The notes beneath the pieces were generated by a model. The model had not been told where the DNA came from and searched no databases. It was given only the letters and a program-made list of their open reading frames with translations. Made by a program: the position numbers and the translations under genes. From Brasilonema angustatum HA4187-MV1 (GTDB lineage: Bacteria; Cyanobacteriota; Cyanobacteriia; Cyanobacteriales; Nostocaceae), in assembly GCA_019359695.1 (NCBI GenBank), contig JAHHGV010000056.1, positions 1 through 49,103 of the forward strand: 49,103 nt of DNA, written 5' to 3'. This document shows, piece after piece, positions 1-49,103 of this stretch (the first letter of the stretch is position 1; each line of letters starts with the position of its first letter).

Positions 1-39
1 AGCCGCACCAACAACAACCAGCGCCAAAAGGCTAACTAG
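1..39 (+). CDS. C-terminal end of a small Asn/Gln-rich repeat protein (cut by window start)
   Basis: The first 12 codons read SRTNNNQRQKAN and end at TAG 37-39. The TNNNQRQ string also occurs near the C-terminus of the protein at 160-546, so this is very probably the tail of a third tandem paralogue whose body lies outside the window. Nothing more can be said of its function. Confidence 0.6.
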   Translation, partial: SRTNNNQRQKAN

Positions 40-159
40 TCATTGATTTGCTGCTTTGGCGTTGCCAAATATTTGCTCAAACTGCAACGCCATGCTTTCA
101 CCACAACAAATAAGTTTTCAGTTTCACAACACACACACAACTAACAAGGTCAAAAAATT

Positions 160-546
160 ATGTTGAACAAATCTATTGCTTTCGGTTTACTGGCTGCAGG
201 TTTGATGATTGCTCCAACCGCCGCATTCGCAGGTCAATCACAAAACGTTGACCAGTATACAGAGCAAAACGGTGCTGCTGTCAACGGTAGTAGCGTGACT
301 CAAACCTCCATCACCAACAGCCATCAAGGGCAAAGTGCAAGAAGCCCTCGCACTGGCTATCGCTCTGACTATGGCTATCGCAACTACGGTCGTTCCGGCA
401 GAACTCCTCAAGACCAAGGTGCTCGTCAAACCACCATTCAAAATGGTTCGGCTGTCGATGGTTCTAGCACTGACCAATACAGCGAAACCAACAACAACCA
501 GCGTCAAAATGTTCGTGGTCGCAGTGGCGTCTACCGTGGCTACTAA
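160..546 (+). CDS. Small secreted Asn/Gln-rich repeat protein, curlin-like repeats (tentative)
   Basis: 128 residues. The N-terminus (MLNKSIAFGLLAAGLMIAP, then TAAFA|GQ) is a clear Sec signal peptide with cleavage near residue 25. The mature part is polar and carries two copies of a motif, EQNGAAVNGSSVTQ and IQNGSAVDGSSTDQ, separated by a Tyr/Arg/Gly-rich linker. Gln and Asn at regular spacing recall curlin (CsgA/CsgB) repeats, which form extracellular amyloid; that link is by appearance only. It is tandem with a related protein at 660-995 and a partial one at 1-39. No Cys and no catalytic motif. Expected location is extracellular or outer-surface. Confidence 0.75.
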   Translation: MLNKSIAFGLLAAGLMIAPTAAFAGQSQNVDQYTEQNGAAVNGSSVTQTSITNSHQGQSARSPRTGYRSDYGYRNYGRSGRTPQDQGARQTTIQNGSAVDGSSTDQYSETNNNQRQNVRGRSGVYRGY

Positions 547-659
547 TATACTGATGACATCAAAAAGCGTTGCAAACTCTTTAGTATCAGTTAATTCTTT
601 AACTACTTAAGCAACGCCACTGTTTCACAATCAATTCATAATTTAGGACGTAGTTAAAA

Positions 660-995
660 ATGGTGAAAAAAACCTTGACCCTGGGTCTTTTGGTCGCTGC
701 TGTGATGGTAATACCAACTGTAGCTTTCGCTGGCGAAGCTGTGACCAAGCAGGAGATTAATCAAAATTCTACAGTTGGTGGTGAAAATAGCCGAGTGAAT
801 CAGGCAGCAGACCAATACAGCATTCAGCAAAAAACTGGTCACCCCCGTTCTGGAAGACAAAATGCTAAGCAGCGCATCGACCAAAATGGTGCTGCGATCG
901 ATAACAGTAGTGTTGACCAGTATGCTTCTCAAAAAAGCGAGCAACTGCAACGAAATAGACAAAACAGAGGATCTTATATTCCTTACCGTCGTTAA
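660..995 (+). CDS. Small secreted repeat protein, paralogue of the 160-546 product
   Basis: 111 residues with a Sec signal peptide (MVKKTLTLGLLVAAVMVIPT, AFA|GE). The mature part has a diverged first repeat (NQNSTVGGENSRVNQ) and a clear second one (DQNGAAIDNSSVDQ) matching the upstream protein; the linker is again basic. It begins 113 bases after the previous stop in the same direction, so the pair probably arose by tandem duplication. A structural surface role is inferred from the repeats. Confidence 0.75.
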   Translation: MVKKTLTLGLLVAAVMVIPTVAFAGEAVTKQEINQNSTVGGENSRVNQAADQYSIQQKTGHPRSGRQNAKQRIDQNGAAIDNSSVDQYASQKSEQLQRNRQNRGSYIPYRR

Positions 996-1302
996 GCCTC
1001 AAGTACCAGTCTGTATTTAGTTTGCCGTCTCAAGCTGCTGTTGGTGTTGGGTCATGCATCTGCCAAACTCCTGATGAGTTCAACTCCGGAAATATATAGC
1101 AGTTCCTGCTAATTAGCCATTGGGTGTTGCTGGATCTATGTGACAAAGCAACCCCAAATAACTCACCAGTTTACAGAAAATTGCGAGTGTCTGTTGACAG
1201 TGCAGCGGTGTGTTATAGGTGAGGAGTTGATACATATTTTACCGATTTCCTAGTTTTACTATATGAAAGTCGGTTGTATTTTAGGAACAGAGGAATTAAG
1301 TC
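996..1302. other. Intergenic spacer, no gene seen
   Basis: About 300 bases without a convincing ORF or RNA gene. It should hold the promoter of the gene at 1303, whose start follows a plausible ribosome site (AGAGGA about 8 bases upstream). Confidence 0.5.
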
Positions 1303-1677
1303 ATGCCTGCCAGACAAACTATTTCATTACTAGTGGTACTCTCCGCGCTGATTGCACTACCTGCGAAAATTGCGATCGCAGATGACATTGATGTCGAAGG
1401 TAGTACTAGTAGGGTAACAATCGATGAAGAAGGTGGTATCACAATTAGAGACAGAAGACCTACTTACAGAACCACCTATCCTTCTCGTCGGGTACCCAAT
1501 TCTAGAAGAAACATTCGACAATACAGTCTTGATCAGCGTCTGCGGAGTTTGAGATATCCTCGCACAACACAAAGCTACTGTAACGGCAGACGAGTAGTCC
1601 GAACAAACACTGTACGCAGTGGCTCTAACAGCGCAAATAGTACTTACAGTTCAACAACCACAACAACTTGTCAATAA
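1303..1677 (+). CDS. Small secreted hypothetical protein, Arg/Ser/Thr-rich
   Basis: 124 residues. A signal peptide ends near LPAKIAIA|DD. The mature protein opens acidic (DDIDVEGSTSRVTIDEEGG), becomes strongly basic with many Arg-Tyr-Pro steps (about residues 50-95), and ends in a Ser/Thr-rich tail (TYSSTTTTTC). Two Cys in the C-terminal third could form a disulfide. I recognise no family. It lies 16 bases before the next gene, suggesting co-transcription. Confidence 0.7.
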   Translation: MPARQTISLLVVLSALIALPAKIAIADDIDVEGSTSRVTIDEEGGITIRDRRPTYRTTYPSRRVPNSRRNIRQYSLDQRLRSLRYPRTTQSYCNGRRVVRTNTVRSGSNSANSTYSSTTTTTCQ

Positions 1678-1693
1678 TACCAAGGGTACATAC

Positions 1694-2068
1694 ATGAAAT
1701 CCAAACTACTTTCTCTGGGCTTGTTCTCTCTAACAGCTGTTTCCCCCTTCTTTATTCCTTCCTTAACCCCTTCTGCGTCAGCAGGATGTATTGGTGTCAC
1801 TGCTGGAACACAAATAGCGATTTCCAGAGAAGCAAGCCAATCTACAAGAGTTAATCGTCAAAGTTCTCCAGGTTGTAGCGGTAGCACTGCTGTCAGCACA
1901 GGAAAGCAAGTTTGTATCAATGATGGTCGTTGCGAACAACGTCGCACTGTGAATCAAAATTTTGAAGGTGGTAACCGCAGGGGTTATGACCCTGTAAAAG
2001 ACATTAATGTTGATGTCAACGTTCCTGTGCACGTAAAATCACCAAGAGCACCTTTTTCCAATAGGTAA
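1694..2068 (+). CDS. Small secreted hypothetical protein with Cys residues
   Basis: The frame is open from 1619, but ATG 1694 is the better start because it begins a proper signal peptide (MKSKLLSLGLFSLTAVSPFF, cleavage near ASA|GC). 124 residues. The mature protein starts with Cys and has four Cys in its first half (GCIG, PGCSG, QVCIN, GRCEQ), consistent with one or two disulfides, then an Asn/Gln/Arg region and a DINVDVNVPVHVK stretch of alternating hydrophobics. Unrecognised; probably exported like its neighbours. Confidence 0.7.
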   Translation: MKSKLLSLGLFSLTAVSPFFIPSLTPSASAGCIGVTAGTQIAISREASQSTRVNRQSSPGCSGSTAVSTGKQVCINDGRCEQRRTVNQNFEGGNRRGYDPVKDINVDVNVPVHVKSPRAPFSNR

Positions 2069-2105
2069 GATAGTCCTAACGACTGATTTCAAAACTCTCT
2101 ATTTT

Positions 2106-2134
2106 CCGAAGTCCCTAGCAGGCGGGAACTTCGG
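2106..2134 (+). terminator. Hairpin after the 1694-2068 gene
   Basis: CCGAAG-TCCC (2106-2115) pairs with GGGA-A-CTTCGG (2124-2134, one bulged A) across a short loop and is followed by TTTC. Its place 38 bases after the stop fits a factor-independent terminator with a weak T tract. Confidence 0.5.
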
Positions 2135-2311
2135 TTTCATTGCTAGGGATCACTTTTGTGAACGCAGAAATTTCTGTTAAGTTTACACTACCGAGTGAAA
2201 TTTTTCTTCCCGCCTAACATATTCTCCAGCTATCAGCAGGTGACGCAATTATTTAAACAATTGAATGGGCTAATTGTGTACCTGCTGTTACTTCAATCTG
2301 GTTATGTCATC

Positions 2312-2983
2312 ATGAGTAAATTAGTGATTCTTGCAAGCTGTCTAGTGCTTCTAAGTGTAAGTACAGCTTTTGCACAAAATTTCGTCCGTAGTAGCCAGAA
2401 AACTTCCTCTGTTGTAGTTCAGACAGACAGCAATAGCGGACATACCAGCCAGAGGACTTCTTCTGTTATTGTTCAGACAGACAACAGTGACGAAAATGGT
2501 CATGATTCTTCCGTTGTTGTTCCAACAGACAGTTATGACGATGACGATTACGACGAAAGCAGCGAAGATTTTTCCGTTGTTGTTCCAACACACAGGAGTA
2601 GGGATATGAACAGATCCACGACATTCACTAGCCAACACTCTAGCTTTGGTGATTCCTTTGGATATCAAAAAAGCTCACTTCAGCTAAGTGCAGCGAATTT
2701 AAGTCAACCGCATATCTTGAGCATCAATACATCAAATGCTCAAATGACGGGTGAAGTTACTGTAAATGGTAAAGTTGTCAAGCAAATTAACAACGATAAA
2801 AACGTTAAGGTTAATTTGTCACCTTATTTATCAGTTGGTGAACACAAGGTGGAAGTATCAGCACGATACAATCCCCCATCATCTTCTGTGAGTGTAGAAC
2901 TGAGCGGTCCTGGTACTAACGTAGCCCAACAAAATAGTGGTAATGGTGCCTTAAACTACACTATGGATGTTAACGTACGCTAA
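2312..2983 (+). CDS. Secreted protein with SSVVVQTDS-type repeats
   Basis: The frame is open from GTG 2195, but ATG 2312 gives a standard signal peptide (MSKLVILASCLVLLSVSTAF|AQ), so 223 residues are preferred. The mature N-terminal part contains four spaced copies of a short motif: TSSVVVQTDS, TSSVIVQTDN, DSSVVVPTDS and FSVVVPTHRS, with an Asp-rich stretch (YDDDDYDESSED) between the last two. The C-terminal ~90 residues look like a small beta domain (TGEVTVNGKVVKQI, VGEHKVEVSARY). I know no function. The acidic run could bind cations. It closes the run of small exported proteins. Confidence 0.75.
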   Translation: MSKLVILASCLVLLSVSTAFAQNFVRSSQKTSSVVVQTDSNSGHTSQRTSSVIVQTDNSDENGHDSSVVVPTDSYDDDDYDESSEDFSVVVPTHRSRDMNRSTTFTSQHSSFGDSFGYQKSSLQLSAANLSQPHILSINTSNAQMTGEVTVNGKVVKQINNDKNVKVNLSPYLSVGEHKVEVSARYNPPSSSVSVELSGPGTNVAQQNSGNGALNYTMDVNVR

Positions 2984-3343
2984 GATCATACGATACGGAC
3001 ATGCTATCAGCCTCCGGCTTATCGTCAATTGTGTAGCTAACCTTGAATTCATTCACTGAATCTATAAACAAGCACACGAACTCGTAATCACTTATTCGCC
3101 CCAATAGCTTAATGGCTGCCTTGTAAAGGTTCTGCTATTTATAACTATCGCTCTTTGGCTTGCGGACTAGTAGCGAGTTTTTTCGTATTTTTTGGATCTG
3201 TTGCTGGTGTACCATAGGATAGACATACCCGTATCTCCTCCCTTCACACGAGTCCGACAAGCGCGTCAAGGGAGTCTACTATAGGCATAAGACTTCCCGT
3301 AGACTCCGTAGTGGGCTTTTTGTAGGTAGGGTATTTTAAATTA
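2984..3343. other. Intergenic spacer between the secreted-protein run and the PIN gene
   Basis: No ORF of note. The right part contains a hairpin described separately (3271-3307). The flanking genes converge, so terminators are expected here. Confidence 0.5.
3271..3316 (+). terminator. Hairpin with T run between convergent genes
   Basis: GGAGTCTAC (3271-3279) is perfectly complementary to GTAGACTCC (3299-3307), followed by GTAGTGGGC and TTTTT. The loop is long (19 bases), so it may be a dispersed palindrome used as a terminator. Confidence 0.4.
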
Positions 3344-3802
3344 CTATAAAATAGATCTAGTTGTACCTATTTGGCTTTCCAGATTTGCACGCATCCACAA
3401 TTCTGCAACAGACCAAATCCAAAATTTATTTCGTACTTGGGCAAAATCATCATAGTTATGGGTAACAATCGCATCCAGTTTTTCATCAGTGGCACAAACG
3501 AGTTCTACAGCAGACTCAAAATCTTGAAGAGGTGAAAAACGTGCTTGTTGGAGAATAGTTTGATCGATAGTACAGACTTGGATTTTGTCTTGCAGCCAAT
3601 TAATCACTAGTTCAGCGATATTTGTATTTTGCAAACGACTTGCATATGTGTGAATTTTTTGCCAACCAATATCTGTTATGTACATTTGAACCCACGGATG
3701 TACTCTATCTAATAACTCACTGACATCTCCTACAGAGTTATTACGATTCATCAAAGCCTCTAATATTAAATCAGCATCAACTAATATCCTGAACACTTTC
3801 AA
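3344..3802 (-). CDS. PIN-domain protein
   Basis: 152 residues. The opening FRILVDADLILEAL supplies the first conserved Asp pair of a PIN nuclease fold (D9, D11). The end of the fold is seen in the acidic stretch DFESAVELV and in DEKLDAIVTHNYDDF (about residues 105-120), matching the D-x-I-V-T-x-(N/D)-x-x-D/F pattern of VapC-like PIN proteins. Such proteins are usually Mg-dependent RNases, often toxins. No antitoxin gene is visible beside it, so a toxin-antitoxin role is not supported. The start appears to be TTG (3802); a GTG two codons further in is possible. The following spacer is AT-rich. Confidence 0.7.
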   Translation of the reverse strand: MKVFRILVDADLILEALMNRNNSVGDVSELLDRVHPWVQMYITDIGWQKIHTYASRLQNTNIAELVINWLQDKIQVCTIDQTILQQARFSPLQDFESAVELVCATDEKLDAIVTHNYDDFAQVRNKFWIWSVAELWMRANLESQIGTTRSIL

Positions 3803-4730
3803 ACCCCATTATTAACCTATCAATATATTGCGGAGAAATAAGATATTAGACTCACTGAGTCATGAATATACTTATATACAAACTGAAAAGATAGTATTTC
3901 GGATTTACGCACAATCAATGAGAAATATAAACTCGCTTTCGCACCACTCTACTGTCTGGCTAAGATGAGCAACTTTTGGTAGAGTGGCTAACACTCTACC
4001 TACGTAAGACGCCAGATAAATTTTTGTAGTTCCAAACAAGAGTAAAAGTTATTTCTACCCAAAATTTCAGTCAATATAACATCATATGTTGAATTTTTAC
4101 AAAGTTAATAAATACTTCTCACCTATAAGTTATAAAAATAACAAGGTGAGAAGCGTGATATCACTAATATCTCATAAAAGAATTCAATCAACTAATAAAA
4201 ATTTATGAAGTGTTTTGATTTTTATAAATGAAATGTATAAACTCTTCTTTAAAAATAAAAATAAAAATTTATATCTAAAGAAGGATTGATATTAAAGCAA
4301 CACTTAGTAATATCAAAAAACCATGATTAAAGTCACAGCTAAATAAATAAAGTCCGTCTTATATCTCAAACTCTTGCTGGACAAAAAATACAGTAGTTTA
4401 TAACAAGTGTCAGGTACAAGACCTAGGTCTAAAAGCTAGATATAAAGCCTGTTTTACTTCTGATTTTTGACGATTGACGCTTTTATTAAGCTGTATATTG
4501 ATATGGAAAAAAGGCCTCAAATCGAATTATGTTGAGGATAGATATCTAATCGATCTACAGCAGATTCGATGTTTATGAGGTACAGCAACCGATTCAAATT
4601 CAAAGTTTAAAAACCATCCCTGAAATTGGTGTACCTCACGTACCTCAAAAGCGCTGTAAAAACTTTGTCAGATCTAAGTTTGAGGTAATTTTAGATCTAG
4701 TTTTTTATAAAGTCTGACTAATAATTACTA
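3803..4730. other. AT-rich spacer, 0.9 kb, with hairpins but no gene
   Basis: No supportable ORF. Two features stand out: overlapping inverted repeats at 3944-4000 and a 10-bp stem at 4115-4124/4144-4153 (CTTCTCACCT with AGGTGAGAAG). The stretch at about 4570-4710 stays open in one frame but has no recognisable start or homology, and could be a decayed coding remnant. Confidence 0.4.
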
Positions 4731-6131
4731 TTATTGATGAGATTTAAGCAACAAATAATATAACTGCCCATGACTAACAGTCACACCAGCGCGATCGCCT
4801 GCTATCTTACCTGAACCTAAAAAATAATCTACTCGCCCCGCACCTTTAATTGCACCTCCCGTATCTTGATCAAGAACATACCGACTGACAATTCGATGCT
4901 CCATTTGTTTAGTAACAGAATTAACAAAAGGGAAGGGGGCGCGAATCAACGCCAAAGCACCAGGAGGCATAAGCGATTTATCTGTTGCAATTGAGCGTTC
5001 AGCGGTTAGTGGTTCTTTGATAGAACCTTGTGCGGGTGCACCGTGGTTTTCTTGAAAAAACACAAAGCTGGGATCGCGAGGGATATAAACATTTAACTCT
5101 TGTGGATACTTCTGAAAATAGTTGAGGATCTTCGGCATCGTCAAACCCTCAAGCGGTAACTTACCATCGTTCGCCAGTTCTCGCCCGATACTCTTGTAGT
5201 TGTAAGCGGTGTTACCAGCATAACCTATTGTTGTTTGAGTGCCATCAGGAAGTCGAAGTTTGGCTGAACCTTGAATCTGCACTAAATACGGTTCTAGGCG
5301 ATCGCGAAACCAAAACAACTCTAACCCCCGCAATCTACCAATTGAAGCTTGCAACCCATCGGCACCTTCTAGTTCCAAGCGTGTGGGATGAGGTTTTTGC
5401 CATGAGCTAATATCAGGTGGTATGCGATAAACAGGATAGCGAAACTCTGGAGTAGGAACACGACTAGCAGCATAAACTGGTTCATAGTATGCTGTAAACA
5501 GCACCGAGCCTTTTTTGTCTCCCCCCACTGACTGGTAAAAAACAAATTCCTTTGCTATTGCTGCATTAAGTTCTACAGCAGATTTAGATTTTAATACCAG
5601 TTCTCGGAATCTTTGCAAACTTTTGATAACGCGATCGCGTGTCATTCCCACCACCGGATACTGTTGATACACCCCCGCCGCATCGCTAGAAGAAAGGTAC
5701 TGCAAACTGCGATCTACAGCTGTCAACAAAGCTTTTTTATCTGGTGATTGACTGTTTTCGCCCCATAACTGACTATCCAAACAAGAAGTATCGCCCTCGC
5801 AACAAGGAAACGGTGACTTCGCAATGGGTACTAATGGAGGTGGGGCTGTTTGCTGTTGAACAATTTTGTCCTGTAATGGAGCTTGAGAGGATACTGGTAG
5901 TTGCCATTTTGTCACCCGACACTGTGGTGGACTCAATGCTAAATGCCCCAAAGGTTGCATAAATAATAACAGAATTATAGGGGCTATAGGGAGACTGATG
6001 GCGATACGCGTTCGCGCAGGGTGTCCGAAGGACTTAGAGTCAAGCCTGCGGCTTATCGCTCGTAAAGATACGGCACTTTGCCCCATTGCGACAAATGTCT
6101 TTTTGATCATTTTTTCTAAACTGCGTGACAT
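4731..6131 (-). CDS. mltA: MltA-family lytic murein transglycosylase
   Basis: 466 residues. MltA enzymes cleave the MurNAc-GlcNAc bond of peptidoglycan to 1,6-anhydro products. Visible landmarks are the MltA domain opening (LFTAYYEPVYAASR, with PEFRYPVYR after it), the central LFWFRDRLEPYLVQIQGSA, and the C-terminal 3D domain with its Asp residues (DTGGAIKGAGRVDYFLG). An N-terminal hydrophobic segment (about residues 43-66) would be a signal anchor or signal peptide into the periplasm. The first ~45 residues are odd: codons 24-45 are made of a dispersed cyanobacterial repeat (5998-6063), so the native start may lie further in, or the repeat extended the N-terminus. Confidence 0.88.
   Translation of the reverse strand: MSRSLEKMIKKTFVAMGQSAVSLRAISRRLDSKSFGHPARTRIAISLPIAPIILLLFMQPLGHLALSPPQCRVTKWQLPVSSQAPLQDKIVQQQTAPPPLVPIAKSPFPCCEGDTSCLDSQLWGENSQSPDKKALLTAVDRSLQYLSSSDAAGVYQQYPVVGMTRDRVIKSLQRFRELVLKSKSAVELNAAIAKEFVFYQSVGGDKKGSVLFTAYYEPVYAASRVPTPEFRYPVYRIPPDISSWQKPHPTRLELEGADGLQASIGRLRGLELFWFRDRLEPYLVQIQGSAKLRLPDGTQTTIGYAGNTAYNYKSIGRELANDGKLPLEGLTMPKILNYFQKYPQELNVYIPRDPSFVFFQENHGAPAQGSIKEPLTAERSIATDKSLMPPGALALIRAPFPFVNSVTKQMEHRIVSRYVLDQDTGGAIKGAGRVDYFLGSGKIAGDRAGVTVSHGQLYYLLLKSHQ
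5998..6063. repeat. Dispersed palindromic repeat inside the mltA 5' end
   Basis: The segment GCGATACGCGTTCGCGCAGG followed by GTGTCCGAAGGACTTAGAG and a GCCTGCGGCTTATCGCT tail is of a type I recognise from many Nostocales spacers. Here it is read in frame as about residues 24-45 of MltA. Confidence 0.6.
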
Positions 6132-6353
6132 AGGGCATATGTTTAAGCAACGATTGGCAAGCCTGGGCTGTGATGAAAATTGCTTACATCTTACCCCTCA
6201 CCACTGATGATCATTCAATTATCAGTTATCAACTGTCAATTGTCAGGCATCCAGCACCATGATTTTCTTTTTAGAGAATTGAGATTCAGATGCCCGACAA
6301 TTCTTACAAAGTTGGACATCTTGTTTTTTCACAAATCCTTTAGGACTGCTATC

Positions 6354-7679
6354 TCACTCGTTCATATTATGATATGTAGCAACAGCAGAGGGCGATACAC
6401 GATTCAAATAACGGAATATCCAGTATTTGAATATCGTATCTAAAATCACTGGAAATGTAGCAATAAATAGGAATATAAAACCGTGATTTGCTGGTAATCC
6501 CCAATGGCGCGAAACACCTTCTAAAATAACTTCCCAACCATGAGGAGAGTGGAAACCCACAAAAATATCAGTAAACAAAATTATAATAAATGCCTTGGCA
6601 CTGTCACTAAGACCGTAGACAATATGGTCAAAGAAATCTTTGAGTTCCGCTATTTCTTTTTTACTAACAAGCAACAAGCAGGAAAACGCAATAACAGACA
6701 ATATATCAGCAAAAACATTTTTCAGGGCATTAGAACTAGTCTCACTAAATTCCTCAGAAATTTCATGAGCCTTTGTTTTTATCTGATTTTCCATCTGCTC
6801 AAGAGATAATGGTTCGGCATTGAGCAGCAAGTTATCAAATTTTATTCTCTCTTCAAATTTTTCTAGCTTTTCGAGAGCTTCTTCTTCCATTTCAAAATTC
6901 AGGAACAGACCAGCTTCATTCGCAGAGTTTTTTTGAAAAGTACGGTCCACAATCGGCCCAACAATCAGAGATTTTGACAATTGATGAGTCAAAATAGGAA
7001 CTATAATAAGGAGAAGCAGGAATTTGACAGATATTATTGTTCTTCTTTGTGTATTACGGAAGTTTTTAACGACATCTTGTTCTGCTTGGGGGTCTAACTC
7101 AACTTGCAAACGAGTAAAAGTACTAAGAATCGAACGCGGTAGAACCCCTGTCGCATTTGCCTTATTTTGAGATATATTATTATCTAATCTCTGAGTTGAT
7201 AAGTTCTGTTGTTTTAATTGATTACTTGAGGGTTGTATTTTTATTAAACTATTATCTTTATTAATTTGAACTTGGGAATGTAATTCGTCCAAATTGGTGT
7301 ATTTTGCTGTGATTTCATCAATGAATGTGAGTTTTTGTAAAATCACAGAAGGCTGTGGAAACTGTATACCGAATTCATTTGCAGCTTTTTGATTAGATTC
7401 GCTCAGAAAAAAACGGCTTGCCTTAAATTCTGTTAGCCGCATTCGGACAATTTTTAATTGTTTTTTTAGGTATGACTCAAAATAGTCCATGACATTACGG
7501 CTGTACTTAGTTGATGTAATGTCTATTTTACTACTATTAAAATCTTTATCTTCTATTGCCTTAATCTGCAATGCCGCTTTGTAAGCCTCGTCTAGAGAAC
7601 GCTCTGAGGTGCGTAAGTACCATCTGTAAGAGGCTACTAGAAAAGGGTATATTTTTTGGCGAAAAATAGAAATAATCAT
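6354..7679 (-). CDS. pxcA: Proton extrusion protein PxcA (CemA/CotA family)
   Basis: 441 residues. PxcA/CemA proteins are envelope membrane proteins needed for light-induced proton extrusion and, through it, inorganic carbon uptake in cyanobacteria and chloroplasts. The family is recognised by the N-terminal YRWYLRTSERSLDEAYKAA segment, the central hydrophobic span before SKSLIVGPIVD, the soluble EEEALEKLEKFEERI helix, and the C-terminal membrane part with KKEIAELKDFFDHIVYGLSD, GFHSPHGWEVILEG, GLPANHGFIFLFIATFP and FKYWIFRYLNRVSPSAV. Four membrane segments are expected. It starts 87 bases from the divergent gene at 7767, so the two promoters share that gap. Confidence 0.92.
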   Translation of the reverse strand: MIISIFRQKIYPFLVASYRWYLRTSERSLDEAYKAALQIKAIEDKDFNSSKIDITSTKYSRNVMDYFESYLKKQLKIVRMRLTEFKASRFFLSESNQKAANEFGIQFPQPSVILQKLTFIDEITAKYTNLDELHSQVQINKDNSLIKIQPSSNQLKQQNLSTQRLDNNISQNKANATGVLPRSILSTFTRLQVELDPQAEQDVVKNFRNTQRRTIISVKFLLLLIIVPILTHQLSKSLIVGPIVDRTFQKNSANEAGLFLNFEMEEEALEKLEKFEERIKFDNLLLNAEPLSLEQMENQIKTKAHEISEEFSETSSNALKNVFADILSVIAFSCLLLVSKKEIAELKDFFDHIVYGLSDSAKAFIIILFTDIFVGFHSPHGWEVILEGVSRHWGLPANHGFIFLFIATFPVILDTIFKYWIFRYLNRVSPSAVATYHNMNE

Positions 7680-7766
7680 TGTTGGTAATCATCCAGCATA
7701 GTTTTATGACTCTTAAACTTAAGTTAACGTACGAAATGTCTGAAAAAATCTCCAAGGAGATGATTT

Positions 7767-10010
7767 ATGATTTGGGATTCCCTTTGGGTAACAGGACCTA
7801 GCCGCAGTGGTAAGACTGCTCGCTTGGTAAAGCAGTTTTGTAATTGGGTGTTGAGTGAAACTAGCTTCAAAGAGTCATATTATACGAAAAACCAAGGGCA
7901 AAAAAATAGCGAGAATATACCAAGACCCTTGTATCTTCATCAAATAGAACCAGGAGTCTTAGTTTTGGCAGCCAATGATGAAAATCGTCGGGAGTTAGCG
8001 GATAAAATTGTTACAGCCACTTCCGGAAAATATCCAGTTCGTTGCAAGACACCCTTGGGCTTTATTCAGGATGAAGTGAGTTTGTTTTGGCCTTTGCTTA
8101 TTCAGTTATTGGAATTAAATGGGCAATTTCCAGTACGGCTGCGTCCAGAAACTGAACAGGAACTAGCAACCAAACTTTGGCGTTCCCAATTGGACGAGGG
8201 AATTTTGCGTCGCGCGGGAGATCAAGAGTATCGATCAGTACGTCGTATCTTGGATTTATTGCAACTAGGGGCTTATAGTGGCATAGCGTGTGAGAAAATT
8301 AATGACGTTTTGCTCAACGCCATCGCTCAGCAAGAGAATAGTACAAACCTAGAACCTGAACTCATAACATCTTTGCTACTCAATTGGCGTAACTGGTGTC
8401 TAGAAAGAGGATTTCTCACCTATGGAATCATGACCGAAGTTTACGGCCAATACCTCTTAAGCGATCCAATTTATCAGCAACAGCTTAGCAAACGCTATCA
8501 AGCAGTGCTGGCTGATGATGTCCAAGATTATCCTGCCTTATCGCGCCACCTGTTTGAGTTGCTTCTAAATAACGATGCAGTGGGGGCATTTAGCTACAAT
8601 CCCGATAGTGTGGTGCGTTTGGGACTAGGATCTGACCCCAATTATTTAGAAGGATTATCAGCACGTTGTCGGCAAGAAGTTTTGACTCAGCGTCCCTTTT
8701 CATGCCTTGGAGAAGCTAGCACCATACCGATGCTTTCGCTGATAACAGAACAGGTCATGCCTTTAAGCTTACCAGCAGCAGTGCAATCCATTCAAACCAC
8801 CTCCCGCGCCCAATTATTGCGGCAAACAGCAGAGGTGATTGTTAAAGCTGTTAAGGAGAAGCAAGTACAGCCAAACGAAGTGGCGATCATTGCACCAGGT
8901 TTAGATGCGATCGCCCGTTATACCCTCACAGAAATCCTTACCAAGCAAAACATCCAAATACAGCCTCTCAACGACCAACGCCCCTTGATAAGTTCGCCGA
9001 TCATCAGAGGATTGCTGACCGTCCTTGCCTTAGTTTATCCCGGCTTAGGACGTTTAGTGGATCGAGATGCTGTTGCAGAGATGTTAGTTGTGTTAAGCAA
9101 GGAAGTTTCTGGAATCGGACGAGAAAAGGAAGAAAAAATACAACAAAACCCTCCCTCCCTCCCTCCCTCATTTCCCCACATTGATCCCGTCCGCGCTGGC
9201 TTGATAGCAGACTACTGCTTTGTACCCCATCCAGACCAACCCAAGTTGCTACCTGTCACGGCGTTTGACCGCTGGGATAGACTGGGTTACGCAGCAACCA
9301 CGGCTTATGGTAATATATTGCAGTGGTTAGAAACCCAAAAAACACAACAAGAACTGCGCTTGATTCCCAGTCCCATTTCTCTTTTAGATAGGGCAATTCA
9401 GCGTTTCTTGTGGAATGGCAACAATCTCCCCTACGACCAATTGGCAGCACTGCGGGAACTATTGGAAACCGCACAGCACTACTGGGAAATTGATACGAGA
9501 TTGCGGCAAACCTCCTCTGTTTCTCCTTCATTGAAAGAAGAAACCCAAGGTTCGGGCACTTCACCTCACTCAAGAATTGCCGAATTTATCCAACTACTAC
9601 GGCGTGCTACCATTACCGCTAATCCCTACCCCGTTTATCCCATAGGACCGAAGTCAAACGCTGTCACATTGGCTACCATCTTCCAATACCGCTCTTCTAG
9701 ACGATCTCACCGTTGGCAGTTCTGGCTGGATACAGGTTCGCCTTTGTGGGCAAAAGGCGGTGCGGCAACTTTATTCGGTGCACCATTCTTCCTCCAAGAA
9801 AGGCTGGGCGAACCTTGGACAGTAGAAGATGAAAAATTAGCAGAAGAACAAAGACTGCGAATAATTCTGGCAGATTTGCTTGCTCGCGTGTCCGAGAGAG
9901 TCTATTTATGTCATAGCGATTTAGCGGTTAATGGGCAAGAACAACTTGGTCCTTTGCTACCTTTGGTACATGCTTGCGTTTCAGTTGTTTGTGATCCTGC
10001 TGTTGTTTAA
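7767..10010 (+). CDS. UvrD/AddB-like P-loop helicase-nuclease family protein
   Basis: 747 residues. A Walker A loop (GPSRSGKT, residues 10-17) sits at the very N-terminus and a Walker B-like AVLADDVQD matches the DExQD box of UvrD/Rep superfamily 1 helicases; VGAFSYNPDSVVRLGLG follows where the next motif is expected. The C-terminal third (WQFWLDTGSPLWAKGG) is typical of a cyanobacterial family often annotated as recombinase or exonuclease subunit. A role in DNA repair or recombination is inferred; I see no clear nuclease site. AAGGAGA lies 6 bases before ATG 7767, fixing the start. A simple CCCT repeat (about 9149-9172) encodes a low-complexity PPSLPPS insert around residue 465. Confidence 0.7.
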   Translation: MIWDSLWVTGPSRSGKTARLVKQFCNWVLSETSFKESYYTKNQGQKNSENIPRPLYLHQIEPGVLVLAANDENRRELADKIVTATSGKYPVRCKTPLGFIQDEVSLFWPLLIQLLELNGQFPVRLRPETEQELATKLWRSQLDEGILRRAGDQEYRSVRRILDLLQLGAYSGIACEKINDVLLNAIAQQENSTNLEPELITSLLLNWRNWCLERGFLTYGIMTEVYGQYLLSDPIYQQQLSKRYQAVLADDVQDYPALSRHLFELLLNNDAVGAFSYNPDSVVRLGLGSDPNYLEGLSARCRQEVLTQRPFSCLGEASTIPMLSLITEQVMPLSLPAAVQSIQTTSRAQLLRQTAEVIVKAVKEKQVQPNEVAIIAPGLDAIARYTLTEILTKQNIQIQPLNDQRPLISSPIIRGLLTVLALVYPGLGRLVDRDAVAEMLVVLSKEVSGIGREKEEKIQQNPPSLPPSFPHIDPVRAGLIADYCFVPHPDQPKLLPVTAFDRWDRLGYAATTAYGNILQWLETQKTQQELRLIPSPISLLDRAIQRFLWNGNNLPYDQLAALRELLETAQHYWEIDTRLRQTSSVSPSLKEETQGSGTSPHSRIAEFIQLLRRATITANPYPVYPIGPKSNAVTLATIFQYRSSRRSHRWQFWLDTGSPLWAKGGAATLFGAPFFLQERLGEPWTVEDEKLAEEQRLRIILADLLARVSERVYLCHSDLAVNGQEQLGPLLPLVHACVSVVCDPAVV

Positions 10011-10057
10011 CGCATTTCGGCGGAATTCAAGAGTCCGCCATACGATGACCGAGTCTA

Positions 10058-10185
10058 ATATCATGTCCGGTGAAAGACTTATCATTAAGACGGCAGGGAG
10101 CAGGGGGCACCCGAGCAGGGAAAAAGAGGATTTTCCGGTTGTTGCACATATTTGGTAATCACAACTAATTAGCCGGACATGATAT
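10058..10185. mobile_element. MITE-like element with 13-bp terminal inverted repeats
   Basis: ATATCATGTCCGG (10058-10070) is the exact inverse of CCGGACATGATAT (10173-10185). The 128-bp unit has no coding capacity for a transposase and includes a GCAGGGAGCAGGGGG filler of a type repeated elsewhere in such genomes. It occupies the 315-bp gap before msrA. Confidence 0.65.
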
Positions 10186-10325
10186 AACACGAAAAAATCT
10201 AGCAGCACGCCAGGTGCTACAAGTCGGGAAACCCGCCCACCACACCGGCTGCTTACTACAACGACTATTTGTACAATATTAAGTAAGGTAAAGAATACTC
10301 TCATAAAAACCCAGAGTAAAAATCA

Positions 10326-10988
10326 ATGGTGTTATTTGGATTTGGTAAAAAGTTAAGCCTGCCCACTCCTGAAGAAGCTTTGCCAGGACGAGCAGAAAAA
10401 ATGCCAGTACCGGATCGTCACTATGTTAACGGTCATCCCCTCAAGCCGCTATTTCCAGAAGGAATGGAAATTGCAACGTTTGGCATGGGGTGCTTTTGGG
10501 GTGCAGAACGCAAATTCTGGCAGCTAGAAGGAGTTTACAGTACAGCAGTTGGTTATGCTGCTGGTGTCACTCCTAACCCGACTTATAAAGAAGTGTGTTC
10601 TGGACGCACAGGTCACAATGAAGTGGTACAAGTCGTCTTTGATCCAAAAGTCATTAGTTATTCCGAGTTACTAAAAGTCTTCTGGGAAAACCACAACCCC
10701 ACTCAAGGAATGCGTCAGGGTAACGACGTAGGTACTCAATACCGTTCAGGAATTTACGTGTATTCTGAAAATCAAAGAAAGCTAGCAGAAGCATCGCAAC
10801 AAGCTTATCAGAAAGCTCTGAGTGCTTCAGATTATGGAAAAATAACCACTGAAATTCTCGATGCTCCTGAATTTTACTATGCCGAGGAATACCATCAGCA
10901 GTACCTAGCGAAAAACCCTAATGGCTATTGTGGGTTAGGCGGGACAAATGTTGCTTGTCCTGTGGGAATTGCTCAATTCAACACGTAA
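10326..10988 (+). CDS. msrA: Peptide methionine (S)-S-oxide reductase MsrA
   Basis: 220 residues. MsrA reduces methionine-S-sulfoxide in proteins, using a catalytic Cys recycled by thioredoxin. The active-site motif GMGCFWGAE is present (Cys56), with the family blocks [47 protein letters not shown] and [19 protein letters not shown]; the C-terminal Cys pair ([15 protein letters not shown]) would resolve the disulfide. The ~45-residue extension before the domain is common in cyanobacterial MsrA. It is monocistronic, with a strong hairpin after the gene. Confidence 0.96.
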
Positions 10989-11034
10989 TATCCTTTCACT
11001 GTTCTATAGCAATCCTAAATATTCGTGAGAAACA

Positions 11035-11067
11035 AGATCCCCGACTTCTTGAAGAAGTCGGGGATCT
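11035..11067 (+). terminator. Strong hairpin after msrA (dispersed repeat)
   Basis: AGATCCCCGACTTCTT (11035-11050) and AAGAAGTCGGGGATCT (11052-11067) form a perfect 16-bp stem. It is preceded by TATAGCAATCCT (11005-11016), a terminal motif of a dispersed element also seen at 22777, 25152 and 48537. It probably serves as a bidirectional terminator between the convergent msrA and caspase genes. Confidence 0.6.
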
Positions 11068-11124
11068 GTACTTTATCTATACACTTGTCTGTTGCAACGC
11101 TTCAAACCCCTAATTGCCGTAACG

Positions 11125-13293
11125 TTACGCTAATTGTCCGTCGCCCAAGCAATACTCATCGTGAATTCTCTGAACCGCGATCGCCTGCTCAGTATTGTTA
11201 GCATTGCCAATAACCTTAACAAAATGACAAACAGTGTCACCATATCGCCAAGGTTTAATCTCTAGTCGCGCCCTGTAGCAGTCCTGAGCAATGCAGAGCT
11301 TTTGGTACAAGCGATCACATCCCATTTTTTCTAGCACAGTGGATGATTCTACGTTAGTAGCATCCCACAACCGCGACATTTCCAAAAGTCTTAATCCTTT
11401 CGCAGTGCGATAAACTCGAAAAGTGAGAGCAAGGTTGTTAGCTACTGAGGTGATCGCTCTCTTAATCTCTTTTTCTTGTACCGCTTTCCTTCTCCCCCAA
11501 GGAGTAGCCTCAGTAGAAACTTCATCATCCTCATAATTAAGGTCAATGTCAACAAACATTACTTGGGGTGAGTTGAGGCAAAGCACACCGTAACTATTCC
11601 TTGTGATATGTGCTAGTGGTTCTCCATTCAGGAGAAACGATGTTAATGTTGGCTCTGTTAACGCTTCATAACCGTGATCCAGATATCCCCATTCTTCAGG
11701 TGTCTTTCCCACTCTAAGTTGCGCTAGATGCCACCGTTCCCGATTTGACAAGTACTTGGGTTTTTTATCAGATTTAAGGTATCGCAGCACTTGGCGCTTT
11801 GCTTTAATATAATGTTCCTCAGAAGGAAGGATAGGAGGCGATCGCTTAAGAGCTTGCAACTGGATTTGACACTCTCTAATTCTCAATTGAGAGTCAATAT
11901 ATCGGGGGTCTTTAATCGCATCTTTAATTACCTTTTCCATTGACGCTTCGTATCCTCCAAGTTCCTGCACTCGCTGCATTGTTGGCGTTTCCATTAGTAG
12001 CTGATTGGTTAGCCAGTTTTCGTAGGTAATTTCCCCTCTGATTTGAGATTCCCTGTGTTCTGCTGAATTGGCGAGGCGGTGAGCCGCGAATGAGATCAGA
12101 CGTTTGACAAGAAGTGGATATTTTTCCAGTTGCACAGTATTGTTTCTTGTGCAATCGGGAATCTCAACCGTTTTTAAGCAGGTACCATTTTCTAAGTCTT
12201 CGGTAAAATATTGGGCTTTATTGCTGTCTGGTTTTACCTCTTGACGACTTCCATTGAGCTTTACCACATCAAACTGAGAAACCTGTAGTTCAGCTTGCTG
12301 TGCTGTAGGTGCTGACTCGACAACTACTGACCTCCCTACCGTTGGTAAAATAGTAGGTTCAGAACTTTTTGGGGGTGCAGAAGACTGTCCGAGTTCCTGG
12401 GCAATTCTGGAAAATGCCTCGATTGCTTGCATATCGGAACCCCTAGCAGCCACATTCACGCGAATCCATAACTGTTTGGCTAAATCCCAATCTCGTTTAA
12501 CTTCGGCATGATAAGCCTCAAGTTTTATCGTGATAATATCAGTCAGCGTGGCATAATCTGGCAACAAAATTAGGTGAAACTTGGTGGCTGGTTCTGCGAT
12601 CGCATAAGGATTTTGTAGAGTTTTCCGGTGCGTTTGATTGATTATGGGTACTCTCGATTGTAAATATCTGTCCAATCTTTCTACTGTGGCACAGTTCCCT
12701 TCACCTGCTATCCTCAAACCCTCTAATAACGCCTGAGTAAATGAACCGTGTTGCAACTGCTCAATTTCATAAGACTTTTGACTGGGACTGCAAGAGTAAA
12801 AGGTGACTACCCCTTGATGTTTTTCGCCAATACCTTCTCCTCGTCTGCTCCCTTCATCGCGACAAGCATCCAAAAACAACACGATATTATCAGCACCACT
12901 GCGGCGCAATCTTTGGGTAACAAAATCAACAGCGATTGCCGTATGTTCTACATCGCCTGGGTCACTATCCACCAGCATGAGATAGTCACGGTCAACTGAC
13001 CGACAACCGTGACCTGCAAAGAAAAACCAGAGATTATCCCCTGATGCCAATAGTGGCTTTTCAAATTGTGCCCGTAAAAACCGCCGCAAGTTACCGTAAG
13101 TAGGCTGAGTGAAAATGGGTGTAGGAGAAGCGGGAATTGCAATTGAATCCTCTGTAAACAGAAACACTCTGTCAAACTGCACATCCTTTTCAAACCAGTC
13201 GCGCATGGCAAGAGCATCTAGTTTGGCGTAGTTTAGGTGCTGAAGATTGTTGTACTGGTTAATGCCGATCACGATCGCCCAATTTTTAGCCAT
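11125..13293 (-). CDS. Caspase-like (C14) protein with a large unrecognised C-terminal domain
   Basis: The open frame starts at 13434, but ATG 13293 (MAKNWAIVIGINQYNNL) is where the caspase fold begins, so 722 residues are preferred. The caspase p20 part covers about residues 1-290, with catalytic His95 (FFFAGHG) and Cys144 (LFLDACRDEG). After a linker with long helices, the last ~250 residues form another domain: VMFVDIDLNYEDDE, FRVYRTAKGLRLLEM, then LYQKLCIAQDCYRARLEIKPWR. The DID plus RTAKGLRLL arrangement reminds me of PrimPol-like or other two-metal nucleotide-acting folds, but this is not established. Such caspase fusions are commonly seen in bacterial conflict or cell-death systems. 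It faces a remnant of a related gene at 13586. Confidence 0.8.
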   Translation of the reverse strand: MAKNWAIVIGINQYNNLQHLNYAKLDALAMRDWFEKDVQFDRVFLFTEDSIAIPASPTPIFTQPTYGNLRRFLRAQFEKPLLASGDNLWFFFAGHGCRSVDRDYLMLVDSDPGDVEHTAIAVDFVTQRLRRSGADNIVLFLDACRDEGSRRGEGIGEKHQGVVTFYSCSPSQKSYEIEQLQHGSFTQALLEGLRIAGEGNCATVERLDRYLQSRVPIINQTHRKTLQNPYAIAEPATKFHLILLPDYATLTDIITIKLEAYHAEVKRDWDLAKQLWIRVNVAARGSDMQAIEAFSRIAQELGQSSAPPKSSEPTILPTVGRSVVVESAPTAQQAELQVSQFDVVKLNGSRQEVKPDSNKAQYFTEDLENGTCLKTVEIPDCTRNNTVQLEKYPLLVKRLISFAAHRLANSAEHRESQIRGEITYENWLTNQLLMETPTMQRVQELGGYEASMEKVIKDAIKDPRYIDSQLRIRECQIQLQALKRSPPILPSEEHYIKAKRQVLRYLKSDKKPKYLSNRERWHLAQLRVGKTPEEWGYLDHGYEALTEPTLTSFLLNGEPLAHITRNSYGVLCLNSPQVMFVDIDLNYEDDEVSTEATPWGRRKAVQEKEIKRAITSVANNLALTFRVYRTAKGLRLLEMSRLWDATNVESSTVLEKMGCDRLYQKLCIAQDCYRARLEIKPWRYGDTVCHFVKVIGNANNTEQAIAVQRIHDEYCLGDGQLA

Positions 13294-13585
13294 TTCTAGG
13301 TTGGTGTTAACTGATTTGTTCTTCTCTATTGAAGGTTTACGTGTTACTACTGAACAATAGTTATCCTTTATTATTGATGATAAAGCGCAAATTGTCTTTG
13401 GAATTTCTTTAGACCTTCTTGAAAAACTTAACAACTACACTGAGCGAGCTGCTGCATTTAGGAAAACTGGTTAAATCGAAAGCTATTGAATAATTTATTC
13501 AGCCTGTTTGGCATTGGAGGTAAAGCAGGGGGTAAAGGCGCTTTGACCTTTAAGTTCAAGCGGAAATCGGCACATTAAATTAAGA

Positions 13586-13690
13586 TGGGGCAAGAATTGG
13601 GCAATTGTTGTCGGGATAAACAATTACGATAACCTCCAGTCACTCAAGTATGCCAAGCGAGATGCTGAAGTGATGGCTACAAAGAACCAT
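13586..13690 (+). pseudogene. Remnant of a caspase-like gene
   Basis: The plus strand encodes WGKNWAIVVGINNYDNLQSL followed by KYAKRDAEVMATKN, which lines up with the first 30 residues of the caspase-like protein encoded on the other strand (MAKNWAIVIGINQYNNL). There is no matching ATG, the similarity stops after about 35 codons, and a stop follows at about 13742. It is a decayed N-terminal fragment in divergent orientation. Confidence 0.75.
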
Positions 13691-13778
13691 CTGTTGCCGT
13701 CTAATATCAAAGATTGTTCATGCTTCCAGCAGGTTTTTTCTTAACTCAGCAGTGCTGGGTCGTTTTACATTGCCTAGT

Positions 13779-13807
13779 CTAGTTCCCAGACTCATCTTGG
13801 GAACTAG
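13779..13807. repeat. Small palindromic repeat
   Basis: CTAGTTCCCA (13779-13788) and TGGGAACTAG (13798-13807) form a 10-bp stem with a 9-base loop, followed by AAAAAA. This is a common dispersed hairpin type in cyanobacterial spacers and could terminate transcription. Confidence 0.5.
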
Positions 13808-13898
13808 AAAAAATCTTCGGCTGATCCAAAACTTTCCCTAGTTCTTCCCGATTCATTTCTAATCTTAAAACTATCGAACCAAGTGAAGCCAGTAAACG

Positions 13899-13967
13899 GT
13901 TCGTTTATGTATTAACCTTGTTCATCTATATGATAAGCCTCTCCATGCACCTGTTCATCTACGTATT
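13899..13967 (+). promoter_or_regulatory. Three iterated GTTC-type sites upstream of aroF
   Basis: GTTCGTTTATGTATT (13899), GTTCATCTATATGAT (13920) and GTTCATCTACGTATT (13953) are similar 15-mers in the same orientation, 21 and 33 bases apart, i.e. near two and three helical turns. They lie about 280-350 bases before the aroF start. They look like binding sites for one regulator; the protein is unknown. Confidence 0.35.
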
Positions 13968-14248
13968 GATTATGTCGAACAGAGAACCGTGAGGATGGTG
14001 TCACCCGCCCGGAGGGGTGTCTGTTCGCAGTCGCGTTCGCTTACACCTGTCGCCTTTAACCTGAATCCTTACCCTTTTCTCGCCGTTGGTGATCAAAACT
14101 AATCTCAATTTCCAGAAAGGGATGCATAAACCTTCAACCCTCATCCCTATCAAAATGCAGAAGCAAAAAACGAGTCCAAGACGCCAAACAAACTTACGGC
14201 GGACAAAGACACAAACCAAAACCAAAACTATTTCATGAGGTAAAGAAA

Positions 14249-15343
14249 ATGATTGTCGTCATCAAATCCCAAACTCCCGCATCTGAAATCGAAAGAATCA
14301 TTCAAGAACTGAGCCATTATCCCGTAACAACCGAAAAAGTTGTCGGTAAAGACAAAGTTGTTATCGGCTTGGTAGGTGATACAAGTGTTCTTTCTCCTGA
14401 ACACGTCCAACAAATCAGTCCATTTATCGAACAGGTGATTCGCGTGAAACAGCCTTTCAAACGGGTTTCGTTAGAATATCGCTATGGTGAACCAAGCGAA
14501 GTCGTTGTTCCAACTCCCAATGGTCCAGTCACTTTTGGTCAAAATCATCCTTTAATTGTAGTCGCTGGACCTTGTTCAGTTGAAAACGAAGAAATGATTG
14601 TGGAAACAGCACAAGTCGTAAAAGCCACTGGTGCACAGTTTCTTCGGGGAGGTGCGTACAAACCTCGTAGCTCACCTTATGCTTTCCAAGGACATGGCGA
14701 AAGCGCTTTATCTCTGTTAGCAACAGCCCGCGAAGTCACTGGACTAGGAATTATCACAGAAGTGATGGATACAGCCGACTTAGACAAAGTTGCAGAAGTT
14801 GCAGATGTGGTGCAAATTGGTGCTCGCAATATGCAGAACTTCTCCTTACTGAAGAAAGCAGGTGCTACTGGTAAACCAATTCTGCTTAAGCGGGGGCTGT
14901 CTGCGACAATTGAAGAATGGTTGATGGCTGCTGAATACATTCTGGCTGCTGGTAATCCAAATGTGATTTTGTGTGAACGCGGAATTCGCAGCTTTGACAA
15001 GCAATATACAAGAAATGTTCTAGATCTATCTGTAGTACCTGTATTGCGTGGACTGACCCATTTGCCAATTATGATTGACCCTAGTCATGCCACTGGCTAC
15101 TCTAAGTTTGTACCAACAATGGCAAAGGCAGCTATAGCAGCTGGTACAGATTCCTTGATGATTGAAGTTCACCCCAATCCCTCCAAAGCATTATCAGATG
15201 GTCCTCAATCTCTGACACCACCGGATTTTGTGGAACTCATGCAGGAACTTGCTCCGCTTGCCCAATTCTTCGGACGTGGAACAAAGTCTGGTTTCACAAC
15301 TACACCATTTGCTACCAAAACTCTTTCGACTGTAGGTGCCTAA
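14249..15343 (+). CDS. aroF: 3-deoxy-7-phosphoheptulonate (DAHP) synthase, type I-beta
   Basis: 364 residues. It condenses phosphoenolpyruvate and erythrose 4-phosphate to DAHP, the first committed step to aromatic amino acids. An N-terminal ferredoxin-like regulatory domain (about 1-75) precedes the barrel, as in Thermotoga-type enzymes, where it carries feedback control. Barrel landmarks are VVAGPCSVEN (107 on), FLRGGAYKPRSSPYAFQGHG, ITEVMD, QIGARNMQNF, KPILLKRG, ILCERGIRSFD, PIMIDPSHATG and IEVHPNPSKALSDGPQSL. GAGG 10 bases before ATG 14249 is a good ribosome site. It leads the trpEG-C-A-B block, so it is probably a dedicated copy raising chorismate supply for bis-indole synthesis. Confidence 0.95.
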   Translation: MIVVIKSQTPASEIERIIQELSHYPVTTEKVVGKDKVVIGLVGDTSVLSPEHVQQISPFIEQVIRVKQPFKRVSLEYRYGEPSEVVVPTPNGPVTFGQNHPLIVVAGPCSVENEEMIVETAQVVKATGAQFLRGGAYKPRSSPYAFQGHGESALSLLATAREVTGLGIITEVMDTADLDKVAEVADVVQIGARNMQNFSLLKKAGATGKPILLKRGLSATIEEWLMAAEYILAAGNPNVILCERGIRSFDKQYTRNVLDLSVVPVLRGLTHLPIMIDPSHATGYSKFVPTMAKAAIAAGTDSLMIEVHPNPSKALSDGPQSLTPPDFVELMQELAPLAQFFGRGTKSGFTTTPFATKTLSTVGA

Positions 15344-15866
15344 GTTGAGCAATCATCAGTGGTTTCTCTAGGGTAGGTAATATCATGTTTACACCAATGA
15401 CTCATCGATTTGCCTACCTCAGATTCTTTAATCATTCTGAAATTATTTCGTTAAGGCAATCATGTGTGCGTATTATTCTTTCAGTTTGACTAGAAATACA
15501 GTAGAAAAATACGCACAAACTAATTTGCTCGCATTTTCTGATTCTAAAACTATAATTGACACTGCTGTTAAATCTTAAGAAATTTAATACCGACAACAAC
15601 TTGACAAAACTCCTGAATTTCTGACCAAATCTTTTGTAGATACCAAAATGACTACAGGCACAATAGATATTTTGATACTGAACGCTCCAGAAGCATTTAC
15701 TTCTCAAAACTGCATAAGTGAAATTGAACTACACCTATTTAATATCGGGTAGTTGCTGTCAATCAACAATCACTCAGAAAAACCGTGTCCTGCACTCAAC
15801 TTTGTCAGCAAGTCGTCAAATTATTCGGGTGATGATTTTTAAGTTAACTTTAAGAGGGTCATATCT
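15344..15866. other. Spacer between aroF and trpEG
   Basis: No convincing ORF. TGTGCGTATT (15465-15474) and AATACGCACA (15508-15517) form an inverted repeat that could fold in a leader RNA. A separate promoter for trpEG may lie here; AGAGGGTC just before ATG 15867 is a usable ribosome site. Confidence 0.4.
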
Positions 15867-18062
15867 ATGTATTCTGACACACAATCCTACACAACTCAAG
15901 GTGGAATATTTGTATCACGCTCCGTAACCAATACTTCTATAGAGTCGGCAATTGATGAGGTTTTGATACGTCTGGATTCCCAACGCGGAGGGTTGTTGGC
16001 AAGTAGCTATGAATATCCAGGACGCTACAAACGATGGGCGATCGGTTTTGTTAATCCGCCTTTAGAACTTGTTACCTGCGATAACACTTTTACAATTACG
16101 GCTCATAATGAGCGAGGCAAGATACTGCTAGATTATCTAGCAGAGAACCTATTGGATCAACCATATCTTCAAGCTGTTAATAAAGAAAACAAGCGTATTA
16201 TCGGCTCTGTCAAACCAACTGAACGTCTCTTCTCAGAAGAAGAACGCAGTAGACAACCTTCTGTTTTCAGTGTTGTTCGCGAGATATTATCTATCTTCCA
16301 CAGTCCAGTAGATGAAAACTTGGGACTTTATGGTGCATTTGGCTATGACTTAGTTTTCCAATTTGAGCAAATGCCAAAGCATCTGGAACGTTCAGCAGAC
16401 CAAAGAGACTTGGTACTATATCTACCTGATGAGTTGTTAGTTGTTGACTACCACCTGCAACAGGCATTCAGAGTGCAATATGATTTTGTCACCAACAATG
16501 GTAGCACTCGGGATTTACCTCGCACGGGTGAAGTGATCGATTACCGAGGTAAGCGTTTAAGTGCGACTCAAACCTCTGATCATGCGCCAGGAGAATATGA
16601 ACAACAAGTCACCAAAGCACTCGATTATTTCCGTCGTGGTGATTTATTTGAAGTTGTTCCCAGTCAAAGCTTCTTTCAAACCTGTGAAAAATCCCCAACC
16701 CAACTTTTCCGCACACTCAGGGAAATTAATCCCAGTCCCTATGGATTCATCTTTAATTTAGGTGGAGAATATCTGATTGGTGCATCTCCAGAAATGTTTG
16801 TGCGTGTTGAGGGCAGACGTGTTGAAACTTGCCCAATCAGTGGTACAATCCGTCGAGGAGAAACCGCGATTGATGATGCAGCGCAAATCCAAAAGCTGTT
16901 GAACTCGCGTAAAGATGAATCTGAACTCACGATGTGTACCGACGTAGACCGCAACGACAAATCGCGGATTTGTGAGCCAGGGACTGTGCGAGTCATAGGT
17001 CGTCGCCAAATTGAATTGTATAGCCATCTGATCCATACAGTAGACCATGTAGAAGGCGTGCTGCAACCAGAAGCTGATGCTTTGGATGCATTCCTCACGC
17101 ATTTGTGGGCAGTCACAGTCACAGGAGCACCAAAACGCTCAGCCATGCAGTTTCTCGAACAAAATGAGCGCAGTCCCAGACGTTGGTATGGTGGAGCAGT
17201 TGGAGGTTTAAATTTTAAAGGCAACTTGAATACTGGTCTGATTTTGAGAACTATCCGACTAAAAGACTCAATTGCACAGGTACGAGTTGGTGCAACAGTT
17301 CTTTATGACTCAGAGCCAGAAGCAGAGGCACAAGAAACTATTACTAAAGCTAGTGCCTTATTCCAAACCCTTCAAGAAGCGACACATAAAAATGTCCAAT
17401 TGTCAAAAATGTCAACCCTTGACATTCAAGAAGCCAATCCAGGGGCGGGCAAACGTGTCTTGCTAGTTGACTATGAAGACTCATTTCTTCATACCCTAGC
17501 AAATTACATCCGTCAAACTGGTGCCACAGTCACAACACTACGGCATGGTTTTGCAGAATCAGTTTTTGATACAGAAAAACCTGACTTGGTTGTATTATCT
17601 CCTGGTCCTGGAAAACCAAGTGACTTTCGTGTTGCAGAGACAATCGCAGCCTGCAAAAAACGGCAAATTCCCATATTTGGTGTGTGCTTGGGCTTACAAG
17701 GAATAGTCGAGGCACACGGTGGAAAACTGGGAGTTCTGGATTATCCCCAGCATGGTAAGGTATCTATGGTATCTGTGGTTGATCCAGATTCTGTGACCTT
17801 CAAAGGTTTACCACAATCGTTTGAAGTTGGTAGATACCACTCATTGTATGCACTCCCCGAAAGCCTACCTGCAGAACTCAAAGTAACCGCCATGTCTGCA
17901 GATGGTGTGATTATGGGCATTGAGCATCGCACATTACCAATTGCTGCCGTTCAGTTCCATCCAGAATCTATCATGACTTTAGCAGGAGGAATAGGCTTAA
18001 CAATTGTTAAAAATGTAGTCCATGAATTTATGGCTACAATTCCCTCCTCAGCCCTTGCATAA
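15867..18062 (+). CDS. trpE: Anthranilate synthase, fused TrpE-TrpG
   Basis: 731 residues. The enzyme makes anthranilate from chorismate and glutamine. The TrpE half (about 1-500) shows the chorismate-binding signatures GDLFEVVPSQSFF, NPSPYGFIFNLGGEYLIGASPEM, CPISGTIRRG, ELTMCTDVDRNDKSRICEPG, HTVDHVEG and LWAVTVTGAPKRSAM. The TrpG half (about 525-725) is a class I glutamine amidotransferase: VLLVDYEDSFLHTLANY, VVLSPGPGKPSDF, nucleophile Cys607 in GVCLGLQGIVEAHGG, and AVQFHPESIMT with the His-Glu pair. Fused TrpEG proteins are often secondary-metabolism copies. It is followed after 78 bases by trpC. No trpD or trpF is present here, so those steps must come from elsewhere in the genome. Confidence 0.96.
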   Translation: MYSDTQSYTTQGGIFVSRSVTNTSIESAIDEVLIRLDSQRGGLLASSYEYPGRYKRWAIGFVNPPLELVTCDNTFTITAHNERGKILLDYLAENLLDQPYLQAVNKENKRIIGSVKPTERLFSEEERSRQPSVFSVVREILSIFHSPVDENLGLYGAFGYDLVFQFEQMPKHLERSADQRDLVLYLPDELLVVDYHLQQAFRVQYDFVTNNGSTRDLPRTGEVIDYRGKRLSATQTSDHAPGEYEQQVTKALDYFRRGDLFEVVPSQSFFQTCEKSPTQLFRTLREINPSPYGFIFNLGGEYLIGASPEMFVRVEGRRVETCPISGTIRRGETAIDDAAQIQKLLNSRKDESELTMCTDVDRNDKSRICEPGTVRVIGRRQIELYSHLIHTVDHVEGVLQPEADALDAFLTHLWAVTVTGAPKRSAMQFLEQNERSPRRWYGGAVGGLNFKGNLNTGLILRTIRLKDSIAQVRVGATVLYDSEPEAEAQETITKASALFQTLQEATHKNVQLSKMSTLDIQEANPGAGKRVLLVDYEDSFLHTLANYIRQTGATVTTLRHGFAESVFDTEKPDLVVLSPGPGKPSDFRVAETIAACKKRQIPIFGVCLGLQGIVEAHGGKLGVLDYPQHGKVSMVSVVDPDSVTFKGLPQSFEVGRYHSLYALPESLPAELKVTAMSADGVIMGIEHRTLPIAAVQFHPESIMTLAGGIGLTIVKNVVHEFMATIPSSALA

Positions 18063-18075
18063 TCACCTCTGTTAT

Positions 18076-18102
18076 AACCCTCTCTAGTTGTAGGAGAGGG
18101 TT
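18076..18102 (+). repeat. Hairpin between trpEG and trpC
   Basis: AACCCTCTC (18076-18084) pairs with GAGAGGGTT (18094-18102) over a 9-base loop. There is no T run right after it, so it may be an mRNA-stabilising or partial-termination structure rather than a full terminator. Confidence 0.45.
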
Positions 18103-18140
18103 GACTCTCCCTTTGTTGAACTAATAACCACTATAAACAA

Positions 18141-18989
18141 ATGCTAAATATTCACCAGCAATCAACTCAAGCAACTACGTCTACCAAATCGCGCCATATT
18201 CTCGAAGAAATTGTTGAGCATAAACAACAAGAAGTTGCGCTCATGAAACAGCAACTACCAATAGCCGACTTAAAACTTCAGGTCAATATTGCTCCTCCTG
18301 TGCGAAATTTCTTGAATGCCATACGGCAAAATTATACTCCTCCTAGCGTTATTGCAGAGGTCAAGAAAGCCTCACCAAGTAAAGGAGTTATTCGTGCTGA
18401 TTTTGAACCAGTAAAAATTGCCCAAGCATATGAGCGAGGCGGCGCGACTTGTATTTCTGTGCTAACTGACGAGAAATTTTTTCAGGGCGGTTTTAAGAAT
18501 TTGCGACTGATTAGAAATAATGTAGAGTTGCCGCTACTTTGCAAAGAGTTTGTTATAGATCCTTACCAAATTTATCTAGCGCGAGTCAATGGTGCAGATG
18601 CAGTGCTACTCATTGCTGCTATTTTAAACGACGAAACACTGCAACATTTTCTAAACATTATTCAGCATTTGGGCATGACTCCATTGGTGGAAGTCCATAC
18701 TTTGACTGAACTTGACCGAGTACTGGCATTATCCAATGTGCAACTTGTCGGAATTAACAACCGCAATTTGGAAGACTTTACCCTTGACATAGAAATCACG
18801 AAACACCTGTTGAGAGAACGTCAACAAAAGTTAAGTGATTTAGATATTACAATCGTGAGTGAGTCTGGTTTGTACACATCTTCTGATTTAGCTTTTGTAT
18901 CTCAGGCGGGAGCTAAAGCTGTGTTGGTAGGAGAATCTTTAGTCAAGCAAGCTGATTTAGAGCAAGCTGTCAAGGAGTTAAGAATGTAA
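18141..18989 (+). CDS. trpC: Indole-3-glycerol phosphate synthase
   Basis: 282 residues, full family length. It closes the indole ring (CdRP to indole-3-glycerol phosphate). Landmarks are [15 protein letters not shown] with the catalytic Lys, [65 protein letters not shown] and [11 protein letters not shown] then [10 protein letters not shown]. It carries an ~35-residue leader, as usual in cyanobacteria. No strong ribosome site precedes ATG 18141. It lies within the dedicated Trp supply block. Confidence 0.95.
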
Positions 18990-19070
18990 AAAAAATCTTG
19001 ACTTCATCCTGAATTTTGCATTTTTCATTCTGCTTTTCCTCTATTTGTTCGCTTTTAGGATTTAATTAAG

Positions 19071-19886
19071 ATGACTTCTATCTCAGAACAGTTTGAATAT
19101 TTACGCACAAAAAACCAATGTGCTTTAATGCCCTTCATCACAGCAGGCGATCCAGATTTGGAAACAACAGCCGAAGCCCTAAAAATATTAGACGCCAATG
19201 GTGCAGATTTCATAGAACTAGGAGTACCCTACTCAGATCCGTTGGCGGATGGACCAGTGATTCAAGCGGCTGCTACTCGTGCGCTTAAGGGGGGAACTCG
19301 ACTAGCTCATGTTTTAGAAATGGCGCAAACAGCCACTAAGAGTGTGCGATCGCCCATCATCCTCTTCGCCTATTACAACCCAATTTTAAATCTCGGCATC
19401 CAACAATTCCTCAAGCGAGTTGCTGATTCTGGAATCAAGGGGTTAATCGTACCGGATTTACCCTTAGAAGAAGCAGACAATTTATTGAAATCTGCTGACA
19501 GTGTAGGAATTGAAGTCACACTATTAATCACTCCCAACACTCCCAAACAGCGAATTGAGGCGATCGCTCGTCAATCTCGTGGGTTTATTTACTTAGTTAG
19601 TGTCACAGGTGTCACAGGCATACGTTCACAAATCCAGACACGCGTAAAAGATGTGCTCAAAGAAATCCGCAGCGTCACAAACAAGCCAATAGCCGTTGGT
19701 TTTGGTATATCTACCCCAGAACAAGCTCATCAAGTTCAAGACTGGGGCGCAGATGGAGTGGTTGTGGGAAGCGCCTTTGTGAAACGCTTGGGAGAAAACA
19801 CACCGAACCAAGGACTGCGAGTTATTAAAGATTTCTGTACCGATTTGAAAGCAGCAATTACCCCCACTGCGGGAATTAGAAAGTAA
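19071..19886 (+). CDS. trpA: Tryptophan synthase alpha chain
   Basis: 271 residues. It splits indole-3-glycerol phosphate to indole and glyceraldehyde 3-phosphate. Seen are [35 protein letters not shown] with the catalytic Glu and Asp, [46 protein letters not shown] and [14 protein letters not shown] then [10 protein letters not shown]. Following trpC by 81 bases, it is probably co-transcribed and partners the TrpB encoded at 20082. Confidence 0.95.
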
Positions 19887-20081
19887 CATTTTCGGAGTTA
19901 CGCATTTTCATCTTTTTCTCTCTACCTGCTGCAGTGAAATTAATTGAACTTTTTGATAGTTTTAGCATAAGTCCTGAAAATTCAGTTCCAAATTTCACGC
20001 ATCAAAAGCCGACTCCTTTGGTGAAGCAGGAAATTAATGAGAAAGTGATCAATTTTAAATAAGTTTTACGGAGCAGATTCC

Positions 20082-21308
20082 ATGTTAGCAGATACACCTA
20101 GAACAACTCAACAACCCGATGCATTAGGCAGATTTGGTCAATTTGGGGGCAAGTATGTACCCGAAACATTAATGCCTGCACTTTCGGAATTAGAAGCAGC
20201 GTATCAAAAATACCGCAATGATCCAGATTTTCAGAATGAACTACAGGGACTACTACGCGACTACGTAGGACGTGCTACTCCCCTATACTTTGCCGAACGC
20301 CTGACAGCACACTACGCCAAACCAGATGGAACTGGACCGCAAATTTACTTAAAAAGAGAAGACTTAAACCATACAGGCGCACACAAAATTAATAACGCCC
20401 TAGCTCAAGTATTACTCGCCAAACGGATGGGCAAACAGCGGATCATAGCTGAAACCGGAGCCGGTCAGCATGGTGTTGCAACCGCCACAGTCTGCGCCCG
20501 TTTTGGTCTGGAGTGTATGATTTACATGGGCGTCCATGACATGGAACGGCAAGCCTTGAATGTATTTCGGATGCGCTTGATGGGAGCAGAAGTTCGTCCA
20601 GTGGAAGCAGGAACTGGAACCCTCAAGGATGCAACATCAGAAGCGATTCGGGATTGGGTAACGAATGTGGAAACCACCCATTACATTTTAGGTTCCGTTG
20701 CAGGTCCCCATCCCTACCCGATGATCGTCCGAGACTTTCAAGCAATCATTGGTAAAGAAACTCGCAGCCAGTCTCAAGAAAAATGGGGTGGACTACCAGA
20801 TATTCTGCTTGCTTGTGTTGGCGGAGGTTCCAATGCAATGGGGCTTTTCCATGAATTTGTCAATGAACCATCTGTACGCCTGATTGGAGTTGAGGCGGCG
20901 GGTGAAGGAATTAATACTGAAAAACACGCAGCAACTTTGACACTAGGAAAAGTCGGTGTTTTGCACGGTGCAATGAGTTATGTTTTGCAAGATGAGGATG
21001 GTCAGATCACAGAAGCACACTCTATCAGTGCAGGGTTAGATTATCCTGGTGTTGGTCCAGAACATAGTTATTTGAAAGAGATAGAACGTGCTGAATACTA
21101 CAGTGTGACTGACCAGCAGGCGTTGGAAGCGTTTAAACGTGTGTCGCTACTGGAGGGGATTATTCCAGCACTAGAGACTTCTCATGCGATCGCTTTGTTG
21201 GAAACTCTTTGTCCACAACTGACTGGTTCTCCTAAAATTGTCATCAATTTTTCTGGACGTGGTGACAAGGATGTGCATACTGTTGCAAAATTCTTGGATA
21301 CTTTTTAA
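20082..21308 (+). CDS. trpB: Tryptophan synthase beta chain
   Basis: 408 residues, TrpB1 type. It joins indole and serine to L-tryptophan using PLP. Seen are [38 protein letters not shown] with the PLP Lys, [14 protein letters not shown], the phosphate-binding GGGSNAMG, and [18 protein letters not shown] good ribosome site (GGAG, 9 bases upstream) fixes ATG 20082. It is the last gene of the aroF-trpEG-trpC-trpA-trpB block and is followed by a hairpin (21361-21388). Its product is the likely substrate of the amino acid oxidase encoded at 29769. Confidence 0.96.
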
Positions 21309-21352
21309 ATGTCTTGAAGGGTTTGAAACAGGTTTTTTGTAAACATTGCTAT

Positions 21353-21409
21353 TAAAAAACAACTGACGGGGGCGATCTCCGTCAGTTTCATAGTAACCGT
21401 TTACAGGAG
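21353..21409. repeat. 57-bp direct repeat, copy 1, with terminator-like hairpin
   Basis: This 57-bp block recurs at 22537-22593. AACTGACGG and CCGTCAGTT form a hairpin after A6, and the shared tail is TTTCATAGTAACCGTTTACAGGAG (21386 on). Only the loop region and one base before the stem differ between copies. It ends 2 bases from the aldolase stop codon and also lies just after trpB. Confidence 0.75.
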
Positions 21410-21410
21410 G

Positions 21411-22166
21411 CTAGATTGAATTAATCTCTTCAAGAGTTTGTTTTGCCGATTTCCAGAGATACACTGCGTCAACACCTGCTCCGATCAAGCTATATCCTGC
21501 TTCTTTTGCTGATATTGCTCCCTTAGAATCAGTAGTAAAAATACCGACAGGTATATTTTTATTCAAACATGCCTCTTTAACCGAATTAATTGCTTTCTGT
21601 ACATCAGGATGATTAATCTGACCAGGCAGTCCCATGCTGCCGGAAAGATCAAATGGGCCAATCAGTATAGCATCGAAACCAGGAACATCAATTATGGATT
21701 CAATGTTTTTCACTGCATCAATGTGTTCAATTTGTAGAATAATGACTATGTTTTCGTTTGCCGTCTTCAAGTACTCTTGAACATTCATTCCATAGTTTTG
21801 TGCTCTTCCACTTCCAATACTCCGACTTCCTTGTGGAGGGTATAAGCAAGCTTCAAGGGCATATTTAACCTCTTGAGGTGTTTTGACTTGAGGCAGAATT
21901 ATCCCATCACATCCGGTATCTAGTACCCTCTTTATCCAAATGGCGTCATTCCAAGGTACTCTGACTAAATTTGCACAGCGCCCGCCACTTGCTTGCATAA
22001 TTAACTGGACTTTTTCTAAACTGAGAGCCCCATGTTCCATATCTATCCAAAACCAGTCAAACCCAATGTGTGACAACACTTCAGCAGTTTCTGAGCTAGG
22101 GAGTTTGATTACAATACCGATCAGAGTTTCTTTTTGTTTCAGTCTTTGCTTAAAGTTATTTGCCAT
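21411..22166 (-). CDS. HpcH/HpaI-family aldolase
   Basis: The frame is open from 22205, but ATG 22166 (MANNFKQRLKQKETLIGI) is the conventional start, giving 251 residues. These class II aldolases cleave or form 4-hydroxy-2-oxo acids with a divalent metal. Visible are FDWFWIDMEHGALS (metal/Arg region), NLVRVPWND, GCDGIILPQVKTPQE, YPPQGSRSIG, ILQIEHIDAVKNIESI with the metal-binding Glu, and FDAILIGPFDLSGSMGLPGQ with the second acidic ligand. It runs against the flanking genes and is bracketed by two 57-bp direct repeats, so it may be an insertion. Whether it serves the bis-indole pathway (an alpha-keto-acid-using enzyme beside indole-3-pyruvate chemistry) is speculative. Confidence 0.88.
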   Translation of the reverse strand: MANNFKQRLKQKETLIGIVIKLPSSETAEVLSHIGFDWFWIDMEHGALSLEKVQLIMQASGGRCANLVRVPWNDAIWIKRVLDTGCDGIILPQVKTPQEVKYALEACLYPPQGSRSIGSGRAQNYGMNVQEYLKTANENIVIILQIEHIDAVKNIESIIDVPGFDAILIGPFDLSGSMGLPGQINHPDVQKAINSVKEACLNKNIPVGIFTTDSKGAISAKEAGYSLIGAGVDAVYLWKSAKQTLEEINSI

Positions 22167-22232
22167 TAAAATACCTACATTGCTTTGATCCTTAAGAAAA
22201 ACCATTATCTACTAGAGACTTTCAAGAAACAC

Positions 22233-22269
22233 AGGGGTGTAGGGGTGTAAGGGTGTAGGGGTGTAAGGG
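22233..22269. repeat. Tandem repeat of GGGTGTAG/A octamer
   Basis: About four and a half copies of a GGGTGTAR(G) unit upstream of the aldolase gene. Such short G-rich arrays are frequent in Nostocales spacers. Confidence 0.7.
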
Positions 22270-22536
22270 AAGAAGGTGTTTCTTTCATATTTTGCTGGTC
22301 TCGTTGCCGCTAGTCAGAGACTCAGATCATTCGTGACAAGTTGAGATAATGAGCACTTTGTCAAGAGGGTTGTAGTCGCAAATAAAAAGATTCACCAAAT
22401 ATATCAGTGTCTGCTGTTGCTGATTCTATAAACACAACTTCTTTCGTGAGTGCGATCGCGCCTTGCGCGGCTCCCCGAGTGAGCATCGCCATCGCTTAAA
22501 AGTTATGAATTTCCATCTCTAGGCGATCGCCGTTAA

Positions 22537-22593
22537 TAAAAAAGAACTGACGGAGATTGCCTCCGTCAGTTTCATAGTAACCGTTTACAGGAG
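22537..22593. repeat. 57-bp direct repeat, copy 2
   Basis: Same length and orientation as 21353-21409. The stem AACTGACGG/CCGTCAGTT and the tail are identical; the loop is AGATTGCCT instead of GGGCGATCT. The repeats bracket the aldolase gene and its upstream region (about 1.2 kb). Confidence 0.75.
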
Positions 22594-22776
22594 TTTAAAC
22601 ACTACTGTGAACGCCTACGGAGTTTTTTAAGCGCAAAGCGCAGGCTGCGCCAACAAAAATCAAATAGGAGTCCTATAGTTGGGTACGTTGATAAAAGCGC
22701 CCTGCTTCTGATACGCGCTTTGCGATGCACGCCCCTTGCGTCTGCCCTCTGGGCGATCGCTTGCAACAATGACTGC

Positions 22777-22905
22777 TATAGCAGTCCTATTTCATTTGTG
22801 AAAAAACAAAGTAAATTTGTACATTCTTCTTCCCTGTTAAGCGTTCCCTGTTGCCTGTTCCCTACCTCAACGAGTAATTTCACAACTCCTGCACGGATTG
22901 CTATA
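22777..22905. mobile_element. MITE-like unit with TATAGCAATCC-type ends
   Basis: TATAGCAGTCCT (22777-22788) and its imperfect inverse GGATTGCTATA (22895-22905) bound a non-coding unit containing TTCCCTGTTAAGCGTTCCCT-type filler. Related ends occur at 11005, 25152/25337 and 48537/48686. Confidence 0.5.
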
Positions 22906-23163
22906 GATTACAACGATCAATCAACAATATAACCTCATGACAAATGTAATGGTTTGGAGATGACATTTATTAGATGTAGAGCAAGGGTGTTTGGAAATAA
23001 ATTGAGAGACAAGAACATAAATAAACCTGAGTTCGACATCAGAAAATTGCTTCAAACTCTTACCTAACAAAAGCCTGAGAAATACTGCACTCTGTAGAAG
23101 TCAAGAGTTTAATACCAATTTTAAAAAATAATAACAACCAAATTTTGAACGGTGATAAATCCC

Positions 23164-24840
23164 ATGAGCAACATTAAAACAGATGTACTAATAGTCGGTG
23201 GCGGACCTGTTGGTCTAGCAATGGCGGTGGAACTACGCTACCAAGGTATCGATTGCATTCTTATAGACCAGACTGATGGGGTGGTGAGTGATCCCAAAGT
23301 CAGTACAGTTGGACCCCGCTCAATGGAGTTTTGCCGCCGTTGGGGCATTGCTCAACAAATACGCAATGCTGGTTGGCCTAGTGAGCATACCCTAGATGTT
23401 GCCTGGGTTACATCCGTTGGTGGACACGAAATATACCGAGCTAAGTTTCCCTCCTATGCCGAGCGATCGCTACCTGACTACACACCAGAGCCAGAGCAAG
23501 TCTGTCCGCAAAACTGGTTTGCTCCAGTATTCCTAAATTTCTTGGGAGTATATCCAGATGGAGTGATTCGGCTTCTCTCTCGCTTGGATAGTTTTGAGCA
23601 GAAAGATTTGGGTGTCGTTGCCCATGTAACAAACCTGGAAACACAAAGCACAGAAGTCATTCACGCCCAATACATGGTAGCTTGCGATGGTGCTCGCAGT
23701 ACAGTACGTAAGGCTTGTGGTGTTGATACTCCTAGCTTTCACCCCACCCAGGCGTATCAGAGTGTTGTGTTTAAAGCACCTGAACTGGCGACTGTGATGG
23801 GAAAAAACCATGCAATGGTATATTTTTTGGTCAACCCAATTATTCAAGAACCACTCCGCGCAGTAGATGGAGACTCACTGTATCGCCTGATTTTAAAGCC
23901 AAATGAAGACGGAAGTGTGCGTGACGCTGAAGAGGCCATCCGTGCCGCCATATCAATTGATACCCCTTTTGAGATTGTTTCCAACGTTCCATGGCGTCTC
24001 ACCCACCGAGTGGCACAGAAGTACCGAGTGGGAAATATCTTCTTCGTCGGTGACAGCGCTCATACACTTTCCCCCTCTGGCGGTTTTGGAATGAATACTG
24101 GCATGGGTGATGTTGCTGATTTGGGCTGGAAACTAGCCGCCACTCTTAAGGGCTGGGCTGGTTCCAACTTACTGGACACTTATGAAATGGAACGACGTCC
24201 GATCGCAGTGCGAAACCTTGAAGCAGCAAACGCCAATTTGCAACGCACTCAAAAACGCACCGTCCCTCCAGTTATTATGAGTGATTCAAAAGAAGGTGAA
24301 CAAATCCGCAAAGAAATGGCTGTTGGTATGGAACGTGGTAACGTGAAACGCGAGTTTGATGCCCCTGGGGTTCACTTCGGGTTCCGTTATGAGTCCCCTG
24401 CCATCATTGCTGACGGTACACCTCCGAGCGATGACCCCTTCGAGTGGCAACAAAGTAGTTACCCTGGCAATCGGGCACCACATGCCTGGTTGGAACCTGG
24501 AAAATCTACTCTGGATTTGTTCGGTCATTCTTTTGTGCTGATGTGCTTCGACTCCACACACAGAGTTGAAACATTAACAAAGATTTGTCAGGAAAAAGGA
24601 GTGCCAATGATTATCCAGCACATCGATAAGCTTGAAATTGCCAAGCTTTATGAGCGTGCCTATGTTTTGGTACGACCTGATGGACACGTAGCTTGGAGAG
24701 GTGACACTCTGCCTGTGGACTTAGAGGCACTAATTGACCGAGTTAGAGGGGCTTTTGATCAGAATTCGTCCCAGTTATATTCCAAATCGCTCACACTCAG
24801 CTCGATAAAGTCCAGAACAGTAGAGAGTTGTGTTTCATAA
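23164..24840 (+). CDS. FAD-dependent monooxygenase, RebC/StaC-like
   Basis: 558 residues from ATG 23164, preferred over GTG 23152 because a GGTGAT ribosome site lies about 8 bases before it. A class A flavin hydroxylase: dinucleotide motif VLIVGGGPVGLAMAVELR (GGGPVG 12-17), DG motif VACDGARSTVRK, and the second FAD motif FFVGDSAHTLSPSGGFGMNTG (about 290-310) running into ADLGWKLAA. The last ~130 residues match the thioredoxin-like C-terminal domain of aromatic hydroxylases. In staurosporine and rebeccamycin synthesis, StaC or RebC works with P450 StaP/RebP to turn chromopyrrolic acid into K252c or arcyriaflavin. With the dimer synthase and P450s nearby, that is the likely role. A general phenol-hydroxylase-like enzyme is the alternative. 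Confidence 0.85.
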   Translation: MSNIKTDVLIVGGGPVGLAMAVELRYQGIDCILIDQTDGVVSDPKVSTVGPRSMEFCRRWGIAQQIRNAGWPSEHTLDVAWVTSVGGHEIYRAKFPSYAERSLPDYTPEPEQVCPQNWFAPVFLNFLGVYPDGVIRLLSRLDSFEQKDLGVVAHVTNLETQSTEVIHAQYMVACDGARSTVRKACGVDTPSFHPTQAYQSVVFKAPELATVMGKNHAMVYFLVNPIIQEPLRAVDGDSLYRLILKPNEDGSVRDAEEAIRAAISIDTPFEIVSNVPWRLTHRVAQKYRVGNIFFVGDSAHTLSPSGGFGMNTGMGDVADLGWKLAATLKGWAGSNLLDTYEMERRPIAVRNLEAANANLQRTQKRTVPPVIMSDSKEGEQIRKEMAVGMERGNVKREFDAPGVHFGFRYESPAIIADGTPPSDDPFEWQQSSYPGNRAPHAWLEPGKSTLDLFGHSFVLMCFDSTHRVETLTKICQEKGVPMIIQHIDKLEIAKLYERAYVLVRPDGHVAWRGDTLPVDLEALIDRVRGAFDQNSSQLYSKSLTLSSIKSRTVESCVS

Positions 24841-24925
24841 ACTCAAACACCCTTAAATGGCTTAAAAACAAGGGTGTCACCTTCGTTACTGTATAGATTT
24901 GTACAGAGCGCCCCAGGGTTTGTAA

Positions 24926-24957
24926 TAAGCGTAGTGCTTATATAAGCGCTACGCTTA
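24926..24957. terminator. Palindrome after the RebC-like gene
   Basis: TAAGCGTAGTGCTTA (24926-24940) and TAAGCGCTACGCTTA (24943-24957) form a 15-bp stem with one G-U pair and a 2-base loop. It lies 86 bases after the stop. A related dispersed palindrome is seen at about 44757-44790. Confidence 0.45.
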
Positions 24958-25151
24958 CTACGAACTTATTTTCATAGGTTTGAATTATCAAAGCTGATAG
25001 ATAATTGGTACTGATATTTAAAGCCTCATGCAAGATATTCTAATTTGTAATCTAAACACTTTATCTGCTTTTTTTTCAGTTACTTTTATTGGATAATAAG
25101 CTTGTTGTTGAACAACTTTTTTCAACTTACAGTGGTTTGCAATCGGATGGA

Positions 25152-25337
25152 ATATAGCAATCCTAGATAATTTCTGAGAAGATACTGTACTTCTTTCTAG
25201 AAAACTAAGTTAAATATTTGACGCTTAATTTTTACGAGAAATTAAGCATTGTAGCCATACAAGCAAGATATACTTAGCAAAAAGAGTACTACATTTGGGT
25301 TTAGTATTTTTTCAGGTATGATTCAGGATTGCTATAT
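25152..25337. mobile_element. MITE-like unit, 13-bp inverted ends
   Basis: ATATAGCAATCCT (25152-25164) is the exact inverse of AGGATTGCTATAT (25325-25337). The 186-bp interior is AT-rich and non-coding. It belongs with the other TATAGCAATCC-ended units in this window. Confidence 0.55.
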
Positions 25338-25360
25338 AAAAATACAGGTGCAATACACCC

Positions 25361-25681
25361 TCAAAATGAATAGGGTGAGGATTGCAATATCGGCAGCACT
25401 GGCTCCCCTACACAATATGTGTATTTGAGTGAGTTGAAAAGGGCTAGAAGAAACTTTGACCCGCGTTTGTCACAAGTTATGCGATCGCCCAAGGGGCGAT
25501 CGCAATTTTCACAAGCTTGAGACAGATAAAATTTCGAGCACCCTTGACGATGCACCAAATTTTGACAAAGTGTTGAATGGCTTATTTTGCCGTTCATCCA
25601 GGTCAGATAAGTCTTTGTGAAATCGTGGTGACAAATCCAGACTTGAAACCAAAGTGTCTTATCTTGTGATTTTTTGTTCAA
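25361..25681 (-). CDS. Doubtful small Cys/His-containing ORF
   Basis: 106 codons from a TTG; no ATG is available near the 5' end. Residues CHHDFTK, TLCQNLVHRQGCSKF and QACENCDRP place several Cys and His in a plausible zinc-binding spacing, which is why it is listed. Against it: no ribosome site, a HIP1 repeat inside the frame, and divergence from the porin gene with almost no gap for two promoters. It could be spurious. Confidence 0.25.
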   Translation of the reverse strand: MNKKSQDKTLWFQVWICHHDFTKTYLTWMNGKISHSTLCQNLVHRQGCSKFYLSQACENCDRPLGDRITCDKRGSKFLLALFNSLKYTYCVGEPVLPILQSSPYSF

Positions 25682-25720
25682 GTAAAAGTTGAATTTTTGC
25701 TCTCAAAAATAAATAACGAA

Positions 25721-27454
25721 ATGCAGAAGAAAAAAGTGTCTGAGAATACGACTGTAAAAACTCAAGTTTACGAAAAATTTTTGACTCATACAATTGCTTC
25801 TGGAGTCAGCCTGCTCAGTTTATTACTTTTAGGAACATGTTCAACAAAGGCTCAAATGCCTCCCACTTCAGGTGGTACAGCAGATTTTGTCAGTCAAAAC
25901 CAAGAAAAAAAAAGTACACCTGAAATGAATCAGGTGACAAATGTTAATCAACTGAGTGATGTTCAACCCACTGATTGGGCATTTCAGGCGTTGCAGTCTC
26001 TGGTTGAACGCTATGGTTGTATTGCTGGGTATCCGAATGGAACCTTTCGCGGGAATCGGGCGATGACGCGTTATGAGTTTGCGGCTGGATTGAATGCGTG
26101 CTTAAACCGCGTTAATGAACTCGTAGCTACCGCAACAACAGATTTGGTGAGAAAAGAAGACTTAGCAACTTTGCAAAAGCTACAGCAGGAGTTTACTGCT
26201 GAGTTGGCAACTTTACGAGGTAGAGTAGATGTGCTTGAAGCACGTACAGCCGAACTGGAAGCTAATCAATTTTCCACAACGACCAAGCTGCAAGGTCAGG
26301 TTATTGTTTCTGTGAATTCTGGTGGGTTTAATGGCGATCGCATAATTAACCCTAATCGCACCCCTGATAACCCCACAGGCAGAATTACCAACCAACCCAA
26401 TTCCACAGTGTTGTATAGAGCAGGTGTAGATTTAGACACTAGCTTCCGTGGAACTGACTTACTAAAAATTCGCCTTGATACTGGAAGTGGTATTGATGAT
26501 CAGGTAGCTAATGGTGGGAAAGACAATGCTGCAGGTTTGCTGGAGCCAAATTTTGGTAGTGTTATAGACTACTCAGTCAAGCCACCCACAAATGGTAAGC
26601 TAGGTGTGAGCAGACTGTATTACAGCTTTCAACTCGCTAATGACTTTAAAGTCACTGTTGGTCCAAGTATTTTCCCAACCGATTTTGTTGACTTCAACAG
26701 TTACGCTTACCTCAGCTTCCGGGACTTTAGCACTCTAGCTTTTGTAAATAACTTTATTCTCTTCCCAGTTAACGGTCAGAATGCAGGTGCAGCAATTGAC
26801 TGGAAACCACGCAATGGAGCATTTTCCTTGCGGGCTGTATATGCTGCATCAGATCCAGCAAATCCTATCCAACAGGGAGGAGTCATTCAGGGTCTTTCAC
26901 CATTCACAAGCCTACTATATCCCAGGCAATTTGCTCCTCCTGGTACTCCCAATATTGATCCTAATATTACAGGCGATCGCGGCTTATTTGGAGATACCTA
27001 TCAAGGTACGGTAGAACTAGAATATGCACCCTCCAAGGCTTTTGCTTTGCGTCTGCAATATAGTGGTGGCGAACTATTCAAAAACCGTTTTGATAGCTAT
27101 GGCGTAAATGTTGAACTGACCCTTGCACAAAAGTTTGGTATTTTTGGTCGCTACGGTTACGGTAACTTTGATAACACTGCCTTTGGCGACATTAAACCCA
27201 ATTACTGGATGGCGGGAGTTGGGGTGCGAGACTTGTTTACACGCGGTGCTTTAGCTGGGGTTGCTGTCGGTCAGCCATTTATTGTCAATCAAATCGGGAA
27301 TTCAACTCAGACTAATTTTGAGGCGTTTTATAACTTCCCGTTTAGTCGAGAGATTCAAATAACACCATCAATTCAAGTGATTAACCATGCTGCAAATGAA
27401 GAAAGCAACGGCACAATTGTAACAGGCACACTTCGTACGGTATTTTCATTTTAG
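25721..27454 (+). CDS. SLH-domain porin, OprB family
   Basis: 577 residues from ATG 25721 (TTG 25697 also in frame). This is the standard cyanobacterial outer-membrane porin layout: an N-terminal hydrophobic export signal (about 30-50), an SLH domain binding the cell-wall polymer (LSDVQPTDWAFQALQSLVER, CIAGYPNGTFRGNRAMTRYEFA), a coiled coil (TTDLVRKEDLATLQKLQQEF, LRGRVDVLEARTAELEANQF), then an OprB-type beta-barrel ending in Phe (GTLRTVFSF). It would pass small solutes, possibly inorganic ions or sugars. Located inside the biosynthetic region, it could serve export across the outer membrane, but such porins are abundant and the link is only positional. Confidence 0.92.
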   Translation: MQKKKVSENTTVKTQVYEKFLTHTIASGVSLLSLLLLGTCSTKAQMPPTSGGTADFVSQNQEKKSTPEMNQVTNVNQLSDVQPTDWAFQALQSLVERYGCIAGYPNGTFRGNRAMTRYEFAAGLNACLNRVNELVATATTDLVRKEDLATLQKLQQEFTAELATLRGRVDVLEARTAELEANQFSTTTKLQGQVIVSVNSGGFNGDRIINPNRTPDNPTGRITNQPNSTVLYRAGVDLDTSFRGTDLLKIRLDTGSGIDDQVANGGKDNAAGLLEPNFGSVIDYSVKPPTNGKLGVSRLYYSFQLANDFKVTVGPSIFPTDFVDFNSYAYLSFRDFSTLAFVNNFILFPVNGQNAGAAIDWKPRNGAFSLRAVYAASDPANPIQQGGVIQGLSPFTSLLYPRQFAPPGTPNIDPNITGDRGLFGDTYQGTVELEYAPSKAFALRLQYSGGELFKNRFDSYGVNVELTLAQKFGIFGRYGYGNFDNTAFGDIKPNYWMAGVGVRDLFTRGALAGVAVGQPFIVNQIGNSTQTNFEAFYNFPFSREIQITPSIQVINHAANEESNGTIVTGTLRTVFSF

Positions 27455-27465
27455 CTTAAAGCGCC

Positions 27466-27508
27466 ATTTATCCCAGTGCCAACTTTGCAGGCTAGCACTG
27501 GGATAAAT
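27466..27508. terminator. Strong bidirectional terminator between porin and MFS genes
   Basis: ATTTATCCCAGTGC (27466-27479) and GCACTGGGATAAAT (27495-27508) form a perfect 14-bp stem with a 15-base loop, located 12 bases after the porin stop, between convergent genes. Confidence 0.7.
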
Positions 27509-27615
27509 AGCGGGACTTATATATAGTTTTTTCCGATGCAAAGGGTCGAGTAGTTATATTTCTCTCGACCCTAACATTATAAAAACGCTTCATGTTGAAA
27601 ATTAGTTTTACAGCT

Positions 27616-28842
27616 TTAGCCATTCACAACTCTCAATTTTTTAGAAGTATGCAGCAAACCAAACACAACAACTGTGATGATAATAAGAACAGCACTTGCA
27701 TAAAAGACTCCTTGTATTCCCCAAGCACTGTAAGCAAGACCTGCGAATAACGGACCTAATGCTCTTCCTAGTGATTGAACTGTAACATTGAGTGCCATAA
27801 ATCCAGCGCGGTAACCTTCTGGGGCAATTCCTGCTAACGTTGCTTGCAGAGGTGGAAAAATCAAGGCTACAGAAACACCAAATATAACAGAGGGAATGAT
27901 CAGCAACCAAGTGTTATTCATTGCAGGCATAATCAGTAGTGACAAACCACACAGAAGAAAACCTAACATGATTAACTTCTTTTCTGAAAGCCGATTTGCC
28001 AAAAATCCCACCTGGGAAGCAGCAAAGGAAAAAACGAGTGACTGACAGCAAATGATAATACCAATTTCTACTCCAGAAGCGCCTAATTGAGTTGCTGCAA
28101 AGATGGGGACATAGGTATAGAAAGTTCCTAACTCAATGACAAAGAGGGAAAACACCGCAAACAGTAGCCCAAATACTTGAGGATTCTTGACATTGTTAAA
28201 AGTATTTTTGAGATAATTGCTGAGATTCAAATTGCCAGTGCTTTTTTGCTTGCTTGGTACTTTCAGATTCTTAGAAATCAACAGTGCAACAGGGAAGGCT
28301 AAAATTGATAGTAAAAACGGATATCGCCAACTCAACTCTCCTAAAAACCCACCAATGAGAGGATAGATTGTTGCTGCAATGCCAATCATTGCGGAGTTAA
28401 AACCCATTGCAGTGGTGAGCATTTTACCACTATATAAATCGCTGATGAGAGTGAGTTCTAGAGATTCTAAACTAGCAGCACCAACACCTGTTAAAAAGCG
28501 CCACTCTAGTAAGCTATGAAAATTATTGGCGATCGCACACAATATTCCACCAACTCCAAACAGTAAAAGAGAAGGAATCAGGATTTTCTTTCTGCCGATA
28601 CGGTCTGCTAATGCTCCAAAAATCAAAGTTCCAACTGTAGTCGGCATCAAAAAAGTTGTCATTATTAGTCCAACTTCTTGTGCTGGAATGTTGAGAGCTT
28701 TTGCAATATTTGGCATTATAGGATTAATACCAACCACTCCACTAATTGCTACTAACGATATAGAAACAATCAGTAAAAGATTACCATCAATCTGTATGTT
28801 CTTTGCATTTTTATTGTTAAATTTACTGAGTAATGAAGTCAT
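27616..28842 (-). CDS. MFS transporter, DHA1-like drug exporter
   Basis: 408 residues, 12 predicted membrane segments. The MFS signature between segments 2 and 3 is clear (GALADRIGRKKILIPSLLLF), followed by WRFLTGVGAASLESLELTLI and NSAMIGIAATIYPLIGGFLG, the antiporter-type motif of drug:H+ exporters. GGAG lies 8 bases before ATG 28842. It is clearly related to the MFS half of the protein at 42054 (both have GVGAASLE followed by LTLISDLY or LTILSDLY). Divergent from the amino acid oxidase gene, it is probably an exporter for the cluster product or a resistance determinant. Confidence 0.9.
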   Translation of the reverse strand: MTSLLSKFNNKNAKNIQIDGNLLLIVSISLVAISGVVGINPIMPNIAKALNIPAQEVGLIMTTFLMPTTVGTLIFGALADRIGRKKILIPSLLLFGVGGILCAIANNFHSLLEWRFLTGVGAASLESLELTLISDLYSGKMLTTAMGFNSAMIGIAATIYPLIGGFLGELSWRYPFLLSILAFPVALLISKNLKVPSKQKSTGNLNLSNYLKNTFNNVKNPQVFGLLFAVFSLFVIELGTFYTYVPIFAATQLGASGVEIGIIICCQSLVFSFAASQVGFLANRLSEKKLIMLGFLLCGLSLLIMPAMNNTWLLIIPSVIFGVSVALIFPPLQATLAGIAPEGYRAGFMALNVTVQSLGRALGPLFAGLAYSAWGIQGVFYASAVLIIITVVVFGLLHTSKKLRVVNG

Positions 28843-29069
28843 ATTTTTATCTCCTTTTTTCTTTTTGCTTACCTTTGATTGATTAACTATGAGTTCATTA
28901 CCAGCAGAAAATGATGATTATGCAGCCCTAACTCACAACAAACACATTTTTTTTTCTAGAGTGGTGGGCGCGTTGCGGTTCAATGACCTCACCTGGTGCT
29001 GTTTCGCTGAATTTGATCGTTTCAAATGAAGAATAAAAATCTTTTTCTTTTTTTTAATCAGCGAATTTG

Positions 29070-29585
29070 AGCGTAAGCGCAAAGCGCACTAGCGAGTGGA
29101 GAGGTGTCCCCGAGGGCGGAGTGAGGTGAGATCAGCGCTCTTGGTAGGAGAGCCAGTGCGTTGCGGTGAATCCAGCGCTGCAGGCGGGTTTCCCGCCGTA
29201 GGCGACTGGTGTTAGCGTTAGCTCCGGCCCCCTTAGGGGCTAGCGGAACCGTTCGGCACGGGGCCGTGCCCGTTAGGCGCAGCCGTGGCGTTAGCCATAG
29301 GGCTCAGGTTCTCCCCGGAGGGAGCCAGAACAAGCGTGAGGGTTTCCCTCACGCTTGTTCTGGCGTTGGGGTTCCCGTTAGCGGAGCGGAACGAAGTTCG
29401 CCAGTGGGTTGGGGAAGCAGTGCGTTGGACGGGTTTCCCGGCTTGAAGCATCTGCCGTCGGCTCTGCCGACTTGTAGCAACTGGCGTCCCGTTGTAGCAC
29501 AAGCACGTTTTCCCGACAGCCAGGCGACTGGCGTATGCGCTTTGCGCACGCCCAGAGGTCTAAAGCGCAGCGAGACCGGAGGGTG
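29070..29585. repeat. GC-rich mosaic of dispersed palindromic repeats
   Basis: About 500 bases of short GC-rich units, many with inverted symmetry: GCGTAAGCGCAAAGCGCACT, GCGGGTTTCCCGCC, GGGGCCGTGCCC, CTTTGCGCACGCCCAGAGG. A 39-bp piece (29171-29209) is identical to 35476-35514. ORFs through it are artefacts. Composition is unlike the surrounding genes. Confidence 0.75.
29324..29364. repeat. Perfect 19-bp stem palindrome
   Basis: The arm GCCAGAACAAGCGTGAGGG (29324-29342) is exactly complementary to 29346-29364, with a TTT loop. It lies inside the repeat mosaic and would form a very stable RNA hairpin or DNA cruciform. Confidence 0.85.
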
Positions 29586-29768
29586 ATGTATAGTATCAAG
29601 TTCGCTTAATCGCTTATAAATTATGCATTAACCCTGCTCCCCTTGCTCCCTGCTCCCTGTTCCCCAAGTGAAGATACTTCCTGATAAGTTCACAAATTAA
29701 ATGCATAAAAAAAGTTCCTCTCCCGGTATAAAATTTTGAATCAATTTATTGATTGGAGGAACCAGAAT

Positions 29769-31322
29769 ATGGATACCACAACAATGCTCGATATGTGCAA
29801 ATTGGTAAACTTCCAAAAAGGTAAGCATATCACGATCCTAGGCGCGGGAATTGCTGGCTTAGTTGCAGCCTACGAATTGGAACGTCTAGGTCATCAAGTA
29901 GATATTATGGAAGCTAGCCCACGTATCGGTGGTCGAGTTTGGACTCATCGTTTTAGTAACGAACCTGACGCACCCTACGCTGAACTGGGAGCAATGCGTA
30001 TCCCCAGTGAACATCAGTATACACTGCACTACGTCTCGCAAATGGGATTAGATGATAAACTTTGCAAATTTGTCACAGTATTTGAAGAACAAAACGCTTT
30101 GATGAACATCCAAGGAAAAATTTTCCGGATCAAAGACGCGCCCCGCCTGTTTCAAGAACGTTATCAAGGAATTTTTACAGACAATCGTTACAGCGAGAAA
30201 ACCCAACTATTTGCTGGATGGTTGAAAACCATCGTCGATACTATTTCCCCTGGTAACTTGCGTGCAAGTTTGGAACAAGATCTCAAATCACACTTAATGG
30301 ATGAATTGGAAAGACTGGATTTAGAACCTTACTTTAGCGAAGACGGCGAAACTATCGACTTACAGGCATTCATTAAAGATAACCCAAGTTTTCGCGCTGG
30401 TTGCAGCAAAGCTTTGGATATGTTCCTGGGCGACATCTTAGTTGAAACCAGTCACGATTTATTACAACTCAAAGGCGGAATGGATCAACTTATCCAGCGT
30501 CTGGTATCTTCAATTAAAGCTCCGATTATGTGCAACCAACAAGTTGTGGCACTGCGTGTACGTCAAGACCACGTGGAAGTCGATTACTTGGAAAATGGGC
30601 AGTTGCACGCCTGTTGTTGCGACTATGTGTTGTGCACTATCCCCTTCTCAGTCTTGCGGAAAATGGACTTGAGCGGATTTGACGACAGAAAACTGGAATC
30701 AATCCACAATACTATATATTGTCCAGCAACCAAGGTTGCATTTCACACAGAACAAGCTTTTTGGGAAAAACAAGGTATCAAGGGTGGTGCATCCTTCAGC
30801 GGTGATGGCGTTCGCCAAACATACTATCCTTCTGTGAAATTCAACTCCGAACGTGGTAGTACGATGCTTGCGAGTTATACTATCGGTGACGATGCACAAC
30901 GCTTGGGAATGATGTCTGAGCAACAGCGTCACGCTTACGTCAAGAACGTCGTCAGCAAACTTCATCCAGAACTCCAAACTCCTGGTATGGTTTTAGATGT
31001 GGCTTCAATTGCCTGGGGTAACTACCAGTGGAGTGCGGGTGGATGCACTGTTCATTGGAGCGATGATATGTCTGATGAGTCTAACTATACTATCAGTTAC
31101 TTAGAAGCTGCCAGACCCCAAAACACTCTCTTCTTCGCTGGCGAACATTGTTCTAAATATCCTGCTTGGCTTCAAGGTTCTATTGAGTCTGCACTCTTAG
31201 CTGTGTATGATATTGTTTCTCACCAACAGCCAAAGAAAGCGACAAGAAAATACGCCGTTACCAACAACGTAAATGTCAAGACTCTACAAAACAATCAACA
31301 TCTGGAATATCCTGCAGCTTAA
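29769..31322 (+). CDS. FAD-dependent L-amino acid (tryptophan) oxidase, RebO/StaO/VioA type
   Basis: 517 residues from ATG 29769, chosen over TTG 29736 because GGAGGA (29755-29760) is well spaced before it. An amine oxidase fold: ITILGAGIAGLVAAYELERL with GAGIAG at 25-30, EASPRIGGRVWTHRF, ELGAMRIPSEH, and a C-terminal FAD contact FFAGEHCSKYPAWLQGSIESAL. In indolocarbazole and violacein pathways this enzyme oxidises L-Trp (or chloro-Trp) to indole-3-pyruvate imine and H2O2. It stands directly upstream of the matching dimer synthase gene (778-bp spacer, same strand), which supports the assignment over a generic monoamine oxidase. Confidence 0.9.
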   Translation: MDTTTMLDMCKLVNFQKGKHITILGAGIAGLVAAYELERLGHQVDIMEASPRIGGRVWTHRFSNEPDAPYAELGAMRIPSEHQYTLHYVSQMGLDDKLCKFVTVFEEQNALMNIQGKIFRIKDAPRLFQERYQGIFTDNRYSEKTQLFAGWLKTIVDTISPGNLRASLEQDLKSHLMDELERLDLEPYFSEDGETIDLQAFIKDNPSFRAGCSKALDMFLGDILVETSHDLLQLKGGMDQLIQRLVSSIKAPIMCNQQVVALRVRQDHVEVDYLENGQLHACCCDYVLCTIPFSVLRKMDLSGFDDRKLESIHNTIYCPATKVAFHTEQAFWEKQGIKGGASFSGDGVRQTYYPSVKFNSERGSTMLASYTIGDDAQRLGMMSEQQRHAYVKNVVSKLHPELQTPGMVLDVASIAWGNYQWSAGGCTVHWSDDMSDESNYTISYLEAARPQNTLFFAGEHCSKYPAWLQGSIESALLAVYDIVSHQQPKKATRKYAVTNNVNVKTLQNNQHLEYPAA

Positions 31323-32099
31323 TCATCTCGACTCGCCCCCTCAACAGGTTTGGATAGGGGGGGCACATTAACTTTCTTTTCAAAAATAAACAATTGTGGA
31401 TTTTGAAAAAATTTTAAGAAATGTCACAAATTCTATAGAGTTTACAGCTTTTGTTGTTCTACACGAGTTGACTTCATAACTTTATCACACAACCAAGCGC
31501 TCTCAAATCCTGCTTTTTTCTCTTCTTGGCTCTCTGCTTCGTCCAGGTGCTTCACGCACACACTCTTCAAATCTGTGACTGCATAAGTTCAATTCACTCA
31601 ACTCTATATACTTATGGTGACTTTCTGGCTATCAACCCTGACTCATTCAAGGAGCGCTATTTATGAAGAAAAACAAAAGAAAACACGATAGTAGTATTTC
31701 AAACAAACAGAATATATTTGGGAGCACAATGAAAACGTATCTACAATCATACATAAAACGAAATATGACAGTCAGTTAATTAATGTATGAAAATTAACAG
31801 AGCCAAATGCTTATAAATAAAACTAATACTTCACAAGGTTGCTGTCAATGATGTGTTTTTTAACAGAAAAATGGGCTAAAAGCTTTGTAGATACGCTTGA
31901 ATTTTACGACCATTTCACATTTTGTTACATTTACAAGATAAATCAGCATTTATCGGGAAAACGAAATCTTTCTTTCTTTCAATTCCAGTAACTGACCCAC
32001 TTTCCCGACTTACCAGATATACACAATGATTTAGTAAAGTCTTTTTTTGTTTCCTAATTTTCTCTTTTTTATCCAAAGTCATAAAAGTGGTTTTTTAAA
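31323..32099. other. 0.78-kb spacer between oxidase and dimer synthase genes
   Basis: AT-rich. It contains a 38-codon ORF with a strong ribosome site (31663-31779) and a long region that could be a leader or second promoter. No RNA gene was recognised. Confidence 0.5.
31663..31779 (+). CDS. Candidate 38-residue basic peptide
   Basis: ATG 31663 is preceded by AAGGAG (31649-31654) at ideal spacing, one of the better ribosome sites in the window. The peptide begins MKKNKRKHDSSISNKQNIFG and ends RNMTVS; it is Lys/Arg/Asn/Ser-rich without a hydrophobic segment. Unrecognised. It could be a translated leader affecting the dimer synthase gene 320 bases downstream, a small protein, or chance. Confidence 0.35.
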   Translation: MKKNKRKHDSSISNKQNIFGSTMKTYLQSYIKRNMTVS

Positions 32100-35000
32100 A
32101 TGAGCATCTTAGATTTTCCTCGCCTACACTTACTCGGTTTTGCCCGCATCCACGCCCCCACAGGACATAAAAATGGTCTAGTAGATGTCAGTAGCAACAC
32201 AGTGTACATGAATGGTAAGCCCTTCGACCAGCACCGTGGAGCATCTGAGTATCATGAATACCTTTATAAATTGGGACCTCGGTTTAACGCCCAAGGAGAA
32301 TTGGATGAAAATGGTCGGTTCAGTATGGCGATGGGATCGGACTTTGGCGGTAACGGTCACTTCAGTATCGAAGCACAAATTGTCAGCACACAACGCGAGT
32401 TTGGACAAATCGACCAACGTGATCCAGTGGTAGGACGCAGTGTTGATTTGTGGGGTCATTACAACGAATACGTCAAAACAAGTTTCAATCGCGCCCGTTT
32501 CTTTGAATCCGACCCAGCTTCCAACTGGACTAACACAATTATGTTAGGACAGCTAGCCTTCGGACGCCAAGGTGTTTCCCACGAAGTTCCATATATGCTT
32601 TCTGCGCCAATTTCTGGAATGCAGTTAGCCCGTTGGCAAAATTTCGACCATATCCGTGAATTACCTCAACACTGCCTCAACAGTGAATTTAAACGAGCAT
32701 CAGTTTATCAGTTTACTATCCCCAAAGATGCCAAAGATTTCCTTTGGGATGAAGAAGCGGCGAAATCACCAACTGTATCTTTGTTACGAGAAGCAATGAA
32801 TCGTGACGATGTGTTGGGACTGGTGGTGCAATTGGGCATTAGTAATATGTCTGCACCAGTGCAACCCGACTTACCAACATTCTGGGAACTGCACGGAACC
32901 ATCGGTCTGTGGTGCAAAGACGAACTCAGCACTTATCCTCACGGACGGTTACTCACTCCTCGACGCGCTGCTGAGTCGGAAACAAAACCAGCACAAATGT
33001 CTAATCTCACGCTGCAAGTGACTCCCCAAGGTGTAAGTTTAAATATGGTCACAGCAGTACCTTGTGTCGGACGTGCCCCCAAACCGGGACCAGGACCAAC
33101 TCATGCGATCGCTTCCAAACTCGACCTTGGTGATTTGGAAGTGCGTACTGTTCATAGCAAACGGCTGATAGCACGGATACCCAAAGAAGAATACCAACAC
33201 CAGGCGCATCAACGCACGAGTGGAATTGTAGATGTTCCTTTAGCAGAACAGTTTGAGAACCTGTACGACGAAATAGAACAGCAAGGTCTGTGTATCATCC
33301 AGACAGCACCCAACGGACAACAGCAAATTCTCGTTCAAGAAGAAAAAATCAATCTTCAGGTAGATGACGCTTGTTTATTTATCGAACATCCCAATTGGAA
33401 GCAGAACCAAGACCATGCAGTTGAGTTGGAAGTGCGGTCTTTTGTCCGAGGACGTCCTGCACCTGTTGAGTCTGTATACCTGCGTCAGTTCTACAACCCA
33501 AGAGCATTCCCCCAACTACGCTACGAGTTTGAAAGCAACCCTACCAACGTGGATAAGACTTTCCACTTTCCCCGTAACTCTGAAATGGAAATTGTCCACT
33601 TCAAGTCAGGGTTGCGGGATTCTGAGGGCGAATTTACCCCCACATGTGCATTTTCCACTGATCATGAGGGGCGTGCTTGGGTAACTGTGCGCGGTGCTAG
33701 ACCAGGAACGACACGGGTACTGCTATCTGCTCACTATGATGAGTTACTTTGTGACCCTCATAACTTGGATGAAGCGGAAATTGCTTACGACAATGATGAT
33801 AAACTTGGCTTCTGGTCAGGTGCTGGTTTCTTTGCCGTGCGAGTGATGAGTGATGACTGGCACTTGGATGAAATTCCGAATGAAGCTGTAGATTTTAACT
33901 TAATCTACGAACATGTTCTAGCTTTCTACGAGTTAAGTTTCTCGTTCATGAAAGTGGATGTCTTCAGTCTCGCCGACCAATGCAAGGTAGAAACCTATGC
34001 GCGTTTGATGTGGCAGATGTCTGACCCGCGCAACAAATATAAAACTTACTATATGCCCCCAACGCGTGACATGTCCCAAGCCAAGTCGATGCTTTTACTG
34101 AAGTTTCTACAAAATCAGCAGCGAGTCGGCTATGTCCCAAGTCCGGCTCCAGAACCAAAGCGTAGCCAACGCACACTCCAAACACGAGAGGAGTTGGTGA
34201 GCGCCTTGAAACAGGCGGCGGAGTTGGAAGTTGCTGTGATGTTGCAATATGTCTATGCAGGATACTCTGTTCCCAACTACGTCACGGGTGAGGAATACGT
34301 GCGTCGGGGTTTGTGGACTCCCGAACAGTTACATTTAGCTTGTGGCGACGGGAAAGAAGTCCGAAGTTACGGAATGCGGGGTGTACTGCTGGAAATCTCC
34401 CGCGAGGAAATGATTCACTTTTTGATGGTTAATAATATATTGATGGCGATCGGGGAACCATTTTATCCAGCAGTCCCCAACTTCAAAGAACTCAACGGAC
34501 GTTTTCCCATTGATGTAGATTTTGCCCTAGAGCCATTGAATGCTACCTCCCTACAGCGTTTTCTGCGCTTGGAGATGCCCGACTTTTTGGAAGAAAACTT
34601 GAGCGACGAACCTGTAGGAGGCGATCCGACAGTTCACCGCCTACACGGTTATGGTTCTTTAAGCGAACTGTACCATCAGATTCGCGATGGGCTGAAGAAT
34701 ATTCCAGATTTATTCATGGTCAAGAAGGGTCAAGTCGGTGGCGAGCATCGTTTATTTTTACGCGATGACTTTAACAAAGTTCACCCAGATTACCAGTTTC
34801 AGGTAGATGACCTCAACAGCGCACTTTTCGCCATCGACCTGATTGTTGAGCAAGGAGAGGGATGTCATGCTCAATCACCGAAATTTGACCGTTCTCACTA
34901 TCAGCAATTTCGTCGTTTAGCAGAAGCACTTTCCCATGAGCAGGTGAGTAATGGCGAGACGAGACACAAAGCCCCGTGGAACCCTTCTTACCCTGCTTTG

Positions 35001-35459
35001 CGTAATCCTTCCTTAGATTACCGAGATTACAACACCAACGTTGTTACAGTCCCCCAAACCAGAGCAGTCATGGAGATATTTAACGAAACTTATTTCCTAA
35101 TGACGCAACTTATGGTACAACACTTTGGGTTAATGCCCACTGGTAGTCTGCGGCGCTCAAAGCTGATGAATGCTGCCATTGACGTGATGACAGGTATGAT
35201 GCGTCCTTTAGGAGAGTTGCTCATGAGTATGCCTTCAGGCAAAAGCGGTAAAACAGCCGGACCATCCTTTGAGATAGAATCCCCCAGTTATATCCCGACA
35301 CCAGAAATCGCAATGAATGCGATCGCCCGTCGATTTGAGCGACTAGGACAGCGATCGCGTGAGTGCGGAGTCATCCCCAACAGTGTCTGCGAAATCTTTG
35401 ATTTCTACGCCAGATTCTTTGATGATTTGGCTCGTCATCCCCAGTCGTTGGCTCATTGA
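32100..35459 (+). CDS. Indole-3-pyruvate imine dimer / chromopyrrolic acid synthase (VioB/RebD/StaD family)
   Basis: 1119 residues, in the size range of VioB, RebD and StaD. These haem proteins couple two indole-3-pyruvate imines; RebD and StaD release chromopyrrolic acid. The family is unmistakable: MSILDFPRLHLLGFARIHAP at the start, LWGHYNEYVKTSFNRARF, SVYQFTIPKDAKDFL, VFSLADQCKVETYARLMWQM with YYMPPTRDMS, a ferritin-like segment from about residue 695 (ELEVAVMLQYVYAGYSVPNY, EISREEMIHFLMVNNILMAI), GGEHRLFLRDDFNKVHPDYQ, and the C-terminal GSLRRSKLMNAAIDVMTGMM. It is the signature gene of the cluster. There is no VioE gene beside it, arguing for an indolocarbazole rather than violacein product. 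No strong ribosome site precedes ATG 32100. Confidence 0.95.
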   Translation: MSILDFPRLHLLGFARIHAPTGHKNGLVDVSSNTVYMNGKPFDQHRGASEYHEYLYKLGPRFNAQGELDENGRFSMAMGSDFGGNGHFSIEAQIVSTQREFGQIDQRDPVVGRSVDLWGHYNEYVKTSFNRARFFESDPASNWTNTIMLGQLAFGRQGVSHEVPYMLSAPISGMQLARWQNFDHIRELPQHCLNSEFKRASVYQFTIPKDAKDFLWDEEAAKSPTVSLLREAMNRDDVLGLVVQLGISNMSAPVQPDLPTFWELHGTIGLWCKDELSTYPHGRLLTPRRAAESETKPAQMSNLTLQVTPQGVSLNMVTAVPCVGRAPKPGPGPTHAIASKLDLGDLEVRTVHSKRLIARIPKEEYQHQAHQRTSGIVDVPLAEQFENLYDEIEQQGLCIIQTAPNGQQQILVQEEKINLQVDDACLFIEHPNWKQNQDHAVELEVRSFVRGRPAPVESVYLRQFYNPRAFPQLRYEFESNPTNVDKTFHFPRNSEMEIVHFKSGLRDSEGEFTPTCAFSTDHEGRAWVTVRGARPGTTRVLLSAHYDELLCDPHNLDEAEIAYDNDDKLGFWSGAGFFAVRVMSDDWHLDEIPNEAVDFNLIYEHVLAFYELSFSFMKVDVFSLADQCKVETYARLMWQMSDPRNKYKTYYMPPTRDMSQAKSMLLLKFLQNQQRVGYVPSPAPEPKRSQRTLQTREELVSALKQAAELEVAVMLQYVYAGYSVPNYVTGEEYVRRGLWTPEQLHLACGDGKEVRSYGMRGVLLEISREEMIHFLMVNNILMAIGEPFYPAVPNFKELNGRFPIDVDFALEPLNATSLQRFLRLEMPDFLEENLSDEPVGGDPTVHRLHGYGSLSELYHQIRDGLKNIPDLFMVKKGQVGGEHRLFLRDDFNKVHPDYQFQVDDLNSALFAIDLIVEQGEGCHAQSPKFDRSHYQQFRRLAEALSHEQVSNGETRHKAPWNPSYPALRNPSLDYRDYNTNVVTVPQTRAVMEIFNETYFLMTQLMVQHFGLMPTGSLRRSKLMNAAIDVMTGMMRPLGELLMSMPSGKSGKTAGPSFEIESPSYIPTPEIAMNAIARRFERLGQRSRECGVIPNSVCEIFDFYARFFDDLARHPQSLAH

Positions 35460-35475
35460 GTCAGTGAACAGTGAG

Positions 35476-35514
35476 TCCAGCGCTGCAGGCGGGTTTCCCG
35501 CCGTAGGCGACTGG
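35476..35514. repeat. 39-bp dispersed repeat
   Basis: Identical to 29171-29209: TCCAGCGCTGCAGGCGGGTT followed by TCCCGCCGTAGGCGACTGG. It lies just after the dimer synthase stop and contains the palindrome GGCGGGTTTCCCGCC. Confidence 0.8.
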
Positions 35515-35652
35515 CGAACCCGAAGGGTGAACAGTTATCAGTTATCGGTTATCAAAATTTCTTGTCCACGAGTACAAAAAAAATGCATAAACTCATTTTT
35601 CCGACCGTATGGATAACTATCAACCGATAACTGAGAACTGGAGAACTGAGTG

Positions 35653-36327
35653 ATGAAATTATATTACGCTCCTGCATCATCTTATTCCCAACGAGTCCTA
35701 ATCGCCCTGTACGAGAAGGGAGTTGATTTTACAGCGATTCCGGTAAATCTTTTTGACCCCGAAAGCCGTGAAGAGTATATGCAAATTAACCTTTTTGCCA
35801 AGATACCCACCTTAGTAACTGACAAAGGAAATGTCATATTTGAGGCTAATATAATCATTGAATACCTTGACCAACGTTTTCCAAATACATCCCGCCTCAT
35901 TCCTGGCGATTCAGAACAAGCCCTAGAGGTGCGGATGGTGGAACGGATGATTGATGTGTACATCAACAGTGGACGGGAGGCGCTATTTGCTGATACCCAA
36001 CGTCCAGTTGAGGAACGAGGCAAAAAAGAAGTTATCAAAGCAAAGCGATTATTGGAAACAGCGATCGCCATGCTTGATGAAAAACTGGCGACTCGTACCT
36101 GGCTGGGAGGAGAAGAGTTTACTTTAGCTGACTGTGCTGCTGCTCCCACCCTCGCTTACCTGCGTATGGTTTACAACTACAATCACTTTTCCAACTTGAC
36201 AAATTACGTCAAACGTTTGGAGTCCAGACCATCTGTAGCACAAGTTTTCAACTCCGGACGCAACCAGATGACACAGATGCTGTCTGAACTGCGCAATCCG
36301 CTGCAACTAGTACCGTTAGAAAGTTAA
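35653..36327 (+). CDS. Glutathione S-transferase family protein
   Basis: 224 residues from ATG 35653 (a GTG three bases earlier is also in frame). The N-terminal thioredoxin fold reads KLYYAPASSYSQRVLIALYE, with a Ser-rich active-site position, then AKIPTLVTDKGNVIFEANII with the cis-Pro and the Glu-Ala glutathione-binding pair. The helical C-domain has WLGGEEFTLADCAAAPTLAY with the N-capping Asp. Zeta/theta-like. GSTs may add glutathione, isomerise, or remove it from reactive intermediates. It lies between the dimer synthase and the first P450 gene on the same strand, so a tailoring or detoxifying role in the pathway is likely but unproven. Confidence 0.88.
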   Translation: MKLYYAPASSYSQRVLIALYEKGVDFTAIPVNLFDPESREEYMQINLFAKIPTLVTDKGNVIFEANIIIEYLDQRFPNTSRLIPGDSEQALEVRMVERMIDVYINSGREALFADTQRPVEERGKKEVIKAKRLLETAIAMLDEKLATRTWLGGEEFTLADCAAAPTLAYLRMVYNYNHFSNLTNYVKRLESRPSVAQVFNSGRNQMTQMLSELRNPLQLVPLES

Positions 36328-36465
36328 GAGTCTCTTACACTTCGTGAGAAAACTGCTAGCAACATATGAAAGAAACACTATTCACCTTGTTCCCTGTTGC
36401 CTGTTAAGCGTTCCCTATTCCCTACTTCTAACCCCTGATTCAAAACTTTTTATTGGAGATAAAAA

Positions 36466-37719
36466 ATGTCTAGTTCAACAATTGAAAGATTAAACCCGTT
36501 TATAAAAGAAGTTATCCAAGACCCCTATACTGTTTATCGTCGTTACAGAGAGGAAGACCCCGTTCATTGGGGAGTCTCAGCGAATCCCAAGTTGCCTGGT
36601 GCTTGGTACATTTTCCGTCATGAAGACGTGATGAAAGTTCTCGAAGACCGGAGATTTGGTCGCGAGACTTTGAACGAACGAGAAGATGTTGAAACCACCC
36701 CAGTGCCAACAGCATATAATGCGTTCTTGGCTCTCGTCAGTAATTGGATAGTCTTCCGGGAACCACCCAATCACACACGGCTAAAATCGTTGGCTAGCAA
36801 AGCATTTACCCCAAGAATTGTTGAAAACATCCGTCCAGCGATCTACGAAATTGCAGACAATCTGTTGGATAAAATCCAGAACCGTGGAGAGATGGATTTG
36901 GTTGAGGAGTTCGCTTTCCCTCTGCCAACAAAAGTTGTCGCCACCATGCTAGGTGCTGATCCAGAAGATTTGCCATTGTTCCGTGAATGGGCACTAGCGA
37001 TGCAACAAGCCAGCGCCTCTCGTTTGCAACCACCACCAGAAGTCTACCAACGTGCAAACGAGGCTGCTCAAGCATTCGTCGATTATTTCACTCCTTTAAT
37101 CACAGAACGACGTGCCAATCCGCGCGAGGATCTGATTTCGGCACTCGTCAAAGCTGCTGATGAGGGCGACAAACTGAGCGACTTTGAGATCGTCGCCACT
37201 TGTACCCACCTGTTGACTGCAGGACACGAAACCACAATTAACCTGATTGCCAAGGGGACACTGGCATTACTTCAGCATCCAGAAGCACTCCAAAAATTAC
37301 GCTCCCACCCCGAACTCATCCCTGCTGCAATAGAGGAGTTCGTCCGCTACGACACCCCAATCCAGATGGTTACACGCTGGGCTTATGCAGACGTTGAAGT
37401 TGGCGGTAAGTTGATTAAGCGCGGGGATAGCGTGGGAGTGATGCTTGGCTCAGCCAACCGAGATCCTTCTCAATTCAAAAACCCCGATGTTCTGGATATA
37501 CAGCGCGTAGAAAACAAACACAGTGCCTATGGCGGCGGTATCCATTACTGTCTTGGTTCATCGCTAGCTCGTGCTGAAGGTCAAATTGCTATGAATGTCT
37601 TGCTCAATCGTTTGCCTGAGCTTCGTTTGGCAGATGAAAAAATTGAGTGGGCAAACAACATTGTGTTTCATGGTCCTAATCATTTGCAGGTTAGTTTTAA
37701 AAAACCTGCGATCGCTTAA
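36466..37719 (+). CDS. Cytochrome P450 (first of two)
   Basis: 417 residues, soluble bacterial class. The I-helix carries a normal oxygen-activation motif AGHETT (252-257), the K-helix ExxR is E291-R294 (EFVRYD), and the haem loop is AYGGGIHYCLG with Cys362; the usual Phe of this loop is Tyr. A TTGGAGAT ribosome site precedes ATG 36466. In indolocarbazole pathways one P450 (StaP/RebP) makes the aryl-aryl bond of chromopyrrolic acid and a second (StaN) can join the sugar. With the canonical acid-alcohol pair this one could be an oxygen-inserting or ring-closing enzyme; sequence alone does not decide. Confidence 0.92.
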   Translation: MSSSTIERLNPFIKEVIQDPYTVYRRYREEDPVHWGVSANPKLPGAWYIFRHEDVMKVLEDRRFGRETLNEREDVETTPVPTAYNAFLALVSNWIVFREPPNHTRLKSLASKAFTPRIVENIRPAIYEIADNLLDKIQNRGEMDLVEEFAFPLPTKVVATMLGADPEDLPLFREWALAMQQASASRLQPPPEVYQRANEAAQAFVDYFTPLITERRANPREDLISALVKAADEGDKLSDFEIVATCTHLLTAGHETTINLIAKGTLALLQHPEALQKLRSHPELIPAAIEEFVRYDTPIQMVTRWAYADVEVGGKLIKRGDSVGVMLGSANRDPSQFKNPDVLDIQRVENKHSAYGGGIHYCLGSSLARAEGQIAMNVLLNRLPELRLADEKIEWANNIVFHGPNHLQVSFKKPAIA

Positions 37720-37752
37720 TTCACAAATTTTAGATTTTAGATCGGATCTAAA

Positions 37753-37856
37753 ATTTAGGCGTTGCTTCCGAGTGAGTATGACATAAAAAAATCAAATGTC
37801 TCAAACACCAATTCATTGTGCCTTCACGCCTTACCGTTAATCAGCAACGCCTAAAT
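37753..37856. mobile_element. 104-bp MITE with 13-bp terminal inverted repeats
   Basis: ATTTAGGCGTTGC (37753-37765) is exactly inverse to GCAACGCCTAAAT (37844-37856). The interior is non-coding. Copies of AATCTAAA flank it on the right (37857-37885) and TTTTAGATTTTAGATC on the left. The TTAGGCGTTGC end resembles insertion-sequence termini common in filamentous cyanobacteria. Confidence 0.75.
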
Positions 37857-37930
37857 CAAAAATCTAAAATCTAAAATCTAAAATCATACAAACTCTGCGC
37901 ATAAAAAATTGCAAATAAGGTACAATCATC

Positions 37931-38305
37931 ATGAACGTTATACAAGGTTTGACAAAAGCTCTCGTCTACGTCACAGACATAGACAAACAAATCGACTTTT
38001 ATCAAAATAAATTGGGTTTAACAATCAAATGTCGGCAAAGTATAGAAGGACGCATTGATAAACAATGGGTGGAGTTTATCACAGGCGAATGCACTTTGGT
38101 TTTGCACGGCAATATGCACAAACAAATCGGTACAGATAAACCCACACTCTTAGCATTTCACGTAGATGATATTGATGTGGCTTATAAAGAATTGACAGAA
38201 CGCGGCGTTAAACTTAGCGCAATTCGTTCTCCCTCGCCTGGGTTAAAAATTGCCGAAGGTGTTGATCCAGAAGGTAACCCGTTCAGTATTGATTGTCAGA
38301 AATGA
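37931..38305 (+). CDS. VOC (glyoxalase/bleomycin-resistance/dioxygenase) family protein
   Basis: 124 residues, a single VOC module with the paired beta-alpha-beta-beta-beta pattern: ALVYVTDIDKQIDFYQNKLG, then LVLHGN, LAFHVDDIDVAYKELTERGV and DPEGNPFSIDCQK. The metal-ligand positions His (LAFHV) and Glu (DPEGN) are present. VOC proteins range from lyases and dioxygenases to drug-binding resistance proteins. Between two P450 genes on the same strand, it could bind or transform a pathway intermediate, or sequester the product. The specific activity is unknown. Confidence 0.85.
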   Translation: MNVIQGLTKALVYVTDIDKQIDFYQNKLGLTIKCRQSIEGRIDKQWVEFITGECTLVLHGNMHKQIGTDKPTLLAFHVDDIDVAYKELTERGVKLSAIRSPSPGLKIAEGVDPEGNPFSIDCQK

Positions 38306-38354
38306 ATGATTGTCAGAAATATAAATAAAACCAAAATAGAGAAACATAGAAACT

Positions 38355-39611
38355 ATGATGGGACAACATTCAACACAACCTGAAAAGAAAACTTGCCCTC
38401 ATCTTGGGGAAAAATACCAACCATTTGTCAACCCACAACTTGACGATCCATATTCGTTTTATAAAGTTGCAAGACAAGAAGAGCCGCTATTTCATAGCTT
38501 ATTATTAAACGGCTATGTTCTGACTAGCTATGATGAAATCTTAAAGGTACTTAAAGACCCAGCAAGATTTTCTTCAATGGATACTCTTGCTCCGGTGATC
38601 AAATTCACGCCTCAAACAGTTGAAGCCCTCAAGCAAGGTGTCCCCAAAGTTCGTGATTTAGTTAATAGCGACGGTGAAGAACACAAACGCTTGCGTGCTC
38701 CTTTCATGAGAGTATTTGCACCAGAGCGGATTGAGGCAATGGAAGGACCAATTCACACTATTGCTAACAGATTGGTAGACAATTTCGTTAATGATGGTCA
38801 CGCCGACATCATACGGCAATTTTCCTATCCACTACCGCTTGAAGCCATCCTCACCATGTATGGTATTCCTTCAGACAGGATGAAAGATCTCAAGAAGTGG
38901 TGCTATGACATGGATGAATTGCTGTCAACGCCAATGACGCCGGAACGTCAATTAGAATGTGCTCAAAGTTTTGTGTCAATGCAGCACTATGTTGTTAGTC
39001 TCATTGAGGAGCGACAGAAATCACCTCAAGATGATCTGATTAGCAATGTACTGTCCTCTGACCTAAACATGGTAGAGTTAGTCAGTATTTTATGTGGATT
39101 AGTACAAGCTGGTCATAAGACAAGTTCCCATCTGATTGGGAATGCTTTAAAACACTTGCTAGAGCAGCCTCAGTTATGGCAAACTATTTGTGACAATCCT
39201 TCACTCATTCCTGTTGCTCTTGAAGAAATACTAAGGTATGATGCTCCTGTCACATCAATGACTCGCACAACTACCCAAGAAGTTGAGCTAGCAGGAGTCA
39301 CCTTACCCAAGGGTACTCGAATCTATTTGATATATGGCTCTGCCAATCGGGATGAAACTAAATACAGCAATGCCGATAGTCTTGATTTAGAACGCTTCCA
39401 AGAGGTTACCCCTAACCATCTAGCGTTTGGTCATGGAACCCATCGTTGCATTGGTTCCCACTTTGCCCGTCGGGAAGCAAGGATTGCCCTGGAGATCTTA
39501 TCTAAGAGATTGCCAAATCTGCGACTGCGCCCCAACCAAGAACTAACCCACTCTCCAAATATGATATTCCGTGGTTACTCACACCTAGAGGTGGAGTGGG
39601 ATGTCGTGTGA
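38355..39611 (+). CDS. Cytochrome P450 (second), with altered I-helix
   Basis: 418 residues. The haem loop is canonical (AFGHGTHRCIG, Cys365), as is ExxR (E291-R294, EILRYD). The I-helix reads AGHKTS (252-257): the acidic residue normally preceding the conserved Thr is replaced by Lys. Loss of that acid is often seen in P450s that do not simply hydroxylate, and StaP-type enzymes couple indole rings by a radical route, so this gene is my candidate for the chromopyrrolic-acid coupling step; that is an inference. The start is ATG 38355, immediately followed by a second ATG. A hairpin overlaps the stop codon. Confidence 0.92.
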   Translation: MMGQHSTQPEKKTCPHLGEKYQPFVNPQLDDPYSFYKVARQEEPLFHSLLLNGYVLTSYDEILKVLKDPARFSSMDTLAPVIKFTPQTVEALKQGVPKVRDLVNSDGEEHKRLRAPFMRVFAPERIEAMEGPIHTIANRLVDNFVNDGHADIIRQFSYPLPLEAILTMYGIPSDRMKDLKKWCYDMDELLSTPMTPERQLECAQSFVSMQHYVVSLIEERQKSPQDDLISNVLSSDLNMVELVSILCGLVQAGHKTSSHLIGNALKHLLEQPQLWQTICDNPSLIPVALEEILRYDAPVTSMTRTTTQEVELAGVTLPKGTRIYLIYGSANRDETKYSNADSLDLERFQEVTPNHLAFGHGTHRCIGSHFARREARIALEILSKRLPNLRLRPNQELTHSPNMIFRGYSHLEVEWDVV

Positions 39612-39630
39612 CAGGTTGAGTCAACCTGTC
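39610..39630 (+). terminator. Hairpin overlapping the second P450 stop
   Basis: GACAGGTTGA (39610-39619) and TCAACCTGTC (39621-39630) form a perfect 10-bp palindrome around one G, followed by TATAAAAAGC. It has no T run, so it may slow 3' decay rather than terminate. Confidence 0.45.
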
Positions 39631-39752
39631 TATAAAAAGCTTTGGTAACGTAGCCTGCTTACAGTACCTATGTGCCACTGAATTGAAGCCATTCAGTAAA
39701 GACTGAGCTTCAAAATGTTCATCCATATGTAGTTTCAAGGAGAAACACAACA

Positions 39753-39980
39753 ATGAGTCTGCCTCCAATTTTAAAGCTTGGTTCCGTAGATGCATCTGTA
39801 TCACAACTACAACGTGATTTGTCTGCAAAGGGATATCTTGACGCGACTGCAGTTAACGGCATATTTGATGAAGCAACCGAAGAAGCAGTCAAAAAATTTC
39901 AACAGGACAACGACCTAACAGTAGATGGAGTTGTCGGACCTCAAACTGGTCAAAAATTAGGTGGTGGTCCTCCTGCATAA
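39753..39980 (+). CDS. Peptidoglycan-binding-domain microprotein, copy 1
   Basis: 75 residues, almost entirely one PG_binding_1 domain: LGSVDASVSQLQRDLSAKGY, then GIFDEATEEAVKKFQQDNDL and DGVVGPQTGQKLGG. There is no signal peptide, transmembrane segment or partner catalytic domain, unusual for this fold, which normally guides hydrolases to cell wall. AAGGAG precedes ATG 39753. First of three tandem copies. Confidence 0.9.
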   Translation: MSLPPILKLGSVDASVSQLQRDLSAKGYLDATAVNGIFDEATEEAVKKFQQDNDLTVDGVVGPQTGQKLGGGPPA

Positions 39981-39989
39981 AACTTAGAG

Positions 39990-40516
39990 TCAGTCCCTAT
40001 AGAAAAGTAAGAAGGATGAAGGTTGAAGAATCACGCTCTTTTTGTTTCTTTTCCGACTTCATACTTCTTACTTGTTTTTAAAATCTCAATTTCAAACAGC
40101 AGTTGATTTTGTCATTCATTCAGGAGAAACACAAAAATGAGCGCACCTCCAAATTTAAGTCGTGGTTCCACAGATCCAATTGTACAAGGACTGCAACGCG
40201 ACCTTTCTGCAAAGGGATATCTCGACGCCAGTGCAGTTAGCGGCACATTTGATGAAGCAACCGAAGAAGCAGTCAAAAAATTTCAACAGGATAATGGTTT
40301 AACAGTGGATGGTGTCGTCGGATCTCAAACTGGTCAAAAATTAGGTGGTCCTCCTGCATAAAACTTAGAGTCAGTCCCTATAGAAAAGTAAGAAGGATGA
40401 AAGTTGAAGAATCACAAATCTATATTTATTTTCTGATTTCATAGTTCTTACTTGTTTTTAAAATCTCAATTTCAGACAGCAGTTGATTTTGTCATTCATT
40501 CAGGAGAAACACAAAA
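39990..40516. repeat. Duplicated spacer-plus-gene units (about 380 bp)
   Basis: The gene starts are 384 and 380 bases apart. The spacers after copies 1 and 2 share AACTTAGAGTCAGTCCCTAT then AGAAAAGTAAGAAGGATGAA, and ACAGCAGTTGATTTTGTCAT before the ribosome site. Confidence 0.85.
40137..40361 (+). CDS. Peptidoglycan-binding-domain microprotein, copy 2
   Basis: 74 residues, near-identical in its second half to copy 1; it starts MSAPPNLSRGSTDPIVQGLQ. AGGAG precedes the ATG. The untranslated spacer before it repeats most of the spacer before copy 3, so whole gene-plus-leader units were duplicated. Confidence 0.9.
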   Translation: MSAPPNLSRGSTDPIVQGLQRDLSAKGYLDASAVSGTFDEATEEAVKKFQQDNGLTVDGVVGSQTGQKLGGPPA

Positions 40517-40741
40517 ATGAGCGCACCTCCAAATTTAAGTCGTGGTTCCACAGATCCAATTGTACAAGGACTGCAACGCGACCTTTCTGCAAAGGGATAT
40601 CTTGACACCAGTGCAGTTAGTGGCACATTTGATGAAGCCACTGAAGAAGCAGTTAAAGCATTTCAAAAGGACAATGGCTTAACACCAGATGGAGTTGTTG
40701 GACCGCAAACCGGTCAAAAATTAGGTGGTCCTCCTGTCTAA
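40517..40741 (+). CDS. Peptidoglycan-binding-domain microprotein, copy 3
   Basis: 74 residues. The first 30 are identical to copy 2; changes cluster at the end (KAFQKDNGLTPDGVVGPQTG). Same ribosome site. Followed 31 bases later by a strong hairpin, so the three copies probably form one transcription unit. Confidence 0.9.
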   Translation: MSAPPNLSRGSTDPIVQGLQRDLSAKGYLDTSAVSGTFDEATEEAVKAFQKDNGLTPDGVVGPQTGQKLGGPPV

Positions 40742-40772
40742 CCTAAACTCGTATAACTTAAATTATGACAAC

Positions 40773-40800
40773 AACGCGGGTTGACTACTCAACCCGTGTT
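40773..40800 (+). terminator. Terminator after the microprotein triplet
   Basis: AACGCGGGTTGA (40773-40784) pairs with TCAACCCGTGTT (40789-40800), a 12-bp stem with one G-U pair and a CTAC loop; TTTT follows at a short distance. Confidence 0.6.
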
Positions 40801-40837
40801 CTATAGTGTTTTACTTTAAAGAGATGGAGAGTTAAAA

Positions 40838-41362
40838 ATGAGTACCCTTGAGAAAACTTCCGAATCTAATTTGTTAAAACCACCATCTTCTGGAATGAAT
40901 AGTATTCAAAGTGAGGTTTTTAAACGCAGTCTTCTGTGGCATGGTATTTTGTTCTGTACCATAGGATTTATCCTTGGCTTGTTGATCCCTTTGTATGCCA
41001 ATCCACGTGCGGGGCTAGCAGCCCACGCACTTTCAATCACACAGGGAATGTTCTTAGCAATCATCGGTTTATCTTATCCATACCTCAAGTTACCATTGTG
41101 GATTGCTAGAGCAAGTTTTTGGTCGTTTCTCATCAGTGCTTATGTTGGTGTGATTGGTCAGATTCTGGCAGCAGCATTTGCTTTAGTGAGGATTTTTCCG
41201 ATGACAGGACAGGGACTTCCCGAAGGTCCTGCTTGGTTGGAGACGGCTGTCGAAATACCTACCAAACTCATGACCACTTTTCTCCTTTTAGCCTGTTTTG
41301 TTATTCTCTATGGCTTAAGGCAAACTAAAAGTGGTTCTGCTTCACCAGAAGAATCTATTTAG
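40838..41362 (+). CDS. Four-helix membrane protein, styrene-oxide-isomerase / hydroxylaminobenzene-mutase-like
   Basis: 174 residues, four hydrophobic segments (about 33-53, 64-83, 92-118, 142-160). The pattern WHGILFCTIGFILGLL with His35, NPRAGLAAHALSITQGMFLA with His63, and the N/P/G placement match what I remember of styrene oxide isomerase (StyC) and hydroxylaminobenzene mutase (HabA/B). StyC-type enzymes use haem b ligated by the His equivalent to His63 and isomerise epoxides; mutases move a hydroxyl on aryl-N-OH compounds. GGAG lies 9 bases before ATG 40838. In this cluster it might isomerise an oxidised indole or a hydroxylamine. The family call is from memory of motifs, not a search. 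Confidence 0.7.
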   Translation: MSTLEKTSESNLLKPPSSGMNSIQSEVFKRSLLWHGILFCTIGFILGLLIPLYANPRAGLAAHALSITQGMFLAIIGLSYPYLKLPLWIARASFWSFLISAYVGVIGQILAAAFALVRIFPMTGQGLPEGPAWLETAVEIPTKLMTTFLLLACFVILYGLRQTKSGSASPEESI

Positions 41363-41490
41363 TCATTGCGATCTCATAACACAATAATAGACTTCTGCGA
41401 AAATTAGATTTGAACTCAAGCAAAATAAGGAGTAACGTCTTATTTTCAAAGATATCTATTATTTTTAGACACTGGTTTAGGGAGAATTCA

Positions 41491-41590
41491 ATGAAGTTTT
41501 TATCTTCGTTAATTACTATAATCTGATTGGGTACTGCTTTAACTTATAGTATTGAAGCGAGACAATCAAAACTTAGCCAAAATCTACATA
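41491..41590 (+). pseudogene. Broken signal-peptide leader upstream of the RidA gene
   Basis: ATG 41491 has a good ribosome site (GGGAG) and reads MKFLSSLITII, stop (TGA), then LGTALTYSIEARQSKLSQ in the same frame: a signal peptide interrupted at one codon (Trp TGG to TGA would restore it). The RidA body is in another frame, so a frameshift is also needed. This suggests that an exported RidA has lost its leader, or that there are sequencing errors here. Confidence 0.5.
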
Positions 41591-41998
41591 ATGTCATATT
41601 CCCCAGATTCTATAGAATATCTAACCTCTTCTGAGACCACATCTATGAATCTTCCCTTTTCGGAAGCAGTACGTGTTGGTAACATACTTTACCTCTCAGG
41701 AGTTATCGGAAACATTCCTGGAAAAAAACAGCTTGTAACTGGTGGAATAAAAGCTGAGACAAAGCAAACTATGGAGAATATTAAACGTATTATTGAGAGA
41801 CATGGTTCATCAATTGACCGAATTATTCAATCTAAAGTGATGCTTGCGGATATAAAAGAGTGGGGCGCTATGAACGAGGTTTATCTTACTTATTTTTCAC
41901 CGTCACAATTACCTGCAAGAAGTGCACTAGCAGCAAGCGGTTTAGCTTTAAATGCACGAGTGGAAATAGAATGTATAGCCATAGTCAACTCTCGTTAG
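41591..41998 (+). CDS. RidA-family enamine/imine deaminase
   Basis: 135 residues from ATG 41591. RidA proteins hydrolyse reactive enamines and imines to keto acids and ammonia. Seen are PFSEAVRVGNILYLSGVIGN, KQTMENIKRIIERHGSSIDR, SKVMLADIKEWGAMNEVY, and the active-site PARSALAASGLALNARVEIE, with the Arg that binds the substrate carboxylate. It is notable here because the oxidase of this cluster is predicted to release indole-3-pyruvate imine. The 5' region looks damaged (see 41491-41590), so expression and location are uncertain. Confidence 0.88.
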   Translation: MSYSPDSIEYLTSSETTSMNLPFSEAVRVGNILYLSGVIGNIPGKKQLVTGGIKAETKQTMENIKRIIERHGSSIDRIIQSKVMLADIKEWGAMNEVYLTYFSPSQLPARSALAASGLALNARVEIECIAIVNSR

Positions 41999-42053
41999 AT
42001 AGTTAAATTACCAGAATTTTCAAGCAAAGTTTAGTCACAAAAGAATAAAGACC

Positions 42054-43688
42054 ATGAATCAGTCAACTACAAGAAGCCAACCAAAAAGTTCAACAAATAT
42101 CTTCCGAGATAAGAATTTTTACATTATAAATTTTGTGACCGTGGTGGGAATTTTAGGGGGAACCCTCTATAACCCCGCACTACCAACCATACAAAAGTTT
42201 TTTAAAGTTACAGAACAGGATGCTTCATGGATATCGACACTTTTCCAGTTGCCCGGAGCTGTTATTACTCCAATATTTGGGATTTTAGCTGACGTTTTAG
42301 GCAGAAAGCAAGTCCTGATTCCTTCGCTGCTGGTGTTTGCCCTTGGTGCTGGGTTAAGCGGCTGGACATCTAATTTCAGAACCCATTTAGGAGGGCGATT
42401 TGTACAGGGTGTTGGTGCTGCTAGCTTAGAACCGCTACAACTTACTATTCTTAGCGATCTTTACCAAGGCAGAAAACTAGGGACTGCAATGGCATTTAAT
42501 GCCGGTTTGATTGGTATGAGTGGGGCACTTTTTCCCCTTATTGGTGGGATCTTAGGCGAGATTAACTGGCAATATACGTTTTTACCAGGGTTGGTTGCCA
42601 TTCCAATAGCATTTTTGGTTCTCGTGACACTGAAATTACCAAGACAACCACAGAACACAGAGAAATTTCAACTCAAATCCTATCTACAAAGTACCTGGAA
42701 CAGCATAAACAATCGTCACGTACTAGGGCTGTTGTTCGCAGTCATGTCTCTGTTTTTGCTGCAAACTTTATGTTTAACTTATATCCCATTCTTGGCGACA
42801 GAGAAGTTCAAAACATCAGATTGGCAAAATGGGATTGTCCTGACGAGTATGTCAATTGCGCTGGCGTTATTCGCTGCTCAATTGGGACGCTTGACTCAAA
42901 GTCTCTCGGAAATTAAACTTATCAAACTCTCTTTTATTCTCTTTGCAGTCGCGCTGTTGATTCTTCCTATTATTCCTAACTTTTGGTTGATATTCATCCC
43001 AATGTTTTTATTGGGTGCTGCTCAAGGTATCGCTCTTCCATCCTCCCAAGCACTGTTAGGAGGACTTTCTGCACAAGATTCTCGGGCAGGATTTATGGCG
43101 GTAAATACCTCAATTATGTCATGGGGACAGACACTTGGTCCGTTTCTGGGAAGTTTAGCCATCAGATTTTCGGGACTACCAGCAGTCTTTTATTCCAGCG
43201 CCGTCTTTGCCGTTGTTTCATTTGCAATTTTCAATTATTTCCTAACAACTAAAATATTTAATTTCACTGCCAAAACCGTACAGCTAGAACTTCCTGTGAA
43301 CACCGATGAAACAACTTTAATTCCACCACAAACTGCATCTCCGACAATTCTCCAACCATCTATTGCACAGCTATTGCATGTCCAAACTAACAGAGTCTTT
43401 GAATTGCCGGATCATTTTCAGGTGATTAATATCGGCAAGTCCAGCAATCGCATTATTCCCGAAGTGGACCTTTCAGATTTACCTAATTCTGAACTTGTCT
43501 CACGTGTTCACGCTCAGATTCGTTTCGACGGAAAGGAATACTATATCCAAGATCTGAACAGTTCAAACGGCACTTACATTAACAATTACCCAGTCATACC
43601 AGGTGTTTGGTACAAGTTAAAACCAGGTATTCGCATTGGTATTGGGCGGCGAGACACGATAACATTCATGTTTGCGCTTGATGAGTAG
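42054..43688 (+). CDS. MFS exporter fused to a C-terminal FHA domain
   Basis: 544 residues. Residues 1 to ~405 are a 12-14-segment MFS drug transporter (FGILADVLGRKQVLIPSLLV signature; GRFVQGVGAASLEPLQLTIL; NAGLIGMSGALFPLIGGILG). After a ~45-residue linker the last ~95 residues are an FHA domain with the phosphothreonine-binding residues in place: IGKSSNRIIP (461 on), SRVHAQIRF (Ser483, Arg484, His486) and DLNSSNGTYINN (500 on). FHA domains read phosphothreonine, so the exporter may be controlled by a Ser/Thr kinase. The MFS part is a paralogue of the 27616-28842 product. It follows the RidA gene by 55 bases. Confidence 0.9.
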   Translation: MNQSTTRSQPKSSTNIFRDKNFYIINFVTVVGILGGTLYNPALPTIQKFFKVTEQDASWISTLFQLPGAVITPIFGILADVLGRKQVLIPSLLVFALGAGLSGWTSNFRTHLGGRFVQGVGAASLEPLQLTILSDLYQGRKLGTAMAFNAGLIGMSGALFPLIGGILGEINWQYTFLPGLVAIPIAFLVLVTLKLPRQPQNTEKFQLKSYLQSTWNSINNRHVLGLLFAVMSLFLLQTLCLTYIPFLATEKFKTSDWQNGIVLTSMSIALALFAAQLGRLTQSLSEIKLIKLSFILFAVALLILPIIPNFWLIFIPMFLLGAAQGIALPSSQALLGGLSAQDSRAGFMAVNTSIMSWGQTLGPFLGSLAIRFSGLPAVFYSSAVFAVVSFAIFNYFLTTKIFNFTAKTVQLELPVNTDETTLIPPQTASPTILQPSIAQLLHVQTNRVFELPDHFQVINIGKSSNRIIPEVDLSDLPNSELVSRVHAQIRFDGKEYYIQDLNSSNGTYINNYPVIPGVWYKLKPGIRIGIGRRDTITFMFALDE

Positions 43689-43786
43689 CTGTTATCGGTG
43701 CTCACAAGACTTTGATTTGTATTTATCAAATAGTATTCATGTTTGCCGATGGAAATCAGGCATTCGCTTTAGTTTGGGTTAGTTCA

Positions 43787-44644
43787 TTAAAATAGACGAA
43801 CAGGTTTTGAATTAAGACGGTCAGCAATAGGTTTTAGCTGCTTAATTAAAAAAATGATATTTTTATAATCAGGTGGTTCTGCATTTGGTACATATCCAAC
43901 GTCTTGAACTATATTAGGAGGAGCATCTTTCATATAATTACGAATCAACTGTTGACGATTTATTTCGACATTCGGTCCAATCAAAACAGATCCTGATGGA
44001 ACATTTTGAGAATCAGTAAATAATATGTGGAATTTTGCTGCACCTAATTTGGTTTTATAAAAATTATATTCTTCCGACGAAACCGCACCAGCAGCAGCCT
44101 TTCCTTGTGCCACCAATTCAAGCACTTCTTTGGGTGTAGGAGCAGATAAAATTTCTGCCAATGTCAAACCAGAAAGATTGCGCAGTGGAATATAATATCC
44201 AGTGGCGGAACCTGGTTGACCTAAGGCAACTGTTTTACCCTGTAAATCTTTCAATTGTCGTAAAGGACTGTCTTCGCGTACAACAAATATCGCTCGTGGA
44301 TAGTCCTGGATCTCAAGAGGGAAAATTGGTGAATATTGATAGTTAGCACTTGCAATTGCTGCTAAACCGGGAGGAGCAAAAACTAATGACCAAGTTCCAC
44401 GCTGAATGCGCTCAATCGCTATATTTTCATTCAAAGTTGGTTCTAATTGAATAATTGCCCTTAACTTTTTACCCATATATTCACGAAAGTGAACAAATCG
44501 TTCTAGCGCTTGTTCTTCTTCTCCATAGCTAATCACGCCAATTACTAACTCAAGTTCTTGATTTGATGTTTCCTCTGCAGCACAAGCGGTAAACAGAAGC
44601 AGTGTCTGTAAAAGAAATAAACGTCGGGAAAGTTGAGATGACAT
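43787..44644 (-). CDS. PhnD-like periplasmic substrate-binding lipoprotein
   Basis: 285 residues. The N-terminus LLQTLLLFTACAAEE is a lipoprotein-type leader with Cys21 as the likely lipidated residue. The rest is a phosphate/phosphonate-binding-like domain: ELVIGVISYGEEEQALERF, FREYMGKKL, WSLVFAPPGLAAI, FVVREDSPLRQLKDLQGKTV, PGSATGYYIPL, and VPSGSVLIGPNV. No ABC permease or ATPase lies beside it. Such solo PhnD-like proteins often pair with sensors; the divergent gene at 45040 encodes one. The ligand is unknown. Confidence 0.85.
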   Translation of the reverse strand: MSSQLSRRLFLLQTLLLFTACAAEETSNQELELVIGVISYGEEEQALERFVHFREYMGKKLRAIIQLEPTLNENIAIERIQRGTWSLVFAPPGLAAIASANYQYSPIFPLEIQDYPRAIFVVREDSPLRQLKDLQGKTVALGQPGSATGYYIPLRNLSGLTLAEILSAPTPKEVLELVAQGKAAAGAVSSEEYNFYKTKLGAAKFHILFTDSQNVPSGSVLIGPNVEINRQQLIRNYMKDAPPNIVQDVGYVPNAEPPDYKNIIFLIKQLKPIADRLNSKPVRLF

Positions 44645-45039
44645 CAGAAGTTTTTAGCAAATATTTTTTCGGGATACTTTGTTATTATCTAATAAGATAA
44701 AGCATTATTTGACCCTAAGATAAGCAGATGGGCATCAAGAAATCACTCTTGATTTATAGTAGCGCCTAAGCGCTTAAGCCCTACTATAAGCAGAATTAAT
44801 ACGTGTTCAATTTATTAAAATTTTTTAATATATTATCGTCTTTTTACTTCTGTCTTTAGGTATATCTTTAATATTTCAAGATTTTCTTGACACCGACTCT
44901 CATGTTATCAGGTAAATTTTTATGAAATAGTTGAAATATTTACAGACTTACAATTATAAGTAGATGGCAACATTTTTTATGACCGCATTAATGCTAGTTG
45001 TCTTTGATACAAAAAAAACTGTATTCAGCAAGAAAAACC
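44645..45039. promoter_or_regulatory. Divergent intergenic region between PhnD-like and haem-sensor genes
   Basis: About 395 AT-rich bases, presumably with two back-to-back promoters. A palindromic dispersed repeat (TATAGTAG ... CTACTATA with TAAGCGCTTA between) sits at about 44757-44790. Confidence 0.4.
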
Positions 45040-45930
45040 ATGAAAATACAAAGTAAAGTTAATCTCATCTTAATAATAGTTTTTATTATCGGTATTTTTT
45101 GTAGTGGAATAGTTTTATCAAATGTACTTGAAAAAAAAGCAGAAAATGAGGTTACTTCTCAAGCTGAGATTCTCATGCAAATTGCCAACTCGGTTAGGAA
45201 GTATACCAATGATCGTGTACAACCTTTACTATTACCGCAGTTAGACACTAAACAACAGTTCATCCCAGAATCCATACCATCTTTTTCCGTTAGAGAGGTA
45301 TTTGAACTTTTCCGTAAAAACAAAGAATTTGAAAAATTTATCTACAAAGACGCTACACTAAATCCAACAAATTTGCGAGATAAAGCTGACGATTTTGAAA
45401 CTAAAATCGTTGAACAATTTATTCAAAAGCCAAATTCAGAACCTAAACATGATTACCGAACGATATCTGGAGAAAAACAATTTTATATTGCCCGATCTTT
45501 TAAAATAGAACAACAGACTTGTTTGCACTGTCATAACACTCCCGAAGAAGCTCCAAAAAGTCAAATAGCAACTTACGGAAAAGAGCATGGTTTTGGATGG
45601 CAGCTCAATAAAATTATGGGAGCGCAAATAATTTATGTTCCAGCTTCAAGTATTTTGAGCAATGCTCAGAGATCATGGGTTCTGATGATGGGAGTTGTAG
45701 GGATTATTTTTACAGTCATCCTTATTGTCGTAAATCAGTTGTTGAAAAAGACCGTGCTACTGCGTATTAAAAAAATTGCTAACGTGGCAGAACAAGTTAG
45801 CGTCGGTGATATGAATGCCAATTTTGATAAACAATCTAAAGATGAAGTCGGAGATTTAGCAGAAGCTTTCAATCGAATGAAGTACAGTTTAGAAATGGCT
45901 ATCAATATGTTAAATAAAAATCGTGAATAG
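45040..45930 (+). CDS. DUF3365 (Tll0287-like) haem-c sensor with HAMP domain
   Basis: 296 residues from ATG 45040 (TTG 44998 also in frame). Membrane segment 1 is at about 8-28; the periplasmic domain (30-210) ends in a c-type haem motif TCLHCHNTPEEAPKSQ (CLHCH 161-165), typical of Tll0287-like DUF3365 sensors; membrane segment 2 is at 213-233; a HAMP linker follows (IKKIANVAEQVSVGDMNANF, DEVGDLAEAFNRMKYSLE). The protein stops after HAMP with no kinase, cyclase or methyl-accepting domain, so it must signal through a partner. It probably senses redox state or a small ligand, perhaps with the divergent PhnD-like protein. Confidence 0.85.
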   Translation: MKIQSKVNLILIIVFIIGIFCSGIVLSNVLEKKAENEVTSQAEILMQIANSVRKYTNDRVQPLLLPQLDTKQQFIPESIPSFSVREVFELFRKNKEFEKFIYKDATLNPTNLRDKADDFETKIVEQFIQKPNSEPKHDYRTISGEKQFYIARSFKIEQQTCLHCHNTPEEAPKSQIATYGKEHGFGWQLNKIMGAQIIYVPASSILSNAQRSWVLMMGVVGIIFTVILIVVNQLLKKTVLLRIKKIANVAEQVSVGDMNANFDKQSKDEVGDLAEAFNRMKYSLEMAINMLNKNRE

Positions 45931-46006
45931 CCCTGAAAAACTGTGTTCATTAGTACACAAAAAAATCTTCTTTACCTGATTTGCTTCTGCTATTTTTTAC
46001 TGAAGT

Positions 46007-48070
46007 CTATTGACTTAGCATGCGTCGCTCAAACTCTAGAGCTTGTTTGCTTTCAGGAATGTTCTTCGCTAATTTACTAATAAATTCAGCTAAGGAAATC
46101 TGCGGCTGAGATTGTAGAATATCTTTAACGACAAATTTCGCAATCGGACCAATTGAATAAGCCAACTCACGCTCGCATTTAGTAATAAAATTGGCATCAA
46201 TACCGGGGAGTACATTTAACTGGGATTGTTTGGTTGCGGAAACACGGACATCAGGACTAGAACGAGAAAAAGACTCCTGCTTTTGTGAATGCTGTGGTGA
46301 AGAAAACGGAGGAATTCGAGAAGGTGGATTGGAGAATATATTTTCGTTGTGTTGCCATTTGAAGTCAGGCTTGTTCAGCAACACGCAAGCATCGTCTTCC
46401 TGTTTGTTTCTCTCATCTGCAGTTACTTTTGACTTTTGGATATCTTGAAAAACCGTGACAATATTACCAGGTAAAATATCAATAACTGCTTGTGTACCTG
46501 ATAGCCAGACATGCAGGTTAATACCTTTAGCTTGGAAAAAGCTTTGTAATTGAGTAATCCATTTAGCAATTGATAACCCAGCTTGTGAATTTGCAGCAAC
46601 AAGGGTTTCTAGAAGCGTTTGAGAAAATAATTCTGGTTCTTCTGCTGGTGTTGCAGCAGCTATTAAACATTGTCCATACTCTGTGTCACATTGCAAATCT
46701 TCTATCCAATTCTCCAGCGAAATAGCCTCAGAAGAATCTGAGAAAATGACATCTAAGATAATTATTTGTTGAGTTTTTTGAGCACGGCGTAACTCTTGTC
46801 GTAAGGAAGAACGACTCAAGCGCGTTCCATCACCCAAAACTAACCAGGCTTCTTCGTGTTCGATTTCTTCGATGCGCCCGCGCAAATATAATAAGCATGT
46901 TGGTATATTTCTGACGATTCTGGATGGTGATAAAGATTTGATTTCTGAATGATTCTGCCAACGAGTCAATTCTTGAATTGTTGCCCGTATCTCTGACAAA
47001 CTTTTGCCTTGTCCCGAAAGATACTCCACCTCAAAACCGCCAGCACCAGCGAATAATCGACTCAATTCAATAGTCGTTTTGCTATTTGAAAGTCCATCAA
47101 TGACAACTGCACGTCGCTGCTTGTGAGATTCAACTTTTGTCGGCTTGAATCCAACAATTAATTCTCCTACTCCTTCTACAATTCGTTTAGGTGTTTGCTG
47201 GGGATATTCTGAATATAATTGACGATCTCCACGGTTGACCTTTTGTTGATTAATCAGACGGAGTTGCTGATTTAATTTATCTATATATTGGCGCGTCTGG
47301 CGGTAAACATATTTATAAAGTCCATCTGCTTCAATCAGTCCATATGAATCAGCTGCTTCACCCAAAATTCCCTGCATTAAATAGTAAGTGAAAACTCCAT
47401 GTCCTAATTCTGGAAACTCCCAAGACTTTTGTCCTTGATCACAAGATAGTAAAGCACAAAACCCCTTACTTTGAGCAGCACGTTGTCTCAAGGCATCCAT
47501 CATTACTTGTGTTGTAGGAGTGAATGAAGTATCAGGGACATCTCCATCTCTGGCGCTACCACCACGGTTTCCCCCCAACAACCTCAAGTCACCACTATGA
47601 CAGGTATCTAAACAAAGTAACTGTTGATTGGCGGAACTAGCCCCTAACATGTGCAACAGATTCTGCATACCTAAACCTGTACCCAGCAAGTTATCTTTGT
47701 GGGTATCTGCCAAGCATAAGACAGACTGCTGAGTATTCGGCTCTAACATTCCATGCCCTGAGAAATATAACAGGATGGTGTCCTGGGATTTCGATTGTGA
47801 AACAATTTTTTGCAGGCTCCCACGAATCATTTGCAAGGTAGGAGATTGTGCTGCAAAATCGTGATGAACAATCACTTCTTTATTAGGAAATCCCTGGGTG
47901 GCTTTACTGAGCGCTTCTCCTAACCCTTGGCAATCTAACGCTGGGTAGCGCAAAGAAGGCAAGTTTTGATCTTGGTATTCGTTAACGCCTACCAAAAGAA
48001 TCCAAAGCTTGGCTTCTCCTGTTTTCAATATAGTAGTTGAGTCACTAGAACCAATACCGAGGGGGCACAT
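46007..48070 (-). CDS. Caspase-like (C14) orthocaspase with C-terminal helical domain
   Basis: 687 residues. The caspase domain (about 20-310) begins LWILLVGVNEYQDQNLPSLR; catalytic His106 is in LYFSGHGM and Cys157 in LLCLDTCHSGDL. Residues ~325-560 form a second region with alternating hydrophobic strands that may itself be a diverged caspase-like fold (LYLRGRIEEIEHEEAWLVLG, IIILDVIFSDSSEAISLENW). The last ~65 residues (CERELAYSIGPIAKFVVKDI to the end) are a small helical domain of a kind I associate with C-termini of bacterial Ser/Thr-kinase and conflict-system proteins. Likely an Arg/Lys-specific protease in stress, signalling or cell death. No ribosome site is evident before ATG 48070. 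Confidence 0.85.
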   Translation of the reverse strand: MCPLGIGSSDSTTILKTGEAKLWILLVGVNEYQDQNLPSLRYPALDCQGLGEALSKATQGFPNKEVIVHHDFAAQSPTLQMIRGSLQKIVSQSKSQDTILLYFSGHGMLEPNTQQSVLCLADTHKDNLLGTGLGMQNLLHMLGASSANQQLLCLDTCHSGDLRLLGGNRGGSARDGDVPDTSFTPTTQVMMDALRQRAAQSKGFCALLSCDQGQKSWEFPELGHGVFTYYLMQGILGEAADSYGLIEADGLYKYVYRQTRQYIDKLNQQLRLINQQKVNRGDRQLYSEYPQQTPKRIVEGVGELIVGFKPTKVESHKQRRAVVIDGLSNSKTTIELSRLFAGAGGFEVEYLSGQGKSLSEIRATIQELTRWQNHSEIKSLSPSRIVRNIPTCLLYLRGRIEEIEHEEAWLVLGDGTRLSRSSLRQELRRAQKTQQIIILDVIFSDSSEAISLENWIEDLQCDTEYGQCLIAAATPAEEPELFSQTLLETLVAANSQAGLSIAKWITQLQSFFQAKGINLHVWLSGTQAVIDILPGNIVTVFQDIQKSKVTADERNKQEDDACVLLNKPDFKWQHNENIFSNPPSRIPPFSSPQHSQKQESFSRSSPDVRVSATKQSQLNVLPGIDANFITKCERELAYSIGPIAKFVVKDILQSQPQISLAEFISKLAKNIPESKQALEFERRMLSQ

Positions 48071-48536
48071 AATTACTACTTAATCCTAAAAATAACTACG
48101 ATGATTTCCTATAAGTCTATTTAGCTAAATCCTTATGAACTTGAATTTTTAGCTTGAGGAAATTGTTTTCCCTTTCGTCTAATCTAGCAAATTGATTGCG
48201 TTAAAGCACTGAAAGGAAAGTTTATTTTGCACTCCTTTGCTAATTAGGGCACTTGAGCGTCATAACATTCACAAGCTTTGTACAGATTCAGATAGCTGAG
48301 ATCAGCACTTATAATATTTTATACAGTAACTAATAAATAATCTTAAAAAAATTTACTTTTTGGATCGCCTTTAATATTCAATACGCTTTTCCTCTGAAAA
48401 TCAAATAGTTCTACTTATATATTTAGTCACTTTTATTTTGATAAATTACGCCAATGTTTACAAAAGTTAATAACGAGAATAACGAAAACAGAAAAGTTAT
48501 TATTAACTGTTATAACAAAAGGAAAAAACGGACTGT

Positions 48537-48686
48537 TATAGCAATCCGGTTTGATTTGTAAAAATCTATTTGTTCAGATTCTTGACTTGTTGGAGAAGTC
48601 GGGAGTCTTGTTCTTCACCTTAGCGTAGCGTGCCGTAGGCATACGGGAGTGCGTGCCCGTAAAGCTTATGATTTAGGATTGCTATA
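48537..48686. mobile_element. MITE-like unit with TATAGCAATCC ends
   Basis: TATAGCAATCCG (48537-48548) and AGGATTGCTATA (48675-48686) are inverse ends of a 150-bp unit. Inside are GACTTGTTGGAGAAGTCGGG, a variant of the msrA hairpin at 11035-11067, and a dispersed TTAGCGTAGCGTGCCGTAGG repeat. Confidence 0.55.
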
Positions 48687-48731
48687 GCACGATGACTCAT
48701 ACCGTTTCACTTTGAGGTTGATACAAATGGG

Positions 48732-48766
48732 GAGCACCGGAGCACCGGAGCACCGGAGCAGGGGGA
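48732..48766. repeat. Tandem GAGCACCG octamers
   Basis: Three full copies plus a partial one, ending in GAGCAGGGGG. A simple array typical of these spacers. Confidence 0.75.
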
Positions 48767-49103
48767 AAGAATTAGAAACCAATCGATTTGTATCAGGAAT
48801 TTCCTGAAATGGTATCAGGCTTGAAAAACTCACAGAATTCCACACCAATGCTTTTAGCCTTTTCAAATGCAAAAATTATTTAAGTATGATACCTTAAGGG
48901 CAAAACACAGGCTCTAAGTGTTGTCGCACCCCCAGAAACTGCATAAGCGTATTTGTCGCACCACTATATATTTATGTCGTGCGATTCGTTGTTAGCTGAA
49001 TAACGGTAACCAGTCCGTACATAAGCTAACCAGTCACAACTGACTGAACTTTGGATGAAATGAAGGTGAAAGCCCTTTCCCTCAAACTCAGAGGTGACTC
49101 CTT

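Follow-up and report, generated by a model that had tools for sequence, protein, structure and literature searches.

Which product, if any, is assembled by the genes at positions 14249-43688 of the window (the whole stretch of 49,103 nucleotides from Brasilonema angustatum HA4187-MV1 analysed here), in which an initial annotation had recognised an indolocarbazole-type cluster with an unusual enzyme complement? Indolocarbazoles include staurosporine, the source of the drug midostaurin according to PMC10851217; among those made by cyanobacteria, the literature covered describes a gene cluster for tjipanazole alone. Comparisons with Pfam, NCBIfam and the PDB located tryptophan-supply, bisindole-core, tailoring and export genes at or near the places annotated initially. 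Taken together, the sequence comparisons presented below point, with a probability of roughly 80%, to an indolocarbazole cluster of a Nostocales-type family, whose product would most likely be a sugar-free, chlorine-free, oxidised relative of arcyriaflavin or K252c.

Tryptophan supply genes

The upstream part of the locus carries the following genes:

14249..15343, + strand: DAHP synthase, shikimate entry (PF00793, 290 bits; NF009933 of NCBIfam, 654 bits, above the cut-off of 486)
15867..18062, + strand: fused anthranilate synthase TrpEG (TIGR01815, 1201 bits, above the cut-off of 739)
18141..18989, + strand: TrpC, indole-3-glycerol phosphate synthase (PF00218, 292 bits)
19071..19886, + strand: TrpA, tryptophan synthase alpha (PF00290, 308 bits)
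20082..21308, + strand: TrpB, tryptophan synthase beta (TIGR00263, 629 bits, above the cut-off of 392)
21411, - strand: HpaI-type aldolase (profile match)

All five members of the aroF-trpEG-trpC-trpA-trpB block proposed initially were thus identified by profile matches, and they may boost the precursor supply of the pathway, to which the block is presumably dedicated, as the initial annotation had assumed. The same annotation had described a full route from chorismate precursors; its core and supply genes are present, but the route is not complete, since neither trpD (also queried directly) nor trpF was found among the ORFs scanned in the block. Elsewhere in the genome, a single further TrpB, on contig C64, exceeds the curated cut-off, and there is one other strong TrpEG; the TrpEG/TrpB set of contig C64 lies beside a prephenate dehydrogenase, AroB and a phosphodiesterase, an arrangement that may resemble a scytonemin locus. 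The HpaI-type aldolase was found in only one of the 46 stretches from relatives (L009), many of which end before that distance, and it probably lies outside the pathway.

The tryptophan oxidase and the dimer synthase

Two genes are candidates for the first committed steps:

29736..31322, + strand: L-tryptophan oxidase, RebO/StaO-like, intact (PF01593, 187 bits)
32100..35459, + strand: dimer synthase of the chromopyrrolic acid synthase type, RebD/StaD-like (VioB/RebD family, TIGR04492)

A sample of 396 Actinomycetota genomes yielded a single match, which was the centre genome itself, and plasmid records were therefore used as references. Three actinobacterial loci (L043, L044 and L045) have counterparts of the four core enzymes (the oxidase, the synthase, the RebC-like enzyme and P450a), the identities given below for P450a being those to L044 and L045. 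Across about 470 residues the oxidase is 44-45% identical to its counterparts in these three loci, and it reaches only 46 bits with the VioA model (cut-off 600). It therefore appears to be of the RebO/StaO type found in bacterial indolocarbazole clusters, and it would convert tryptophan to the indole-pyruvate imine.

The TIGR04492 (VioB) model gave the window synthase 972.6 bits, compared with 664-763 for the RebD/StaD references, 1737 for the violacein control and a cut-off of 1250. That the family model matched is named VioB might suggest a violacein-type pathway, and VioE does lie beside the synthase in 3 of the 41 cyanobacterial rows (L012, L013 and L021). A score below the VioB cut-off does not in itself exclude this reading, as the synthase of L012, which is accompanied by VioC, VioD and VioE, also falls below it. 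Nevertheless, queries with VioC, VioD and VioE, with tryptophan halogenases and with glycosyltransferases (StaG-like queries included) gave no match in the window at E<=1e-3, the sole match of the query set being that of the P450c query to P450a. These searches bear out the reported absence of halogenase, glycosyltransferase and VioE. A violacein cluster was rejected for lack of any VioC/D/E match in the window, and the missing VioE by itself largely refutes this extremely improbable reading.

The synthase had no match in a PDB sequence search and shows 43-45% identity to its counterparts in L043, L044 and L045. Since a first tree was unrooted and could not place the three groups of synthases relative to each other, a rooted tree of the C-terminal part was built, from which 25 of the 50 rows of the first tree were left out by hand thinning. 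In the rooted tree, the cyanobacterial and actinobacterial indolocarbazole-type synthases fell together (UFBoot/SH-aLRT 94/92) and the Chitinimonas VioB outside them (94/88), with supports of 94 just under the starred mark of the tool, very long outgroup branches, and the mutual placement of the cyanobacterial and actinobacterial groups left undecided. The grouping of the dimer synthase had been proposed initially as a decisive check, and both the score pattern and the rooted tree side with RebD/StaD; the protein thus behaves like a synthase of the RebD/StaD type rather than a VioB. It would join two imines into chromopyrrolic acid, with no VioE to divert the dimer.

The RebC/StaC-like enzyme and P450a

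Two further genes would complete the core:

23152..24840, + strand: RebC/StaC-like flavin enzyme (top PDB match RebC, 2r0c, 623 bits)
36466..37719, + strand: P450a, StaP/RebP-like aryl-coupling P450 (top PDB match 2z3t, 391 bits)

The structure 2z3t is one that we take to be StaP. Consistent with this match, P450a grouped with RebP/StaP in a tree, carries the I-helix motif AGHET common to the StaP and RebP references, and is 40-43% identical to the StaP-like P450 of L045 and the RebP-like P450 of L044. These features indicate a P450 of the StaP/RebP type known from indolocarbazole clusters. With the synthase siding with RebD/StaD and P450a with RebP/StaP, the indolocarbazole reading of the initial annotation gains support.

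The RebC-like enzyme shares 47-50% identity with the three actinobacterial RebC/StaC-like proteins. At the sites changed in RebC-10x, in a comparison that left out L029, it is StaC-like at 36, 46, 48 and 216, RebC-like at 117, 231 and 239, and neither at 241, two sites being uninformative. Such a mixture of residues would be compatible with either a lactam or an imide. From the gene identities, the placement of the core enzymes, their motifs and their distribution, we infer the reactions, their order and the product. Following chromopyrrolic acid formation, P450a would join the C2 positions of the two indoles, and the RebC/StaC-like enzyme would channel the resulting unstable intermediate either into the imide core of arcyriaflavin A or into the lactam core of K252c. 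PMC10851217 summarises the core steps of indolocarbazole formation.

Putative tailoring and export genes

The remaining genes of the locus are as follows:

25697..27454, + strand: OprB/SLH porin, cluster role uncertain (PF04966, PF00395)
27616..28842, - strand: MFS exporter without FHA domain (PF07690, 207 bits)
35650..36327, + strand: glutathione S-transferase (GST)-like protein (PF13417, PF00043; no curated NCBIfam cut-off reached)
37931..38305, + strand: VOC/glyoxalase-fold protein (PF00903, 39.7 bits)
38355..39611, + strand: P450b, second P450, with AGHKT replacing the usual acid (PF00067)
39753..39980, + strand: PG_binding_1 microprotein 1 (PF01471, 69.9 bits)
40137..40361, + strand: PG_binding_1 microprotein 2 (PF01471, 67.5 bits)
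40517..40741, + strand: PG_binding_1 microprotein 3 (PF01471, 68.9 bits)
40838..41362, + strand: four-helix membrane protein of 174 aa with a styrene-oxide-isomerase-like fold (Foldseek on an AlphaFold model)
41552..41998, + strand: RidA-family imine deaminase, start uncertain (PF01042, 99 bits)
42054..43688, + strand: MFS exporter with a C-terminal FHA domain (PF07690, 185 bits; PF00498, 52 bits)

The tryptophan oxidase, the dimer synthase, the RebC/StaC-like flavoenzyme and two P450s named initially were all recovered with Pfam, NCBIfam or the PDB. The GST, VOC, RidA, aldolase and three PG_binding_1 microproteins (74-75 aa each) are likewise present, and the membrane protein described as SOI-like resembles such an isomerase by Foldseek on its model. 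An open reading frame at 29209-29586 was rejected as a gene, since it falls within an intergenic island of GC-rich repeats and a comparison with 42 loci yielded no related protein.

The I-helix acid is missing from P450b in 15 of 15 aligned rows and also from a second P450b copy in L101. The P450 tree and the I-helix alignment included one P450b per locus, so that the second copy of L101 and a fragment in L100 stood outside both, as did the P450b fragments of L014, L015 and L027; the split P450b of L003 was additionally left out of the tree. The 174-aa membrane protein had no sequence match in Pfam, NCBIfam or the PDB. Its AlphaFold model (mean pLDDT 72.7) found styrene oxide isomerase 8pnu as the top Foldseek match (probability 1.00, E 0.029, 18% identity, TM 0.49/0.55). 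In an alignment of 11 sequences H35, H63 and Y102 are invariant; H63 and Y102 plausibly correspond to H58 and Y103, the haem-ligand histidine and catalytic tyrosine of styrene oxide isomerase, whereas N99 and D95 of that enzyme have no evident counterparts. Across 33 loci, the presence of the isomerase-like gene was not associated with that of P450b (P = 0.72). The porin adjoins an MFS gene (MFS1) in L007, L009 and L097 as well, and an FHA domain was detected in 17 of the 46 stretches from relatives. P450b, the GST, the VOC protein and the isomerase-like membrane protein may modify or protect the core, and the MFS pumps would export the product.

An unlikely alternative is a tjipanazole-like pathway running without chlorination, which would yield either an indolo[2,3-a]carbazole lacking the pyrrole ring or a pyrrolo form. 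Tjipanazole D is described in the review PMC10300848 as the product of a tryptophan halogenase, a tryptophan oxidase, a chromopyrrolic acid synthase-like protein, a P450 and an FAD monooxygenase, four of which five classes occur in the window; the same source ascribes the pyrrolo ring only to tjipanazoles J-M. However, the window has no tryptophan halogenase, and across the whole genome PF04820 (Trp_halogenase) matched a single 353-aa FAD protein, partially, at profile positions 1-94 and with 39 bits (family cut-off 21). This is poor evidence for a halogenase. PF04820 also gave matches in five of the 14 genomes used as controls, one of them E. coli. Furthermore, this reading leaves the GST, the VOC protein, P450b and the isomerase-like protein in need of another explanation.

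Distribution and variation among relatives

A related dimer synthase occurs in 41 of 217 genomes of the same family; the cluster type is therefore widespread in this family rather than singular. The synthase group has 41 cyanobacterial rows, the window included, and in 16 of them the stretch read contains both RebC and P450a. No RebC ortholog was found in 9 of 12 related genomes tested, 8 of which nevertheless have a StaP-like P450a, and the pathway of these relatives may thus not end at an arcyriaflavin/K252c core. Locus statistics were drawn from 33 of the 46 stretches; L022, which duplicates L020, was left out, as were 12 others that extend less than 9 kb downstream. Across these 33 loci, GST and P450a occurred together in 20, GST alone in 3, P450a alone in 1 and neither in 9, a count that is not independent because the loci are related.

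The eight genomes retaining P450a without RebC and the frequent company of GST and P450a would both suit a rearranged or captured bisindole, such as an indolotryptoline or an indolocarbazole intermediate captured by the GST or VOC protein, in place of an arcyriaflavin/K252c core; enzymes of several clusters capture such unstable intermediates, as PMC10851217 describes. The window, however, retains a full-length RebC-like enzyme, and no member of the imine reductase family was found among the window proteins scanned, which makes this product an unlikely one.

Several family members show losses. In the nearest relative, Brasilonema CT11 (L009), the oxidase is truncated, its match being confined to residues 327-528 of 528, and a search of genome G411 revealed no relative of the oxidase. 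Part of the family's clusters may therefore be inactive. L016 and L017 hold only the oxidase and the synthase, the oxidase of L017 being split over two frames. In the window itself, a signal-peptide-like frame just upstream of RidA is broken. These observations could signal that the cluster is decaying and yields either no product or chromopyrrolic acid alone. This seems quite improbable, given that the oxidase, the synthase, the RebC-like enzyme and both P450s of the window are encoded by uninterrupted frames of normal length, and that L002 (Brasilonema sp. UFV-L1, which also has RebC) and L097 retain oxidases of 519 and 534 aa.

Tailoring modules seem to have been swapped around the synthase among family members, judging from their gene neighbourhoods. 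As a speculative and rather doubtful extension, the RebD-type synthase of Nostocales might serve as a hub for the exchange of modules (indolocarbazole, violacein-type or none). The module of the window (the acid-less P450b, a haem styrene-oxide-isomerase-like enzyme, the GST and the VOC protein) might then turn a reactive, perhaps epoxidised indolocarbazole into an undescribed scaffold, exported by an MFS protein whose FHA domain would read phosphorylation state, as would fit a product that inhibits protein kinases. This cyanobacterial family is widespread and chemically little studied. Its natural variants, with no RebC, with two genes only or with a RebD-type synthase beside violacein enzymes, include hybrids that make the branch point between violacein and indolocarbazoles testable, and the cluster offers candidate new tailoring chemistry.

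Comparison with known systems

The violacein cluster of Chitinimonas (L034) has a dimer synthase of the same superfamily, 37% identical to that of the window, but also holds relatives of VioC, VioD and VioE, none of which the window has. In the apparently staurosporine-type L045 (Streptomyces clavuligerus plasmid; type judged from its gene table), the oxidase, the synthase, the StaP-like P450 and the RebC/StaC-like enzyme are shared. L045 additionally has a sugar-transfer protein and sugar genes, of which none was seen in the window, and another P450, presumably StaN, to which P450b is only 24% identical. In L044 (Pseudonocardia plasmid pBCI2-2), which its gene table suggests to be rebeccamycin-type, the oxidase, the RebD-type synthase, the RebC-like enzyme and a P450 adjoin, with two tryptophan halogenases, glycosyltransferases and methyltransferases nearby; none of these last three was found in the window.

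The initial annotation had also asked whether a characterised cluster shares this gene order; the literature searched contained none of identical order, the gene order of tjp standing outside this comparison, and no paper title on a calothrixin gene cluster. By cblaster, the tjp cluster occurred in no other genome then available, as PMC8065813 reports. By its description in a review, the closest known system is the tjipanazole cluster of Symphyonema bifilamentata 97.28 ('Fischerella ambigua 108b'). Compared by enzyme classes rather than gene order or identity, it differs in the tryptophan halogenase that tjipanazole D needs and the window lacks, and it resembles the window in being cyanobacterial and in combining an oxidase, a chromopyrrolic acid synthase-like protein, a P450 and an FAD monooxygenase, as listed in the account of PMC10300848.

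Extent and supply block of the cluster

The genome assembly comprises 8.5 Mb in 98 contigs, of which C87 carries the cluster (14249-43688), and scans of Pfam, NCBIfam and PDB confirmed the gene list of the initial annotation. On the left, the tryptophan supply block begins at 14249, after a caspase-domain gene that ends at 13434. On the right, the gene for an FHA-MFS protein ends at 43688; next come genes for PhnD, a protein of the phosphonate-binding type, and for a protein with a Tll0287 domain. The right border at 43688 is backed by the recurrence of these PhnD/Tll0287/caspase surroundings in two minimal loci, L016 and L017, where they adjoin the oxidase and synthase only. The flanking genes are:

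11125-13434, caspase-domain (Peptidase_C14) gene, left flank of the cluster
46007-48070, caspase-domain (Peptidase_C14) gene, right flank; a relative is common to L016 and L017

The supply block had been read as dedicated to the pathway. Two TrpB genes of the genome score above the curated cut-off; across 13 genomes counted, the 11 with a synthase have 2-4 such copies, and the two without one at E<=1e-50 (G395, G398) have a single copy each. These counts therefore identify the block as an additional set, which is consistent with dedication to the cluster rather than proof of it. The window search detected no TrpD, and the ORFs scanned included no TrpF. TrpD adjoins the supply block or the oxidase in loci L011, L013, L018, L026, L099 and L105. 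A second TrpEG/TrpB set lies on contig C64 (L059), has genes for prephenate dehydrogenase, AroB and a phosphodiesterase as neighbours, and presumably resembles a scytonemin supply locus.

Core enzymes

The dimer synthase (1119 aa), most closely related to its counterpart in Brasilonema sp. CT11 (96%), scored 972.6 bits with the VioB model, below the cut-off of 1250; in a single control run, RebD/StaD references scored 763, 664 and 721, and the protein of Chitinimonas, which has VioC/D/E, 1737. A tree of the C-terminal part, rooted on distant ferritin-like relatives, joined the indolocarbazole-type synthases of cyanobacteria and actinobacteria in one group (94/92) and left Chitinimonas outside (94/88), with supports slightly below the tool's mark and long outgroup branches; the tree does not settle how cyanobacterial and actinobacterial branches are arranged inside this group. 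The synthase thus sides with RebD/StaD, in keeping with the proposed indolocarbazole reading. VioB-family synthases split into two genes (about 700 and 415 aa) occur in L031, L032, L033 and L109.

The oxidase is 44-45% identical to those of three actinobacterial reference clusters (L043, L044, L045) and reached only 46 bits with the VioA model (cut-off 600). An intergenic GC-rich island (about 63%, 29101-29600) with an exact 19-nt inverted repeat lies 5' of this gene; relatives keep only pieces of it. For the first P450 (P450a), the nearest solved structure was 2z3t (391 bits), which we take to be StaP; P450a groups with RebP and StaP in a tree, and all share the I-helix motif AGHET.

The flavoenzyme matched RebC best in PDB (623 bits), almost level with 4eip (619 bits), presumably RebC-10x, a mutant with StaC-like activity. 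It was compared at the ten positions that differ between the RebC and 4eip chains. Positions 37 and 38 are uninformative, because the reference RebC-like protein of L044 itself has the other letters; the eight informative sites are mixed, being StaC-like at 36, 46, 48 and 216 and RebC-like at 117, 231 and 239, while 241 fits neither type. The enzyme may therefore lead to either arcyriaflavin A (imide) or K252c (lactam), two branches on which PMC10851217 gives background.

Tailoring set

The second P450 (P450b) is divergent: its usual I-helix acid is replaced in all 15 aligned rows (Lys in 13, Ala in 2). L101 encodes another P450b, which carries Lys at this site too. The 174-aa membrane protein had no sequence match in Pfam, NCBIfam or PDB. 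A structural model (mean pLDDT 72.7) retrieved styrene oxide isomerase 8pnu first (probability 1.00, E 0.029), the following matches having E 0.2 or worse and probability 0.89 or less. Its H63 and Y102, invariant in 11 aligned rows, may be the counterparts of the haem ligand H58 and of Y103 in that isomerase, residues described in PMC11374702. With GST and VOC encoded close by, it is conceivable, by inference, that the pathway passes through an epoxide or another reactive species. Across loci, the isomerase-like gene did not track P450b.

At 42054-43688, an MFS exporter carries an FHA domain, a module that reads phosphopeptides. This fusion occurs in 17 of 46 relatives' stretches, and the FHA tail of the window's exporter keeps an SRVHA and SSNGT pattern. 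Three tandem PG_binding_1 microproteins (39753-40741), without a signal peptide evident by eye, are encoded in the window, and the 17 relatives having them carry 1-5 copies. Among 33 loci with enough sequence, 16 have both exporter and microproteins, one the exporter alone and 16 neither; because these loci are related, a P value for this association is not independent evidence.

Distribution and apparent module exchange

A synthase relative (E<=1e-50) was found in 41 of 217 same-family genomes (its own counted) and 18 of 56 genera; an even phylum sample gave 7/386 at E<=1e-3, two of these matches, including the window's own, being full length. We compared 46 stretches (33 from one set, 13 from another) with the window. 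In a 50-row synthase tree, 41 rows (window counted, and L020 and L022 coming from identical contigs of the same strain) formed a cyanobacterial group (SH-aLRT 91). As fetched, 25 of these have P450a, 25 RebC and 16 both, where absence from a stretch does not mean absence from the genome because stretches stop at contig or flank limits. In 12 genomes checked, a RebC ortholog (77-94%) was present in three and absent from nine, other matches reaching 32-34%; a tryptophan oxidase relative, often unlinked, was present in 11.

VioE occurs in three of the 41 rows (L012, L013, L021), two of which also have VioC and VioD:

L012:9887-23333, Anabaena azotica FACHB-119, VioC, VioD and VioE beside a RebD-type synthase and trp block
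L013:1400-22252, Nostoc flagelliforme FACHB-838, VioC, VioD and VioE beside a RebD-type synthase and trp block

VioC, VioD and VioE of L012 and VioE of L021 passed NCBIfam cut-offs, and the L013 proteins were placed by identity to those of L012 (78-87%). The L012 synthase scored 984 bits with the VioB model, as RebD-type synthases do, and both loci group in the synthase tree with L011, a locus carrying P450a and GST. L012 and L013 thus resemble natural hybrids between the two pathways, apparent violacein-type clusters built on an indolocarbazole-type synthase.

In another Nostocaceae genome (G436), L109:1702-19461 carries a gene resembling Trp halogenases (47% to one in L044), an oxidase, VioE and a split synthase, followed by VioC, VioD and a second oxidase; it possibly encodes a halogenated violacein relative.

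Signs of loss

The window oxidase is an open frame of 528 codons. That of the nearest relative, Brasilonema CT11, is truncated (L009:8615-9220; in this stretch only the last 202 of 528 residues match), that of L017 lies in two frames, and no oxidase relative at E<=1e-40 was found in Scytonema tolypothrichoides (G411, L007), where the rest of the cluster is present. L009 and G411 are thus possible natural knock-outs of the oxidase. In L002, L003, L006 and L030, the RidA frame opens with an N-terminus resembling a signal peptide; this frame is interrupted or shifted in L004, L008, L009, L025, L097 and the window (interrupted, region 41491-41600). These losses indicate a cluster family under turnover, whose individual members may or may not be active.

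Comparison with known clusters

Taken together, the window holds a genuine indolocarbazole-type cluster that is probably functional. The strongest new points, as read from sequence, are a conserved Nostocales tailoring set and an apparent exchange between violacein and indolocarbazole modules around a single type of synthase. In the openly licensed literature searched, no title pointed to experimental work on this cluster type. Three genome papers contain software calls that would correspond to loci compared here: Chlorogloeopsis was assigned an indolocarbazole cluster (PMC11392904), Mastigocoleus a staurosporine cluster (PMC4732328) and Brasilonema CT11 a single indole cluster (PMC7503407). 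Antiviral indolocarbazoles from an alga of the Nostocaceae appear in the reference list of a review (PMC12842986). Among described clusters, that of tjipanazole comes closest; according to PMC8065813, cblaster detected it in no other genome, and according to a review (PMC10300848) it comprises a halogenase, an oxidase, a chromopyrrolic acid synthase-like protein, a P450 and an FAD monooxygenase.
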